64,000 nucleotides of DNA, taken from contig OX031070.1 of NCBI GenBank assembly GCA_943736015.1, positions 44,478,173 through 44,542,172 on the forward strand, read 5' to 3'. The notes below the pieces were generated by a model. It was not told the DNA's origin. It did not search any database and was given only the letters and a program-made list of their open reading frames with translations. The translations under genes and the position numbers were made by a program. This stretch comes from Tridacna crocea. Its lineage: Eukaryota > Mollusca > Bivalvia > Cardiida > Cardiidae. Positions 1 through 64,000 of the stretch are shown here, piece by piece (the stretch's first letter is position 1; each line of letters begins with the position of its first letter).

Positions 1-1974
1 ATCAGCATTGGATCCGGTAAGGTAATTGACACACTGCAACATAGCGATAATGAACATGACAGGATTGTCGATGTCACACTGTCACCCAACGGATCATATG
101 CTGTGACAAGGGCGAAAATTGGTCATAGATCCACTTCCTTTGAAGACACCAAGTTCGAGACTCTTACTGATGACATTCTATGGGAGGTTGAAACAGCATC
201 AAAAGTGTTCCATGCCATGACAAACAGGTAAATAAAAAACCTGATTTATGAGTGTGTGTTATTACTAGATACCTTGATGATGGTCACTTGTATGTTGACC
301 CATAGACAACCAGTGCGCTTCTGCACTGTCTGATCATGGATTTACACTGTACAGTACATGGACATTTTGGCAGCAAAACAAACTTTGAAATCAAAATAAT
401 TGAGTCTTTCACTTAGTTGGAAATTTTCCAATTGATGAATTTATCATTGAAAAATGTTAACGTGTTGAATTTAACGTTAAATGTTGAATTTCATTTTGAC
501 TGTTTGGTCTGTCATGCCGGTATTTAAAGTATTATTCTTAGGATAATGGATCCCACTTCACACTCTTTATTTTTTCCTGATATCCAAGGGGCTAAGAAAG
601 ACACGATCACACGGTGTATAGAACAACGTATCTCTCTCTCTCTCTCTCTCTCTTAAAATTGGAATCTATTTATTTAATGTCAAGATGAAGATCGAAATGA
701 CTGTAAAAGTTAAGTATGTGAAAAATGCAAATTACGGGACTGATAAATGATAATGGAAATATTGGCAACTTACAAAATTATGACTATAAAAGAGTATATA
801 TGTTTTCAGGTACACCATGTTCAGTCCAGACTCCGATGTGGTCGGTTTCGTCACGTGTTCCTTCTACAACCGCCATGATTGGAGTGACAATATCTACAAT
901 GTGTTCATTGTGAACCCAGAAAACTCTTCCAACCACACAATCGACTTTCCTTACAATACAGAGTTTGTCTCCGAGCCATGTATTGTCAAAAAGAACAATG
1001 TTAACTACTTTGTAGCTGTCATTCAGAGTTGTAAGAAAACCTTTGACAGTAAAACAAATAAAGAGTTGTCCAGGTGGTCAGAAATACGCCTTTTCATCCA
1101 AAAACTCACAGTCTCTCAGACGCCTGATAATCAAGATCTTCTTCGTGTCACAAATCTTGTGGAGGATTTAAATAACCTGGACCAATTTATTGACGTCAAA
1201 CCTGTTGCTGACAACAATGTTGTTGCGATATATGTAAGAAACTTAAAACAATATGATTTTGAACTGGACAAAGGAATTGTCCATCCCAAAAACAAGGAGA
1301 AAGGCGCTATTATCTTCGATGTTCATTCTAATTCAGTGCTGAAGCACATAACATCAGTTCTACACCCTTCAACGTGTCTGGATACATTAAAGTTTTCAAC
1401 CAATCATTCAGTTGTTATTGACGAGAATTTCCGGGTTTTCAGTGGCGATACACTTTCTTTTCTTAGGCAAATCAACCAAGACAATGATTTAATGAGAAAA
1501 AGTGGTCGATTTGCTTTGGATGGCGCATACATTATTGCTATTTCTGACAATAGACGAAACATCGTAGTGCTCCGCACGTGTGATGGGCGGGAACTCGGGT
1601 CTGTGTTTGTTCATGGACGTGCTGAGTGTCTAGAAGTTTCACATAATGGACGTACTGTTGTTGTTGGGTGTCAGGACGGGCGTGTCATGATATTAAGTCT
1701 CATTCTTGGATTTTCTGACCCTCTAAGGGAGTACATTGAATATTTACCAAGCAGGAGTGAAACATTATCAGAGGAGGAAAGCGATCTGATAAACGTCGAC
1801 GTGAGGCATATTTCCAACTCTACGCCTGATCATCAAAGGCTGTCTGCCCGGATACGCCGTAAGTCATTGTCGCAAGAGCGACGCCCACCGTCCTATACAA
1901 CTCTACATCGAGCGGTTACAATATCCCGTCAGTCTAATAGGCAACGAGGGGCCAATGCATGTATTCAACAATAA
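1..1974 (+). CDS. WD40-like protein, last two coding exons (5' partial; possibly NACHT/WD-repeat type)
   Basis: Two exons join in frame: 1-227 (open at the window edge, ending AAC AG before GTAAAT) and 810-1974 (after TTTTCAG, stop TAA at 1972-1974). Together they give about 463 C-terminal residues. The sequence has beta-propeller character: blade-like strings such as RIVDVTLSPNGSYAV, AECLEVSHNGRTVVVGCQDG and RVMILSLIL, the last resembling the terminal WD40 blades of NACHT- and WD-repeat (NWD) proteins. The final ~75 residues after the propeller are Ser/Arg-rich and probably disordered. No NACHT domain is visible because the 5' part lies outside the window. The WD40-like fold is fairly clear; the NWD assignment is inference. 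Other large WD40 proteins remain possible. Confidence 0.6.
228..809 (+). other. Intron of the WD40-like gene
   Basis: Begins GTAAAT and ends TTTTCAG. It contains a CT dinucleotide microsatellite at about 631-653. Nothing else recognised. Confidence 0.7.
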
Positions 1975-2169
1975 CTTACATTCTTATTATACTGCAAAGA
2001 AATTTCTCGTGATCTGATTGGTTAACATGCCGGGAACATATATCATGTTCCCTGGCAAGAACCACGTAAGGACAGTTTCCCTTTTGAGTGCCCCGTAAAC
2101 ATCACTACACGTGCAACACAACATCCAAAATGGCGGCGTCGATCGATCACCAGACTGCACATTTATACA

Positions 2170-2260
2170 CCAAATTGCACGTTCGGCTCGGGGCGACATG
2201 ATTAACCACACGGCCGTGAACAAGTTTCCAAGTCCCCTGCCACCTGACCGTACAACTAAT
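2170..2260 (-). repeat. Dispersed repeat, copy 1 (inverted copy at 5085-5155)
   Basis: The reverse complement of this stretch matches 5085-5155 closely. Shared landmarks are the string GGTCAGGTGGCAGGGGAC, then TTGTTCACGGCCGTG and ATCATGTCGCCCCGAGCCGA. Confidence 0.7.
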
Positions 2261-2278
2261 ACTGTAGACGTTGTATGT

Positions 2279-2355
2279 CGTCTGTTTACTTCAAAAAGCT
2301 CGTAACTACAGCTTGTAACAATCTGTAGTTACGAGCTTTTTGAAGTAAACAGACG
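2279..2355. repeat. Perfect 33-bp inverted repeat with 11-bp loop
   Basis: The left arm 2279-2311 and right arm 2323-2355 are exact reverse complements (CGTCTGTTTACTTC... / ...GAAGTAAACAGACG). It lies just downstream of the WD40-like gene and next to the dispersed repeat at 2170-2260. It may be the terminal hairpin of a non-autonomous element. Confidence 0.85.
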
Positions 2356-2538
2356 ATGTGTATGTAGAGGTCGCAAGATCAGCTGAGTCTGTTGGGCCCC
2401 TACGGTGCAGTGACAAGTAACTGTCCCAGAACTATCCATGTGTTCTACAAGTTTCTTATCAGATGTTCCACACGATATCCTGTCCAAACCACTATTTTCC
2501 CCCAATGTTTGGTAGAAAGAATGAGTACTGTGTGTGTA

Positions 2539-2766
2539 TTAACCTTTTACCAAACGACAAAATGTTAGACTGGTCCAAATTGAAAGCACTTACAGATGAA
2601 AAATAAACATAGCTAGAAAATTGAAATTTGTTTCTAGCAGGGTAGAAAACATTGTAGGAAAAGGAGAAAATGCTGGTCACCAGCAGTTTCTCCTTTTCCT
2701 GCAATGTTTTCAAAAAGCTTCTGTCTCGGGGTCTTTAAAAGTCGGGATTACGTGGTAAAGCGTTAA
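2539..2766 (-). mobile_element. TTAA MITE, family A
   Basis: TTAA-flanked; starts TTAACCTTTTACCAAACG and ends GGTAAAGCGTTAA. The central palindrome around the GAGAAAATGCTGGT arm is slightly degraded. Confidence 0.85.
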
Positions 2767-2820
2767 AAATGTTTTCTCCAATATCTCACATGTGACAATA
2801 TTTTCAAAGTTACTTTTTCC

Positions 2821-2957
2821 GCGAGATCGTTATACCTCGGGATCGTTATACCTCGAGATAGTTATACCTCGAGATAGTTATACCTCGGGATCGTTATACT
2901 TCGAGATCGTTATACCTCGGGATCGTTATACCTCGGGATCGTTATACCACGGGATCG
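2821..2957 (+). repeat. 16-bp minisatellite
   Basis: About eight head-to-tail copies of a 16-bp unit close to GATCGTTATACCTCGG, with C/A variation at fixed positions. Confidence 0.9.
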
Positions 2958-3129
2958 TAGGGTAAAGGGTTGGACCAAAGAACCATTCACTTTTTCCTCA
3001 CTGTATTTCCCGAGAGACAATGAAGGTTTAAAGGAAAATACTCGCTCTAAAATGTCTTCGTGGAAGGATTAAAACAGGTACTATAGTAGATCAGTTACAG
3101 ATATCATACATGTTCCGTACATACGCATG

Positions 3130-4205
3130 GCCCGATAATATGAGGTTATTTAACATGCTTGGGTAAAATACTGAATTGTATTGGATGAGTACACTGCAGA
3201 ACCAGTCTATATTTTGGACTCGTCCAAAATATAGACTGGTTCTGAAGTGCACGAATCCAATTGAATGCAGTATTGTACCCAAGCATGTTAAATGACCTCT
3301 TTATTTCACACTTCCGTATTGACTTTGAAGTAAACGGCAACTACATGTATATGGTCATTTCAATTTGAATAATTAAAAAAAAAAATCAAAACATAACAAG
3401 AGAGGATTTTGAAGTTGCCTTTTCACAACGGACTTCGGTACACTACTCTTCCGGTCCAATATCGATATTCGGGACTCTAGCCTCGTTCTGAAAAATCCGT
3501 ATTGGACTCTTGCCTCGTTCTGAAAAATCCGTATTGGACTCAAGCCTCGTTCTGGAAAATCCGTATTGGACTCTAAAGCGTCTAATATGGGCTAAGATAT
3601 TCTGTACTCACGTGGTAGTATTAAAGCGATTTCATTGGACGTTAAGTTGTAGGTGTGAAATAATGAATTCTATTGGATGATTGCACTGAAGAACCAGTCT
3701 ATATTTTGGACAAGTCCAAAATATAGACTGGTTCTGCAGTGTACGAATCCATTGGAATGCAGTATTGTACCAAAGCATGTTAAATAACTTCTTTATTTCT
3801 CACTTCCGTATTGACTTTAAAGTAAACACAAGAATAGGGTCATTTCAATTTGAATAATTGAAAAAAATAAAATCAAAACATTTCAAAAGAAGGGTTTGAA
3901 ATTGCTTTTTGTAAACAACAAACTTCGGCAGACTACTCTTCTGGTCCAATATCGATATTCGGGACTCAAGCCTCGTTTTGAAAAATCCGTATTGGACTCA
4001 AGCCTCGTTTTAAAAAATCCGTATTGGACTCTTGCCTCGTTCTGAAAAATCCGTATTGGACTCTTGCCTCGTTCTGAAAAATCCGTATTGGACACTACAG
4101 GGTCTAATATTGGCCAAGATATTCTGTGCTCACGTGGTATTAAAGCTTTTCCCCACAGTGTTAAAGCGATTTAATTGGACGTTAAATTGTAGGTGTGAAA
4201 TAAAG
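3130..4205 (+). repeat. Tandemly duplicated ~0.5 kb unit containing a hairpin and 32-bp repeats
   Basis: Unit 1 (about 3175-3660) and unit 2 (about 3660-4205) align over their full length. Each carries a palindrome of CTATATTTTGGAC / GTCCAAAATATAG (3207 and 3699 regions), then a poly-A-rich patch. Each then has 32-bp tandem repeats (GACTC..GCCTCGTTCTGAAAAA): three copies from 3473, four from 3963. Each ends in AGGTGTGAAATAA. Offsets of 492 bp at the start and 540 bp at the end reflect the extra 32-bp unit and a small insertion. Confidence 0.85.
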
Positions 4206-4424
4206 AATTTATTACGTTCTTGTCAGTGAACTACTAGAATTTCACTTTAGTGATGAAAAATGTGGTACCATCATTAGCTACGACACAAGCTTAGAATGTT
4301 GCCCAGAACTATTTTTTCCCTATATTGCACCATTCTTGCTGATTATTAGATTAAGAATCGGTGAATTGGGAATATGATAGATAGAATAATCAACTGGTTA
4401 TGTGTGATATCAAAAATCAGTCAC

Positions 4425-4652
4425 TGAACCCTTTCCCAAACAATCCCTGGTTTTTACGGGTCAGGAATAGAAGCCTTTTGAAAACATTGTGGGAAAAGGA
4501 GAAAATGCTGGTAACCAGCATTTTCTCCTTTTCCCACAATGCTTTCTATCCTATCATATAGAAAATTCATCTTTTTAGCAACTGTTAATTTGTCATCTGC
4601 AAAATGCTTTGAATTGGTCTGGTCCAAAATTTGCCATTTGGGAAAGGGTTAA
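4425..4652 (+). mobile_element. TTAA MITE, family A, sub-branch D
   Basis: Left terminus TGAACCCTTTCCCAAAC has one mutated TTAA base; the right end GGGAAAGGGTTAA is intact. Shares the GGGTCAGGAATAGAAGCC and CTATCATATAGAAAATTC segments with the copy at 62558-62783. Confidence 0.85.
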
Positions 4653-4932
4653 ATTGGTTTTGATGCAGTTAAAAAAACTTGTTCTTTGGACTCGTTCTTT
4701 CAAACGCACCACGCCCCATTCCAGATAATAGATTTTCAATGTCAGACACAGCCAATTTATTATCGATCTTTTTGTACATATTATTTTTTTTTCTTCTTTG
4801 CATCTTTATGTCTTTGAACACGCTGCCAAGCAATATCTGTGATATATTTGTATATATAATAATTAGATCTATACTTTTTGTCCGTGAGGTAGATTTATTG
4901 TTGAAATACAAAGGACCGTTTTCACTGGATAT

Positions 4933-5155
4933 TTGTGTTTGACTTATATTTTACGTCACTTTATAATTGGCTTGCAACACGCAAATATTTGGACATCTGC
5001 GTTAAGTGTCATCTCGGGTCAGCCTGCACAATCCGCGCAGGTTCATGAGATAGCACTTTACGGCTACATTGTTAGTTGTACGGTCAGGTGGCAGGGGACT
5101 TGGAAACTTGTTCACGGCCGTGGTTTATCATGTCGCCCCGAGCCGAAGGCAAAGG
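4933..5155 (+). repeat. Composite dispersed repeat (SINE/foldback-like)
   Basis: The stretch with ATCTCGGGTCAGCCTGCAC resembles parts of 27040-27245. From 5085 it matches the inverse of 2170-2260. No coding potential recognised. Confidence 0.5.
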
Positions 5156-5230
5156 AGAAATTAATTTGGTATCAATACCAAAATGTTTGCCAAACGCCAG
5201 GTCATCAGATAGTTCGAAATAAAATTACCA

Positions 5231-5459
5231 TTAACCCATTACCACTCAATCCTTACTTTTGACATCCCTGATAAAGAAGCCTTTTGAAAACACTGTAGGA
5301 AAAGGAGAAAATGCTGGTCACCAGCATTTTCTCCTTTTCCCACAGTGTTTTCTACCTTTCCCAGAACAAATTCCAATTTTTCAGTCACCTTTAATATGTT
5401 TTCTGCAAATGCTTTCAATTTGAACCAGTCTAAAATTTTGTCGTTTGGTAAAGAGTTAA
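5231..5459 (+). mobile_element. TTAA MITE, family A
   Basis: Intact TTAACCCATTACCAC start, GGTAAAGAGTTAA end, perfect central hairpin centred near 5320. Confidence 0.9.
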
Positions 5460-5981
5460 ACAAAATATTAAAATATTGTTATTTCTAAACAATTTCATCT
5501 TGTTAGAATTAATATTGCAGACAGTATAAGATCAGTGACAGGACTAGACTGCACGTTCTTCCGATGCGATCTTAGTCTACACTCTTCGCAACTGCGACAA
5601 CGGTTGTGAATAGAGTCTTTAGAGATAAAAAGAGGATCAAACTAGGGGTTAAACAACATATAATAACTACAGTCGGCATTCAATACACTTAAAAGCAATA
5701 ATTTAATGTTTTTTTATAGCAAAGAAAGCAACAGTCCTAAGTAAATATTATGACAATTCTTCCTCCAGAAATAATTCTTTACAAGAATACAAATGACAAT
5801 TGCACAAGTTCTTTGCCACTGTGAGATAGAAAATCCCCAGAAACACCATAAAGTATTCACTATTGCCAAGCAGATACATATTTTGCTGTGATTTGTAACT
5901 TCATGATGACTGGAAGCACTTTACAAGGATGCAGTGACTACAATGGCATAAACAGTGAACTGTTCCTGTTGATTACTGACA

Positions 5982-6211
5982 TAATATCCATTACCACACA
6001 ATCCCTACTTTTGACACCCCTGAGAAAGACACCTTTGGAAAACATTGTGGGAAAAGGAGAAAATGCTGGTAACCAGCATTTTCTCCTTTTCCCACAATGT
6101 TTTCTACCTTCACAAAACAAATTTCAAATTTTCAGTAACTTTTAATTTTGTCGTCTGTGAATGCTTTCAATTTGGACCAGTCTAAAATATTGTTGTTTGG
6201 TAATGGGTTAA
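5982..6211 (+). mobile_element. TTAA MITE, family A
   Basis: The left TTAA has decayed (ATAATATCCATTACC). The right end GGTAATGGGTTAA and the core hairpin are intact. Confidence 0.85.
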
Positions 6212-6800
6212 CTGATTTCAGACTTGAATTGAGCCCACAAGGGATACGTGGCTATGTAAGAGTATTGATTTCCAAAATAAATCAGAGGACAAACTATGTT
6301 ACTACATATATGTAATTACTGTAAATACTGTCAATCAGGTTTTATTGTGGTATATACAGATCAGAAGCTACTTCAAAAAACAAGAAAGACAAAAAATACA
6401 CCCACATCAGCTAAGTGATTATTAGGGCATCCCACTCCTGACCTGGGCTGTGTTTCAATAAACTGCGTAGATTGGATTACATATATACTCACATACGTTA
6501 TATCAAAGATATGAACTGACATAAGTTATGCAAGTACTTACTGAAATTTTAAAGTTATGCAGTTAAAGAAAGAAGTTTATACAGTAAGTTTATTATTCGA
6601 ACATGACACGCGAATTCGGTTCTATAGACACAGTGCAAGGAAAGCCTGGTAAAATCTGCGACAATCCATGCAGAGTGACGTCATTCTGTACCAAGTGACG
6701 TCATTCAATGAGTGGGTTATTCAATGGAACAAAATCTTCATCCGCGTGTTCACTCCAAGTTTGAACTTGTTTTCCTTTCATTAAGAATTGGTCATGTTAG
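6212..6800. other. Intergenic, nothing recognised
   Basis: AT-rich sequence between a MITE and the inverted repeat at 6808. No coding pattern or known repeat seen. Confidence 0.5.
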
Positions 6801-6807
6801 AATCTAA

Positions 6808-6971
6808 ATAATCTTCTTTCTATCGTGGTTTATCATTCAATAAACCACTTTGTGAGTTATGAGGTGCAATAAATAAACCACTCAGGCTATCGCCCTCGTG
6901 GATTATTTATTGTGCCTCATACACTCACAAATGGTTTATTGAACGATAAACCATGATAGAAAGAAGATTAT
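6808..6971. repeat. Long inverted repeat (~80-bp arms)
   Basis: The left arm (TCTTTCTATCGTGGTTTATC, then AATAAACCACTTTGTGAG) mirrors the right arm (CTCACAAATGGTTTATTG, then GATAAACCATGATAGAAAGA) with a few mismatches and almost no loop. Foldback element structure; no TTAA terminus, so it is distinct from the MITE family. Confidence 0.8.
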
Positions 6972-7164
6972 TTCTTAAATGCCTACTTACCTAAACTGCT
7001 TAACCTAATTTTGTGCATACGCAGTTTAGTGAAAGGTAGCCGTATTGGTTGAAAGGTTTGATAGCCAGGTGATGCAAATTTTCTTTCCGGTGATTTTGCA
7101 GATCGATAGGATTTGCAGATGACAAATTCAGCACTATTCAAAAGACGTAACTTGCCTTATGGAG

Positions 7165-7275
7165 GTGAAAAACAGTGTGGGAAGGGAGAAAATGTAACAT
7201 GGTTACCAGAATTTATCCTTTTCCCAAAATATTTTTAATAGCTTTCTTTCAACGAGTTGTTAAAACTTGGGATTG
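7165..7275. mobile_element. Degenerate TTAA MITE fragment
   Basis: Only a decayed core (GTGTGGGAAGGGAGAAAATG and CCTTTTCCCAAAATATTTTT) and a trace of one arm remain. Confidence 0.5.
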
Positions 7276-8200
7276 ACTGAGATTTATCACTCACCAAAAT
7301 TTGTGAAAAATTATCTGATGTAGAAAAAAAATCATCAGATCTACAGTGTAAAAATAAAGTAGAGTATAAATTTATGAAAAACAATTGGTTTAAACACTTG
7401 TATAACCAAAATTTGTTCTCAATGTAAGAATGTGTTTAAAACAAGTAAATTTATGTACATCACTTTGCAGATTTTTTGTTATTTTTGCCCATTTGAATAA
7501 ACAGAAGTTTTATTGTGTTGGAAATTTGAGCTTTGAATTATCTATTTTCATCAAATAATCAGAGAAATAAAAAATGAATTTTGAGATCAGGGTCACCTTT
7601 TCCTTTGTTTTTCAGCAAAATTTCTTTAAACACAGGAAATTGAAGACTTCTCTGTCACAAATTCTATCAAGAGAGTTGAATTGAGATAATTAATGAAAAG
7701 TGATTAAAAAAATTAATTGTAAATAAAGTATGGTTAACGAAGACTAAAAAACAAGAATTACAGTTTGCAAGCTTAACATTATTCTATTGATAAATGCTAT
7801 TTCCAAGAGGTATATATTGATATAATAGAGAATTGTAAATGTCAGCACCATAGTGCCAGTTCTAGTTTTAAACTTTTAATATTCAACAAAGTACAATATA
7901 CACCCGAGTAAGGTGAAAAATGCCATTTGAGACAACAGTTTCTACGCTTCTTCAGTAATTTCTTGCAAACCTCTTGTTTACAGAAAAGTCCTTTCTTTCT
8001 AAAATAGTTCAACAAGAACTTCTTACAATGTCATTATGATAAAAAAATCGATGATAAAAGTGTAAACCTTGTGCACTTCTTTCTAAAAGTACAACTACCT
8101 TGGATGACGATATCAGTGGGTGAGAACCACTACAAAACAACAGCATAAAGAAGATATATAAAATCATATAAACAATGTTCAATGGCCTCTCACTGCAGAT
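7276..8200. other. AT-rich region downstream of aldolase (probable 3' UTR and intergenic)
   Basis: No ORF or repeat recognised. The part nearest 8200 should hold the aldolase 3' UTR (minus strand). I could not place a polyadenylation signal with confidence. Confidence 0.4.
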
Positions 8201-11200
8201 CTAATAAGCGTGTTTGGCAACAAATAAAGACTGGTCTGCTGCAGCACTCTTGATATCTCCTTTGTACTGTCCAACTGAAGCTAGACCATTGGCCTGAAAA
8301 ATTTAGATATGAACTGAATGAAATATTTGTATAAAAAGGAACAATTTTCATCCTGATAATAAATATTAGCTATTTGATTTAAATGGAACAGTGTCGTAGT
8401 AGACAAATTCTAACCCTTCGTAATGGTTTAAAATGGGAGGGGGGGGGCACATACATGTACATGTAAGACTATTATGGTATTCAAAGAACGTGTTAGCGTT
8501 TTCAACCCTTAACTTACTAAATAACTAACATGAAACTAAGTCGATAGTAAAAACCCAAAGATTGCTTTCCAAAAATTGTTTCCTAACCCTCTACTCCATA
8601 AATACTCAATTCTAAACATTGCTTGTAGGAGCCTTTGGAAAACATCGTGACAAGTGATTTCACCTTTTGCCATTCTTCACCATCAAAAGGTGTCATATAC
8701 ACATGAGAAACGGCTTCCTCCTTGCTGTTATTTAGGGTCAATTAGAGATACCATAGAAATGCCTTATGCATGTTCTGTGCAGTCTGATCTTGATCTACAC
8801 TGTCTGAAAAAAGTCCTTTAACTGTACATAGCAGCTTAACTCTTTACCAAAAGACAATTTTTTGGGCTGAACACAGCCCCGCAGGAACAAAAAAATTATA
8901 ATGCTAGAAGTTTTCAATTCTAATTGCCTTCAGTTTTACTATTTTTTTTCTCAAACAGTGATGATAAAGAATACCATTATAAAATGTGGGCAAATAATTA
9001 CAGGAATCATCCGATACATACCTTTGCACGAAGAATGAGTTCTTGTTGTGCAGCTGGTACATTGTCATCTTTACCCATCCAGGCTTTCAACACACTGGCT
9101 TGCAGAGCTCTTCCATAGGAGAAAGTCAGAGCCCAGGGTTTCTTGCCTTGAAATGCATTGATGGCACTCAAGTTGAGGGAAGCATCTTCCTCAGATTGTC
9201 CACCAGACAAGAACGTGATACCTATATAACAGGTAAAAGATGGGATGAGTGAGTCTAATACCTATTCCATCATTCATACATAACTAAACAATCACTCTTT
9301 TCCTCCCTTGTCATTGTGCAAAAAAATTGTCAAAAGAATGTTCACCTGTTAGAGAAGAAAGAGTACTATAGCCAAGTAACAAAACAAAAATACCATACTG
9401 ATACTTTAGATAACATGTACTACCCTTGTAGACTAGGTTAATTAAATCCTTTAAAATTCTGAAAATGGCCTTTTTATAGACAATCCAACTTTAAAGTCTG
9501 AATAAGAGACAGCCATAACTAGATCTTTCACTAAGCATGATTAATTCAAATATTGTTTTAAAGAAAAAAGCAAAAGTTGTCATAAAATCAAACCTGGAAC
9601 TGCAGGTGGCACAGCCCTACTCAAAGCTGTAACAGTTGCCTTTGCAATGTCATCAGCGGTATACTTGGTGGTGCAGCTCTGTCCTGCTGTAACCATGTTG
9701 GGTTTGAGAAGAGTTCCCTCCAGAAATACATGATGGTCAGCCAATGCCTTGTATTGGAATGCAAGAACCTGGGACAGAATAGTATGATGTATCATCTATC
9801 ATGTCTTATCCCTCTGGCAAATGACAAAAGTTTTGATTTATACAAATTTTTGGTTACCAGCATTTTCTCTTTTTCCCAAAATGTTTTCTATAGGTTTCTT
9901 CCTAGAGTAGTTAAAAGTGGGTATTGAGTGGTAAATAGTTAATTAACATTACAGGCTATGATTATTACAGGCTATGATTAATATAAAGAAACGTTTCTTC
10001 ATAATGAAAACGTATCAAGTTCAGTCCCTGCTAAATGGTGCTTCCTTTACATTTTACTTCATTAAGTCATTACCAAACAACAATATTTTAGGCTTGTCCC
10101 AAATCCAAAGCATTTGCAAATGACAAAAAAAAAGTGACTGAATTATTTAAATTTGTTTTGTGAAGGGTAGAATACATTGTGGGAAAAGGAGAAAACGCAT
10201 TTTTTCCTTTTCCCAAAATGTTTTCTACAGGCTTCTTTCTCTGGGACGTCAGAAGTGGGGATTGTGTGGTAATTGGTTAATCAATCGCTGAACCACTGGT
10301 CTTTGGTGCCAAATTACTGAATGTTCTAAACAACATCTATCACGCTGTTTACCTGTTCGGTTACTTTCTGTGCTGTTTCAAGATCATGGGTGCCATCTGG
10401 TAAAACTTCAGGTTCAACAATTGGAACCAGGCCATTCTGAAAAAGACAAATTTTGGTAAAGCATAATTAAACAGTCTGTTGTTTAACCTGAAATACACAT
10501 ATCAAATTCTGTAAATTACCAACTACACAGTCAGTGTATTTGTTCACTACATGTATTTCCTAGTAAGAGAATCCTTTAACCCTTTACATTACAATACTGA
10601 GCTTTTACCAGTCCACAGACAAAAACCTTTTGAAAACAGGTTGATGAGATGAGAAAATATTGGTAACCAGGGTCCATATGCACCAATCATTCTTGAGAAT
10701 ATTCTTGGTCTTATTCTCCAAGGTTTTCCTCATTTGTAAGTAACACAACTTACCTGACAACCGAGGGTAATTAGTCGTAATGGTGAGTTTTTAAGATTTG
10801 TCACCCAAGATAATACGTGCCTAATATGAAAAAGATCATGGTAGGAATATTTGGGTAAAGTCTGGTTCAAACTCAGCTGGTAATATCAGAGAAAAAGGTG
10901 TTTGACTAAAATGTTGATGCATCATGAAGGGATGCAGCCATCAAAACCAGGCAATGACCTACGCTCACTATCACTCACTATCACTCACTGGGTTGAGCTT
11001 AACCCATTACCACACAATCCCTACTTTTGACAACCCTGAGAAAGAAGCCTTTTAAAAACATTGTAGGAAAAGGAGAAAATGCTGTAAACCAGCATTTTCT
11101 CCTTTTCCCACAATGTTTTCTACCCTTCTAAAAACAAATTTCAATGTTTCAGTCAATTTTATTTTGTAGTCCGCAAATCCTTTCAATATGGACAAACCTA

Positions 11201-14200
11201 AAATCTTGTTGTTTGGTAATGAGTTAAACACAGGAACTCTTTAAAGCATGACTTATTTCCAAGGTAACTGGTCATGACAGGTGTTATACAGCAACATAAA
11301 AATGAGCAAGAAATATGACAGTTATGCTCTGGAACTCTTTAAAGCATGACTTATTTCCAAGGTAACTGGTAATGACAGGTGTTATACAGCAACATAAAAA
11401 TGAGCAAGAAATATGACAGTTATGCTCTGGAACTCTGGCATATGGCCAAAGTATATGACAGTATGTTGTCTAGAAAGTTATCCAAACCTTCACTGATGGG
11501 CTGAAGCATTGACAAACATATCATGTCTACCTGTACACAGTAGATTGCAGAATGTGCCAAGATCCTTGCTTATATTATATACGCCTTTTAACACATAATC
11601 CAATGTTTGACACCTACAAGAGAGAGGTCTTTGGAAAACACTGTGGCAACAAGATAAAATTTTGGTGATCAGCATTTTGGCTCTTTTCCACATTTTTTTT
11701 TTCTTGCCCTTTCAAAGACGAATAATGAGAGCAATTACCCCATACTAAATTTGATCACAGATTTGTTTTTTTCCCCCCAATATTTTTAGTCTTTCAAAGA
11801 CAAAAGACAGTTTTTGATATTTTGGAAGGAAAATTGTAAGGGCAAGACTGTTTACCTGTATTTCTGGAAAAAACAAAAAGATGCTGAAAAAACAAAAAAG
11901 GCCTTTGATGGGACTTTAACCCATGAAATTCTTACTTGTTATGTGGTGAAAGCTATATTAACTCATTAAACAGTAGCTCCCCAACCCTTCTGTATCTCCC
12001 TGTTTTCTACTTTTAAGTAAGAGCAAAGGCTTTCAAATCTCCAATTAAAGGCAAGGACACAACTATAAGAAAAATCAAGTAGCCTTTTAGGTATTTTAGG
12101 AATTCGCGCATGCCAGACTTTCACACTAATTATTATTTGTGGAAATGTTGCATGAAAAATGTGTTAATTAAGCGAGGTGATATTAAAGTTTTCTATCCTA
12201 TCAAAGCAAAATTACAACATTTGAGCCACTTTGAAATTGTCACCTGCAAATGCTTTCAATTTGGATAGGTCTAAAATTTTGCTGTGTGGTAATGGGTTCA
12301 CTTGCGGATTGACCTTAGACATCTGGATAGTTTTTAACCTTTTTTCTTTCATTTCCAGATTCGAAAACAAACAAATTCTTGCAATTCTTATCCAATTGTG
12401 CATTACCAAAGTATATTCCACTAATCTATTACAAAACAATCCTGGTGTTAACGACAAAAAGGGCTTTTGAAAACATTGTGGGAAAAGTACAAATGCAGAT
12501 ACATAGTACTTTCTCCTTTTTCTAGTGTTTATCTACCCTTATTTATGTGTCATCTGGGTAAAGTTTGTCGGCTGCATCAGGGTTACCTATAGATATAGAC
12601 AAATATATATACTGCACATGTGGAAGATTTTTTGTCTTTTAGTCAATCCAAAAGATATATAAATACCTGTTGACAAATTGAGGCATATCGAGCCAAAACA
12701 TTAGCATTCTCTAACATGGCCTGGTATGAAGGGTTGTGAGGACCAATCTTCAGAACACATCTCCATTTAGCAAACTGGGCGCCATCTTTCTTGTATTGGG
12801 CACATCGCTCGGACAGTCCATCCAGACCTTCAAGGAAGCAGAATTTATTTCTAGTACAGATAACTGTCCCCAAAGGCAATGTTACTTTTTTACTGGTTGC
12901 CTCTGGGTACAGAGATGATCAAGACAAAACCAGTTGAAAGTTCCAAACAGATTTTGTGCGCAAGTTTGATCTCTCATAATTTTGCAAATAGAGCATACCT
13001 GTTGCTTGTGTATTTAATAATTCTTCATTTAAAATACAAATATTTTCAGTTTAAATGCTGAACACTAAAGAAAACAGTGGATTTCATCTGTTACTCCAGT
13101 CGTTTACATTCCTGAAAACACTCAATACAGCCACCATGAACGATAAATTTCGTCAGTATTTTTTCCGAGATTTACATGTCATAAACAACTTCTGCAAGCT
13201 TTAAAGGTGATGAAAGGTTTAATAATTTATCTTTGGTCATGTTAGTTACTTAAAAAAAGTTGCATTTCCCTGCAATACAGATTAACCCTTTATTCCATAG
13301 ATACTCATTTCTACGCATTGCTTGTAGGAACCTTTGGAAAACATTGTGGCAAAAGGTGAAATTGTTTGTGATGAGCAATTTCACCTTTAGCCACAATGTT
13401 TTCTATGCTATCAAAAGGTTTCATATACACTAAGAAACGGTTTCATCCTTGCTATTATTTAGGGTCAATTAAGAGATACCATAGATATGCCTTATGGGGT
13501 AAAGGGTTAAACCGATGAGACAGAAGGCAGTATAGCGCTCTACCTCTGCTACCAGAAAATTTTCGATGGACTTGTGACGGAATGGTGCACAATGAATGTC
13601 CATATGTGAAAAAAATTAATGAGGCCAACTAAGTGGACACCCAAAGTAGATTCTTGTATGGCAAAGTCACATGAGGAAAAAAAGAATTTGAGTTTCAAAG
13701 ATAAAATATGTTTCATTCTACATTTAGGTAATACTTTTCTCATTTTGCAGACTTTATCTACCAAAAAGTAAAATTGTATAACTATGGCTGTTATATGCAA
13801 TTAAGGTTATAAAAGTAACAGAGTTGTATACCCTGTGTGGTGCATTCATCGTCTGTCCCGGCCAGAGGAACAACTCCTTTGTCAACTTTAATACCTGGCA
13901 ATATACCTCTGTCTTGTAAGACTTTCACAAATGGTACACCTAGAATTAGACAATGTAAATCTAATGAACCATGCTCTATGAAAACAAGGTTTAATGTGTC
14001 TGCAAAAACTATTATCCCATGTCAACCTGTGCAGTGTGCACAGACTGATGTACAGTAAGCAAAAAACTTGTGCTATTTATACATTTTCTGCACATCCGAA
14101 GATCAACATAGCTTAAATTCATACATTATTCCATCTTTCTCAAGTCTGTTGAAAAAAAAACACACACACACACACACAAAGATCTTCATGACAAACAAAG

Positions 14201-16475
14201 TGTTGAAAATTCAAATAATTATCTGTCTGTCAAATGTCTGAAAACATTGTGGTAAAAAGAGAAATTGCTGGTTACCAGCATTTTCTCCTTTTCCCACAAT
14301 GTTTTTAATTCTCTTCTTTCTAAGGGTCATTAAAAGTTAGGATTGTGTGGTAATGAGTTAAACCATGCACTATGGCCGAGTGCCACTAAACTATATAAAC
14401 TTACCATCTTTAGTCTTCTGGTAGAATGTTTCATGAAACATGATTACACCACTGATATTCTGTGATATGCTAGGATCTGTGGTAAACAGCAGTTCTCTAT
14501 AACGTCTCCTGTTCTCTTCAGTGTTCTCCACATTGATTGGGCCAAGACGCTTCCCCATTGAACCTACAAGAAGAGAAGAAATCAGCCATGCTTGGACAAA
14601 AGGGGGCTTAACCCTTTACCAAATAATCCATGGTTTAGCAACCTTGAGATAGAAACCTTTTGAAAACATTTACTGGAAAAGGAAACAATGCTGGTAATCA
14701 GCATTTTCTCCTTTTCCCACAATGTTTTTTAACCCTGGTGGAAATTAATGTCAATTTTGGAGTTATGTTTATTTTGTCGTCTACAAGTGCTCTCATTAAA
14801 GACCGGTTTAAAATTTCGTCATTTGGTAAAGGGTTAACCCATTATCACACCATGCCAGCTTTTGACGACCCTGAAAAAGAAGCCTTCTGAAAACATTATG
14901 GGAAAAGGAGAAAATGCTGGTTCTCCCTTTCCCACAATGTTTTCTACCCTTTTCTGAATAATCTTCAAACTTTGAGTCATGTTAAATCGGTCTTCTGCAA
15001 ATGCTTTCAATTTATACAAGTCCTAAAATTTGTCGTCTGGTAAAGATTTAACTCTTTCCCAAACAAGCCCTTGTTTTTACATGTCTGCAGTACAAGTCTT
15101 TTGAAAACACTGTGGGAAAAGGAGATATTGCTCGTAACGAGCAATTTCTCCTTTTCCCACAGTGTTTTCTACCCATTTGGAGAATTTTCTGCCATTTTTA
15201 TCAAATTTGAAATTATCGTTTGCAAACTCTTTGAGTTTGGAAGAGTCTAAATTTTGTCGTCTGGTAAAGATTTAAAGCTTATGTGAAAACTATTAACCCA
15301 GTCAGCCTGTGTGATCCACTTAGGCTGATGTGGACCAAACATTTTTGCTATTGACCAACTTTCTGTATGTTCAAGGACCATTATACATCATGATTCAGTC
15401 ACTTGTTCCACAAAATGGATTTTATTGATCAATGAGGGCCATTCTTCAGTTATTTCCCCTGATTCTTCTCCAGTACTACATTGGTCCTGATAAGAGGATT
15501 ACTTGGATTTTATCCTTGATTTTCTTGCACTGAACAACAATATTCTTGAGATAATATTGCAAGTAAATCTATTTCAATTGTTTTAATGTCAATGTATGGG
15601 TAGTTCATAATATTTAAGAACAGAATTTGAATTGAATTGCATGTCGGCCTTACACAAACATAATAAATCATTGTTATATTTATTGCAACATCCCCAAGGG
15701 AACCAAGGATAAAAACAAAGGAATACAGGTAAAAGGACCAATCTGTTGTTTGGATACCTGTAGTGTTTATCTAGCAAGGGAGATAATTTAATTTCCAAAA
15801 ATGCCCCCCCATTATTAATGATTTGTGGTGGTGGTAAAGTGTTAAAAGCATGATAAATAATAAATGAATGAGCATCCATCTAGGAAAAAGGAGTTTCCTG
15901 CATCTCTAAGGTACATTATATCAGGCAAGATGTCATATAATTATGGATCCAACTGATCATGAGTGAGACTGGTACTCTAACATGCAGAAAACTGACAGCA
16001 AAGTTTTGAAATCTGGTCAGCCTGACCCATTTTGATACTTTTTTTGCAGATGTATTGAATTCCCTTTTAACAGAGCATGGGTCATAATAATAAATATGTT
16101 AATCCATTACAACACAATCCCTACTTTTGACGCCTCTGAGAAAGCCTTTTGAAAACACTGTAGGAAAAGCAGAAAATGCTGGTAACCAGCATTTTCTCCT
16201 TTTCCCACAGTGTTTTCTACCCTTCCCACCTTCCCAGATCAAATTTCAATTTTTCAGTCAACTTTATTTTATTTTTTCTGCAAATGCTTTCAATTTGAAC
16301 CAGTCTAAAATTTAGTCGTGTGGTAAAGAGTTAACTAAACATTTTTTTTTTCAATAAACGTACCTGTAGACTCATCAGCTGCGAGAATTCCCTTTCCAGG
16401 AGCAACAATCTGGTTTGCAATCTGGCGCAGCTCATCTTCCTGCTCCTTGGTCAAATATTGAAAGAAACCTGGCAT
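8201..16475 (-). CDS. Fructose-bisphosphate aldolase, class I (complete, 8 coding exons)
   Basis: Glycolytic and gluconeogenic cytosolic enzyme that cleaves fructose 1,6-bisphosphate to DHAP and glyceraldehyde 3-phosphate by a Schiff-base mechanism. Coding exons 5' to 3': 16475-16364, 14563-14405, 13939-13832, 12827-12667, 10436-10353, 9768-9594, 9221-9022, 8293-8201. They total 1,092 nt, or 363 residues plus TAG, the usual animal length. All junctions keep frame and obey GT/AG. Visible landmarks: N-terminal [12 protein letters not shown]; substrate-site Lys147 in [10 protein letters not shown]; Glu188/Glu190 in VPIVEPEVL; Schiff-base Lys230 in [11 protein letters not shown]; phosphate-binding LSGGQSEE; and a C-terminal Tyr in the ending AKHAY, needed for activity in this family. 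The start Met (MPGFFQYLT) follows an acceptor at 16497, so the first exon(s) are 5' UTR. Introns are loaded with TTAA MITEs. The paralogue (A/B/C type) cannot be assigned, as invertebrates usually have one such gene. Confidence 0.97.
8587..8765 (+). mobile_element. TTAA MITE, family B, truncated
   Basis: Contains the family B left segment (CTACTCCATAAATACTCA, GCTTGTAGGAGCCTTTGG) and later GGGTCAATTAGAGATACC. Part of the central hairpin is lost. Lies in the last aldolase intron. Confidence 0.7.
9835..9945. mobile_element. TTAA MITE fragment, family A
   Basis: Half a hairpin (TGGTTACCAGCATTTTCTC) and one arm to GTGGTAAATAGTTAA; the other end is missing. Confidence 0.6.
10062..10280 (-). mobile_element. 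TTAA MITE, family A, shortened hairpin
   Basis: TTAAGTCATTACCAAAC to GGTAATTGGTTAA. The centre has lost the GCTGGTTACCAGC tip. Confidence 0.8.
10999..11227 (+). mobile_element. TTAA MITE, family A
   Basis: TTAACCCATTACCACACAATC to GGTAATGAGTTAA. The hairpin tip is changed by one base (GCTGTAAACCAGC). In an aldolase intron. Confidence 0.9.
11233..11438 (+). repeat. 98-bp direct tandem duplication
   Basis: The segment starting GGAACTCTTTAAAGCATG at 11233 repeats at 11331 with about one mismatch (GGTCATGAC versus GGTAATGAC). A third start, GGAACTCTGG, is at 11429. It directly abuts the MITE ending at 11227. Confidence 0.9.
11585..11715 (+). mobile_element. Degenerate TTAA MITE fragment
   Basis: Left arm (TTAACACATAATCC, TTTGGAAAACACTGTGG) and a decayed core; the right arm is absent. 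Confidence 0.55.
12190..12545. mobile_element. Two TTAA MITE remnants, opposite halves
   Basis: 12190-12298 holds a right arm (GCAAATGCTTTCAATTTGGA to GTGGTAATGGGTT). 12420-12540 holds a left arm and core (CAAAACAATCCTGGTG, ACATTGTGGGAAAAG). Both are incomplete. Confidence 0.55.
13282..13510 (+). mobile_element. TTAA MITE, family B
   Basis: TTAACCCTTTATTCCATAG to GGGGTAAAGGGTTAA. Family B hairpin arms GTGGCAAAAGGTGAAATTG / CAATTTCACCTTTAGCCAC. In an aldolase intron. Confidence 0.9.
14155..14179 (+). repeat. CA microsatellite
   Basis: Short A-run followed by about nine CA dinucleotides. Confidence 0.8.
14235..14361. mobile_element. TTAA MITE, family A, left-truncated
   Basis: Core hairpin (GCTGGTTACCAGC) and one arm ending GGTAATGAGTTAA at 14361 are present; the other arm is missing. 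Confidence 0.7.
14608..15276 (+). mobile_element. Array of three TTAA MITEs sharing single TTAA junctions (A, A, C)
   Basis: Copies at 14608-14837, 14834-15051 and 15048-15276 meet at TTAA 14834-14837 and 15048-15051, each shared by both neighbours. The first two are family A; the third is family C (hairpin GCTCGTAACGAGC, arm ATGTCTGCAGTACAAGTC). In aldolase intron 1. Confidence 0.9.
15940..16095 (+). repeat. Dispersed SINE-like repeat
   Basis: Shares ordered segments with 26370-26545, 42715-42870 and 55670-56150: a CATGCAGAAAACTGACAG-like string, GGTCAGCCTG, GCAGATG and a terminal CAGAGCATGGGTC. Confidence 0.65.
16099..16334 (+). mobile_element. TTAA MITE, family A
   Basis: TTAATCCATTACAACACAATC to GGTAAAGAGTTAA with a perfect core. 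It ends 29 bp from the donor of the first coding aldolase exon (16364). Confidence 0.9.
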
Positions 16476-16554
16476 TTTGAATACTGTGTGTTTGATCTGA
16501 AAAATGTATAAAAGCATTCTCCACATTATTTCAGTCATCCCTTCAGTAGGTTCA

Positions 16555-16766
16555 TTAAACAATCCCTGGTTTTTATACTGATGAGATAGAAGCCTTTTGA
16601 AAACATGGTGGTAAAAGGAGAAAATGCTGGTATAAACCAGCATTTTCTCCTTTTCCTACAATGTTTTCTACCCTGATTGGACAAATTTCAACTTCTGAGT
16701 TACGTTTAATGTGTCATCTGCAAGTGCTTTCCACCTGTATAAAATTTTGTCGTTTGGTAGAGTTAA
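16555..16766 (+). mobile_element. TTAA MITE, family A, terminus lost
   Basis: The left terminal CCCTTTACC is missing (TTAAACAATCCCTGG directly). The hairpin is intact; the right end is GGTAGAGTTAA. Confidence 0.8.
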
Positions 16767-17375
16767 ATAGTGTTATATGTTGTTTATACCAAAGGACTGC
16801 TAGAATTCCCCATTTCTCTACTTAAAATTCAGACCGTTAAAAATCCCTATATATTTTGTGACATAACCCCTATCAGAGTCAATATTGTGAGCCCCCACTG
16901 AAAAATGACCCAAGGTTAAAACACTATCATAGAAAAGTGCCTTTCCCTACCCCAAATTATCACAAGGACATTTCACTTGAGATTTTTGTGTGTGACCATT
17001 TTTTTCAGAGTGTGAATTAAGTGCATGTGTATTTGAATAGGAACACTGCAGGCTATTGTTAAAATTGCAGATATGTTTCATGGATAAGCTATATCTACTT
17101 AGCAGCTTGAAATCCAGTCCACTTAGTGTTTCCTATCAATCATTCAGGTGCTATTCTGTAAAAAGTAATGCCCTAGGCATATTTGAAAACAATTTGCCGC
17201 AACATTCTTTGCCCAATTTCAAAGTGGGGTAAAATCATTTTTTGCTGCATTTTAAAAAATAAATGACTGAAAATATATACCAAAATTGCAGATGCATTGG
17301 TTTGTTGAACTTTGTTCTCATCTCACAGAGTGCAAACTTTGAAAATACATACATGTATTGACAGAACAATTTTAC

Positions 17376-17670
17376 CATTTCTTACCATCTATTGTAGGCA
17401 ATGACTGCCTTTGTTGATGATTTATGATAGGGTTCTCTTCATTTATGTTTTTGCCGGGAACGTAGCACGAAGGTTTGAATTTGAAAGGATTATCCTTCCA
17501 GAACTTGTTAAGTTGGCTTTTGAAGCTGTTGAGGGAGGATGCCAAAACAACATTATCTGGTAGACTGTTCCACAAATTGACTACACGGTTAGTGAATAAA
17601 TTTTTTTGTACTTACAATCTTGAATGATTTCTTACACTTGTACTACACATTGATGTCATAGTTTAAAAAT
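17376..17670 (-). pseudogene. LINE (non-LTR retrotransposon) 3' ORF remnant
   Basis: Reading the minus strand gives a reverse-transcriptase ORF tail: TSVRNHSRL, a stop, then NLFTNRVVNLWNSLP, DNVVLASSLNSFKSQL and NKFWKDNP. The RVVNLWNSLP pattern followed by SLNSFK and KFW is typical of the C-terminus of invertebrate LINE ORF2 proteins. An in-frame stop and missing upstream domains mark a dead 5'-truncated copy. It lies upstream of the aldolase start, probably in the 5' UTR intron. Confidence 0.75.
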
Positions 17671-18820
17671 CCCCAAACAGGTTCTCCACGATGACTTTAC
17701 AGTTAAAAAATACCCATTAACTGTACCAGTTCTTTTAATTTGAAGCTTTTCAAAAGGAAGTTGTTACAAGATTTGAAGGTCATCATTGTATTTTTTTATG
17801 GCAACAACCAATCTTGGCGTACTCTTTGTTGTTGGTTGTTGCCATCTTTCCTATGATATAAGATTGTGATATCATGTGACAAATACATCTGTATTTAGAT
17901 TACTGGCACAGTTCGTATAAATCACATGGTGACCATCGAACTTCCCAAAGCCGTAATAATACTGAAAGCGAAAAAGGCATAGCTGCCAAAGATCAATAGC
18001 AGACCACTATAAGGAGTGAGTAGTATGACGGAGTTATAACCATCCAAAGCTATGCCAATATTTGTAACAATGGTCACAACTGAACAATATTTACAAATTC
18101 GATGAGCCTACCTTGACACTGCATTAATAACTTAATTATCCAATTTGCTGCATGAATTTGACATCAGTAGATCTATATACAATCAAATGTGTTTTAATGC
18201 TTTTGTTCAGTTATTTAAATTAAGTACCCTTTGGTGCCCTTCTGAGAATTTCAAGGTGAAAGAGAAATACATTAGAGATGGGAAATCTATGCAATTCATG
18301 CATCATGAAGTCAAGGTCAACAACGAAATGTTTTCCTGTAATTTCTACAGAAATCATCAATTTGTGAAATTCATACATTGCATGATGATGTAACCAACTG
18401 AAAAAACAACATTCTTTATTCTTCGATGTAAAAAATTTAAAACACTCACCGAAATATCAAACTGATGGTCACTGATGAATTTATCTATCTAGCTGTCAAA
18501 TTATCGGGAAGGTCAAGGTCACAAATAAAGGAAAGGGAGGCTACTCCTTCGGTCGTAACAGTCGAAACATCTCGTTAGCTATCAGAGTAAGTTTAACTCT
18601 TTTTTTCGTGATATTTAGATCTATTCTCTCTGTTTTTCTCTCTTCCGCACCCGTCCGTCTTTTTCTTGAATAATATAATCTTTCTGTTTTTAAGGTTTTG
18701 AAAAAAAATCGACAAACAGATTTTTTGCCTCAAGAAATAATTATTATTCATTGAATACTGGAGGATTCGTCCCCTTGAGAAATCGTACTTAAACTGACAG
18801 CAGACGATTTCTGTCTAATC
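17671..18820. other. Non-coding region 5' of the aldolase coding exons
   Basis: AT-rich and without recognisable genes; probably the first aldolase intron. No MITE copy lies between 16766 and 19446, unlike the surrounding sequence. Confidence 0.4.
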
Positions 18821-18824
18821 TTAC

Positions 18825-18960
18825 CTTTACCCCAGCGTTCCCTGCAGTCATGGCTTGTTTTGAACAACAGTGGACAAAACGGGAATGTCGTAATACAACG
18901 CAGAGGAACGGAATAAGCAAAATTGATCATCTCAGGTCTTGCCAGCACATAGATCGTAGG
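18825..18960 (-). other. Candidate 5' UTR exon of aldolase
   Basis: The minus strand shows a strong donor AAG|GTAAGA at 18825/18824, after a moderately GC-rich stretch. The coding exon at 16364-16496 starts with an acceptor, so a non-coding exon must exist upstream. Placement here is a guess from the donor alone. Confidence 0.3.
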
Positions 18961-19445
18961 AATTAGACATTCTATAACTTAAATAAATGATAAAATATGA
19001 AAAAAATAATCTACCCTGTATAAAATAAACACAAGTAATGCAATGTCTCAATTGCCTGTGCCAGCACAAGACAGCCTTTCCCACACAAAATCACCCACAA
19101 AACAACCTCGATCATAATTTCCTTTAATAGCATAGCGAAAGACAACACAAAAATGTACCTGTGACATTCGGTGATACCTCAGTAGACACCTTTTACTGGA
19201 GATATCATGTTCTACAATTTTTTTGACAATTTCCATTCATTGAGGAAGCCATTTGCTGATGTCACGGGATTCCCAGGAAGTGTATTTTCGGATTACATAT
19301 CAGAGTCAAATATCTTTTCTTTAAAAGAGAATACGGTCAAATACTTTTGCTAGTTACTTCCAGAAAAATCATAAGTATCATGTGATGTCCATAAATATAT
19401 CTTAAAAATGAACAAAAATAATAGTAATACATAATACTAAGTCAC

Positions 19446-19697
19446 TTAACCCTATACCACACAATCTTGAGTTTTAATTAATGGTCGCTAAGAAAATTAC
19501 TTTTGAAAACATTGTGGGAAAAAGAGAAAATCCTTGTACCCAGCATTTTCTCTTTTTCCCACAAGGATTCCTACCTTCTTATTAAGGGTCAATAAGAGAT
19601 ACAATAGAAATGCCTGATAGGGTAAAGGGTTAATTTGTCTTCTGCAAATGCCTTCAACATGGACAGATCAATATTTTTGTTGTTTGGTTTAGAGATA
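19446..19697 (+). mobile_element. Chimeric TTAA MITE (family A left, family B right, plus A remnant)
   Basis: The left part is family A (TTAACCCTATACCACACAATC). The hairpin is decayed. 19575-19633 has the family B tail (AGGGTCAATAAGAGATAC, GGTAAAGGGTTAA). 19630-19697 is a family A right arm (CTTCTGCAAATGCCTTCAAC). This suggests nesting or recombination between subfamilies. Confidence 0.75.
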
Positions 19698-20000
19698 ACA
19701 GACTTCAGTTCAATATTTTGTAGAGTTGAGTTTGAAATATTGTGTCACCTCAGGTTTTGACAATGTTACAGTGCTCAAGTCTGCAAACTAAAGTTGGAAA
19801 TTAAGCCTGTACGCAGATTTTAGTAAACTAAAAAGAGACTTACTGGTAAGATTTTTTTTTTTTGAAATCAGCACCAGTTTTTTAACATTTCAGATATTTT
19901 GACAACAGAAATCTATCAAGACCGTGAAACTTAAGCTGCTGTGGTACTGTGATTCTGTTTTTGAAATCAACCAATCAAAGCAAACTAGACGACCATCAGG

Positions 20001-21093
20001 ATGCAAAGCACAATGAACATTCAGTTAACCGGGAAGAACATATTAACATTGGACGAACTGGAGTTTTATGAATTGTCACAGCTAGCCGGAGTTAACATGG
20101 AGCCAGCTACATTTAAGTAAGTATCTTTTGAAATTTGCATTTAACCCTTTACCACTTGAATGATGAGTTTGAATGACCATGAAGAAAAAGCCTTTTGAAA
20201 ACATTGTAGGAAAAGGAGAAAATGCTGGTGACCAGTATGGCCTCCATTTCCCACAATATTTTTTAAGCAAGCTAAAGCCCTGTCCATCAGGGTTGTTAAA
20301 ACTTTTGATTCTGTGGTATAGACTTAATCCTTTATTGGACAACAAATTGTAGGCTGGCCCCTAAGTACAAGCAGTCACAGACAACATATGGTAACCAGCA
20401 TTTTCTCCTTTTCCCACAAAGTTTTCTACAGTATCAAAGGAAGTTTGCATCACATGAGCTACTGTGAAATTGTCGTCTGCAAACGTTGTCAGTTAGGATA
20501 GGTCTAAGACTTTGCCATGTGGTAAAGGGTTAATGGAATTTGTCACTGAAAGAAATGGAAAATAAATGTAGGGTAGGTGAAAATTGCGGTTACCATGAAA
20601 GGTATTTTCTTTTATTTTTTCAAAAGTCCTTTTCCTTCAGGATGTTTTAAACTTTGGTTTATGAGGTAAACAAGTAAGCTGTGTACTGCACATTAGAAAA
20701 TAACTGCCACTAGTCATATTGAGACTTTGTTGGCCTCCTGTTCCTATGATGTTATGTATCATATCAAGAACATAAAATTTCCTCATTTGAGTCACATCTT
20801 ATTAATTTTGCCTCTAAAATCTTGAGTTTAAAGTTTTGGAAAAATTGCTTTGTCCTGTTCTTAAATCATATTTTCCTTTATATTTCAGGATAATTTTAGA
20901 TCTTCTGAGGCTAAATGTGTCCCCACAAGCTGTGTTACAGATGTTAAAGACAATGTGTGCAGGAAAAGTAAAGAAAAAAGGCGTGGCAGGTGGTGAAGGT
21001 TTACCGCCACCAAGGCAGAGAATTCCGTCCAAAACTAGACATCCATCAGGGTCCTCCTCCGCTTCCTCAAGAAGGATAGATCATAAAAGATAA
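20001..21093 (+). CDS. MZT2: MOZART2 (mitotic-spindle organizing protein 2), complete, 2 exons
   Basis: Small subunit associated with the gamma-tubulin ring complex, which helps recruit and activate microtubule nucleation at centrosomes and spindles. Exon 1 is 20001-20116 (donor GTAAGT) and exon 2 is 20889-21093 (after TATTTCAG, stop TAA). Two in-frame Met codons, at 20001 and 20013, give 106 or 102 residues; the second (MNIQLTGKN) looks equally good. The family's helical core is clear: DELEFYELSQLAGVNMEP, then KIILDLLRLNVSPQAVLQML and KTMCAGKVKKK. A basic, Ser-rich, presumably disordered tail follows (PSGSSSASSRRIDHKR). The single intron holds two TTAA MITEs. Head-to-head orientation with aldolase could mean a shared promoter region, but this is not shown. 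Confidence 0.92.
20141..20533. mobile_element. Pair of TTAA MITEs sharing one TTAA, in the MZT2 intron
   Basis: 20141-20327 has left-arm-type sequence at both ends (foldback form), ending GTGGTATAGACTTAA. 20324-20533 begins at that same TTAA and ends GGTAAAGGGTTAA. Both cores are partly decayed. Confidence 0.75.
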
Positions 21094-21135
21094 CATCCGC
21101 AAAAAGTGAAGATTTTGTTTGGCTTTTAATTAGTT

Positions 21136-21690
21136 TTAATCCTTTACCACACGGCAAAATTTTATACCTATCCAAACTGAAAGCATTTGCAGACAACAAG
21201 TTTATAGTAGCTAAAATGACGCAATTTTTCTTTGATAGAGAAGAAAACTTTGTGGGAAAAGGAGAAAATGCTGGTAACCAGCATTTTCTCCTTCTCCCAC
21301 CATGTTTTCAAAAGGCTTCTTCCTCAGGGTCATTAAAAGTCGTCATTATATGGTAAAGGGTTAATCATTTTCAAATGATATTTTTTAGACTGGTCAAAAT
21401 AAAAAGCTGTTGTAGATAGCAACTTGCATATGGCTCTTTTGATGAAATCTGTCTCTTTAAGGGCAGAAAACATTGTGGAAAAGGAGAAAATGCTGTAAAC
21501 CAGCATTTTCTCCTTATTCCACAATGTTTTCAAAGGCCTTTTCACCAAGGATCATTAGAAGTGGGGATTGTGTGGTTAAAGTTTAACTCTCAACCACAAA
21601 GTTCTGTGTTTATGGAAACTGAAGATGAAAGCTTTTGAAAACATTGATAAAAAAGGAGAAAATGTTGGTAACCAGATCTACCAAAACTAC
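21136..21690 (-). mobile_element. Array of two full TTAA MITEs and a truncated third
   Basis: 21136-21364 and 21361-21586 share TTAA at 21361. A third, cut after the left half of its hairpin, starts at TTAA 21583 and runs to about 21690. The array sits 43 bp after the MZT2 stop, so it may lie in the MZT2 3' UTR. Confidence 0.85.
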
Positions 21691-22327
21691 AACAAATCAT
21701 ACAGGCACACACATGTGAAGAAAAAGAAACCCTTTTTGTAAAAAATGTGTGTAAGATTGGAGATGACTCAAAAGTGCAGGCGAAGATTTTACTGTTGGAA
21801 GGCTGTGTGTTCAGCCCTTACCCTAGACTACAGGTGTTTCTCCGGAGTGTACTCGGACCAGACACTTGAGAGCTGCAGCCTTGTACCAATGACAAAGAGG
21901 ACATGGATGCACTAGGTGTTGTGGTGATTTGACTGAAATAATGGTTAGAGCAGCATAAACCTTAATACCATCACTCAGTCAACTCTGTGAAATCACTGTG
22001 GGAAAACCAGTAGCTGTTGCAATCAAGTGCTCTATTTGTATACTGGTTGCAATTGATATAAAATCCAGTATTCTGTAATGGGTTGAAGTCCTGAGAAAGG
22101 AATTGAGATATTTACAGATAAAGAAAATAGTAAATAATTCCTAGCGACAGTTAAAGACTTTTATTTTGTATTATCAACTGACTTCATTTTAATTGACTGC
22201 ATTTTAATCTATGACTCTTCTTAACCATTGATGTCATATTTTATTGTTCATGATTTAGATGCTTTTGTTTTTACATTTCATGAGAATAGATTGATTAATG
22301 ACACCAAGATAACATATTTGTTTTCTG
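21691..22327. other. Intergenic, nothing recognised
   Basis: No coding pattern or familiar repeat seen. Confidence 0.4.
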
Positions 22328-22561
22328 TTAACCCTTTACTCCACAGATACTCCTTTTTTACGCATTGCTTGTAGGAGCCTTTGGAAAACATTGTGGCAAA
22401 AGGTGAAATTGCTCTGAGCAATTTCACCTTTTGCCACAATGTTTTCTATGCTATTCAAAGGTGTCATATACGCATAAGAAATAGCTTCATCCTTTCTGTT
22501 ATTTAGGGTCAATTAGAGATACCATAGAAAATTAGAAATGCCTTATTGGGTAAAGGGTTAA
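22328..22561 (+). mobile_element. TTAA MITE, family B
   Basis: TTAACCCTTTACTCCACAG to GGGTAAAGGGTTAA. The hairpin tip is shortened to TTGCTCTGAGCAA. Confidence 0.9.
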
Positions 22562-22673
22562 GCAGCTAAAAAAAACCCACCAGTGCAGACTGTCTTGTTC
22601 AGTCAGCAAGCTTATGTCATGGCATGATTTCGGGGTTTGTGCTTCTCTCTGGGTGTGAGTCTTTATTTCATCT

Positions 22674-22902
22674 TTAACCCTTTACCAAACAATCCCTGGT
22701 TTTAATGACCTTGAGAAAGAAGCCTTCTGAAAAAATTGTGGGAAAAAAAGGAAAAACTGGTAACCAGCATTTTCTCCTTTTCTCACATTGTTTTCTTCCC
22801 CTCTGAAAACAAATTATAATTTTTGAGTCACCTTAATTTTGTTGTCTACAAATTCTTCCAATTTGGACTAGTCTAAAATTATGTTGTTTGATAAAGAGTT
22901 AA
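22674..22902 (+). mobile_element. TTAA MITE, family A
   Basis: TTAACCCTTTACCAAACAATC to GATAAAGAGTTAA. The left hairpin arm is decayed (AAAAAAAGGAAAAACTGG). Confidence 0.85.
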
Positions 22903-23365
22903 CTTTAAAACTGTTGAGCCAATTAGACCCTGAAAGTGCCAAGTAAACCTGGCAGACATTGTTCAGAAATAATGGCCAAATAAAACTGGTAAGAACAGAC
23001 AACAAAACAGATTGTGTTCTGCTAACATTATATTTGACAGAACAATTAAGTCAGAAATATCACAATAATTAAAAATGATTTTCAATTTCTCTAAATAAGC
23101 TGTATAAACACTAATTCAACAAAGCACTATTGAACAGAGAAAAGTTTTCTAGACGGTTCCCTTGTGAATATAAAATATTATGTTTGCTACATTACACAAA
23201 CAGAGCTATATTATTGTATTTAGATTTTATATAATCTTACTAAACTTTTAAAAAAATGATCCATAGCTGTATCCATCATTGAATCAAGAGACAACTGAGA
23301 CAACAGCTTGTATACCATCAAAGAATAAAGACAAATGAAAGAAAAATGCTTTTTGATGATATTTC
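22903..23365. other. Intergenic, nothing recognised
   Basis: AT-rich; no ORF or repeat recognised. Confidence 0.4.
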
Positions 23366-23367
23366 AT

Positions 23368-23476
23368 TAACCCTAAACTACATCAAAGAAAACAATCATC
23401 TTTTGAGCTATAAGTAATTTGTCTTTCACTGCTTTCAATTTTGACAAGCCTAAAACTTTGTATGGTAAACAATTAA
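23368..23476 (+). mobile_element. TTAA MITE, internally deleted (~109 bp)
   Basis: TTAACCCTAAACTACATC then the right arm (TTTTGACAAGCCTAAAAC) to GGTAAACAATTAA. The central hairpin is completely missing. Confidence 0.7.
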
Positions 23477-23492
23477 TAGAATGTGACACCTC

Positions 23493-23701
23493 TTAATCCT
23501 TTCTGAACTGACAGAATTTTGGATTAAAAGCATTTGCAGATGACGAATCTAATGTAATACACTTGATGATTTTTGTCTTTGAAAGGGTAGAAAACATTGT
23601 AGGAAAAGGAGAAAATGCTGCTTACCAGCATTTTCTCCTTTTCCTACAGTGTTTCAAAAGCCTTCTTTTCCAGCATTATAAAAACCAGAGATGGGGGTTA
23701 A
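23493..23701 (-). mobile_element. TTAA MITE, family A
   Basis: TTAATCCTTTCTGAACTGAC to GGGGGTTAA. Strong core hairpin centred near 23620. Confidence 0.8.
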
Positions 23702-23838
23702 GCTATTTTTAGATTTCAAGCAAATATCTGTGCAAGTTTGATTGAATATCACATGATCAATAATACACGAATAAATAGACACATTTCAATGTACTGAGTT
23801 TCAAAGGAAAACATAAACCCTGTACTAAGCCCCTATGT

Positions 23839-24067
23839 TTTAACCCTTTCCCAAACAAACCCTGGTTTTTACATGTCTGCAGTACAAGTTTTTTGAAAAC
23901 ACTGTGGGAAAAGGAGAAATTGCTCGTAACAAGCAATTTCTCCTTTTCCCACAGTGCTTTCTACCCTATATAAGAACTTTGTACCATTTTCATCCAATTT
24001 AAAATTGTTGTCTGCAAACTCTTTCAGTTTGGAAGAGTTTAAATTTTGACGTTTGGGAAAGGGTTAA
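23839..24067 (+). mobile_element. TTAA MITE, family C
   Basis: TTAACCCTTTCCCAAACAAAC to GGGAAAGGGTTAA. Hairpin tip TTGCTCGTAACAAGCAA; arm with ATGTCTGCAGTACAAG. Confidence 0.9.
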
Positions 24068-24389
24068 AGAACATTACTAGTATGTGGTTTTATAGTGTTT
24101 GAAGCCTTTTTCAGCACCAGGCCCTAATGACCTTGACATTTCAGCACTTCTGCTTATTCCACTACATGACTATAAAAGGGCATTTCATTCCCTTAGAACT
24201 CTAGATATCATTGCAGAGTCCTAAAAAGACGCAATCATTTTAAGAACTCTGCCCCCGTCCCCAAAACTTTCGTGTTTATGCACTCAACAGATGAAAGTCA
24301 GAGATAATTTGATTGAGTAAAGCACTTTGAACAATTTCTGCTCATTATACAGACAGCTTAGCTCAAGATCAGACTCCAATGAATGAGCA

Positions 24390-25165
24390 GTTTAATCAGC
24401 AGTCTAATCTACCCATTGCTTTTTAAGTTGTCCTGACCAGAACAATCTTAGAAACCCAATCTTGCAGTGCTCTAAAGGGTTTTTTTAACATGAGAGGAAC
24501 AAAAACACTTAGGCTGATTTGACAAAAAAAATGTAAAGAATATAAATCTAAAAGAAGAAAACTAGTCTGAAATCTAATCTACTCACTACTTTGCTGTCCT
24601 GACCAGAACAATCTCAGAATGGCAAACTTGCAGCTCTCTAAGTTTTTTTTTTTTTTAACCCATTACCACACAATCCCTACTTTTGACGCCCTTAAGAAAG
24701 AAGCCTTTTGAAAACACTGTGGGAAAAGGAGAAAATGCTGGTAACCAGCATTTTCTCCTTTTCCCACAGTGTTTTTTCTACCCTTCCCAGCACAAATTTC
24801 TATTTTTTAGACACCTTTATTTTGTCGTCTGCAAATGCTTTCAATTTGGACCAGTCTAAATTTTTCTCGTGTGGTAAAGAGTTAAACTTTTTACCAAACG
24901 CCAGAATATGAGACTTGTCCAAATTCAAAGCAATTGCAGGCGACATAATAAACTTGATTGAAAAATTGAAAATTTGACTTTGGAGTAGAAAACATTCTGG
25001 GAAAAGGAGAAAATGCTGGTTACAAGCATTTTCTCCTTTTACGACAATGTTTTCGGAAGGCTTCTTCCTCATGGTTGTTAAAACCAGGGACTGTTTGGTA
25101 AAGGGTTACCATGAGAGGAATAAATCCACTTGGGCTGATTTGAAAAAAAAAAAATCAGAACAATC
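24390..25165 (+). repeat. Local duplication giving an empty and a filled MITE target site
   Basis: 24390-24550 and the flanks of 24655-25108 are diverged copies of one sequence (CCTGACCAGAACAATCT to the left, CATGAGAGGAA to the right). The first copy has an unoccupied TTAA at 24485-24488. The second carries two MITEs at the same point. Confidence 0.85.
24655..25108. mobile_element. Pair of TTAA MITEs, family A, opposite orientation, sharing one TTAA
   Basis: 24655-24885 (+) and 24882-25108 (-) share TTAA 24882-24885. The right outer flank TTAC is one base off TTAA. The first copy has a perfect hairpin. Confidence 0.9.
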
Positions 25166-25365
25166 TGTATAAAAAAAGGAAAGTGCAATTTACACAAATT
25201 ACAAAACAATAAATAATTTAACACAACACAACAAAAGTTAACAAAAAACATGATTACGGTATATTTGTACATCAGTGTAATTTATTTTTAAAAGCAATTA
25301 ACATTATTTTGAAGCTACTATTGTGATAGATGGACAGTAAGTGCAAGGAAACTGGTACAGTCAGT

Positions 25366-25506
25366 GTAACCCTTTACCAAACAATCCCTGGTTTTTACAG
25401 TCGCGATATAGAAGCCTTTTCTCCTTTTCCAACATGTTAATTTTGTCATCTGCAAATGCCATCTATTTGGACCAGTTTAAAGTTTTGTCGCTTGGTAAAG
25501 AGTTAA
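25366..25506 (+). mobile_element. TTAA MITE, family A, internally deleted (~141 bp)
   Basis: Intact ends (GTAACCCTTTACCAAAC, GGTAAAGAGTTAA), but the left half of the hairpin is lost: GAAGCC joins directly to TTTTCTCCTTTTCC. Confidence 0.85.
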
Positions 25507-25799
25507 CAATGCGGAATTCATGAACTGGACTTACTGAGGAAAAAACAATGCAGCCTAATCTTGACCTATAGTGTCCACAGAGGTAACTCTAGCAGGTAAG
25601 TCATAGCAGTGTCCTTGGGCAAGGCACTTTATAGCTTTTCATTTGTGTGGGTTATGGAGGAATTGCATTGTTTTCCATTGCTCTATCACTAAAATGCATG
25701 TGGTGTAAAACCAATTCTAACATAAGCGCTTGTTGTCTCAATTTAGAATTCATCATTCATAGTGTTTTGTCCAACGTGGGTCGATAAGTACAGAAATAA

Positions 25800-25905
25800 G
25801 TCTTTCACCCTTTGCCACACAAACCCAAGTTTCAACCATCTCTGGTAAGAAGGCTTTTGAAAACATTGTGGGAAAAGGAGAAAATACTAGTTATATGGTG
25901 AACAT
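25800..25905 (+). mobile_element. TTAA MITE, family A, right half missing
   Basis: TTTCACCCTTTGCCACACA to the left hairpin arm GTGGGAAAAGGAGAAAAT, then unrelated sequence. Confidence 0.65.
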
Positions 25906-26065
25906 TTAAAAGAGACTGACACACTGGTTTTCACTACAAGTGTTTTGAAATGGATTTTTATTTTTCTGTTAAATTCTAAATCCCTCAATCCTAAAATTAA
26001 ATAGCAGCTTACAGCCAATCTAAACTAGAAGGAAATCAATTACTAGCATAGATAACTTTGAAGGT

Positions 26066-26068
<3 letters not shown>

Positions 26069-26098
<30 letters not shown>
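26069..26098 (+). repeat. GA microsatellite
   Basis: About 14 GA dinucleotides. Confidence 0.9.
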
Positions 26099-26101
<3 letters not shown>

Positions 26102-26339
26102 TCGAACTCTCTTGCATTACAATCTGTATTTAGAAGACAGATATAATTTATATTCTGATATCTTAAGGCATAGAAACCAATCTGCTGTCTTCTGAACTTA
26201 CACATGTTAATCATTAAACATAAAGGTAAAAAGCACTATCTATTGTATAGAACAGGTTTTGATAAAGATATATATCCATAAAATGAAAGGCCCTCTAGCA
26301 AAATCGGGTTAATTAAATCTTTGTAATGCATTATAATCA

Positions 26340-26545
26340 GCGAGTCGTCAGATCCACAATATCCATTTTGTTTGATGACTAACTGAGTCAGGAGGTAGAA
26401 TCGTACTGTGACATACAGAAAATTTACAGGGCAGTAATAACTTTTGACTCCAGTCAGCCAAGACAGACTGCGCAAGGCTGTCCCCAGATCAATACTTTTT
26501 ACAGATGCATAAATCCCCCATTTTACAGAACATGACTCTATATTA
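26340..26545 (+). repeat. Dispersed SINE-like repeat
   Basis: Same segment order as 42715-42870 and 55670-56150: a CAGGAGGTAGAATCGTACTG-like head, GACATACAGAAAATTTACAG, GACTGCGCAAGGCTG, and the tail ACAGAACATGACTC. Confidence 0.7.
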
Positions 26546-26571
26546 TGTCTTATGAAAACATTACAATAATA

Positions 26572-26797
26572 TTAACTCTTTACCAAACGACAAAATTTTG
26601 GACTATACCAAATTTAAAGTATTTGCAGACGACATAAATATGACTGAAAAATTGAAATTTGGTTTGGCAGGGTAGAAAACACAGTGGTAAAAGGACAAAA
26701 ATGCTGGTTACCAACATTTTCTCCTTTTCCCACTATGTTTTCAAAAAGACTTTTTTCTCGGGTTGTTAAAAGTCTGGATTGTGTGGTAAAGAGTTAA
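26572..26797 (-). mobile_element. TTAA MITE, family A
   Basis: TTAACTCTTTACCAAACGAC to GGTAAAGAGTTAA; hairpin with a few mismatches. Confidence 0.85.
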
Positions 26798-27034
26798 GCT
26801 TATTTTGTTTGTTTCCTTTCCCCAATTCACTTTGTTTTCTGAACATGTACACCATTTTATCTAATGCCCCGACACACTATCTACAGTAAAGAATAGGTTT
26901 TGATTGAAACTCATTCATCACTGGAAAATCTTGTGTTAGCTGTGGTTTCATATGTCACTTGCCAGAGACCAAAATAAGGCTAAACAATAATGCGGTATGT
27001 AACCTCATTATAGTATTGGCATTTGCATAAAGTA

Positions 27035-27250
27035 TCATCTCGGATCAGCCGGCGCAGTCCACGCAGGCTGATCCGAGATGGCACTTTCTGGTTTTATGAT
27101 TTTTTACCTTTTGCGTAAGTCTACTGAGGAACAAAATCTAATGTTGACCTGAAGTGCCGTCTCGGATCAGCCTGCGCAGTCTGTACAGGCTAATCCGAGA
27201 CGGCACTTAACACAAATGTCCAAATGCCCCTTTTCGCGTGTTGCAGGCCA
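27035..27250. repeat. Palindromic GC-rich dispersed repeat
   Basis: Two inverted pairs: ATCTCGGATCAGCC with GGCTGATCCGAGAT (27040-27080), and GCCGTCTCGGATCAGCCTG with CAGGCTAATCCGAGACGGC (27153-27205). The end TTCGCGTGTTGCAGGCC resembles the inverse of about 4970-4985. Confidence 0.7.
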
Positions 27251-27619
27251 TATATGGGTAAATACTACTGCTTACATTAATACTTTGTGTGCTGTCTGAT
27301 CTTGATCAATCTGTGAAAGCCCGAGTGAATACCTATGGCCCTGTAGGCTTATGATACTGTAAGCACATCAACCGTTAAACTTTTTCAAATGAAACAGTGT
27401 CCTTACAACCCTGACAACAACAGCTTAAGTAAACTTTGTGGGAATAGGAGACAGTGCAGATCAGCTGCATTTTCTCCTTTCTCTTCACTGTTTTCTGTCT
27501 CTTCAAAGACAAACTCTATCATTTGAGACTCATATGATTTGTCATCTGAAAAATAAAAATCATTTTGAATGAACCTAAACTATCATTGTATGGTCAAGAT
27601 TATCACAACTTTTTAACTT

Positions 27620-27690
27620 GAAGAAGACAGCTTTTGAAAACATTATGGGAAAAGAGGAAAATGCTGGTAAACAGTACAACAGAAGGCATT
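27620..27690 (+). mobile_element. TTAA MITE fragment
   Basis: Only the left arm (GCTTTTGAAAACATTATGGG) and half the hairpin remain. Confidence 0.55.
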
Positions 27691-27816
27691 AAAAATGCAA
27701 ATAACACAAGGTGAACAGCATAGCGAGATTTGTCTCTGAATGGGTTAACAGCATTTTTTTCAACTTCAACAGACTTTCTTATTCAAGGATACTGTAGCAC
27801 GGTGTGTAGTAAAGGA

Positions 27817-28073
27817 TTAACTCTTTACCAAAAGACAAAATTTGCGACTGGTCCAAATTGAAAGCATTTGCAGACAGCAAAATAAAATGTGACTAAATTT
27901 GAAATTTCTTTTGTTGTTTCCTTTTCCCGATCCCCTTTGAAGTAAAAGAAAGAAAACATTGTGGGAAAAGGAGAAAATGCTGGTTACCAGCATTTTCTTT
28001 TTTTCCCACATTGTTTTCAGAAGGCTTCTTTCTCAGGGTCGTTAAAAGTTGGGATTATGTGGTAAAGGGTTAT
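27817..28073 (-). mobile_element. TTAA MITE, family A
   Basis: TTAACTCTTTACCAAAAGAC to GGTAAAGGGTTAT. Carries a ~25-bp insertion in the left arm. Confidence 0.85.
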
Positions 28074-28115
28074 ACCATTCATAGAAGTTATGATCAAGTA
28101 GCCACAATAGAAGTA

Positions 28116-29579
28116 CAGTCAAATCTGAGTTAGCGGTCATATCTGAACAGCGGCCGATCTATCAACAACGGCCACTCGAATCCCCCCCGTGCAATTTCCT
28201 TCTTTAATTGCGCTGTGTACAGCGTGATATTGTGAAATGCAGCCAGCGGTCACATTATTTGGTCAGGATCAACAGTATATCACACCTAAACAAAGGTCAG
28301 CCGACACAGCACATGACCTAATTTGTCGGATATGGAAAATCGATAATTAACACTATACTGTAATTATTGATTTTTCATTGCCTTCTTTTCTTTTTCTATT
28401 ATCCCGGCGAAGACGGAATAACCACTGTTGAAAAATTACCTACACGCATCAAGTCTAGTAATCCATGTTTATTTTTCACTGTTGCATTTCGGCTGCTAGG
28501 ATTTTTTGCAAACAGCCTAACTAATTTTCTGCTGACTACACAAAACATGCGACACAACTGCCCAGGTGTTTTTGAAACAGCTACTAAACGCAATGATTTC
28601 GTGGGGCAAAACTGTCATAAATGTGTACAACAAACGTCTATATTACAACCCTCTTGCTTCGAATGACTTACACGTTACGTCATAGATCTACCCCAAATCA
28701 AAATTTTACTCCAAACACGTATGTACCTGTGACATGCATAAAATCACGTTGACGGACGGCTTGTTTTATATTTGGGTCGTTCTAATATTAAATTTGGTGA
28801 TGACAAGATGGCGGATTTCCATGTGTTGTTGGGCCGTGTTAGACCAAACAGAACTTGCAGTCTGATCTTTGATCTATCTCATCTAGTTGAACAATGACTT
28901 AACTCGTATTAAAAAGCAACTTTTCGAAGTCGCACAAGATTGAATAGAAGCCGAAACTTAGATCTACTAATTTTGACCCTTCAAGCTTGTTCTAAAAATA
29001 GATGCAAATTTGTCAGAGTTAACACTTTTTTATTTCGGACACACTTTAGGACGTCAAGGTAAAACGCGTCATTTCAGTTATAATAAACTACTCGAGCTCT
29101 AAACAATAGATCTGTTTCCCTCTGTCACGATATATCGGCGAATATGCGGTAAGCATGCAGTCTTGTTTTCCTAAGTGACCCAGACATGTGAGAAAGGGTA
29201 GCTTCGGAAGTCTGAGTAGTTTCAAAGCAGACGATTCTGAAAACTTCGTCATATCTTTTACGGCTTAATATTTGACTGTAAACTTTGACTACAGGATTAA
29301 ATAATAACGATGTAAATTGTAAATAATTACGCATGTCTTAATTGATAGCCTCGAGACCGGCGATCAGATTATCAGATACATGTAGGTGTCATAAACTTTA
29401 CACCCTTTACACTCGATATGATACCTGCATACTTGTCATCGATCGATTCCCGTCGTATATTATTTCATACCAACGAAATTATATGAATTCACAGTAAGTA
29501 CTGTGAACAGCAGCCAATCTGTGTACAGCAGCCAGTTTGGGCACATCCCTTGACTGGCTGCTGTACACAGATTTGACTG
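28116..29579. mobile_element. TA-flanked 1.46 kb element with short terminal inverted repeats (candidate non-autonomous DNA transposon)
   Basis: Starts CAGTCAAATCTG at 28116 and ends CAGATTTGACTG at 29579, with TA immediately outside each end. The right end contains its own palindrome (AATCTGTGTACAGCAGCCAG and CTGGCTGCTGTACACAGATT). Inside there is no convincing transposase. A GC-richer patch with AAGATGGCGGATTTCC lies near 28808. The TA duplication suggests mariner-like integration, but 12-bp TIRs alone are weak evidence. Confidence 0.55.
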
Positions 29580-29768
29580 TATTTCCTTTTTACAGTTTTT
29601 TCCTATAGATCTACCATTTTCCAATGTACTCTCAAAACTGAAAATAAAAAGTCAGGAAAAGATTTAACTCATCTTATTAACAACACGGCTCCTAGAAACC
29701 TTTTTTGTTTAAGTTATCCAATATCAAATCACATAAAATTAATGTCAATCATAAAAAAAAAAAAAGGT

Positions 29769-32700
29769 TCATCCGCTGAGAGGATCTTCCCGACAGTGTA
29801 TGGCATACATGAGTCTCTGTGTCATAATCTCCTGGCTAGAGTACTGTGGTAGTTTGATCATAAACATGCAGGTCTCTACGCGTATGTAACGTTTGTCAGG
29901 TGGCCCTGAAATGTTCAAAACTGTATTTAGTTTAAATATATTTATTTTTTTATCAACCAAGAAGCAAGTTCTTACAACCTAAGACACTAATCAATCTCCA
30001 TCCTAGGCACTTCATTAGAAACACACCAATTGTGTGGGCCAATGAACAATCCCAAAGATGACACCTGCTCTCAAGTATGGAACCTGGGACCATAAAGCCG
30101 ACACACTACCTCACAATCACGAACATCAAACAAAACTGTATTTACTAATCCCTTGAATCACAAAGTCTTCAGTTCAATGATATATAAGCAGAAGACTTTT
30201 GGAAACATTGTGGGAAATGGAGAAAATGCTGGTAACCAGCATTTTCTCCATTTCCCACAATGTTTTCCTTTTTTCAAATTTATTTTTTTCATCTGCAAAT
30301 GCTTTCAATTTGATAAAATCTAGAATTTTGTCGTATGATAATGACTAAACATGGCCACAAAAAATCTAAAAAAAAAAAAAAAAAAAATGTGCTGGATGTA
30401 AATTTCTATCTGTATCTTTATCCGAGAAACAAGGGTAATTATAGTTTTATTCAATTATGACTGACAAGGTGTTTTAAAAACTATTAACCTTTTATCAATA
30501 TATTTTTTGACATTGGAAAAGTGTTTATAAAACATTGTAGGAAAGAGTAAAAGTTAGAGTAATCAGCATTTTTAACTCTACCCATAATATTGTCTACCTA
30601 TTTTAACCCTTTACCTAATGATAGTTTTTATACTTGTCCAAATTGAGAGCACTTGGAGATGACAGAATAAACCTAACTCAAAAATTGATTTGTTTCCCAG
30701 CAGGGTAGAAAACACTGTGGGAAACGGAGAAAATACTGGCTACCAGCATTTATTTCTTTTCCCACAATGTTTTCAAAAGGCCTCTATCTCAGGGTAAAAT
30801 CCAGGGATTGGTGAAGGTTTAAGATAAATACAATCGTTAAAGCCATACTCAAGTTATCCTCTTTCAATTTGAAAGGTATCAAATTTTGCTTTGTGGTAAA
30901 TCAGTTAGGAAAGAGAGTAGATGGACAAAAACCCTACCTCCACCATCTGGGGGTGCTATTTTCATGGGGTAAGGAGGAACATGGGCTGTATCAGGGCCTC
31001 CATCCTTACAGGGGCATGTTTGGGGTATACGTTCCTGGTTACAAGCAAACTTTATAAACCGACACAGATCCTCCTGACTTAGGCTCTCTAGAGTGTTCCA
31101 GAAATATTGTATGTGTTTGTCTGTTTCCATCAAGCCCACTTGATACATGGTATGTATCTGTATTAAAATAATGCCTTATTAACCCTTGCAGAAGCAGTTC
31201 CTTTCATGACAATTAACCCATTACCACACGAGAAAAATTTAGACTCGTCCAAATTGAAAGCATTTGCAGACGACAAATTAAAGGTGACTGAAAAATTGAA
31301 ATTTGTTCTGGGAAGGGTAGAAAACACTGTGGGAAAAGGAGAAAATGCTGGTTACCAGCATTTTCTCCTTTTCCCACAGTGTTTTCAAAAGGCTTCTTTC
31401 TCAGGGGCGTCAAAAGTAGGGATTGTGTTGTAATGGGTTAACCCTTTACCAAACAATCCCTGGTTTTTACGACCCTGAGAAAAAAGCCTTTTGAAAACAT
31501 TGTGCAAAAAGGAGAAAATGCTGCTAACCAGCATTTTCTCCTTTTCCCACAATGTTTTCTACCCTGTTGGAAACCAATTTCAATTTTTGAGTTATGTTCA
31601 TTTTGTTGTTTGCAAGCGCTTTTGATTTGGAATAGTCTAAAATTTTGTCATGAAAGTCTTTGCAGCCAAAGAGGATCAAGATCAGACTGCACAAAAGGTG
31701 CAGTCTGATCTTTGTTACATTGTCTGCTTTGCTGGGACATTCTGGAAAAGTGCAGCCTTGAAAATGCAATTGTTTCAGTCTCATGAAAATGTCTATTTGG
31801 TTTATTTGATACTCTACAGATAAATAATATTCTTCTTATGAATATTAGTTTTGGGCCATGATTCATTTGTTTGATGTTAAGTATTACTTCAGCAACATAT
31901 ATCATATCTATCCATATATCATTGGAGTTTCTTTCACCAGCTCTGTCCATAACTTCAAAGTAACTGGCTGCTTTCCCATAATAAAGTGGAAAAAAAAATG
32001 TTCACATTGAGGAATGAGTAAACCCTGACAAAGTGACTATAATAAATCCTATGAAACCTTTCAAAGAGTTTGGTCTATCAGGCATTCATACTCACATCTC
32101 CTGTACATGGACCATGTGCCAAAACATCAGAAATTGCTGTCTAATAAGGTTAGATAAGAAAATCAGATTGAAATGTTATTGTGCGAGGAAGAAAATGTCA
32201 AAAGACTGGTAGAATATACCGGTAAGACAATCAAATAAATGGAAGCATTTCAAGAATTGTCTCAAGTCAAATAAACAACAAAACTTTAACTCTTTACCAC
32301 ACAAGAAAATTTTAGTCTGGTCCAAATTGAAAGCATTTGAAGATGACAAAATAAAGGTGACTGAAAAATTGCAATTTGTTCTAGTAAGGGTAGAAAACAC
32401 TGTGGGAAAAGGAGAAAATGCTGGTCACCAGAATTTTCTCCTTTTCCCACAGTGTTTTCAAAAGGCCTCTTTCTCAGGGGCATCAAAAGTAGGGATTGTG
32501 TGGTAATGGGTTAAAGGAGCAAAAGATTGTTTTCAATAGTAAAGAATAAAAGAAAAAAAGGAATTACTTATTATCAGGAACTAAATTTTTCCTCACACTG
32601 TTTTCTGCATAAAGAGAGTCAAATTTCATTCTTGCACCGCAATGAAAAAAAAATGGTTACAGACATTTACCTTTAGGAACTCTATGTTAACAAAGGGCAG

Positions 32701-35700
32701 GCCACAAGTTCTTAGTTCTAGATCCACGGGTGACATAACTGTCAACAGTTGTAAAGGTATGATGGTAGCCAGGCCTGCATGTAATGCTTGAATTCTTGGT
32801 TTATTCATCAGTTCTATAATCCTCAACTGTCGTATAGAGTTTACATACTGATGTCTGTTCTCCCAACTGAAAAGCATTTATCACATGTCAGACTTAAGAT
32901 TGGTCTAATTCGAACATCTTCACAGATGAAAAATCGAATGTGGCTCAAGTAATGGAGTTCTTCTATAACATGGTAGAAAATATTGTGTGAAAAGGAGAAA
33001 AATGCTTGTTGCCAGTGTTTTCTCACAATGTTTTCAAAAGCCTTTTTAGTCAATGAAAAGCTATTGTAAGGACCACTGCCAGTGCAAGAGTCAACTCTAT
33101 TCTTTGACTGCAAACACTTGTGACTTAAAGAGGCCCTTATACTCATTTTAACCCTTTTCCAAACAACGAAATATTAGACTTGTCCAGATTAAAAGCACTT
33201 GCAGAAGAAAAAATAAATGTAACTCAAAAATTGAAATTGGTTTCCAGCTAGGTAGAAAAGATTGTGGAAAAAGGAGACAATGCTGGTTACCAGCAATGTC
33301 TCCTTTTCCAACAATGTTTTCAAAAGGCTTCTATCTCAGAGTCGTAAAAACCAGTGATTGTTTGGTAAAGGGTTAAGCCAGTTTTAACTCTTTTTGTTTT
33401 TATTTTATCAAAATATAGCCATTTTTATATCTTTATGCCAAATATTGCGCCTGGCAGTTGCAAAGTTGTTAAGATTGCAGTCGACAGAAAATTCATTTCA
33501 CGGAGTTGCGGCCTTCCATGTAAAAAGACTTGTCGCTTCCGGTTTTTGAATCGAAGATTTTCGATATCTGTTATAAAACATGGGTAGTTTCGTATGTTGA
33601 TCATGCATTCTATCACGTGACTATATTTGACCTTTGCCCTGCGTATACTTCGGAAAACAAAAGGAAAATGTAGGCTTCTCTGTTGCATCCTCGATTTCAG
33701 ACGGTCGCGGCCTATATGCAAGTTACAATGTATCTGACTCTAGGTGGAAACCAACGATAAATTTCCATGACGCACCCCCATTTTTTACAGCCTTGATCGT
33801 CAGCCAGTTTGCTTCTGACCAATGTTCGCTTTCTTACATAAATCTCTGTGTTTCTATAATTCAGTTACACCATATATGTCAGTAATTTATCCTTGTGTAC
33901 ACAAAGGACAGATTCCTGTACTATTCTAATATTTGTTTAAAGTTTAACAGTGGTTCTGCTCACTGGCTGTAGACTGGCATCTTTAAGTAAGTCTTGATTT
34001 ACTCTAATTACAAACTAGTCAAAATATAATCACAGTCAAGTTTAAGATTTCAAGACAAATTATCTAATTTAAGTATTTACCAGACTAGAATATGGCGTCC
34101 ATTTGGAATGAGTTCTACTTCTTCCCCAGCTAATGAAGGGTACATAAACCTTGGATAAACATCGGCACACAAGGCCAGTAACTCTGCTTCACTCTCAACC
34201 TAGGAAGATAATATAAAGTTGTTGATAAAATTGAATCATTAACTCTTCATCACATCACAAAATTTTACACTTATCCAGATTCAAACCATCTGAAGATGGT
34301 AAATCAAAGGTTGCTCAAATATTGCAATTTGCTTAAAGTATAGTTGAAAATATTGTGGGAAAAGGAGAAAATGCTGGTTACCAGCATTTTCTCTTTTTCC
34401 CACTATGTTTCTGAAAGTTTTTGTTTTTTCGTCATGCTTGTTGAAAGTCAGGACTATGTAGTAAAGGGCTTATGACTGAAATACAATGATACACAGCAAA
34501 ACTTATCCTGATTAATTTTGATCATCATACTACAAAATATTTACCATTTCAATCTTCTTCAGGTAACTGTAAGTTGTTGGATCAACTTCTTTTATATCAG
34601 TCACAGTGTCTAGATGAACTCCAACCAAGGACTTCCAGAAGGACGTCAACAGGTCAAGACCAATTGGTATATCTGCTCTGATTGTAATGCCTAATAACTG
34701 TAAAAGTTATAAAAATAGGACAAATGAAGCTCAAATTGAACAGATTTATCTTGTATATAGCACTTAAACTCTCAGTAAAGTCCAAATGTAAAAAGGGCCA
34801 TTTATAAAATAAAAATAAATATCATTTTTACCGTGTTAAAATATGATGATCCTTACAACTATAACGATATGTAAAGGTGCAGTTTGTAAAAATTTCAGTC
34901 AATGGCAGGAAATTGAATACGATAGACAGTCTTTTGAGGAAAAACTAGAGCTATCACTAAATGTGATTATACCCCCATCAGCTCCTTGTCACAAAAACAG
35001 GTCTTGTTGTCGTAAATCTCTACTGTGATGTAATAGTGACGTAAACACTATGTGATAATTCAATGTGTAAAAACAAAATTTCGTTCACTTGACTGTTTTG
35101 CCCTGCATTTTCTTCTTTTCACAGAGTGTTATCTAAAGGCTTCTTCCTCAGGACTTTTCAAACTTAGTATTGTTTGGTAATGGGTAAAAATAATGAGGAT
35201 AGCTTACCTGTCCTAATAATATAATCAATCTCTCTTCAGACACAGTTAGGGAACCAGGTCTCAGAATACATTTCCCCCTGTACTGTGGAATATTACAGGG
35301 CACCAATAAGTTTAACAATGGACCTTCTATTTCCTTAGCAATCTTCCATAGAAAGTGGCGGAAAGAGCCACCTACAAATGACAAAGATATAAATGACAGT
35401 AACACTCTTGACAGTTCATAGCCTGACAAAGATAGAAATGACAGTAACACCCTTGACAGTTCATAGCCTGACAAAGATAGAAATGATAGTAACACCCTTG
35501 ACAGTTCATAGCTTGACAAAGATAGAAATGACAGTAACACTCTTGACAGTTCATAGCTTGACAAAGATAGAAATGACAGTAACACTCTTGACAGTTCATA
35601 GCCTGACAAAGATAGAAATGACAGTAACACCCTTGACAGTTCATAGCCTGACAAAGATATAAATGACAGTAACACCCTTGACAGTTCATAGCTTCACAAA

Positions 35701-36400
35701 GATATAAATGACAGTAACACTCTTGACAGTTCATAGCTTCACAAAGATAGAAATGACAGTAACACTCTTGACAGTTCATAGCTTGACAAAGATATAAATG
35801 ACATTAACACTTGAGAGTTAAAAATTACTATCAGCAAAGATATAAATGACAATAACACTCTTGAGGGTTAAAAATTACTATCAGCATAAAAAAAAGCAAG
35901 TTTGGGTGTCAGGGAGTAGAGTCAGCTGCAGTTACCTTTAGAGATATCTTGATTTTCAGAGAAAATTTCAAGTTGTCCCTGTTGTATGGGTTCCACTTTT
36001 AATAATTAAGAATTATTCAGAGTTTGAAGTAAATATCTTTTGTAATGTCAAAGATATTATAAATTGTCTGATATTTTATGAGAACAACCTGGTTATGACA
36101 ATATCTCATTAAAAAAAAACAGTCCAGCTGAAAATCATCACGTCTTAGCCAGGTTTACTTGGACAAGTCAAATATTCTGTCATCTGGTAAAGAAATAAAT
36201 GATGTAGATTGTGCTGGGAATGAATGGTTCTTTCATTGACTTACTTGTTCCATGAACTTCCTCCCCTGTAAACTTTACATTGAAGGAGTAAGTGGGGTCC
36301 CCTCCACTAGCCAGACGAACACAGAACTGACTTGAGGATATTTCTGCTAGCTGTCTGTAGGCCTGACAGTATGTTGTACTAATTGAGGTCTCTCTGTCAT
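29769..36400 (-). CDS. HECTD4: HECTD4-like exons encoding the HECT catalytic domain
   Basis: Seven exons: 36400-36245, 35371-35208, 34697-34545, 34199-34081, 32866-32671, 31157-30944 and 29905-29769. They encode about 379 C-terminal residues, the usual HECT size. The N-lobe is seen in YSFNVKFTGEEVHGTSGSFR, GKCILRPGSL and WENRHQYVNSIRQLRIIELM. The C-lobe is seen in IQYFWNTLESLSQEDLCRFI, then RYIRVETCMFMIKLPQYSS. The Cys after Thr (codon 29868-29870, 33 residues from the end) is the expected thioester-forming cysteine. The protein ends REDPLSG and stops at 29769-29771. Confidence 0.93.
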
Positions 36401-39400
36401 CTGTTGCGACAAAACTAAAGTTTTGAAATATCGCTCAAATAAATATGCTATCTATTATACATTTTGGATGCCAACACCACTTGATATCTTGCAAGCATAT
36501 CATGCCTCAAAAGAATAAACCCTTTCCCATAAGGCAAATTTTGGACCAGGCCAAATTGAAAGCATTTTGCAGATGACAAATTAACAGTTGCTAAAAAGAT
36601 GATTATTCTATATGATAGGGTAGAAAAACATTGTGGGAAAAGGAGAAAATGCTGGTTACCAGCATTTTCTCCTTTTCCCAAAATGTTTTCAAAAAGCTTT
36701 TATCCCAGAGTCGTAAAAACCAGGGATTGCATGGGAAAGGGTTAAACGTAGTTTTATAATGATTCCATGTATAGTGACCTCGCATATGACCTAGGTTTAA
36801 CATCTCTTTCAGAAATCTAAGTAAATGTAGCAGGCCAGCTACAGGAACCAAACCTGAACTCCTTAACTCTTTACCAAACGACAAAATTTTAGACTGGTTC
36901 AAATTGAAAGCATTTGCAGACAACAAAATAAAAGTCACTGAAAATTTGAAATTTGTTTTGTGAAGGGTAGAAAACATTGTGGAAAAAGGAGGAAATGCTG
37001 GTAACCAGCATTTTCTCCTTTTTCCACAATGTTTTCTAAAGGCTTCTTTCTCAGGGGTGTCAAAAGTATGGATTGTATGGGTTAACTATTCACCACACAA
37101 TCCCGACTTTTAAAGACCCTGAGAGAAACTTTCTGAAAACATTGTGGGAAAAGGAGAAAAGGCTGGTAACCAGCATTTTTTTCCTTTTCCCACTATGTTT
37201 TCTACTCTTCCCAAAACAAATTCCATTTTTCAGTCACATTTATTTTGTTGTCTGCATATGCTTTCAGTTTGGACCAGTCTAAAATTTTGTTGTTTGGTAA
37301 AGAGTTAACTCATTACCAAACAACAATACTTTGGGCTTGTCCAAATCGAAAGCATTTGCAGATGACAAAATAAAAGTGACTGAAAATTTGAAATTTGTTT
37401 TGTGAAGGGTAGAAAACATTGTAGGAAAAGGAGAAAATGCTGGTTTGCATTTTCTCCTTTTCCCACAATGTTTGCTCAAGGCTACTTTCTCAGGGTTGTC
37501 AGAAGTAGGGATTGTGTGGCAATGGGTTAAGAGGCCTGAGATTTGTAATGTACAAGTCTCATGTTCAACCTACAACTTGAGCAATTCATGCTGGTCTAAT
37601 ATACAGTATTTACAATCAGTTCTATATATATATCAGATAAATAAACATAGCTGAAACCAAGCATCCACTGTATGTAGATCATGGTTCACTTTCCTTGATC
37701 ACTTTATGTAGTAAGTCTTGCCTTCTGAATGCCCTATAAATCGCTCCCACTTTTTGTGACTACAAACCATAAATTCTCAGAAGTTAACCCTTAACTCCAT
37801 AGATACTTATTTCTACGCATTGCATGTAGGAGCCTTTGGAAAACATTGTGGCAAAAGGTGAAATTGCTCGTGACGAGCAATTTCAGCTTTTGCAACAATG
37901 TTTTCTACACTATCAAAAGGTGTCATATACACATAAGAAACGGCTTCATCCTTGCTGTTATTTAGGGTTAGTTAGAGATACCATAGAATTGCCTTATGGG
38001 GTAAAGTGTTAACAAACCTCCAATATCTTCCAAGGGATCAAGAATAATCTCTGGGGCAGCCTGGTCAGGTTTACGCTGTGCTGTGGCATTCAGTATTCTG
38101 TTCATGAAGCAACATTTTGTATCATAAAATATCAAATCTCGAACTCTGGACAATAATGCAGCAGTACTTCTACTGTAGGTCTCCCTAGGTCGAAGATCAA
38201 TTAATGGCAAGAAAAAAGTTTCTAGGGTGCTATTGAGGGACTGTAAGAAAGCAAACCTCAGTCTTATGCTCTCTAGTGGAATACCTATAAGAAAAAAAAA
38301 AAGGAAGAACAATAAAATAACAAAGACAATAATACAATCTCACTGATATTACATGTATCATCCATGTACTCTGCACAGATTAACCCATTACCACACAATC
38401 CCTACTTTTGACGCCCAACAATGTTTTCTACCCTTCACAAAACAAATTTCAAATTTTCAGTCACTTTTGTCATCTGCAAATGCTTTCAATTCGGACCAGT
38501 CTAAAATATTGTCGTTTGGTAATGGGTTAATGAAACCTTTATGCCATTGCAGATTACAGTATCCAAAAACAGCTTGCAAAATGAGCAAATTGAAAACAAA
38601 AAAACTAAATTAGTGTATTGTAATATTATGAACCAGTTGATATATAACACTTACAAACTATGCTTGTAAGAAAATTAGGCATGTAGAATAATCACTGTCA
38701 TGTTTAGTTCTTGTTAAGATCTAAATTAGCATGCACAATATCACAAGATTCAACCATTTATCTCAAATGCATTATGTATCTAGACCCATCCCAATGCAAA
38801 TGCTTCAGGCCTCTGATGAAAGATTATTAAGTTTGTACAAATATCATTTAGACAAGGAAAAAAACAAACAAACAATCACACACAAACATATGCGATGTGA
38901 TATGTTGACAAATTACTTGATTTCAGCAATTACACTTTTCAGTTTTTCAAAATTAGTCTACCATGAACAGGGATAAACCTACCCTGTAAGCAAGCATATC
39001 TCTCACTACTCAGTTCAGCCGGTGAAATGTATATCTCGTGCGGATGAAGTCTTGCTGGGGTCACTGCAAGTCTTTTACAGAAAGAATTAACAAACTGTAC
39101 AAGGGTGCTGTCCATCTCTAGTGACCACTGTCTGGACATCTGCTGAGCCTGACTGTTGTCCAAACATGAGCATCTGTAATATAAAGGCATTAGAAGACTT
39201 TGCAACATGTGGAGGAGAGAAGAACCTTATTTCAATCATTTAACAAAATCTGTAGTTTTTTCCTATCTAAAAAAGATTTCTTTTTTTTTTTTTTAAATAT
39301 TGAGCAAAATTTCTCTATATTCCACAGTATTTACTAGCATACCTGATAAATTGAAGTCATTTGTTCCAATTTTGAACTTATCTCATGCAAATGATTTCAA

Positions 39401-42400
39401 CTAGGAGTAGGTGAATGTGTGAACCCAAGCAAATTAACCTCTTGTCTCAACCAAAATTATTTCTTCAAGTTTAAATGCTACAAACTTCTTTACGATTGGC
39501 TTAAAGTCTCAGTAGCGTCCAAATGTAAAAAGGCCCGTTTATAAGTAGATTTCCTTTTTACCATGTGAAAATATGGCGATTATTATGACTTTAATGATAT
39601 GTAAAGGTACAGTTCTAAAAGGTTCCAGTCAACAGTAGTAAACAGAATTTTGAAACTAGAACAGATCCTATCGTGCCACATTATCTGTTTGTTTACATCG
39701 ATGATTACCAACGATTAGCCGACTTTTCGTTGTAAATCTTCACAGTGACATTATGACATAATAGTGCTATAAACACCATGTGATAATTCAATGCATTAAA
39801 ACAAAACTTTAATTCACTTGGTAAGTTTTGTCCCATTACAGGGTTGAAAAACCAAGTTTTATCAACATTGTAAGCAGAAAACACAACACAGACCGATCGT
39901 CACTTATATGTTTATCATCAATACAGGAAGAGTTTACTACAAAGAAAACAAGTTCAGAATGGGCAATCACAATCTCCAATAACATAAAATCAGAAGTGTA
40001 AACAGGAGTGCTGTCTACTACGCCATAGCACTTATGAGATGGATCTCGAAGACCTAGTTCGAATATACATCAATGGTAACGAAGGTTATCTCGGCCAATG
40101 GCGTCCCTGAAATCGACGGATTTCTCCACGCATTTTAGCATACATACATCATGGCAACCAGCACAGTAATTGACACATTCATTGCTCAAATTAATAAGTA
40201 TGCTGTAAATGCTCACAGTGACTATTTTTCCATGGGTTGACAGTGCCTTGCTTAGAGTTGATAGCTCAAGAGTATTTGCCGCATTGAATTTCTTACCTGC
40301 CAAAATGAATGTCAAATCCACAGGACAGAATAGCTCTCCAGACAGCTCTAACATCTTGTTTTACCTGATCAGCCACATACTGTAGAAATCCATCTAATGT
40401 CAAACAATGATGATCTTCTTTTTCAGCACCAGCAGACTGCAATTTACAAAAGTCTTCTCCTTAAACTCTTTTTGACACAAAATTTTAGACTTAATAGAAC
40501 TGAAACCTTGTGCAGACAGATTAAATGTGATTCAAAAATTAAAATTTGCCTTTGGAAAGGTAAAAAGACAATCTGGGGAAACAAAAAAATCCAGTCAAGC
40601 ATATTCATCTCTTGCTACAATTTTTTTTCTACTTAGAATTATTAAAACTCCAGATTATGTTGTAAATGATTAACCCATTACCACACAATCCCTAGTTTTG
40701 ACGCCCCTGAGAAAGAAGCCTTTAGAAAACATTGTGGGAAAGGGAGAAAATGCTGGTAACCAGCATTTTCTCCTTTTCCCACAATGTTTTCTACCCTACA
40801 CAAAACAAATTTCAAAATTTCATTCACTTTTATTTTGTCGTCTGCAAATGCTTTCAATTTGGACCAGTCTAAAATATTGTCGTTTGGTAATGAGTTAAAG
40901 CAATTATTCAAAATCACAGCTTATCTACACCCAGTATCAAGGGAAAGGCTTCAGGTTAACACTTCATTAACCCTTTACCAAACAATCCCTGGTTTTGACG
41001 ACCCTAAGATAGAAGCCTTTTGAAAACATTGTGGGAAAAGGAGAAAATAGTGGTGACCAGTCTTTCCCACAATGTTTTCTACCTTGCTTGAAACAAATTT
41101 TAATTTTTGAGTAACGTTTATTATGTCATCTGCAAGCTAAGTGCTTTCAATTCGGAAAATTCTAAAATTTTGTCATTTGGTAACCAGTTAAGAATATATG
41201 CATGAAAAGTTGCAGTTTTCATTCAAATAACTTCAGGAAATAGACGAGTCAGCATATTTTCCTTACTCTTTAACAAACAACAAAATTCTGAACTAGTACA
41301 AATTCAAAACATTTGCAAACAACAATTTAACTATAGCATAAATCATGGGATCCATTTTTGAAAGGTTTAAAAACATAGGAGAAAATACTGGTTATTTGTG
41401 CAGTCTACTTTTCCCACTATGTTTTCCAAACCCTTCTTTGTTATGATCCTTAAAATTTTGGGATTGTCTGGTAAAGGGTTTAACTCTTTCCCAAACAAGC
41501 CCTGGTTCTGACGTATCTGCAGTAAGAGTCTCTTGAAAACACTGTGGGAAAAGGAGAAATTGCTCCTAACGAGCAATTTCTCCTTTTCCCACAGTGTTTT
41601 CTACTCTTTTTGAGAACTTTCTGCCATTTTCTCCTAATCCTAAATTGTCGTCTGCAAACTCTTTTGGTTTGGAAGAGTCCAAAATTTATCATTTGGGAAA
41701 GGGTTAAATGACCTTGAACTGACCTTCGTAGCTTTCTCAAGACTGCCTGCTTCCTCGTCTTCTTTTTCAGCCTTCTCTACTTTATGCTTCTTTTCTTTTG
41801 TCTGGGGTCTAGTTTCAAAAGACAATAACACCAACTGTAGTTCTTCCTGTATATTGTCCTATATATGAAGTTACTAACAAACTGCCATGTTCATTGACAT
41901 CTTGACCATATTTATCAAATATTGTATTTTATTTGAAATAAAATGAAAATGTATAAAAACCTATTAAACATACTGTAATTGCCAGTCATCACATTATTTT
42001 GTTAACCCATTACCACACAATCCCTACTTTTGACGCCCCTGAAAAAGAAGCCTTTTGAAAACGCTGTGGGAAAAAGGAGAAAATGCTGGTAACCAGCATT
42101 TTCTCCTTTTCCCACAGTGTTTTCTACCCTTCCCAGAACAAATTTCAATTTTTCAGTCACCTTTATTTTGTTATCTGCAAATGCTTTAAATTTGGACTAG
42201 TCTAAAATTTTCTCATGTGGTAAAGAGTTAAATTGTATCAGAAATTAACACCATTTTAACAGCTTTGGTCATGTGTTTCATGGCTTTCTCATACAAGTAT
42301 CGATAGAACTTGCTTTCAAGCCAAAGACTACTTTTCACACATACATCTGGGGTAAGAAGCGAATAATCACCAAAAGAAAGTTTGCTTTAATTAACCCATT

Positions 42401-45400
42401 ACCACTAAATCCCTACTTTTGACAACCCTGAGAAAGAAGCTTTTAGAAAACATTGTGGGAATAGGAGAAAATGCTGGTAACCAGCATTTTCTCCTTTTCC
42501 CACAATGTTTTCTTCTCTTCACAAAACAAATTTCAAATTTTCCAATTACTTTTATTTTGTCTTCTGCAAATGCTTTCGATTTGGACAAGCCTAAAATAGT
42601 GTCGTTTGGTAATGAGTTAACAAGGTCAATCAACCCACAACCAAGTCCCAAATCAGATACACTAACCACTGAGCCATCCATTATCATGGATCCTTAAAAT
42701 CTATTTTGTAAAACAATTGACTGAATCATGAGGTACACTGGCCCAATGACATGCAGGAAATTCACCAAAAGTAAAATGTTTCAACCTAGGTTAGCCTGTG
42801 GAGACTGCGCAGGCTGACCTGGGTCAATGTTTTTTGTAGATGCAGTAAGCTCTTTTTCACAGAGCATGGCTGTTTTACCTAGTGAGAAACTATTCTACAT
42901 CTGATAAGGACATCATACAACAGGAGATCTTAATTAACCCATCATCACAAAGATTCAGTTTTAACACATTACCAAACGACAAGATTTTAAGTTTGTCCAA
43001 ATTGCAAGCATTTGCAGAGGACAAAATAAAAGCGACTGAAAATTTGAAATTTGTTTTGTGAAGGGCAGAAAACATTGTGGGAAAAGGAGAAAATGCTGGT
43101 TACTAGCATTTTCTCCTTTTCCCACAATGTTTTCTAAAGTATTCTTTCTCAGGGGCGTCAAAAGTAGGGATTTTGTGGTAATGGGTTAATGACCCCTTGG
43201 AAAATGTCTTTAGAAAACCTTGTGTGGAGGGAGAAAATGCTGCTAACCAGCATTTCCAGTGATCCCCACAGTGTTTTCAACCCTTCTAATGGTGAATTTC
43301 CATTTCTTACAATTACTTTGTTGTCTGCAAAACGGTTCAATTTGGGCGAGTCTAAAACTTGTCATCCAGTAAAGAATTAATCTTTTATGGAATTCAATAA
43401 ATCCATAAAGATATGATAACTTGCTTCCTGTAATGTACCATGAAAATGAATTAACCTCCCTTTTGTCAGATAATGGCCCATAGGCATCTAAATAAAGCAT
43501 GAAGAAGGTTAAAGGACACATGGACGGACAAAGGGACGGACGAACAGACAGACAGGTTGATTCCCGAAAACATTCGTTTTGCAGGGGTATAATTACAGCA
43601 CTACTAGCAGTCAGTTTACTTACTTTTCCACAGATAGTACAACTTTCTCCTTTGCACTTCTCTGTAACTTTTTACCTTTTGATTTGTATGGTTTGTCTAT
43701 GCCAGGAGAACTGAATAAAGAAAAGTTATTATTCAGAGTTGTATATTCATTTCATCATAAAAAAAAAATTAAGGTCTTACAAAAAGGCAATTAAACAATC
43801 AATTAAAAAAACTCATAAAAAAAAAAAAGCAAATGATTCGATGACGCATGAACAATCACACAATCCAGAGTTTTAACAACCCAATGATAAAGACCTTATA
43901 AAAACAAGAGGGCCATTGGCCCTGGAACGCTCACCTTAGACTATAGCTTATGAGTGAAATTCAATTCTTTGAGCAACTTTGGTAAAGCTTCACCCAAGGA
44001 ACATCCCTGCCAAGTTTCATCAAGATTGGCCCAGTGGGTTAGGAAAAGAAGATGTTTATAAAAAGATAGACGCCGGACATAGGGAAATCAAATATCAAAG
44101 CTCTACACCTTCCAGTTTCAAAGAATTTCAAATTTTCCTTCTTTGTCCTATGTTCGAACTTGTGGTCCCCAGAGCTGGATCAGTTTTAACCAAAGCAGCA
44201 TCCTTGGAACAAACTTGGTAGAGGTCCACTCAAAGATGCTACATACCAAATATAAAAGCTCTACACCTTCCCGTTTAAGAGAAAAAGAAATTTAAAATTT
44301 TCCTTCTTTGTTCCTATGTTCCAACCTGTGACCTCCGGGGCATGGCCAGTTTTGACGCCAGGGACATCATATGACCAAACTTGGTAGAGGTCCTCTAGAA
44401 GATTCTGCATACCAAATATCAAAGCTCTGCACCTTCAAGTTTCAGAGAAGATTTCTAAAGTTTTCCTTCTTTGTTGCTATGTTCCAACCTGTGACCCCAC
44501 GGGGCAGGGCCAGTTTTGAGCCAAGGGCATAATATGAACAAACTTGGCAGAGGTCCACTAGGAATTGCTACATGCAAAATATCATAGCTCTATGCCTTCT
44601 AGTTTAAGAGAAGAAGAATTTTAAAATTTTCTTTCTTTGTTTCTATGTTCGAACTTGTGACCCCCGGGGTGGGGCCAGTTTTGACCCCAAGGGCATGATT
44701 TAAACAAACTTGGTAGAGGTCCACTAAAAGATGCCACATACCAAATATCAAAGCTCTACGCCCTCTACTTTCAGAGGAGAAGAATTTTAAAGTTTTCCTT
44801 CTTTGTTCCTATGCTCAAACTAGTTACCCCCGGGGTGGGGCCAGTTTTGACCCCAGGGACATCATTTGAATAAACTTGGTAGAGATCCACTAGGAGATGC
44901 AACATACCAAATATCAAAGCTCTACCCTTTCTAGTTTCTGAGGAAAAGAATTTCAAAGTTTTCTTTCTTAAATTTGTTCCTATGCTTAAATTTGTGACCC
45001 CCAGGGTGGGGCCAGTTTTGACCCCAGGGACATAATTTGAACATACTTGGTAGAGGTCCACTAGGATATGCCACATACCAAATATCAAAGCTCTACGCCT
45101 TCTAGTTTCAGAGGAGAAGATTTTTAAAGTTTTCCCTCTAAAGTTATTCCTATGCTCAAATGCGCTCAAACGCGTTATCCCCCGGGGCAGGGCCAGTTTT
45201 GACCCTAGGGGCATACTTTGAACAAACTTGGTAGAGGTCCATTAGGAGATGCTACATACCAAATATCAAAGCTATAAGCCTTCTAGTTTCAGAGAAGAAG
45301 ATTTTCAAAGATTTCATTTTTTTTTTTGTTTTGTTGCCATGGCAACCAGAGTTATGGGTGGAATTAAATTCTTTGAACAATTTTGGTAGAGCTTTACCCA

Positions 45401-48400
45401 AGGAACATTCCTGCCAAGTTTCATGAAGATTGGCCCAGTGGTTTAGGAGGAGAAGATGTTTAAAGAAATTGTTGATGGACGACGGACGCCGGACATTGGG
45501 CGATCACAATAGCTCACCTTTAGCACTTTGTGCTAAAGGTGAGCTAACAATGAAAAAAAAACAAGAGCTTTGTAGACTGGCACACATATGCCTGAAGGGG
45601 CTTGTCGATGAAATGGGTTATAATTTAGAATGCCTACAGAAATCTAAATTTTAAGAGTCACATGCACTAAACATCATTTATTGTGGTAAGTCTGATCTTA
45701 CTTCAATGGAAACTGTAGGAGGAGTTGAACACAAGAAATTGCAAACGGAGAGACAGACGGAAGGGCAGATAGACAGACAGACAGATGGACTGACGACTAG
45801 GGCCATAACCCTTTGCGTGTATAAAAATAAAATGCTTTTCACCAGCAGTTCCTGACGAGCAATTTCACCTTTTGCCACAATGTTTTCTACACTTTCTAGA
45901 GATACTATAGAAATGCCTTATGGGGTAAAGGGTAATTTCTGTGTATCCTGAAAAATATGTGAGTTTTTCGAGCAAAATAGATGTATTCAGTGTGGATATG
46001 GACTAGCTGTAAAAATGACATCATGAGTAATACAGTATATACTGACGTCATAAAACACGACTTTCATCTGCTAAAAAATCATTTAAATTCTATCAATATC
46101 TATGCAATGTCAACAGCAAAAATTATAACATTCATCAATGAGCTATACCTAACAACATACAGAATAACATTAAATAAATTTCCACTGCATAGGCTCTCAT
46201 CAAAGATAGCAAAGTGTCGTTTGGAAAAATGTTAAAATATCAGAGCCATTACCTTTCTTTATCAGGACTCTGCATTACTCCGTATCTTCTAAGGACCTGT
46301 ATTACTTGTTCACCAAGGGATTTCTTTGGGGGCCTTATGTTGCTGAAGAAAGTACAGAGTAAGTTTTCTGGTGTGTGCTGTAGAATCTGTTCCTTCCCCA
46401 AACATATCAAACCTGAATCTTGTCTGTACTCCAGAGATCCATGTCTCTGTTCTACTATAAAACAACTGTGGAAGATTTCTGTCAGAGCTAAAGTAGCTTG
46501 ATCACTGATTTCAATCTGGCTTTTATCTTGAAAGAATTTAAACTGTAGATATTTGCCAAGTGCCTCATTGGCACTCTCTTCAGCTATCAGATTTGGACCT
46601 ACAGTGGCTACTGTTGGCATTTCTACAGGATCATCCTGGTCCACTGACATTCCTTCAAACAGAGCTTGACTCTTCATCAGCCCTTTTTTAATTGGATCAA
46701 CTTTGGTTTTGGAAAGCACAGATACTACGGCATAGCCTTTCAGTCTTGTTTCCAGTTTCATTTCAATATCACCCACTTTTACATCTTTTTCAGCTTTTTC
46801 AGCTTTCTTCAAATCTTCATCTTCACCTGAATCCTTAGTTTCTCCAGCTGTATCATCCTTACCAGACTCAGAGCTATCTGCTGCTGCAGCTTCAAGTCGA
46901 ATAGGTTTATCTGCTACATCATATGGTAGGAATATCTCATCTCTATCCACTCCTCCATGGGATTTAAATATAGACCTCAGGACTTGTTTGACAAATTCAG
47001 GGTCCAGGTTTGTTGGAATTCCTGTAATGATCACCAGTCTCTGATGAGCTGTGATAGCATTCAAGACTTGATTAGCATCTGACACAGCATTTACAAGAGA
47101 TATAGTCCCATTCTTTTCATTGAAAGCAAGACATCGCAGAATGTGAGACACAGTTAAGGCTCTGTGCAGCCATAAATCATCTTCTGTTTTCAGGCTCTTG
47201 GTGCTTTTTGAGTCCTTGGAGTCCTTGGCCTTTTCTTTAGAGTCCTGACTAGAGCTGGAACCACTGGCAAGTATACTTGATGTTGACGCTGAGAAAGCTT
47301 GGGCTGCCTGCGCAGTCACCGAGGCTGCCACATCAGATGCCACAGACAACAGACTGGATGATGAAGAAGATCCTGCATGCTGCGTAGAATCTAAATCACT
47401 TTCACTAACTCTTCGTGTGGTCTCTTCTCCTCTCTTATGAGACGATGCAGCACTTTCTCGTCGGTCTCGTTTTGTCTTCATTTTCTTTCTCCTGGATGTG
47501 TGTGTTGGACTTGTAGGTGGTCTTGGCACCAGCTCAGTTGATGTACCAGAGTCACTACTCCTTGATTTACCAGTTGGTTTATTTAATTCTGATACTGCCA
47601 TGTTTAACTCCATTAAGGCTTGAAAGTAGGTGGAAAATCTGCCATGATCAGTCACACCAATGCCAACACCTGTGAAGAGAAAAAAACTTAACAGTTCTAT
47701 AAACACCTTTGTTACTTAACCCTTTACCCCATAAGGCATTTCTATGGTATATCTAATTGACCCTAAATAACAGCAAAGATGAAGCTGTTTCTTATACGTA
47801 TATGACACCTTTTGATAGCATAGAAAATATTGTGGCAAAAGGTGAAATTGCTCGTCACAAGCAATTTCACCTTTTGCCACAATGTTTTCCAAAGGCTACC
47901 ACAAGCAATGCGTAAAAATGAGTATCTATGGAGTATAAGGTTAAGATAAACAGCCATGAACAGTCTAATATGCTACATTGGCTACAGATAAACAAGATTT
48001 TGTCATCTTAACCTTTTACTAATAAGTCCTTGGTTTTCATACCTCTGGAAAAGAGGGCTTTTGAAAATATTGCGGGAAAAGTTTTCTCCATTTTCCACTA
48101 TGGTTTTTACTCTATCAGGCAGCTGAATCTTATTTGTACCAATTTTGAACTTGTCGTCTGCAGATGTTGATGTGCGGATATTGATAGCTTTAGGAACATA
48201 AACAGTCAAACTTGTATGATACTTCGAGAAGAAGATTAGAAAATTACCTGATCCACTTGCAGTCACTACTGTTTCCCAATCTTTTGTTTCAAATTCATAC
48301 AACAACTTGAGTTCCTGTTGCAGCTGTACCAGCAATCCATGACTTGGGTTTAGATGTGGGTGGGGTGTAGGTAGGCGGGTTCCGTTACACCCTTCACTGT

Positions 48401-51400
48401 AGTGAAATATCCTGACTGACTGTGCTAATTGAATAAATACATATTCCTTTACAAGCGCAGGAATTTCTGTTTTCCACAAATAAACACAAACTTGTTCTAT
48501 CATGTGACTGAAAACAGGAGGTGTCAGTACAATGTTATCTAAATTCCACAAACTGTCTTGTGCATCTTTTTCCATGATAATTGTGTCTAACTGAGACTGT
48601 GCTACAACTGACGTTCCATCCATACCATAATCTTGTTTTGATGCCCCACAAGCTTTTGTCCCACATCCAAAATACTCTGTTATCAAAGTCTCTATGTATG
48701 TCAAAGCCAAGAGAAACTGTGGGGGCAGGGCATGTACTGTTACAATGATTCCAGGGGGTGGGGAAACTCCAATCCTCAAATGAATTCTGTCACATGGAAT
48801 AATTGCTGGTGTGTACTGGTGGTCATGGTTACTTGTCGATGAAGTATCTCGTGGGTAACTGACCACTTCCTGTTTAGAAATCTGACCTGTCTTTTTCAGT
48901 CTCTGTCCAGTGTAGCAGAAGATTCTAGCCCACGCTGATTTATACAAGGAGTTTCTGAAAGGACAAAGACGGTTTAGAAATGAATACTCTGAATTTCATT
49001 ACCAGACAATCCTGTATGTTTGTGAACATGAAGAAGAAAGCTTTTGAAACTATTCTGTGAAAACGCTTTCCACACTGGAATATGCCAACAAGCTCTCACC
49101 CAATCATAAGCTAACAGAAGGAATTTTTTTTTACATTTTGTAGAAGTAATAACTTGAAAATAACTGCAATAAAAAGAGACATTGCTGAAAAGATGAATTA
49201 TTGGTCATTCAATTCTGGATAAATTATCTCCTCTTACATGCCATTTTCAACACATTTCACTTACATCACTTAACTCAAATTATCAAACAACAAAATTTTA
49301 GGTTTGTCCAAATCGAAAGCATTTGCAGACGACAAAATAAAAGTGACTGAAAATTTGAAATTTGTTTTGCGAAGGGTAGAAAACATTGTGGGAAGGGAGA
49401 AAATGATGGTTACCAGCATTTTTTCCTTTTCCCACAATGTTTTCTAAAAGCATTTTCTCGGGGTCGTCAAAAGTAGGGATTGTGTGGTAATGGGTTAAAT
49501 CACATGTGTTCAACTAAAGAAACCTAGGTTACCTAGGCTTAGATTGATTGAAATAACAGCATGACAAAAACCTGATTAATTCTTTCAGTTGTCAATATGT
49601 TTTTGGAACAATTTCAGTTCTGTAGAGTGTGCAAGGTTCCTCTATATTCTGAACAAGAAAATAAGCAGATGATCCCTGATGAACCAAATTCTGAGACCTT
49701 TCACATATGATCAAGCTAATATTTTCACTGAGTTTCATTGTGCTCTGTTGAAAAAATGTGCCCTCTTGGGTACACAAGGCTTTTCTCACAGTAAACATCA
49801 GCTACACTAAATACTGATGGCACAAAGACAAAGACAAACAACATAACTTTGAGCCCTTCATGCATAGCTGTGCTAAAACAGTTGAAACCAAGTAAAACAA
49901 AGAGTGTACAGGAATGGAAAATGGAAATGAAGAAGAACTGATGTTGTTAAATATACTTTGTTGCTTTTATATGAAATGTAGATGATATATTATTCAAATA
50001 TTTCAAAAAAAAAAAAAATGTATTGCTTACTCTTTTTTTGTAGCTTTAGGATCAGTTTTACATGATACAATTAAACAGGCTGCTCCGGGAAAAAGTACAT
50101 CAGTGTTCATCTTAGTGTCTGTCACAGGATACTCCTCATATGGAAACATTTCAGGTGCAGTCTGTTGTAAAGATAGGTAGTAAAGTATTGTAAAATCAGT
50201 ATCTTATCCTTTTTATAACTGTTAATTAATATTGAATATTGTAAAGCTAACAAGTATGTATGTGCTCCACAAAATGGGCAGTTTTAAAGGCTACCACCCC
50301 CTCCCTATCACAGGTTACATACCCGTGACACATAACCAAAGGTGACAAACATATCATCAAATAAGATTGTCAAACCTAAATATATTAAAAACACAAATTA
50401 ACGACTGCCAATACCACACACTTAATGACTATAATCCTAAAATAACCATGTTACCAGCAGAAATCAGGGAGAACACACCAATGCAGAATAAACAGAGTCA
50501 TCTTTATAACTAAGTTTCATTTCCTATAATTATAAGAACAGTATACATCTCCAATTTCATGCCTTAAAACCTCTAACAAATGACAAAAATTTCAGCATTG
50601 TCCGAATTGAAAGCATTTGCAGCCAATGATTCCAATTTGGCTCAAATTTTTCTTTGAAAGGGTAAAAAACATGGTAGGAAAAGGAGAAATGCTGATTACC
50701 AGCATTTTCTCTTTTTCCTACAATGTTTTAAGAAGACTTTTTTTCTTGGGTGGTTAGAAGTCAGCATTGTGCAGTAAAGGGTTAATCCACGGAAATGAAC
50801 CCAATCCATACCTCTCTTCAAACTGACAAAGTTTTGGACACCTACATTTTGAGACAACAGATCAGGGGTTGCTCAACATGGTGACATGCATTTAGAAAGC
50901 ATTACTGAAACCAAAGAAAATGCTAGAACTATTATTTCTCCTTTCTTGCAATGTTTTCAAAAGTTTCTTTCCTTAAAATTGTAGAATACAGGATCCTATA
51001 ATAAAGGATTAATTAATAAAATTGTGATTAAAGTCTTTGATTTGAAATTACAGGCACTTTGCCAGTCACTTAGTTACCTGCAAACAAGCACAAATCTGAT
51101 TGGTCAGTTCCATCAGATAGTCCTCTCCTTGTCCAGCTGCCCTTGCAATGGCTATTGCAAGCTCTTTCTTCAATCTGAATAAATGGAAAGCACAGATTTC
51201 ATAAATATGAACACCTTTACCAGAAACAAATTAGACTTCCTAAAGTTTAAACCATTTGCAGATGGCAAACTAGATGCAGCTACAACAGAAACATTTGTCT
51301 TCCATTGGTTTAAAAATCATTTTGGAAAAAAACAAAAAGGATTCATCAATTCTCTGTTTCTAAAAATGTTTCAACAGCTATCTATATAAGGGAAGTAATA

Positions 51401-54400
51401 GCATGTGACATTAAGTAAAGAGTAAAGTGAATGCATGTCGGAAGTAAAAAACTTAACTTAAGATCTTTTGGCAAGTTCTCTATCTGCCACAATATTCACA
51501 AGTAAATTCATGTATGAAAGTGATGGGTTTTTTTTGTTTAACTCTTTACCAAACGACAAAATTTTGGACTTGTCTAAATTCAAAGCATATGCAAACGACA
51601 AAATAAATATGATTCAAAACTGAAAATTGACTTGAGAAGACTAGAAAACATTGTGGAACAAGAGCGGCAAATTGTCGCAAGATACGCCCGTCTTACCCCA
51701 AGTTGTAAAGCTGGGGCATGCACCGGAAAAAATTCAAGTATGAAAAACAACAAAGGGCAATAACTCAAAAATTAAGCAAGCAAGAGTTGTGATTTCTGTG
51801 CACTGCAATCCCCCTTGATGAGATCTATCCACCCATGAAATTTCATAACCCTAGCTAGTATAGTTTTAGAGATATGCTTCGGACAAAAATCAAGTATGAA
51901 AAACGACAAAGGGCAATAACTCAAAAATTAAGCAAGCAAGAGCTATGATTCCTGTGCACTGCACTCCGCCTCGGTGAGATCTATCCATCCATGAAATTTC
52001 ATAACCCTAGCTAGTATCGTTTTGGAGATATTCACCGGACAAAATTCAAGTATAAAAAACGAGAAAGGGCAATAACTGAAAAATTAAGAAAGCAAGAGTT
52101 ATGATTCTTGTGCACTGCACTCCCCCCTCAGTGAGATCTATCCACCCATGAAATTTCATAACCCTAGCTACTATAGTTCTGAAGATATGCTCCGGACAAA
52201 ATTCAAGTATGAAAAACAACAAAGGGCAATAACTGAAAAATTAAGCAAGCAAGAGTTGTGATTTCTGTGCACTGCACTCCCCATCGATGAGATCTATCCA
52301 CCCATGAAATTTCATAACCCTAGCTACTATAGTTTTGGAGATATGCTCCGGACAAAATTCAAGAATGAAAAACAACAAAGGGCAATAACTCAAAAATTAA
52401 GCAAGCAAGAGTTATGATTCTTGTGCACTGCACTCCCCCTCGATGAGATCTATCCACCCATGGAATTTCATAACCCTAGCTAGTATAGTTTTGGAGATAT
52501 GCTCCGGACAAAATTCAAGTATGAAAAACGACAAAGGGCAATAACTGAAAAATTAAGAAAGCAAGAGTTATGATTCTTGTGCACTGCACTACCCCTCAGT
52601 GAGATCTATCCACCCATGAAAATTCATAACCCTAGCTACTATAGTTCTGAAAATATGCTCTGGACAAAATTCAAGTATGAAAAACAACAAAGGGCAATAA
52701 CTCAAAAAACAGGCAAGCAAGAGTTATGATTCTTGTGCACTGCACTCTCCCTCGATGAGATCTATCCACCCATAAAATTTCATAACCCTAGCTACTATAG
52801 TTTTGGAGATATGCTCCGGACAAAATTCAAGTATGAAAAACAACAAAGGGCAATAACTCAAAAATTAAGCAAGCAAGAGTTATGATTCTTGTGCACTGCA
52901 CTCCCCCTCGATGAGATCTATCCACCCATGAAATTTCATAACCCTAGCTACTATAGTTTTGGAGAGATGCTCCGGACAAAATTCAAGTATGAAAAACAAC
53001 AAAGGGCAATAACTCAAAAATCAGGCAAGCAAGAGTTATGATTCTTGTGCACTGCACTCCGCCTCGATGAGATCTATCCACCCATGAAATTTCATAACCC
53101 TAGCTACTATAGTTTTGGGGATATGCTCCGGACAAAATTCAAGTATGAAAAACAACAAAGGGCAATAACTCAAAAATTAAGCAAGCAAGAGTTATGATTC
53201 TTGTGCACTGCACTCCGCCTCGATGAGATCTATCCACCCATAAAATTTCATAACCCTAGCTACTATAGTTTTGGAGATATGCTCCGGACAAAATTCAAGT
53301 ATGGAAAAACAACAAAGGGCAATAACTCAAAAATTAAGCGAGCAAGAGTTATGATTCCTGTGCACTGCACTCCGCCTCAATGAGATCTATCCACCCACGA
53401 AATTTCATAACCCTAGCTACTATAGTTTTGGAGATATGCTCCGGACAAAGAACTGGACGCCGCCCGCCCGCCCGGACGCCCGCCCGCCCGCCACGGGTGA
53501 TCCCATAATACGTCCCGTCTTCGACGGGCGTATAAAAAGGAGAAAATGCTGGTAACCAGCGTTTTCTCCTTTTCTCACATTGTTTTCAAAAGGCTTCTTC
53601 CTGTGGGTTGTAAAAATCAGGGATTGTTTGGTAAAGGGTTAACAAAGATATTTTCAAAGTTGCCTTTAGCTTATTTTAATTGGGAGGTAATAGAGACGCA
53701 AATCAGTATAGAATCTCAAATAAGTTTGTCCGTACCTGTCCACATTTTCATACATGATATTTGACAAGGAGCAACTATTGGCGGCCATACAATGTTGGGA
53801 GGAGCCCGACTGTGTCAGTGACTTGGCCATGATGGTACCATGTGGCTGGGGGCCTCTCAATAGTTCATTAGACAACAGCTGTATATTTTCTATGTCAAGT
53901 TCCTGTAGGAGGGCAGCACTTGCAGCCATACCGGAGGCTAGATTAGCAGAGCAGGAACTTATATCCATGGCTGATGAATTACAGTGATCTATAAGTTTTA
54001 GCAGAGCAGTTCTACAAAACATTCTGGATAAAGTCTTCTCTGTTTTAACAAGCTCTCTGAAATAGTAAAACAAATCAATTCCTTTTAACCCTTTCCCAAA
54101 TGACAAATTTTAGACTGTCCCAAACTCAAAGTGTTGGCAGATGACAATTATGAATTTGATGAGAATGGCAGAAAGTTTTCCAATAGGCTAGAAAACAAGC
54201 AATTTCTCCTTTTCCCAGAGTGTTTTCTAATGACTTGTACTGCAGACACATAAAAACCAGGGCTTGTTTGGGAAAGAGTTAACCACCACACTGCTGCATA
54301 AAGTATTAAAATTTCAATGCTTTTTGTAGAACAGAAATATCTCATTCCAGTGGGCATAAATAGTAGAAATAGGATCAGACAGTACCCAGAGCATAGTGCT

Positions 54401-57400
54401 ATCTCAATCTGTAAACTAGTGGTGTCCATGGTTGTGAGGTAGAGCGTCGGCCTTTTAATCAAAAGGTCCCGAGTTCAAGACCTGGGAGCGGGTGTCAACT
54501 GCGGGATTTTTCATTGGCTCATACATTTGGCGCGAGTACTGGTGTCGTTCCCAGGAAGCAGAATCAAGAGAGATTAGCAAGAACTTGTTTCTCAACTGAT
54601 GTAAAATAAATATGTTTCACCCATTACCACACAATCCCTACTTTTAACGACCCTAAGTAAGAAGTCTTTAGAAAACATTGTGGGAAAAGGAGAAAATGCT
54701 GGTAACCAGCATTTTCTCCTTTTCCTACAATGTTTTCTAAGGCTTCTGTCTCAGGGTCGTCAAAAGTAGGGATTGTGTGGTAATGGGTTAAGTACCCCCA
54801 CCTCTTTTGGCAAGGGCATGGTTCATTTGGTTGGAGCAGTCAGTAGTTGTGTTACTTTCTAAACCCAGAATGAGGCTGTGAATGAAACTGCGAAAGATTG
54901 GTAACTATGATTCCTGGAGTATACCTGTGTATGTTAACATTGCTTGTGTCCAATATCTGACCTCCAGTGATGGTCATTTTTCTGAGTCCTTTTGGTGGCC
55001 GTTCCAACATGTTGAGTGGATACCAATATCTTACCAGCACACCTTCACTTCGTAAGTAGGTCTCGACTTGGACCAGTTCATGTTGCTGAAAAATATACAA
55101 TTAAAATCTTACTTCAACCAAAATTACATCGTCATTTCATAAAATCTTTGAGAAGTTTAGATATGAATCATATTCAGGCAAGTGTACCTTTGTGATGCAT
55201 TATACCAAGTAACCCTTTACTCCATTGATACTCATTTCTGCGCATTGCTTGTAGGAGCCTTTTGAAAGCATTGTGGCAAAAGGTGAAATTGCTTGTCACA
55301 ATGTTTTCTATGCTATCAAAAGGTGTCATATACACATAAGAAATTTGTCACAATATTTTCTATGCTATCAAAAGGTGTCATATACACATAAGAAACGGTT
55401 TCATCCTTGCTGTTATTTAGACATAGACACTCATTTCTACGCATTGCTTGTAGGAGCCTTTTGAAAACATTGTGGCAAAAGGTGAAATTGCTCGTGACGA
55501 GCAATTTCACCTTTTGTCACAATGTTTTCTATGCTATCAAAAGGTGTCATATACACATAAGAAACAGCTTCATCCTTGCCGTTATTTAGGGTCAATTTGA
55601 GATACCATAGAAATGCCTTATGGGGTAAAGGGTTAAGCCATCACATGCTTATGGATCCACAAAAGTCACCTTTTTTAAGTAATCAACTCAATCAGAGGTA
55701 GACTGGTCCTTAGACATACAGAAAATTGTCAAACTGTGAAAATTTCAGCCAAGGTCAGCCTAGGCGGACATGGTTGGTTGGTTATTTCCGTTTATTTATC
55801 GTCGCTACCGGTTACCCATCTGAGTGACGCCCCCAGAAGACGGTTAGTTGTTATGAGGGATAGTGTAAGGATACAGGTCGAAACTACTGACAGCTTCGCC
55901 TGGTTCTTTAACGTGCTCGGCGTATAGCATCGTCACAAGGGACCTTAGTTTAATGTCCCATCCGAAAGACCATTAGTAATTTTAGTCGGCCAGCCGGGGA
56001 TTTGAACACACAGCCTGTAGTGACCCGAAACATTGTGTACACGAATCCTACGCTCTACCTACTGAGCTATATCAGCTGGTAGGCGTACATGGGTAGATAC
56101 TTTTCGCAGATGCATTAAGCCCCTTCTCACAAAACATGGGCCGTATAAATCTCAATATTTTATGCTTTAGTAGACAACAGACTCTTGTACATGTCCATAT
56201 TGAAAATATACTGGGATGAAAAAGAAAAGCAGCGTAACCTTTCAAGGTAGTTTAGAGGAGTATAACTTGATTGAGAATTCTAAATTATTATTTTATGTTG
56301 ACCACTGATCAGTTTTGAATATTTTGATGAAATTTCATTTCAGTGTGGCCAAAAGGAAATGAGAAAATGGCTTCTTATTGACCATACCCCCTCCTCAGTG
56401 AAAAAAAAGTAGTGACTGACTGAAAATGGAGACTCAAAGCTTGTTCAATATCTCTTATGGTACCCTGCGTTTCTTTTTTGTCTTAGTATATATGCAAACA
56501 AAGAATCATTTGTGGCTCAAATAACCTAAAGTTCAGAACACATTGTGCAGAAAGGAGAAAATGCTTACCAAAGACGTTGTAGAAGGATTTCTTCCTAAGG
56601 TAGTGCCATCATTTGGAAACAGTGAACCTTTTACCATACAACAACATCTTACATCCGTCCAAATTGAATCCATTTGCAGAAGACAATTTCAATTTGGCAC
56701 AATTGATGCAAATTTTCTTGATAGGGCAGAAAACATTGTAGGAAAAGGAGAAAATGCTGGTAACCAGCATTTACTCCTTTCCCCCAAATATTTTTGAAAC
56801 ACTTTTTCATAAGAGTCATTGAAAGTCAGCATAATGTAGTATACATAAAGAATTTGACATACCTCACTGCCCATGTGCAAACCTTTGCATGTCTAGAAAA
56901 CAAATTAATCATTCATACCATGCTATACTTACATTATCAATGTCTAATACAGTGCCTGTCAGTCCAAAGGTCTTTAACATTGATCTTACAGCAAACTTTG
57001 GTAAAACTGTTGTTCCTGTTGAACTAGCCCCTGTAGGATCTCTTATCATAACAGTGGTCCCTTTTCTGACCCTGTCTATTGTAAATTTGGCCAGATCCTC
57101 CTTGATGTCCTCAATAGTTGGAAGGTGAAGGTCACGAGGCATCCCACCATTTTCTTCATACAGAAATTCAACAGTTTGTCTTGCTATATCTGTCATTCCT
57201 TAAAATGGAAATAATTTGAGATAATTTAATACCATAAGGACTAAATAACGTCATTTTTTCAAACCTAGGAATTTAACTTTTTACCCAACAACATAAATTA
57301 TTTCAAACTTATTTTTTTGAGAAAAAAATCTCCTTATTAGATTGGGTAGATCTAAGATCAGACCTCACATTTGACAAATTCACACAAAACTTTGTCAACT

Positions 57401-60400
57401 GATTCTCTGATATTTCATCCTTTGTTTTTCAAAGTTTTACCAACTAATCCCCTGCTTTAAAAACTGAAGAAAGGCTTCTGAAAACAATAATTATCTACCT
57501 ATATAACCCTTTATCACAATTCTGACCTATTACCACTCATTAACCCATTACCAAACAATCTCTACTTTTGACGACCCTGAGAAGCCTTTGGAAAACATTG
57601 TGGGAAAAGGAGAAAATGCTGGTAAACAGCATTTTCTCCTTTTACCACGATGTTTTCTACCCTTCAAAAAACAAATTTCAGATTTTCAGTCACTTTTATT
57701 TTGTCATCTGCAAATGCTTTCGATTTAGACAAACCTAAAATTTTGTCTATCGGTAATGAGTTAAGAGACAGCCTTAGACAACATTGCTGGTTAACAGCAT
57801 TTTTTCCTTCTCCAAGCCTTTCCTACCCTGTTTACTACCTTTTTTAGAGACAACTTTCATCATTTGAGCAACATTTGATTTTAGTAAATACTTTAAATCT
57901 GAGTAAGTCTACGAATTTGTTGTCCTGTAAAAATCTAATGATTATACAAATTGTGAAATGGAAATTTTAAAAGTTTAAAGAGAAAGATACCTTTGAAAAC
58001 ATTGTTGGAAAAAGGGCAAATGCCAGAATATGTGTTATTTCATTTTCCTGCAATGTTTTTCCTGCATTGTTATCTTACCCTATCAAATACAGAGCCCATC
58101 ATCTGTTTAACTCTTTACCACACAATCCCTACTTTCAACGACTCTGAGAAAGAAACCTTTTGAAAACATTGTGAAAAAAGGAGGAAATGCTGGTAATCAG
58201 CATTTTCTCCTTTTCCCACAATGTTTTCTACCCTTCCCAAACAAAATGTTCAGTCACATATGTTTTGTCTTCTGCAAATACTTTCAATTTGTTCGGGGCA
58301 AAAATTTTCTCATGTGGTAAAGAGTTAAAATTTAATTTTGATATGCATTTTCCTTGGAAACTTCTACAACTCTTTTGTTTTGTAGGGAGTTAACCATCAC
58401 TTTCAAACATCCCCCTACCTAACTGTAAAGCTCCTTTTATCTGTTCTAAACCATCTTTTCTCTCAGCCTCATTTCTGAACCTTCTCTTTATAACTGGGAA
58501 CACTTTCTGTTCCCAGGCTTTCACTAGCAAAGCATAATGGTCTTCATTAGAATGTTCCTCCTCTGTAGAATCATCATCAGACAGGGTGTCGGGCGCTGGC
58601 AGGGCTGATCTCGGGTCTGGTCCTGTTGTAATCATACTATCATAGGAATAAAATAGTTTGTAAAACTTGGATGTCTCCGGGCAGTACTCTGAAATTTAAA
58701 TGAATTTTATATCACTTTCAAGAAATTTGACAGTTGTCACATTGTCAAGTAGAGAGATTCTATATAAACTTAAACTTTTGTTAACAGTCTATTACACTAC
58801 ATGATGTTAGTTGTAACATTCATAATTATAAATAGTCCTTACATAATTTGAACTTTAAACTATTTACAAAAAAATTAGATTCTTCCATACTGAGAGTAAA
58901 CTGCAAACAACAATATGCTCTATTCACTATCAATTCTGAATGGATAATTCTTTTCCAGCCTTGGAATTATCATAAAACCAAGATATTACACCAGTCATGA
59001 ACAACAATTCTGAGTCTGATACACTGAAAAATAAAGATAGGCATCCATAGCATTCAATATTTTAACTTCCGATACAATTCAACACTGTTATTTGGCAAAA
59101 AAGGCTTGAGATACTAATACTTCTACTGACTTGTAGTAAACCTTAGAATAATAGGCACAAATAAAGTGGTATTTAACCCATTACCACACAATCCCTACTT
59201 TTGATGCCCCTGAGAAAGAAGCCTTTAGAAAACACTGTAGGAAAAGGAGAAAATGCTGGTAACCAGCATTTTCTCCTTTTCCCACAGTGTTTTCTACCCT
59301 TCCCAGAACAAATTTCTATTTTTCAGTCATCTTTATTTTGTCGTCTGCAAATGCTTTCAATTTGAACCAGTCTAAAATTTTGTCGTGTGGTAATGAGTTA
59401 AAAGACACAAAAGATCAAGCTTCTCTTTCAAAATAATATAGAGTAAGCAGTCTGATCAAGCTTCTGCATTGTCAGCTATTTCTGTAAAACATTCTGGCAT
59501 TATCAATCTTAGCATTTCAAACGTTTATCATTTTTGTTCCAGACTGAATAAGCCTGCATGATTTATTCTGCTCTCTAAGATTACATTTAGTAAGTAATAA
59601 CATTAGAGCATTTACCTTTCTGTGGTTTGGGTATAGGGACAGTTTTACATGGAGGTCCACTCAATAAATCTGTATCTGGAAGATCTGCTGTAGCACTAGG
59701 TGTGGACGGGGCTGTCACTGCTCCCTCACTGTCACTGTCTGACTGAGAGCAGAATGGAAGATGGTTAAAACTCTCCCTGATCTCTCGTGTCAGGTCATCT
59801 GCCTCATCAGCAGCTTCCCTGTGTTGTTGTCCCTCGGCATAGGCAAAAGATCTTGCTCCAAAGTTGGCCTTCACTCTTGTTGTCTGTTGAAAAATATTGT
59901 CACATCATATTTGATTTAGAAAATATATCTATTAGTAAAGCCTTATAAAAAGACATGTTTTTTTTTTTTTTTTCAGAGAGCACTGAATACCCAAAGATAG
60001 AAAAAAATGAAAAGTATAAAAGATTACAAGGACACAGTTGAATACAACCAAAGCAAGCCTCAACCAATCAGAATGTAGGCTATTTCTAGTTTGTTAAATT
60101 GATGCTGTATGGCATTATTAGGTATTTCAACCATATGACAGAGTCATCTTACTTAATTCCTGGCTTTAACTAGTTTAGCTTAAGGACAGTCAAAGCCTCA
60201 TTTTCAATTAAAATCCTAAACCCTTTCCCCACTCAATCAGAGGCAGATCACTTACTTGTGCAAGTAGCAAAAGGAGAAATATTTGAAGAGAAATGGCCTA
60301 ATGGATGGCATGGCAAACACCATTTGAGAAAGGAGTATTACTATCAAAAGGACTCTGTTGCAGTGACATAGCTTGTCTTATCTGTCAGGAAGTGGGTTAC

Positions 60401-63069
60401 CTAAAATTTCACCATCTTTGGTACATTATAATGGCGTCCAACCTTGAATCTATAACATGAAGCTGAGCAATAGAACATGACATTTATTCTTTACCAGACA
60501 ACAAAATTTCAGATTTGTTCACACTGACTGCCAATAGGAAAATCAAATCAAATGTGTATCTTACAAGAGAGATTATCCTTGACAAGCAAAAATTTTCAAA
60601 GGTCTTTATCGCATGGTTGTTAACCCTTTATCACACAATGACGATGTTGACTTTTAATCGTCCTGAGGACGAAGCCTTTTGAAAACATTGTGGGAAATGA
60701 AGAAAATGGTGGTGACCAGCATTTTCTCCTTTTCCCACAAAGTTTTCTACCTATCAAAGAAAACTTGCATCATCTTGGCCACTAAAAATTGGTGTCTGTA
60801 TATGCTTTGAAATTTGGTTGGGTCTAAAATTTTGCTGTGTGGTAAGGGGTTGGGGTTAAAGCACAGGAATAATTTGTAAAAGGTAAAGAATCTGAAACCA
60901 TTATACCTTTTTCTGAATATGTACCACTGGAAACATTGCTCCTGCTACATCATCTATGTAGGGTTGTAATCGTCTACCATTGTATGTGAAGTAAACCTTT
61001 CCTTTTGGCATTTCCCCCTGGACAGGAGTGTCTCCAGTTCGCTCCCAGCCTATACCTGCTATATCCCCAGCAGCTACAATACAGTCTAATCTCACACTTC
61101 TCCACTGTAACAAGCTTGCTCCATTATAATGGACTGCTTTACCATTACTGTAAACAGAGGAATGTTACAATTATTATCACTGATGGATGGATTTGTCTTT
61201 CTGTAAATCAGTGACTAATCAATAAACCACTATTTTCTAGAATTCTCACTTTACCAGCATCTTTGCGAGCCAAGATTACGATCACTACATTTATCTTACC
61301 TTCGCTGATTGAGCCTGATTTCGTGATTCCTACGATGAACCCTCTATTGGATGCTGGTTATTACCCCCCCTTTACATCATATTTCTAAAAGCCAGTGAAA
61401 TATCGTTTTACAAACCGCTTACGAATACACATGAAACGATAAGCAGACATCCACGTGGGTTTCCATGTTTACCTTCTATTCGAAAGGTAGCGACCTTGTT
61501 CTATTTTTATCGAAGATCAAATGCTACAAGCGATTTCATTTGTTGCAGTTAGAACTGGCTGCATCCAATGAAAAAGCGTATCAGGGGAATGTAAAAATCA
61601 AGGTCAATCTGCCAAGGGTAGAGTAGCTAGTGAATCATCAGCCTTGGCTTGCGAAGATGCTTTACCAGATGATACAATTTTTAAGACTAATGAACTGGTC
61701 AAAAATGATAGAATTTGTTATTAAAATGGTAGAAAATTGTTTCTGAAATGAAAAAAATGTTGGTTTCTTTAGATCTTTTTCCAACAATGTTATTAGTTTT
61801 ATTCCTCAGGGATCTAAAGACATGAAGATAGTTTGGCTAAAGATTACTAGTAATATGATTCAACTTAACCCTTTACTCCATAGATACTCATTTCTATGCA
61901 TTGCTTGTAGGAGCCTTTAAAAAACAATGGGCCAAAAGGTGAAATTGCTCGTGACGAGCAATTTCACCTTTTGTCACAATGTTTTCTATGCTATCAAAAG
62001 GTTTCATATACACATCAGAAACTGCTTTATCCTTGTTGTTATTTAGGGTCAATTAGAGATATCATAAAAATGCCTTATGGGGTAAAGGGTTAAACCTATC
62101 GAATCTTTCTGTCATGAGTTCAAAGCCACCCACTTGTCCCTGTGTTACTGCTATCAGCATGTTTTCCTCATGGTGTATTACAAAAAGACTAATACACTCA
62201 ATATGTGCCTTATGGGCAAGAAAGGCAACCTTTAACCTTGCCTAAGGCACAAAAAAGGGGACTCACTTCAAGAACAGACAGGTTCCCACTGGATTTGTCC
62301 AAGCACCATCTTTTTTCTCTGCAGCCGGGGAGAAACCAAAAGACACAAAAGCTGAACTCTCATCTTGGCCATCACCAAATGAGCACACCTCTAATTCCCA
62401 GTAAAATGATGGAGCCTGCAGTAAAGAAGACATCAGAAAACACATTTAATATTTATCAAGGGAAAACTGATACAAATAGTCATAATATGCTACAAACAAG
62501 ATTTCAAAATCTTTAAACTTTATTTTTTTCCTGTAAAAGGTTCAAGTTGAAATAAATTTAACCCTTTCCCAAACAATCCCTGGTTTTTACGGGTCAGGAA
62601 TAGAAGCCTTTCGAAAACATTGTGGGAAAAGGAGAAAATGCTGGTAACCAGCATTTTCTCCTTTTCCCACGTTTTCTACTCTATCATATAGAAAATTCAT
62701 CTTTATAGCAACTGTTAATTTGAAATCTGCAAAATGCCTTCAATTTGGTCTGGTCCAAAATTTGTCATTTGGGAAAGGGTTAATGATCTAAAGAAATTAA
62801 CAAGCAGGAAGACAATATTGTGTGGGAATATGGACTAGTCTGTGCAGTCCTTTGTTATTCCACTGATACAACTGTCTTTGAATGTCAGACTGATTTTCTC
62901 TCCCTACCTGTAAGGGTATAGGCATGTTTGCATACACCATTACTCCTCGGGGCAGACCTGTTCCAGCACTGGGGTCTCCAAGAAAGGTCACGCCTGTCAG
63001 GTTATGTGAAAAGAGACTGGCTCTCACTGGTGGGAATGTTCTACTGGTGTCCCAAACTACTTCCTTGTT
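29769..63069 (-). CDS. HECTD4: Giant HECT-type E3 ubiquitin ligase, HECTD4-like (5' partial, 25 exons, 2,083 residues visible)
   Basis: Transfers ubiquitin from an E2 through a HECT cysteine thioester to substrates. Exons 5' to 3': 63069-62908, 62415-62267, 61147-60907, 59883-59616, 58688-58395, 57198-56933, 55085-54925, 54056-53736, 51174-51078, 50161-50031, 48954-48248, 47669-46253, 43710-43624, 42330-42252, 41858-41724, 40436-40297, 39173-38983, 38284-38018, 36400-36245, 35371-35208, 34697-34545, 34199-34081, 32866-32671, 31157-30944, 29905-29769. They sum to 6,252 nt and stay in frame throughout. Order: SPRY/B30.2, a long conserved middle, a Ser/Lys-rich low-complexity part, then HECT. 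This order, with no RCC1 or WD40 repeats between SPRY and HECT, fits HECTD4 rather than HERC1. The gene symbol rests on family recall, not a search. The first ~1,900 residues expected for HECTD4 lie outside. Confidence 0.85.
30180..30349 (+). mobile_element. TTAA MITE, family A, ends eroded
   Basis: A perfect core hairpin (GTGGGAAATGGAGAAAATGC and its mirror) with a compensatory change on both arms. The termini are no longer TTAA. In the last HECTD4 intron side region. Confidence 0.75.
30369..30387 (+). repeat. Poly-A run
   Basis: About 19 consecutive A after AAAAATCTAA; could be the tail of an old retroposon. Confidence 0.7.
30484..30822 (-). mobile_element. Two adjacent TTAA MITEs
   Basis: 30484-30606 is a degenerate short copy beginning TTAACCTTTTATC. 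30603-30822 starts at the TTAA in TTTTAACCC and ends GTGAAGGTTTAA. Confidence 0.7.
31213..31652. mobile_element. Two TTAA MITEs, family A, opposite orientation, sharing one TTAA
   Basis: 31213-31441 (-) has a perfect hairpin and ends GGGTTAA at 31438-31441. The second (+) begins there and is truncated after TCTAAAATTTTGTCAT at about 31652. Confidence 0.9.
31680..31711. repeat. Short perfect palindrome
   Basis: AGATCAGACTGCAC and GTGCAGTCTGATCT are separated by AAAAG. They abut the truncation point of the MITE at 31652, suggesting the edge of another repeat. Confidence 0.7.
32286..32514 (-). mobile_element. TTAA MITE, family A
   Basis: TTAACTCTTTACCACACAAG to GGTAATGGGTTAA; hairpin tip slightly changed (CTGGTCACCAGAAT). 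Confidence 0.9.
33148..33376 (-). mobile_element. TTAA MITE, family A
   Basis: TTAACCCTTTTCCAAACAAC to GGTAAAGGGTTAA. Core carries GAGACAATGCTGGT with the matching change on the other arm. Confidence 0.9.
34239..34473 (-). mobile_element. TTAA MITE, family A, diverged
   Basis: TTAACTCTTCATCACATCAC to GTAAAGGGCTTAT. Intact hairpin, eroded right terminus. Confidence 0.8.
34735..35090 (+). repeat. Dispersed ~330-bp repeat, copy 1 (copy 2 at 39503-39835)
   Basis: The two copies share GTCCAAATGTAAAAAGG, CGATATGTAAAGG / TGATATGTAAAGG, then GTAAACACTATGTG / ATAAACACCATGTG and GATAATTCAATG. Both lie in HECTD4 introns in the same orientation. Confidence 0.8.
35095..35190 (-). mobile_element. TTAA MITE fragment
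   Basis: Half hairpin and one arm (AAGGCTTCTTCCTCAGG) to GGTAATGGGTAAA; lies 18 bp from the donor at 35207. Confidence 0.6.
35376..35870 (+). repeat. 45-bp minisatellite touching a HECTD4 splice acceptor
   Basis: About nine near-perfect 45-bp units (GACAAAGATAGAAATGACAG, then TAACACCCTTGACAGTTC), phase starts at 35401, 35446, 35491 and so on, plus one or two diverged units to 35870. The array begins 3 bp beyond the acceptor AG of exon 35208-35371. Confidence 0.95.
36516..36745 (-). mobile_element. TTAA MITE, family A, sub-branch D
   Basis: AATAAACCCTTTCCCATAAG to GGGAAAGGGTTAA. Contains the D marker segment ACAAATTAACAGTTGC; perfect hairpin. Confidence 0.85.
36863..37530. mobile_element. 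Array of three TTAA MITEs (-, +, -) sharing TTAA junctions
   Basis: 36863-37085, 37082-37308 and 37305-37530 meet at TTAA 37082-37085 and 37305-37308. All are family A with clear hairpins; the third lacks the hairpin tip (GCTGGTTTGC). Confidence 0.92.
37784..38012 (+). mobile_element. TTAA MITE, family B, 5 bp from a HECTD4 splice donor
   Basis: TTAACCCTTAACTCCATAG to GGGGTAAAGTGTTAA, hairpin tip TTGCTCGTGACGAGCAA. The donor of exon 38018-38284 reads GTTTG and the MITE begins at intron position +6. Confidence 0.92.
38380..38530 (+). mobile_element. TTAA MITE, family A, internally deleted (~151 bp)
   Basis: Intact termini. The left arm GACGCCC joins directly to AACAATGTTTTCTACCC, removing the whole hairpin. 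Confidence 0.88.
39503..39835 (+). repeat. Dispersed ~330-bp repeat, copy 2
   Basis: See the copy at 34735-35090; same order of shared segments with moderate divergence. Confidence 0.8.
40455..40673 (-). mobile_element. Degenerate TTAA MITE
   Basis: Terminal traces only (CCTTAAACTCTTTTTGACAC, TTATGTTGTAAATGATTAA). Its right TTAA is the left TTAA of the next copy. Confidence 0.6.
40670..40898 (+). mobile_element. TTAA MITE, family A
   Basis: TTAACCCATTACCACACAATC to GGTAATGAGTTAA; perfect hairpin. Confidence 0.92.
40967..41191 (+). mobile_element. TTAA MITE, family A, hairpin shortened
   Basis: TTAACCCTTTACCAAACAATC to GGTAACCAGTTAA; the right hairpin arm has lost the CATTTTCTCC segment. 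Confidence 0.85.
41264..41707. mobile_element. Degenerate family A MITE followed by a family C MITE sharing TTAA
   Basis: 41264-41483 (-) is diverged and ends GGTAAAGGGTTTAA. 41480-41707 is family C with a perfect hairpin bar one base (GCTCCTAACGAGC) and ends GGGAAAGGGTTAA, 17 bp from the exon 41724-41858. Confidence 0.85.
42002..42231 (+). mobile_element. TTAA MITE, family A
   Basis: TTAACCCATTACCACACAATC to GGTAAAGAGTTAA; ends 21 bp from exon 42252-42330. Confidence 0.92.
42391..42620 (+). mobile_element. TTAA MITE, family A
   Basis: TTAACCCATTACCACTAAATC to GGTAATGAGTTAA; hairpin near perfect. Confidence 0.92.
42715..42870 (+). repeat. Dispersed SINE-like repeat
   Basis: Contains GACATGCAGGAAATTCACC, GCGCAGGCTGACCTGGGTCA and the tail CACAGAGCATGGCT shared with 15940-16095, 26340-26545 and 55670-56150. 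Confidence 0.75.
42961..43380. mobile_element. Two TTAA MITEs, family A, sharing one TTAA
   Basis: 42961-43189 (-), with an almost perfect hairpin, and 43186-43380 (+, left terminus shortened) share TTAA 43186-43189. Confidence 0.88.
43855..43905 (+). mobile_element. TTAA MITE left fragment adjoining the 1.65 kb element
   Basis: CACACAATCCAGAGTTTTAAC and AAAGACCTTATAAAAAC match the family A left arm up to the start of the next element. The right half was not found after 45545. Confidence 0.55.
43903..45545. mobile_element. 1.65 kb non-coding element with ~165-180 bp internal tandem units
   Basis: Begins ACAAGAGGGCCATTGGCCC and ends in a palindrome at 45511-45545 (AGCTCACCTTTAGCAC / GTGCTAAAGGTGAGCT). 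The inside is seven or more head-to-tail units marked by ACTTGGTAGAGGTCCA (44216, 44381, 44544, 44710, 44876, 45046, 45228 regions) and CCAGTTTTGACCCCAGGG. The long minus-strand ORF at 44771-45214 is a by-product of the periodicity. Similar ACAAGAGGGCC elements are, to my knowledge, widespread in bivalve genomes. Confidence 0.8.
45730..45930. mobile_element. TTAA MITE family B fragment beside a GACAGACAGA microsatellite
   Basis: 45755-45790 holds a GACA-rich repeat. 45840-45930 has a half hairpin (GACGAGCAATTTCACC) and the B tail to GGGGTAAAGGGTAA. Confidence 0.65.
46253..47669 (-). CDS. HECTD4: HECTD4-like large internal exon with Ser/Lys-rich low-complexity segment
   Basis: A single 1,417-nt exon, the largest in the gene. 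It starts after TTCTCTTCACAG with GVGIGVTDHGRFSTYFQALM. A basic, Ser-rich disordered stretch follows (SRRKKMKTKRDRRES, then SSSSSLLSVASDVAA). Then comes a globular part (ALTVSHILRCLAFNEKNG, LVIITGIPTNLDPEFVKQ) and an acidic/Lys-rich linker (EDEDLKKAEKAEKD). The end splits a Ser codon into 43710. The disordered part may carry phosphorylation or nuclear-localisation signals; this is inference. Confidence 0.88.
47717..47944 (-). mobile_element. TTAA MITE, family B
   Basis: TTAACCCTTTACCCCATAAG to GAGTATAAGGTTAA; perfect hairpin bar one base. 47 bp upstream of the acceptor of exon 46253-47669. Confidence 0.92.
48008..48180 (+). mobile_element. Degenerate TTAA MITE
   Basis: TTAACCTTTTACTAATAAG, a collapsed hairpin (GCGGGAAAAGTTTTCTCC) and a right-arm trace (TTGTCGTCTGCAGATG). 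Confidence 0.65.
48248..48954 (-). CDS. HECTD4: HECTD4-like internal exon (707 nt)
   Basis: Conserved middle region beginning NSLYKSAWARIFCYTG, with IIVTVHALPPQFLLALTYIE and ETEIPALVKEYVFIQLAQSV-type helical stretches, and ending ETVVTASGSG. The first codon is completed by GA from 50031 and the last G joins GT at 47669. No named domain recognised. Confidence 0.88.
49270..49498 (-). mobile_element. TTAA MITE, family A
   Basis: TTAACTCAAATTATCAAAC to GGTAATGGGTTAA. Clear right arm and hairpin. Confidence 0.88.
50165..50560. other. HECTD4 intron stretch, nothing recognised
   Basis: No repeat or coding pattern seen. Confidence 0.4.
50563..51014 (-). mobile_element. One TTAA MITE plus a degenerate neighbour
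   Basis: 50563-50785 (TTAAAACCTCTAACAAATGAC to GTAAAGGGTTAA) keeps a good hairpin. 50810-51014 keeps only the general arm pattern and ends AAAGGATTAA. Confidence 0.75.
51538..53642 (-). mobile_element. TTAA MITE split by a satellite-bearing element
   Basis: Left MITE half 51538-51657 (TTAACTCTTTACCAAACGAC to AACATTGTGGAA). Right half about 53536-53642 (AAAAGGAGAAAATGCTGG to GGTAAAGGGTTAA). The break falls inside the left hairpin arm. Confidence 0.9.
51658..53535 (+). mobile_element. 1.88 kb element with ~11 units of a 156-bp satellite
   Basis: Begins ACAAGAGCGGCAAATTGTCG with GATACGCCCGTCTT; ends in a (CCCG)n-rich stretch followed by TACGTCCCGTC and GACGGGCGTAT, so both ends carry related inverted motifs. 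Inside are about 11 head-to-tail units of about 156 bp, marked by GGGCAATAACTCAAAAATTA, GTGCACTGCACTCC and TTTCATAACCCTAGCTA. The later units differ by only a few bases, so the array was recently amplified or homogenised. Confidence 0.9.
54085..54282 (-). mobile_element. TTAA MITE, family C, left hairpin arm lost
   Basis: TTAACCCTTTCCCAAATGAC to GGGAAAGAGTTAA. Contains ACTTGTACTGCAGACACAT, the C marker in reverse. 29 bp from exon 53736-54056. Confidence 0.85.
54425..54605 (+). mobile_element. tRNA-derived SINE
   Basis: A tRNA-like head: A-box-like GTTGTGAGGTAGAGCGTCGG, a CTTTTAATC anticodon-loop-like region, and B-box-like GAGTTCAAGACC. A non-tRNA body with CATTTGGCGCGAGTACTGG follows. No acceptor stem pairing, so not a functional tRNA gene. 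Confidence 0.75.
54615..54791. mobile_element. TTAA MITE, family A, full-length foldback (177 bp)
   Basis: Unlike typical copies, both arms are the left-arm sequence: ACCCATTACCACACAATCCC at one end mirrors GGGATTGTGTGGTAATGGGT at the other, so the whole element can fold into one ~85-bp stem. Right end TTAA at 54788-54791. Confidence 0.9.
55209..55636 (+). mobile_element. TTAA MITE, family B, with internal duplications
   Basis: Starts GTAACCCTTTACTCCATTG and ends GGGGTAAAGGGTTAA. A first partial hairpin is followed by two repeats of TGCTATCAAAAGGTGTCATA, then a complete B core with tip GCTCGTGACGAGC. Confidence 0.88.
55670..56150 (+). repeat. Dispersed SINE-like repeat interrupted by a tRNA-derived SINE
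   Basis: The left half 55670-55775 (AGACATACAGAAAATTGTC, AAGGTCAGCCTAGGCG) and right half 56085-56150 (GCAGATGCATTAAGCCCC, CACAAAACATGGGC) match one family (see 42715-42870). The middle is unrelated. Confidence 0.8.
55776..56085 (-). mobile_element. tRNA-derived SINE (minus strand)
   Basis: The reverse complement starts with a tRNA-like head: A-box-like ATAGCTCAGTAGGTAGAGCG and B-box-like GTTCAAATCCCCGGCTGG, followed by a ~220-bp body. It splits the repeat at 55670-56150. Confidence 0.85.
56545..56845. mobile_element. Degenerate TTAA MITE copies
   Basis: A fragment near 56545-56570 (GCAGAAAGGAGAAAATGC). A fuller copy at about 56628-56845 has a hairpin (GCTGGTAACCAGC) but decayed ends. Confidence 0.65.
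57540..57940 (+). mobile_element. TTAA MITE, family A, followed by a degenerate copy sharing TTAA
   Basis: 57540-57764 (TTAACCCATTACCAAACAATC to GGTAATGAGTTAA) is well kept. 57761-57940 starts at the same TTAA and shows only a degraded hairpin and arm. Confidence 0.85.
58107..58328 (+). mobile_element. TTAA MITE, family A
   Basis: TTAACTCTTTACCACACAATC to GGTAAAGAGTTAA. Good hairpin. 67 bp from exon 58395-58688. Confidence 0.9.
58690..59172. other. HECTD4 intron stretch, nothing recognised
   Basis: AT-rich, no repeat family recognised. Confidence 0.4.
59173..59401 (+). mobile_element. TTAA MITE, family A
   Basis: TTAACCCATTACCACACAATC to GGTAATGAGTTAA; perfect hairpin bar one base. Confidence 0.92.
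59884..60480. other. HECTD4 intron stretch, nothing recognised
   Basis: A poly-T run near 59960; otherwise no repeat or coding pattern seen. Confidence 0.4.
60620..60859 (+). mobile_element. TTAA MITE, family A
   Basis: TTAACCCTTTATCACACAATG to GGTAAGGGGTTGGGGTTAA; the right end has a small GGGTT duplication. 48 bp from exon 60907-61147. Confidence 0.85.
60907..63069 (-). CDS. HECTD4: HECTD4-like exons encoding the SPRY/B30.2 domain
   Basis: Three exons (63069-62908, 62415-62267, 61147-60907). The SPRY fold is visible in FYWELEVCSFG, then SAFVSFGFSP, CLFLNNGKAVHYNG, DIAGIGWERTGDTP, KGKVYFTYNGRRL and AGAMFPVVHIQ, in the expected beta-strand order. The domain covers about residues 45-180 of the visible protein. 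SPRY domains bind peptide partners, so this is a likely substrate- or partner-binding module. Junctions are phase 0 at PLQ|APS and split Asn codons at LFLN|NGK. Confidence 0.88.
61250..61860. other. HECTD4 intron stretch, mostly unrecognised
   Basis: A faint MITE-like segment at about 61690-61800; otherwise nothing recognised. Confidence 0.4.
61865..62093 (+). mobile_element. TTAA MITE, family B
   Basis: TTAACCCTTTACTCCATAG to GGGGTAAAGGGTTAA; hairpin tip TTGCTCGTGACGAGCAA. Confidence 0.92.
62558..62783 (+). mobile_element. TTAA MITE, family A, sub-branch D
   Basis: Very close to 4425-4652: same GGGTCAGGAATAGAAGCC and CTATCATATAGAAAATTC. Intact TTAA at both ends, with a 5-bp loss beside the hairpin. 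Confidence 0.92.
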
Positions 63070-63135
63070 CTGAAAATAATCATACTCTAATTTTTTCCTA
63101 TTACCTATGTTATGGTATTCTGCATTTCTTGAATG

Positions 63136-63570
63136 ATATAACTCTTTACCAAACAATCCCAAGTAGTAACGCCTCTGAGGAAAAAAACTCTTGAAAAGAT
63201 GGTTATTTGCATTTTCTCATTTCGGAAAATGTTTTCAAACTTTCCAATGACAAATTTCATTATCTAAACTACATTTAGTGTGTCATCCGCAAATGCTTTA
63301 AAATTCGGGCTAGTCTACAATTTGTCATTTGATAAATGAGTTAACCCTTTACCTGATATGCCAATTTGAGGCTCTTCCATTTCAGCAGCAAATAAAGATA
63401 TGATGTCAAAAATATGGACAAATGAGGATACAAATATCTGATAGAGAGGAAAACATTGTTGGAAAAGTAGAAATTGCTCGTTACGAGCAATTTCTCCTTT
63501 TCCCACAATGTTTTGAGAAGCTGTCTGTTGTTGATACGTCAAAATGAGTATCTGTGCAGTAAAAGGTTAA
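63136..63570. mobile_element. Two TTAA MITEs (A-like then C-like) sharing one TTAA
   Basis: 63136-63344 (+) has lost one hairpin arm. 63341-63570 has a C-type tip TTGCTCGTTACGAGCAA and ends GTAAAAGGTTAA. Junction TTAA 63341-63344. Confidence 0.8.
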
Positions 63571-63689
63571 CTGAATAATCCTAAATTACTCAGCATTTTC
63601 TTGTCTTCCCATTATGATTTCAATCCTTTCAAGGATAACCATAATTCTATAAGCAACATTTCATTTTTTTTTTTTCATCTACAAATGCT

Positions 63690-63949
63690 GTCAATATGGA
63701 CATGACTTGGACTATGTTGTCTGTTACAGACTTCAAACATATAGGCGTCACTATGGTAACATCAGAGAAGAAAAAAACCTTATCGAAAAAGGAGAAAATG
63801 CTGATGACCAGCAATTTTTCCTTTTCCCACTAGGTTTTCCACATTTTCATATACAATTATCATCATTTCACCTATATTTAATTAGTCATATGCACATGCT
63901 TTCAATTTGGACCTGTCTGAAATTTTGTTGTTTGGTAAAGAGTTAAGTC
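63690..63949 (+). mobile_element. Degenerate TTAA MITE, upstream edge of window
   Basis: A hairpin remnant (GGAGAAAATGCTGATGACCAG) and a right arm to GGTAAAGAGTTAA. Part of a HECTD4 intron; no further exon found between 63070 and 64000. Confidence 0.65.
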
Positions 63950-64000
63950 ATGATGATGCTAGGATGTTGTAAGCATAATATAAGAGTGCCTATTGTTTGA

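Follow-up and report, generated by a model that had tools for sequence, protein, structure and literature searches.

The locus raises the question of why a stretch of the Tridacna crocea genome is crowded with short TTAA-flanked elements, each built around a large palindrome, and of what has kept that palindrome paired. We favour, at a probability of about 0.55, the reading that these are piggyBac-type MITEs that cannot do without their palindrome, whether it binds the transposase or serves as a structural element.

Results

A dense array of elements with a fixed plan

The window is the whole 64-kb stretch of DNA that was analysed. A profile search (cut-off E <= 1e-4, overlapping matches dropped) found 96 copies in it, 51 full length and 45 partial, and 17,416 bases of the window (27%) consisted of element copies (Table 1, from which most partial copies are left out). 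The first-pass annotation had counted about 70, an undercount, and had put the palindrome arms at about 24 bp, which are 33 bp in the consensus; the repeated TTAA-CCC-TTTACC ends, the mirrored opposite ends and the central palindrome that it described were all present in the sequence, as was its first copy, with TTAA at 2539. Exact TTAACCCTTTACC / GGTAAAGGGTTAA ends occurred 8 and 10 times in the window, and 50 of the 60 near-perfect palindromes listed carried the element core or its relatives, as read by eye. Searches of the window with Rfam (gathering threshold) and ARAGORN returned no matches. Sixteen abutting pairs were seen among the 96 copies, and the window holds 498 TTAA sites; no insertion preference is claimed.

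Table 1. Element copies and an empty insertion site, with positions in the 64-kb window.
Feature	Position	Strand
Full copy, A-type (fam0), TTAA on both flanks	2539..2766	+
Full copy, fam5	4427..4652	-
Full copy, fam8	5231..5459	-
Full copy, fam7; perfect palindrome 6038-6104, 33-bp arms	5987..6207	-
Full copy, fam3	10068..10280	+
Full copy, fam3	10999..11223	-
Full-length, diverged copy	12422..12625	-
Full copy, family B (fam2)	13282..13510	-
Three full abutting copies, head to tail (14608-14833, 14834-15046, 15048-15270)	14608..15270	-
Full copy, fam8; next to frame with aldolase exon (16335-16655, -)	16099..16330	-
Full copy, fam6	19446..19693	-
Three abutting copies: 21141-21364 +, 21366-21586 +, partial 21583-21675 -	21141..21675	.
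Full copy, family B; perfect palindrome 22384-22446, 31-bp arms	22328..22557	-
Full copy, fam6	22674..22902	-
Full copy, fam5, C-type palindrome (both arms changed at pairs d3, d8)	23840..24067	-
Two near-adjacent copies: 24655-24881 -, fam4; 24888-25108 +	24655..25108	.
Full copy, fam7	26576..26797	+
Full copy, fam7	27821..28072	+
Full copy	30607..30822	+
Back-to-back pair, common GGGTTAACCC: 31217-31441 +, fam4, perfect palindrome 31320-31386; 31438-31652 -	31213..31652	.
Full copy, fam4	32290..32514	+
Full copy; insert-free paralogous site L051:4077-4188 reads TTCAA instead of TTAA	33148..33376	+
Full copy, fam6	34243..34469	+
Full copy, fam5	36520..36745	+
Three abutting copies: 36867-37080 +, 37082-37304 -, 37309-37530 +	36867..37530	.
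Full copy, family B	37784..38006	-
Full copy, fam3; abutting partial neighbour 40477-40672	40670..40894	-
Full copy	40967..41183	-
Two full abutting copies: 41266-41480 +, 41480-41703 -	41266..41703	.
Full copy, fam4	42002..42227	-
Full copy, fam3	42391..42616	-
Full copy 42967-43189 +, abutted by partial 43186-43375 -	42967..43375	.
Empty site: insert-free repeat, single TTAA; 89% over 139 bases to joined flanks of the L004:1501-1730 copy	45390..45528	-
Full copy, family B; palindrome 47823-47889	47716..47944	+
Full copy, fam3	49280..49498	+
Two full copies: 50570-50785, 50812-51012	50570..51012	+
Full copy, fam5	54089..54282	+
Nearly full copy, family B; palindrome 55463-55529	55421..55632	-
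Full copy, fam3	57540..57760	-
Full copy, fam4	58107..58324	-
Full copy, fam8	59173..59397	-
Full copy, fam1	60620..60849	-
Full copy, family B	61865..62089	-
Full copy, fam5; perfect palindrome 62622-62670, 24-bp arms	62558..62779	-
Two full copies: 63139-63336 -, 63345-63570 +	63139..63570	.
Partial copy, last in window	63774..63942	-

Of the ten family consensuses, eight measure exactly 229 bp and have TTAA, CCCTTTACC-type ends and a 67-bp palindrome of 33-bp arms, whose centre lies at position 141 in all eight and in which 32-33 of the 33 pairs are formed. The consensus of family A (fam0) has 13 identical bp at both ends, with CCCTTTACCAAAC on each; CTC replaces CCC at one end in fam3, 4, 6, 8 and 9, and every consensus starts with CC or CT and finishes with GG. 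Copies were recruited via the palindrome and retained by end score (137 of 209), a procedure that palindrome-less families would escape and that left the arms flanking the palindrome unselected. The consensuses have the CCY ends and terminal inverted repeats (TIRs) of about 12-19 bp that PMC2872659 gives for piggyBac, and they are MITE-like in their 229-bp size, TIRs, high copy number and a length insufficient for a transposase. Folded as single-stranded DNA, the copy at 31217-31441 was predicted at -55.7 kcal/mol (shuffles, -22.3 ± 3.3), and the B copy at 47716-47944, folded as RNA, at -77.3 (shuffles, -41.5 ± 4.1); such predictions restate that palindromes fold.

Insertion into TTAA

Of 131 full copies, 94 had the left TTAA, which lay outside the search model, while each of six shifted positions gave only 0-2; 97 had the right one and 78 had both. 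Insert-free paralogous sites upheld in part the earlier claim that the target is TTAA. Two were clean, with a single TTAA: the one in the window that corresponds to the copy at L004:1501-1730 (45390-45528), and the one seen in L033 and others without the insert, where the copy at L031:844-1070 is nested in a piggyBac copy. Against these, the target was not exactly TTAA at 4 of the 16 spanning paralogous sites, insert-free and aligned at 71-97%; later point changes may account for these four.

Abundance and age across the genome

Exact TTAACCCTTTACC ends numbered 133,483 (66,634 + 66,849) in the 1,049-Mb genome, against 48 (28 + 20) for the reversed control, and the palindrome frame GAAAACA-N53-TGTTTTC, at its exact length, occurred at 252,616 places against 29 for the control; these counts exclude chance for ends and palindromes alike. 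Elements made up 19.4% of the bases in twenty 4.5-kb genome samples (90 kb), which by extrapolation suggests that about one million copies occupy approximately one-fifth of the genome. If a share of about 19% stands, the superfamily would be a main determinant of genome size. At 26 transposase-centred loci (132 kb), much of which is the transposase gene, the share was only 7.7%. Because copies lie 2% to 29% away from their nearest consensus, a series of waves fits better than the single burst first proposed. No MITE superfamily of comparable size was noticed in a limited literature search, and a record is not claimed; for element sequence words, the titles among the matches listed concern other subjects.

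The palindrome stays paired while its surroundings change

Families A and B differ greatly outside the palindrome: aligned in register, their two arms share 36% and 50% of positions, where shuffles give 27% and 26%, while their palindromes are 85% identical, with four compensatory pairs and one weakly supported one-sided difference. Mean identity of 286 copies to one consensus was 0.89 in the palindrome vs 0.66-0.78 in the arms. Genome-wide core counts were 20,978 for A, 16,497 for B and 733 for C, with a single A/B hybrid and a single A/C hybrid (the latter for one of the two arm arrangements). One-sided hybrids between families are thus almost absent. Because the families keep the palindrome paired while the surrounding sequence changes, these results suggest that transposition depends on the core. 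Its retention through matched compensatory changes between families goes beyond what the earlier annotation had noticed.

Preserved pairing, like the predicted folds stronger than shuffles, would also be expected if the palindrome acted as structure, either as an extruded hairpin or cruciform that aids excision or replication or as an RNA hairpin. We consider this doubtful, since the sequence itself is conserved: only 3 of 67 palindrome columns vary among six A-subfamily consensuses, whereas the two arms have 26 variable columns of 87 and 10 of 35. The piggyBac structures, as presented in the portions of PMC7351741 and PMC11707139 available, show no such internal hairpin.

Little or no repair of pairing in resident copies

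Compensatory differences between families could also arise by a mutational process without selection, namely quasipalindrome correction, where one arm serves as the template for rewriting its partner, rarely in source elements or weakly everywhere. Local copies lend this some weight: they contain 47 compensated doubles, where shuffling gives 16.7 ± 3.7. When the comparison is with register-shifted controls, which range from 0 to 2.75 per pair around the observed 1.68, the excess falls to about two-fold. At d6 (G-C to A-T), the one pair tested genome-wide, compensated doubles (29) were near the unpaired double control (24) and far below one-sided changes (425, one side counted). This control was uneven, since among local copies its right-hand change occurs in 17 of 222, against 11 of 213 for the right-hand change of the paired double, so up to about a two-fold excess of compensation is possible, and we weighted arm-to-arm copying slightly upward for that reason. 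It nevertheless seems unlikely to us, with little or no pairing repair in resident copies.

Symmetric elements can form by head-to-head rearrangement of ends, and the palindrome might be a passive relic of such an event, a MITE formed once from two ends, with families too young for decay. A relic would have diverged equally throughout, whereas the A and B palindromes have kept their pairing and far more identity than the arms, which makes this origin quite improbable.

Search for an autonomous partner

PF13843 had 118 matches in the genome, many with open frames, and Pfam confirmed all eight transposase proteins scanned. The first-pass annotation had proposed a search for an autonomous element that shares these ends and encodes a DDE_Tnp_1_7 transposase; none with CCCTTTACC or CCCATTACC ends was found in the seven of eleven lineages read among the best 30 of the 118 loci, the other lineages there being the L025-L029 group, L009/L012, L024 and L036. 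The ends read CCCTTTATATAC in PB1, CCCTAGTCATGC / CCCTTGTCATGC in PB3, CCCTAGTCATGC in PB4 (right end aligned), CCCTTTCAGTGC in PB5 (left end only), CCCTATCCTCCAC in L041, CCCATTTATGCCT in L042 and CCCTCTAGA in L045. The assignment to non-autonomous piggyBac-type elements has TTAA, CCC/CTC ends and abundant transposases in its favour, and a partner not found in those lineages against it. Another TTAA-using superfamily is very improbable: Kolobok duplicates TTAA and is present in bivalves, but its ends follow 5'-RR...YY-3' (PMC9587614), and the consensuses run from CC/CT to GG. Two open-frame piggyBacs with other ends contain diverged copies of the palindrome motif.

Discussion

We infer both the identity of the transposase and the role of the palindrome as its binding site. 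On the reading that the palindrome is a required part of a piggyBac-type MITE, autonomous elements would supply the transposase, and the MITEs would be excised at their ends and inserted into TTAA with duplication of the target. The central 67 bp would then be a cis-element rather than debris, needed in good symmetric form for multiplication; most likely it would seat the paired C-terminal domains of piggyBac transposase, possibly assisted by folding, and, lying between the two ends, one palindrome could serve both. Inserted copies would drift freely, and only lineages in which both palindrome arms changed together would have founded numerous families. Many such waves may have built up the million or so copies that take up approximately one-fifth of the genome. 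A length of 67 bp is three to four times that of known cysteine-rich domain (CRD) sites, which counts against a binding-site reading.

More tentatively, one piggyBac-type MITE superfamily may have reached about a million copies because its very large central palindrome acts as a common point of recruitment or synapsis, possibly used by transposases from more than one piggyBac lineage, with arm pairing or symmetry selected at multiplication; the diverged motifs in the two open-frame piggyBacs could then mark a source or relatives. The families would, on the same tentative reading, evolve by compensatory changes like a structural RNA, though they are mobile DNA.

The many copies keep one layout although their arms have diverged, and their palindromes differ between families in matched pairs; the superfamily can therefore be read as a mutagenesis experiment done by nature on the possible requirements of a piggyBac-type end complex. 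It also makes testable, with intact and one-arm-mutated copies, the question of what lets certain MITEs amplify so strongly.

The first-pass annotation called short TIRs with a separate large hairpin unusual for piggyBac MITEs, which is fair, but related designs have been published (PMC2872659, PMC4732748, PMC3459987). Human MER85 / PGBD3 is a 140-bp piggyBac MITE with 13-bp TIRs, TTAA and an internal 16-bp palindrome that is essential for transposase binding, the TIR not being sufficient; it differs in its 889 copies and in that its palindrome is imperfect and near one end, against the central 67 bp here (PMC3459987). In the accounts given by PMC7351741 and PMC11707139, a palindrome is likewise read by the two CRDs of a transposase dimer, 19 bp long for piggyBac and imperfect for piggyBat; those sites are at most 19 bp and near the ends of autonomous elements, in contrast to one large palindrome in mid-element.

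The CMITEs of Acropora are also piggyBac-type MITEs with TTAA duplications, CCCTTT-like ends and arrays, and their internal region, as here, varies less from family to family than the ends do; their authors suspect that it functions in transposition (PMC2872659). They differ in length (about 100 bp, 229 bp here) and in number (one genome has an estimated total of about 1,600), and their internal 75 nt, compared by description only, are not described as a palindrome in the part of PMC2872659 available. The MITE-like 'repeat 1' of the clam Lucina pectinata, likewise compared by description, is 210 bp long, with imperfect 30-bp terminal repeats and a central 77-bp palindrome of 96% identity. Unlike the present elements, it was likened to rice MITEs rather than assigned to piggyBac, and no target-site duplication was found, as far as the available text of PMC4732748 goes. 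Repeat 1 lies in introns and a promoter, and similar fragments were reported in other molluscs (PMC4732748).

Abundance in the window and the genome

In the window, C15:44478173-44542172, an iterated profile search recovered 96 copies free of overlap. Together they occupied 17,416 bases (27%), and 51 of them were full length. Sixteen pairs of neighbours abutted or nearly abutted, and exact end motifs numbered 8 and 10. Frames within the window matched HECT and class-I aldolase domains, which, taken together with the genome size, point to a eukaryotic and probably animal host. Repeats of other kinds were also present (see table).

Tandem arrays and palindromes of other kinds in the window
Feature	Position	Unit or arm length	Remark
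Tandem array	35379-35864	unit 45 bp	
Tandem array	44089-45322	unit 166 bp	
Tandem array	51718-53449	unit 156 bp	
Palindrome	2278-2356	arms 39 bp	one mismatch; unrelated to the MITEs
Near-perfect palindrome	3189-3252	arms 32 bp	different sequence; near 16- and 32-bp tandem repeats
Near-perfect palindrome	3684-3741	arms 29 bp	different sequence; near 16- and 32-bp tandem repeats
Hairpin pair	27029-27208		common core; other repeat type

Throughout the genome (1,048.8 Mb, 31 contigs), the exact end TTAACCCTTTACC occurred 66,634 + 66,849 times, against 28 + 20 for the reversed control, and the palindrome frame GAAAACA-N53-TGTTTTC, which is its own reverse complement, occurred at 252,616 places against 29 for its control. 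Twenty 4.5-kb stretches (90 kb) were sampled at round coordinates across 18 contigs; counted without exception, they held 91 merged copies covering 19.4% of bases; 3 of the 20 had no copy, and the richest reached 48%. Extrapolation from these 90 kb gave about 1.06 million copies (~204 Mb), and scaling the two exact counts with the 14 frames and 16 ends found in this sample gave ~1.6 million and ~0.76 million, respectively; the order of magnitude can be relied on, the exact figure cannot. The element share was only 7.7% in 26 transposase-centred loci (132 kb), a biased set. A variant of the same palindrome also stood in tandem at G000:C1:26418-27058 and 40067-40276, spaced at multiples of ~143 bp.

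Element anatomy and precedents

Both arms fitted at 209 of the 229 palindrome places in the analysed sequence; an end score then retained 137 and dropped 72. The commonest element length was exactly 229 bp (40/137), as in 8 of the 10 family consensuses (the others being 228 and 230 bp). In these eight the palindrome centred at 141 with 32-33 of 33 pairs formed, and the two unpaired cases rested on weakly supported letters. Family fam0 carried CCCTTTACCAAAC at both ends; the other families had CCCATTACC and CCCTTTCCC, with CTC at one end in fam3, 4, 6, 8 and 9.

CMITE likewise has a conserved interior (PMC2872659), and a clam repeat 210 long, with a 77-bp central palindrome, follows the same overall plan and matched other molluscs (PMC4732748). 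The overall design is therefore of a known kind, of which the present form is a variant. Judged by its description, the clam repeat may be a relative of the present elements; unlike them, it was not linked to TTAA or piggyBac (PMC4732748).

Insertion at TTAA and repeated activity

Of 131 full copies, 94 had TTAA on the left, 97 on the right and 78 on both sides, compared with 0-2 in six shifted controls; the left TTAA lay outside the search model and the right inside it, and seven source loci had been chosen for an exact end. When the flanks of 89 copies were joined, 16 matched elsewhere across the junction. Two of these revealed clean empty sites holding one TTAA each: the joined flanks of L004:1501-1730 matched window 45390-45528 (89%), and those of L031:844-1070, inserted in a piggyBac of lineage PB1, matched L033 (97%). 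The match of a third, L034:3594-3823, to L037 likewise showed just one TTAA, but here the sequence flanking the copy on the left was itself a copy. Four had other targets, namely TTTA for L033:3350-3578 (in L019, 97%), TTCAA for window 33148-33376 (87.5%), and TCAA for L054:1924-2152 (80% over 61 b) and window 42387-42620 (71%). The remaining 9 ran through neighbouring or host copies.

Divergence from the nearest consensus had a median of 10.5% over the 137 copies, with 3 below 2% and 21 above 20%; family medians, fam9 excepted, ranged from 4.4% to 16.9%. All three copies below 2% belonged to fam9, and at least two (L034, L039) were one insertion that a piggyBac had taken with it on being duplicated. 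Among independent copies, the youngest were therefore ~2.2% diverged (fam4). The copy within PB1, whose copies are mutually 96-99.9% alike, shows MITE activity after that piggyBac had spread. The burst proposed in the first-pass annotation thus gives way to repeated waves.

Conservation of the palindrome between families

Arm identity in register between A (fam0, 26 members) and B (fam2, 14 members) was 0.36 and 0.50, against shuffled values of 0.27 (p 0.03) and 0.26 (p 0.0005), which indicates that the arms are still distantly related. Their ends were 1.00 and 0.92 identical and their palindromes 0.85, and a short AAAGGCT-like stretch adjoining the palindrome was shared as well. In 4 of 5 differing palindrome pairs both sides had changed (d3, d8, d13 and d20, counted outward from the centre); fam4 and fam8 differed from fam0 by one more matched change, d26. 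Variable columns among six A-subfamily consensuses numbered 3/67 in the palindrome versus 26/87 and 10/35 in the arms, and when 286 copies were compared with one consensus, identity reached 0.89 in the palindrome, 0.84-0.87 in the end motifs and 0.66-0.78 in the arms.

Core A with TTAA 60-80 b to one side was found at 20,978 places, core C (d3 and d8 changed on both arms) at 733, and core B, counted without the TTAA condition, at 16,497. Hybrid cores occurred once for A/C, by a pattern that sees one of two arrangements, and once for A/B, indicating that no one-sided lineage of these kinds grew numerous.

Selection or correction

We read the elements as piggyBac-type MITEs whose palindrome is required for multiplication, as a putative transposase site or structure (probability about 0.55). 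A rather unlikely alternative is that one arm is copied onto the other, which would maintain the palindrome without selection. At pair d6, one-sided changes stood at 425 places (one side counted), matched doubles at 29 (28 distinct elements) and control doubles, whose two transitions are not paired with each other, at 24 (23 distinct). Both kinds of double exceeded the ~9 expected from the product of one-sided rates under equal mutation on both sides, as mixed copy ages would cause. The right-hand control change was somewhat commoner locally (17/222 vs 11/213 for the matched double), so compensation could exceed the control up to about two-fold; this slightly weakens the required-palindrome reading and slightly strengthens arm copying. 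Outside the diagnostic pairs, 174 local palindromes held 47 compensated doubles against 16.7 ± 3.7 in shuffles, or 1.68 per pair against mostly 0.2-1.2 at 24 shifted registers (twice at least 2.0, once 0). We take this to mean that resident copies decay where they lie, and that the source lineages are under constraint or undergo rare conversion.

If the palindrome is required, it could be a symmetric site read by a transposase homodimer. Such a site would be expected to change in matched pairs, to keep both its sequence and its symmetry, and to decay freely once a copy has inserted, a model that fits the observed counts; the 67-bp size does not follow from it. In piggyBac, a 19-bp palindrome in one end is the binding site for the dimer's two cysteine-rich domains; those of piggyBat bind an unrelated, imperfect palindrome (PMC7351741, PMC11707139). 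For the human MITE MER85, PMC3459987 describes the palindrome as essential for binding and the TIR as not sufficient.

PiggyBac transposases of the genome

PF13843 had 118 matches in the genome; DDE_Tnp_1_7 was present in 8/8 scanned proteins, with a zinc-finger match just under cut-off in 2/8. Copies of PB1 were up to 99.9% alike, and L025-L029 were >99.5% alike over 4.1 kb on five contigs. Judged by such likeness, several piggyBac lineages are recent, with PB1 and L025-L029 as recently active families. Both groups (PB1 being L013-L019 and L023) comprised near-identical copies on five contigs each, with frames mostly open. Transposase fragments clustered at G000:C13:4481437-4612957 (~130 kb) and C8:56710862-56757774 (~47 kb), perhaps as duplicates or intron-split relatives.

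None of the seven piggyBac lineages with ends read matched the MITE ends. L041 and L045, both of them piggyBacs with an open frame and with ends unlike those of the MITEs, had the palindrome motif on either side of that frame, in several diverged copies. At a threshold chosen after seeing these elements, and counting matches outside full copies, there were 4 matches in 4.3 kb (L041) and 2 in 3.7 kb (L045), against 6 in 119 kb of background, 0 in five other delimited elements (PB1, PB3, PB4, PB5 and L042) and 1, 0, 1 and 0 in four undelimited loci. These copies may be relics of old inserts, and the motif here is a lead, not a result. By eye, the motif-bearing sides of L045 resembled an inverted repeat.
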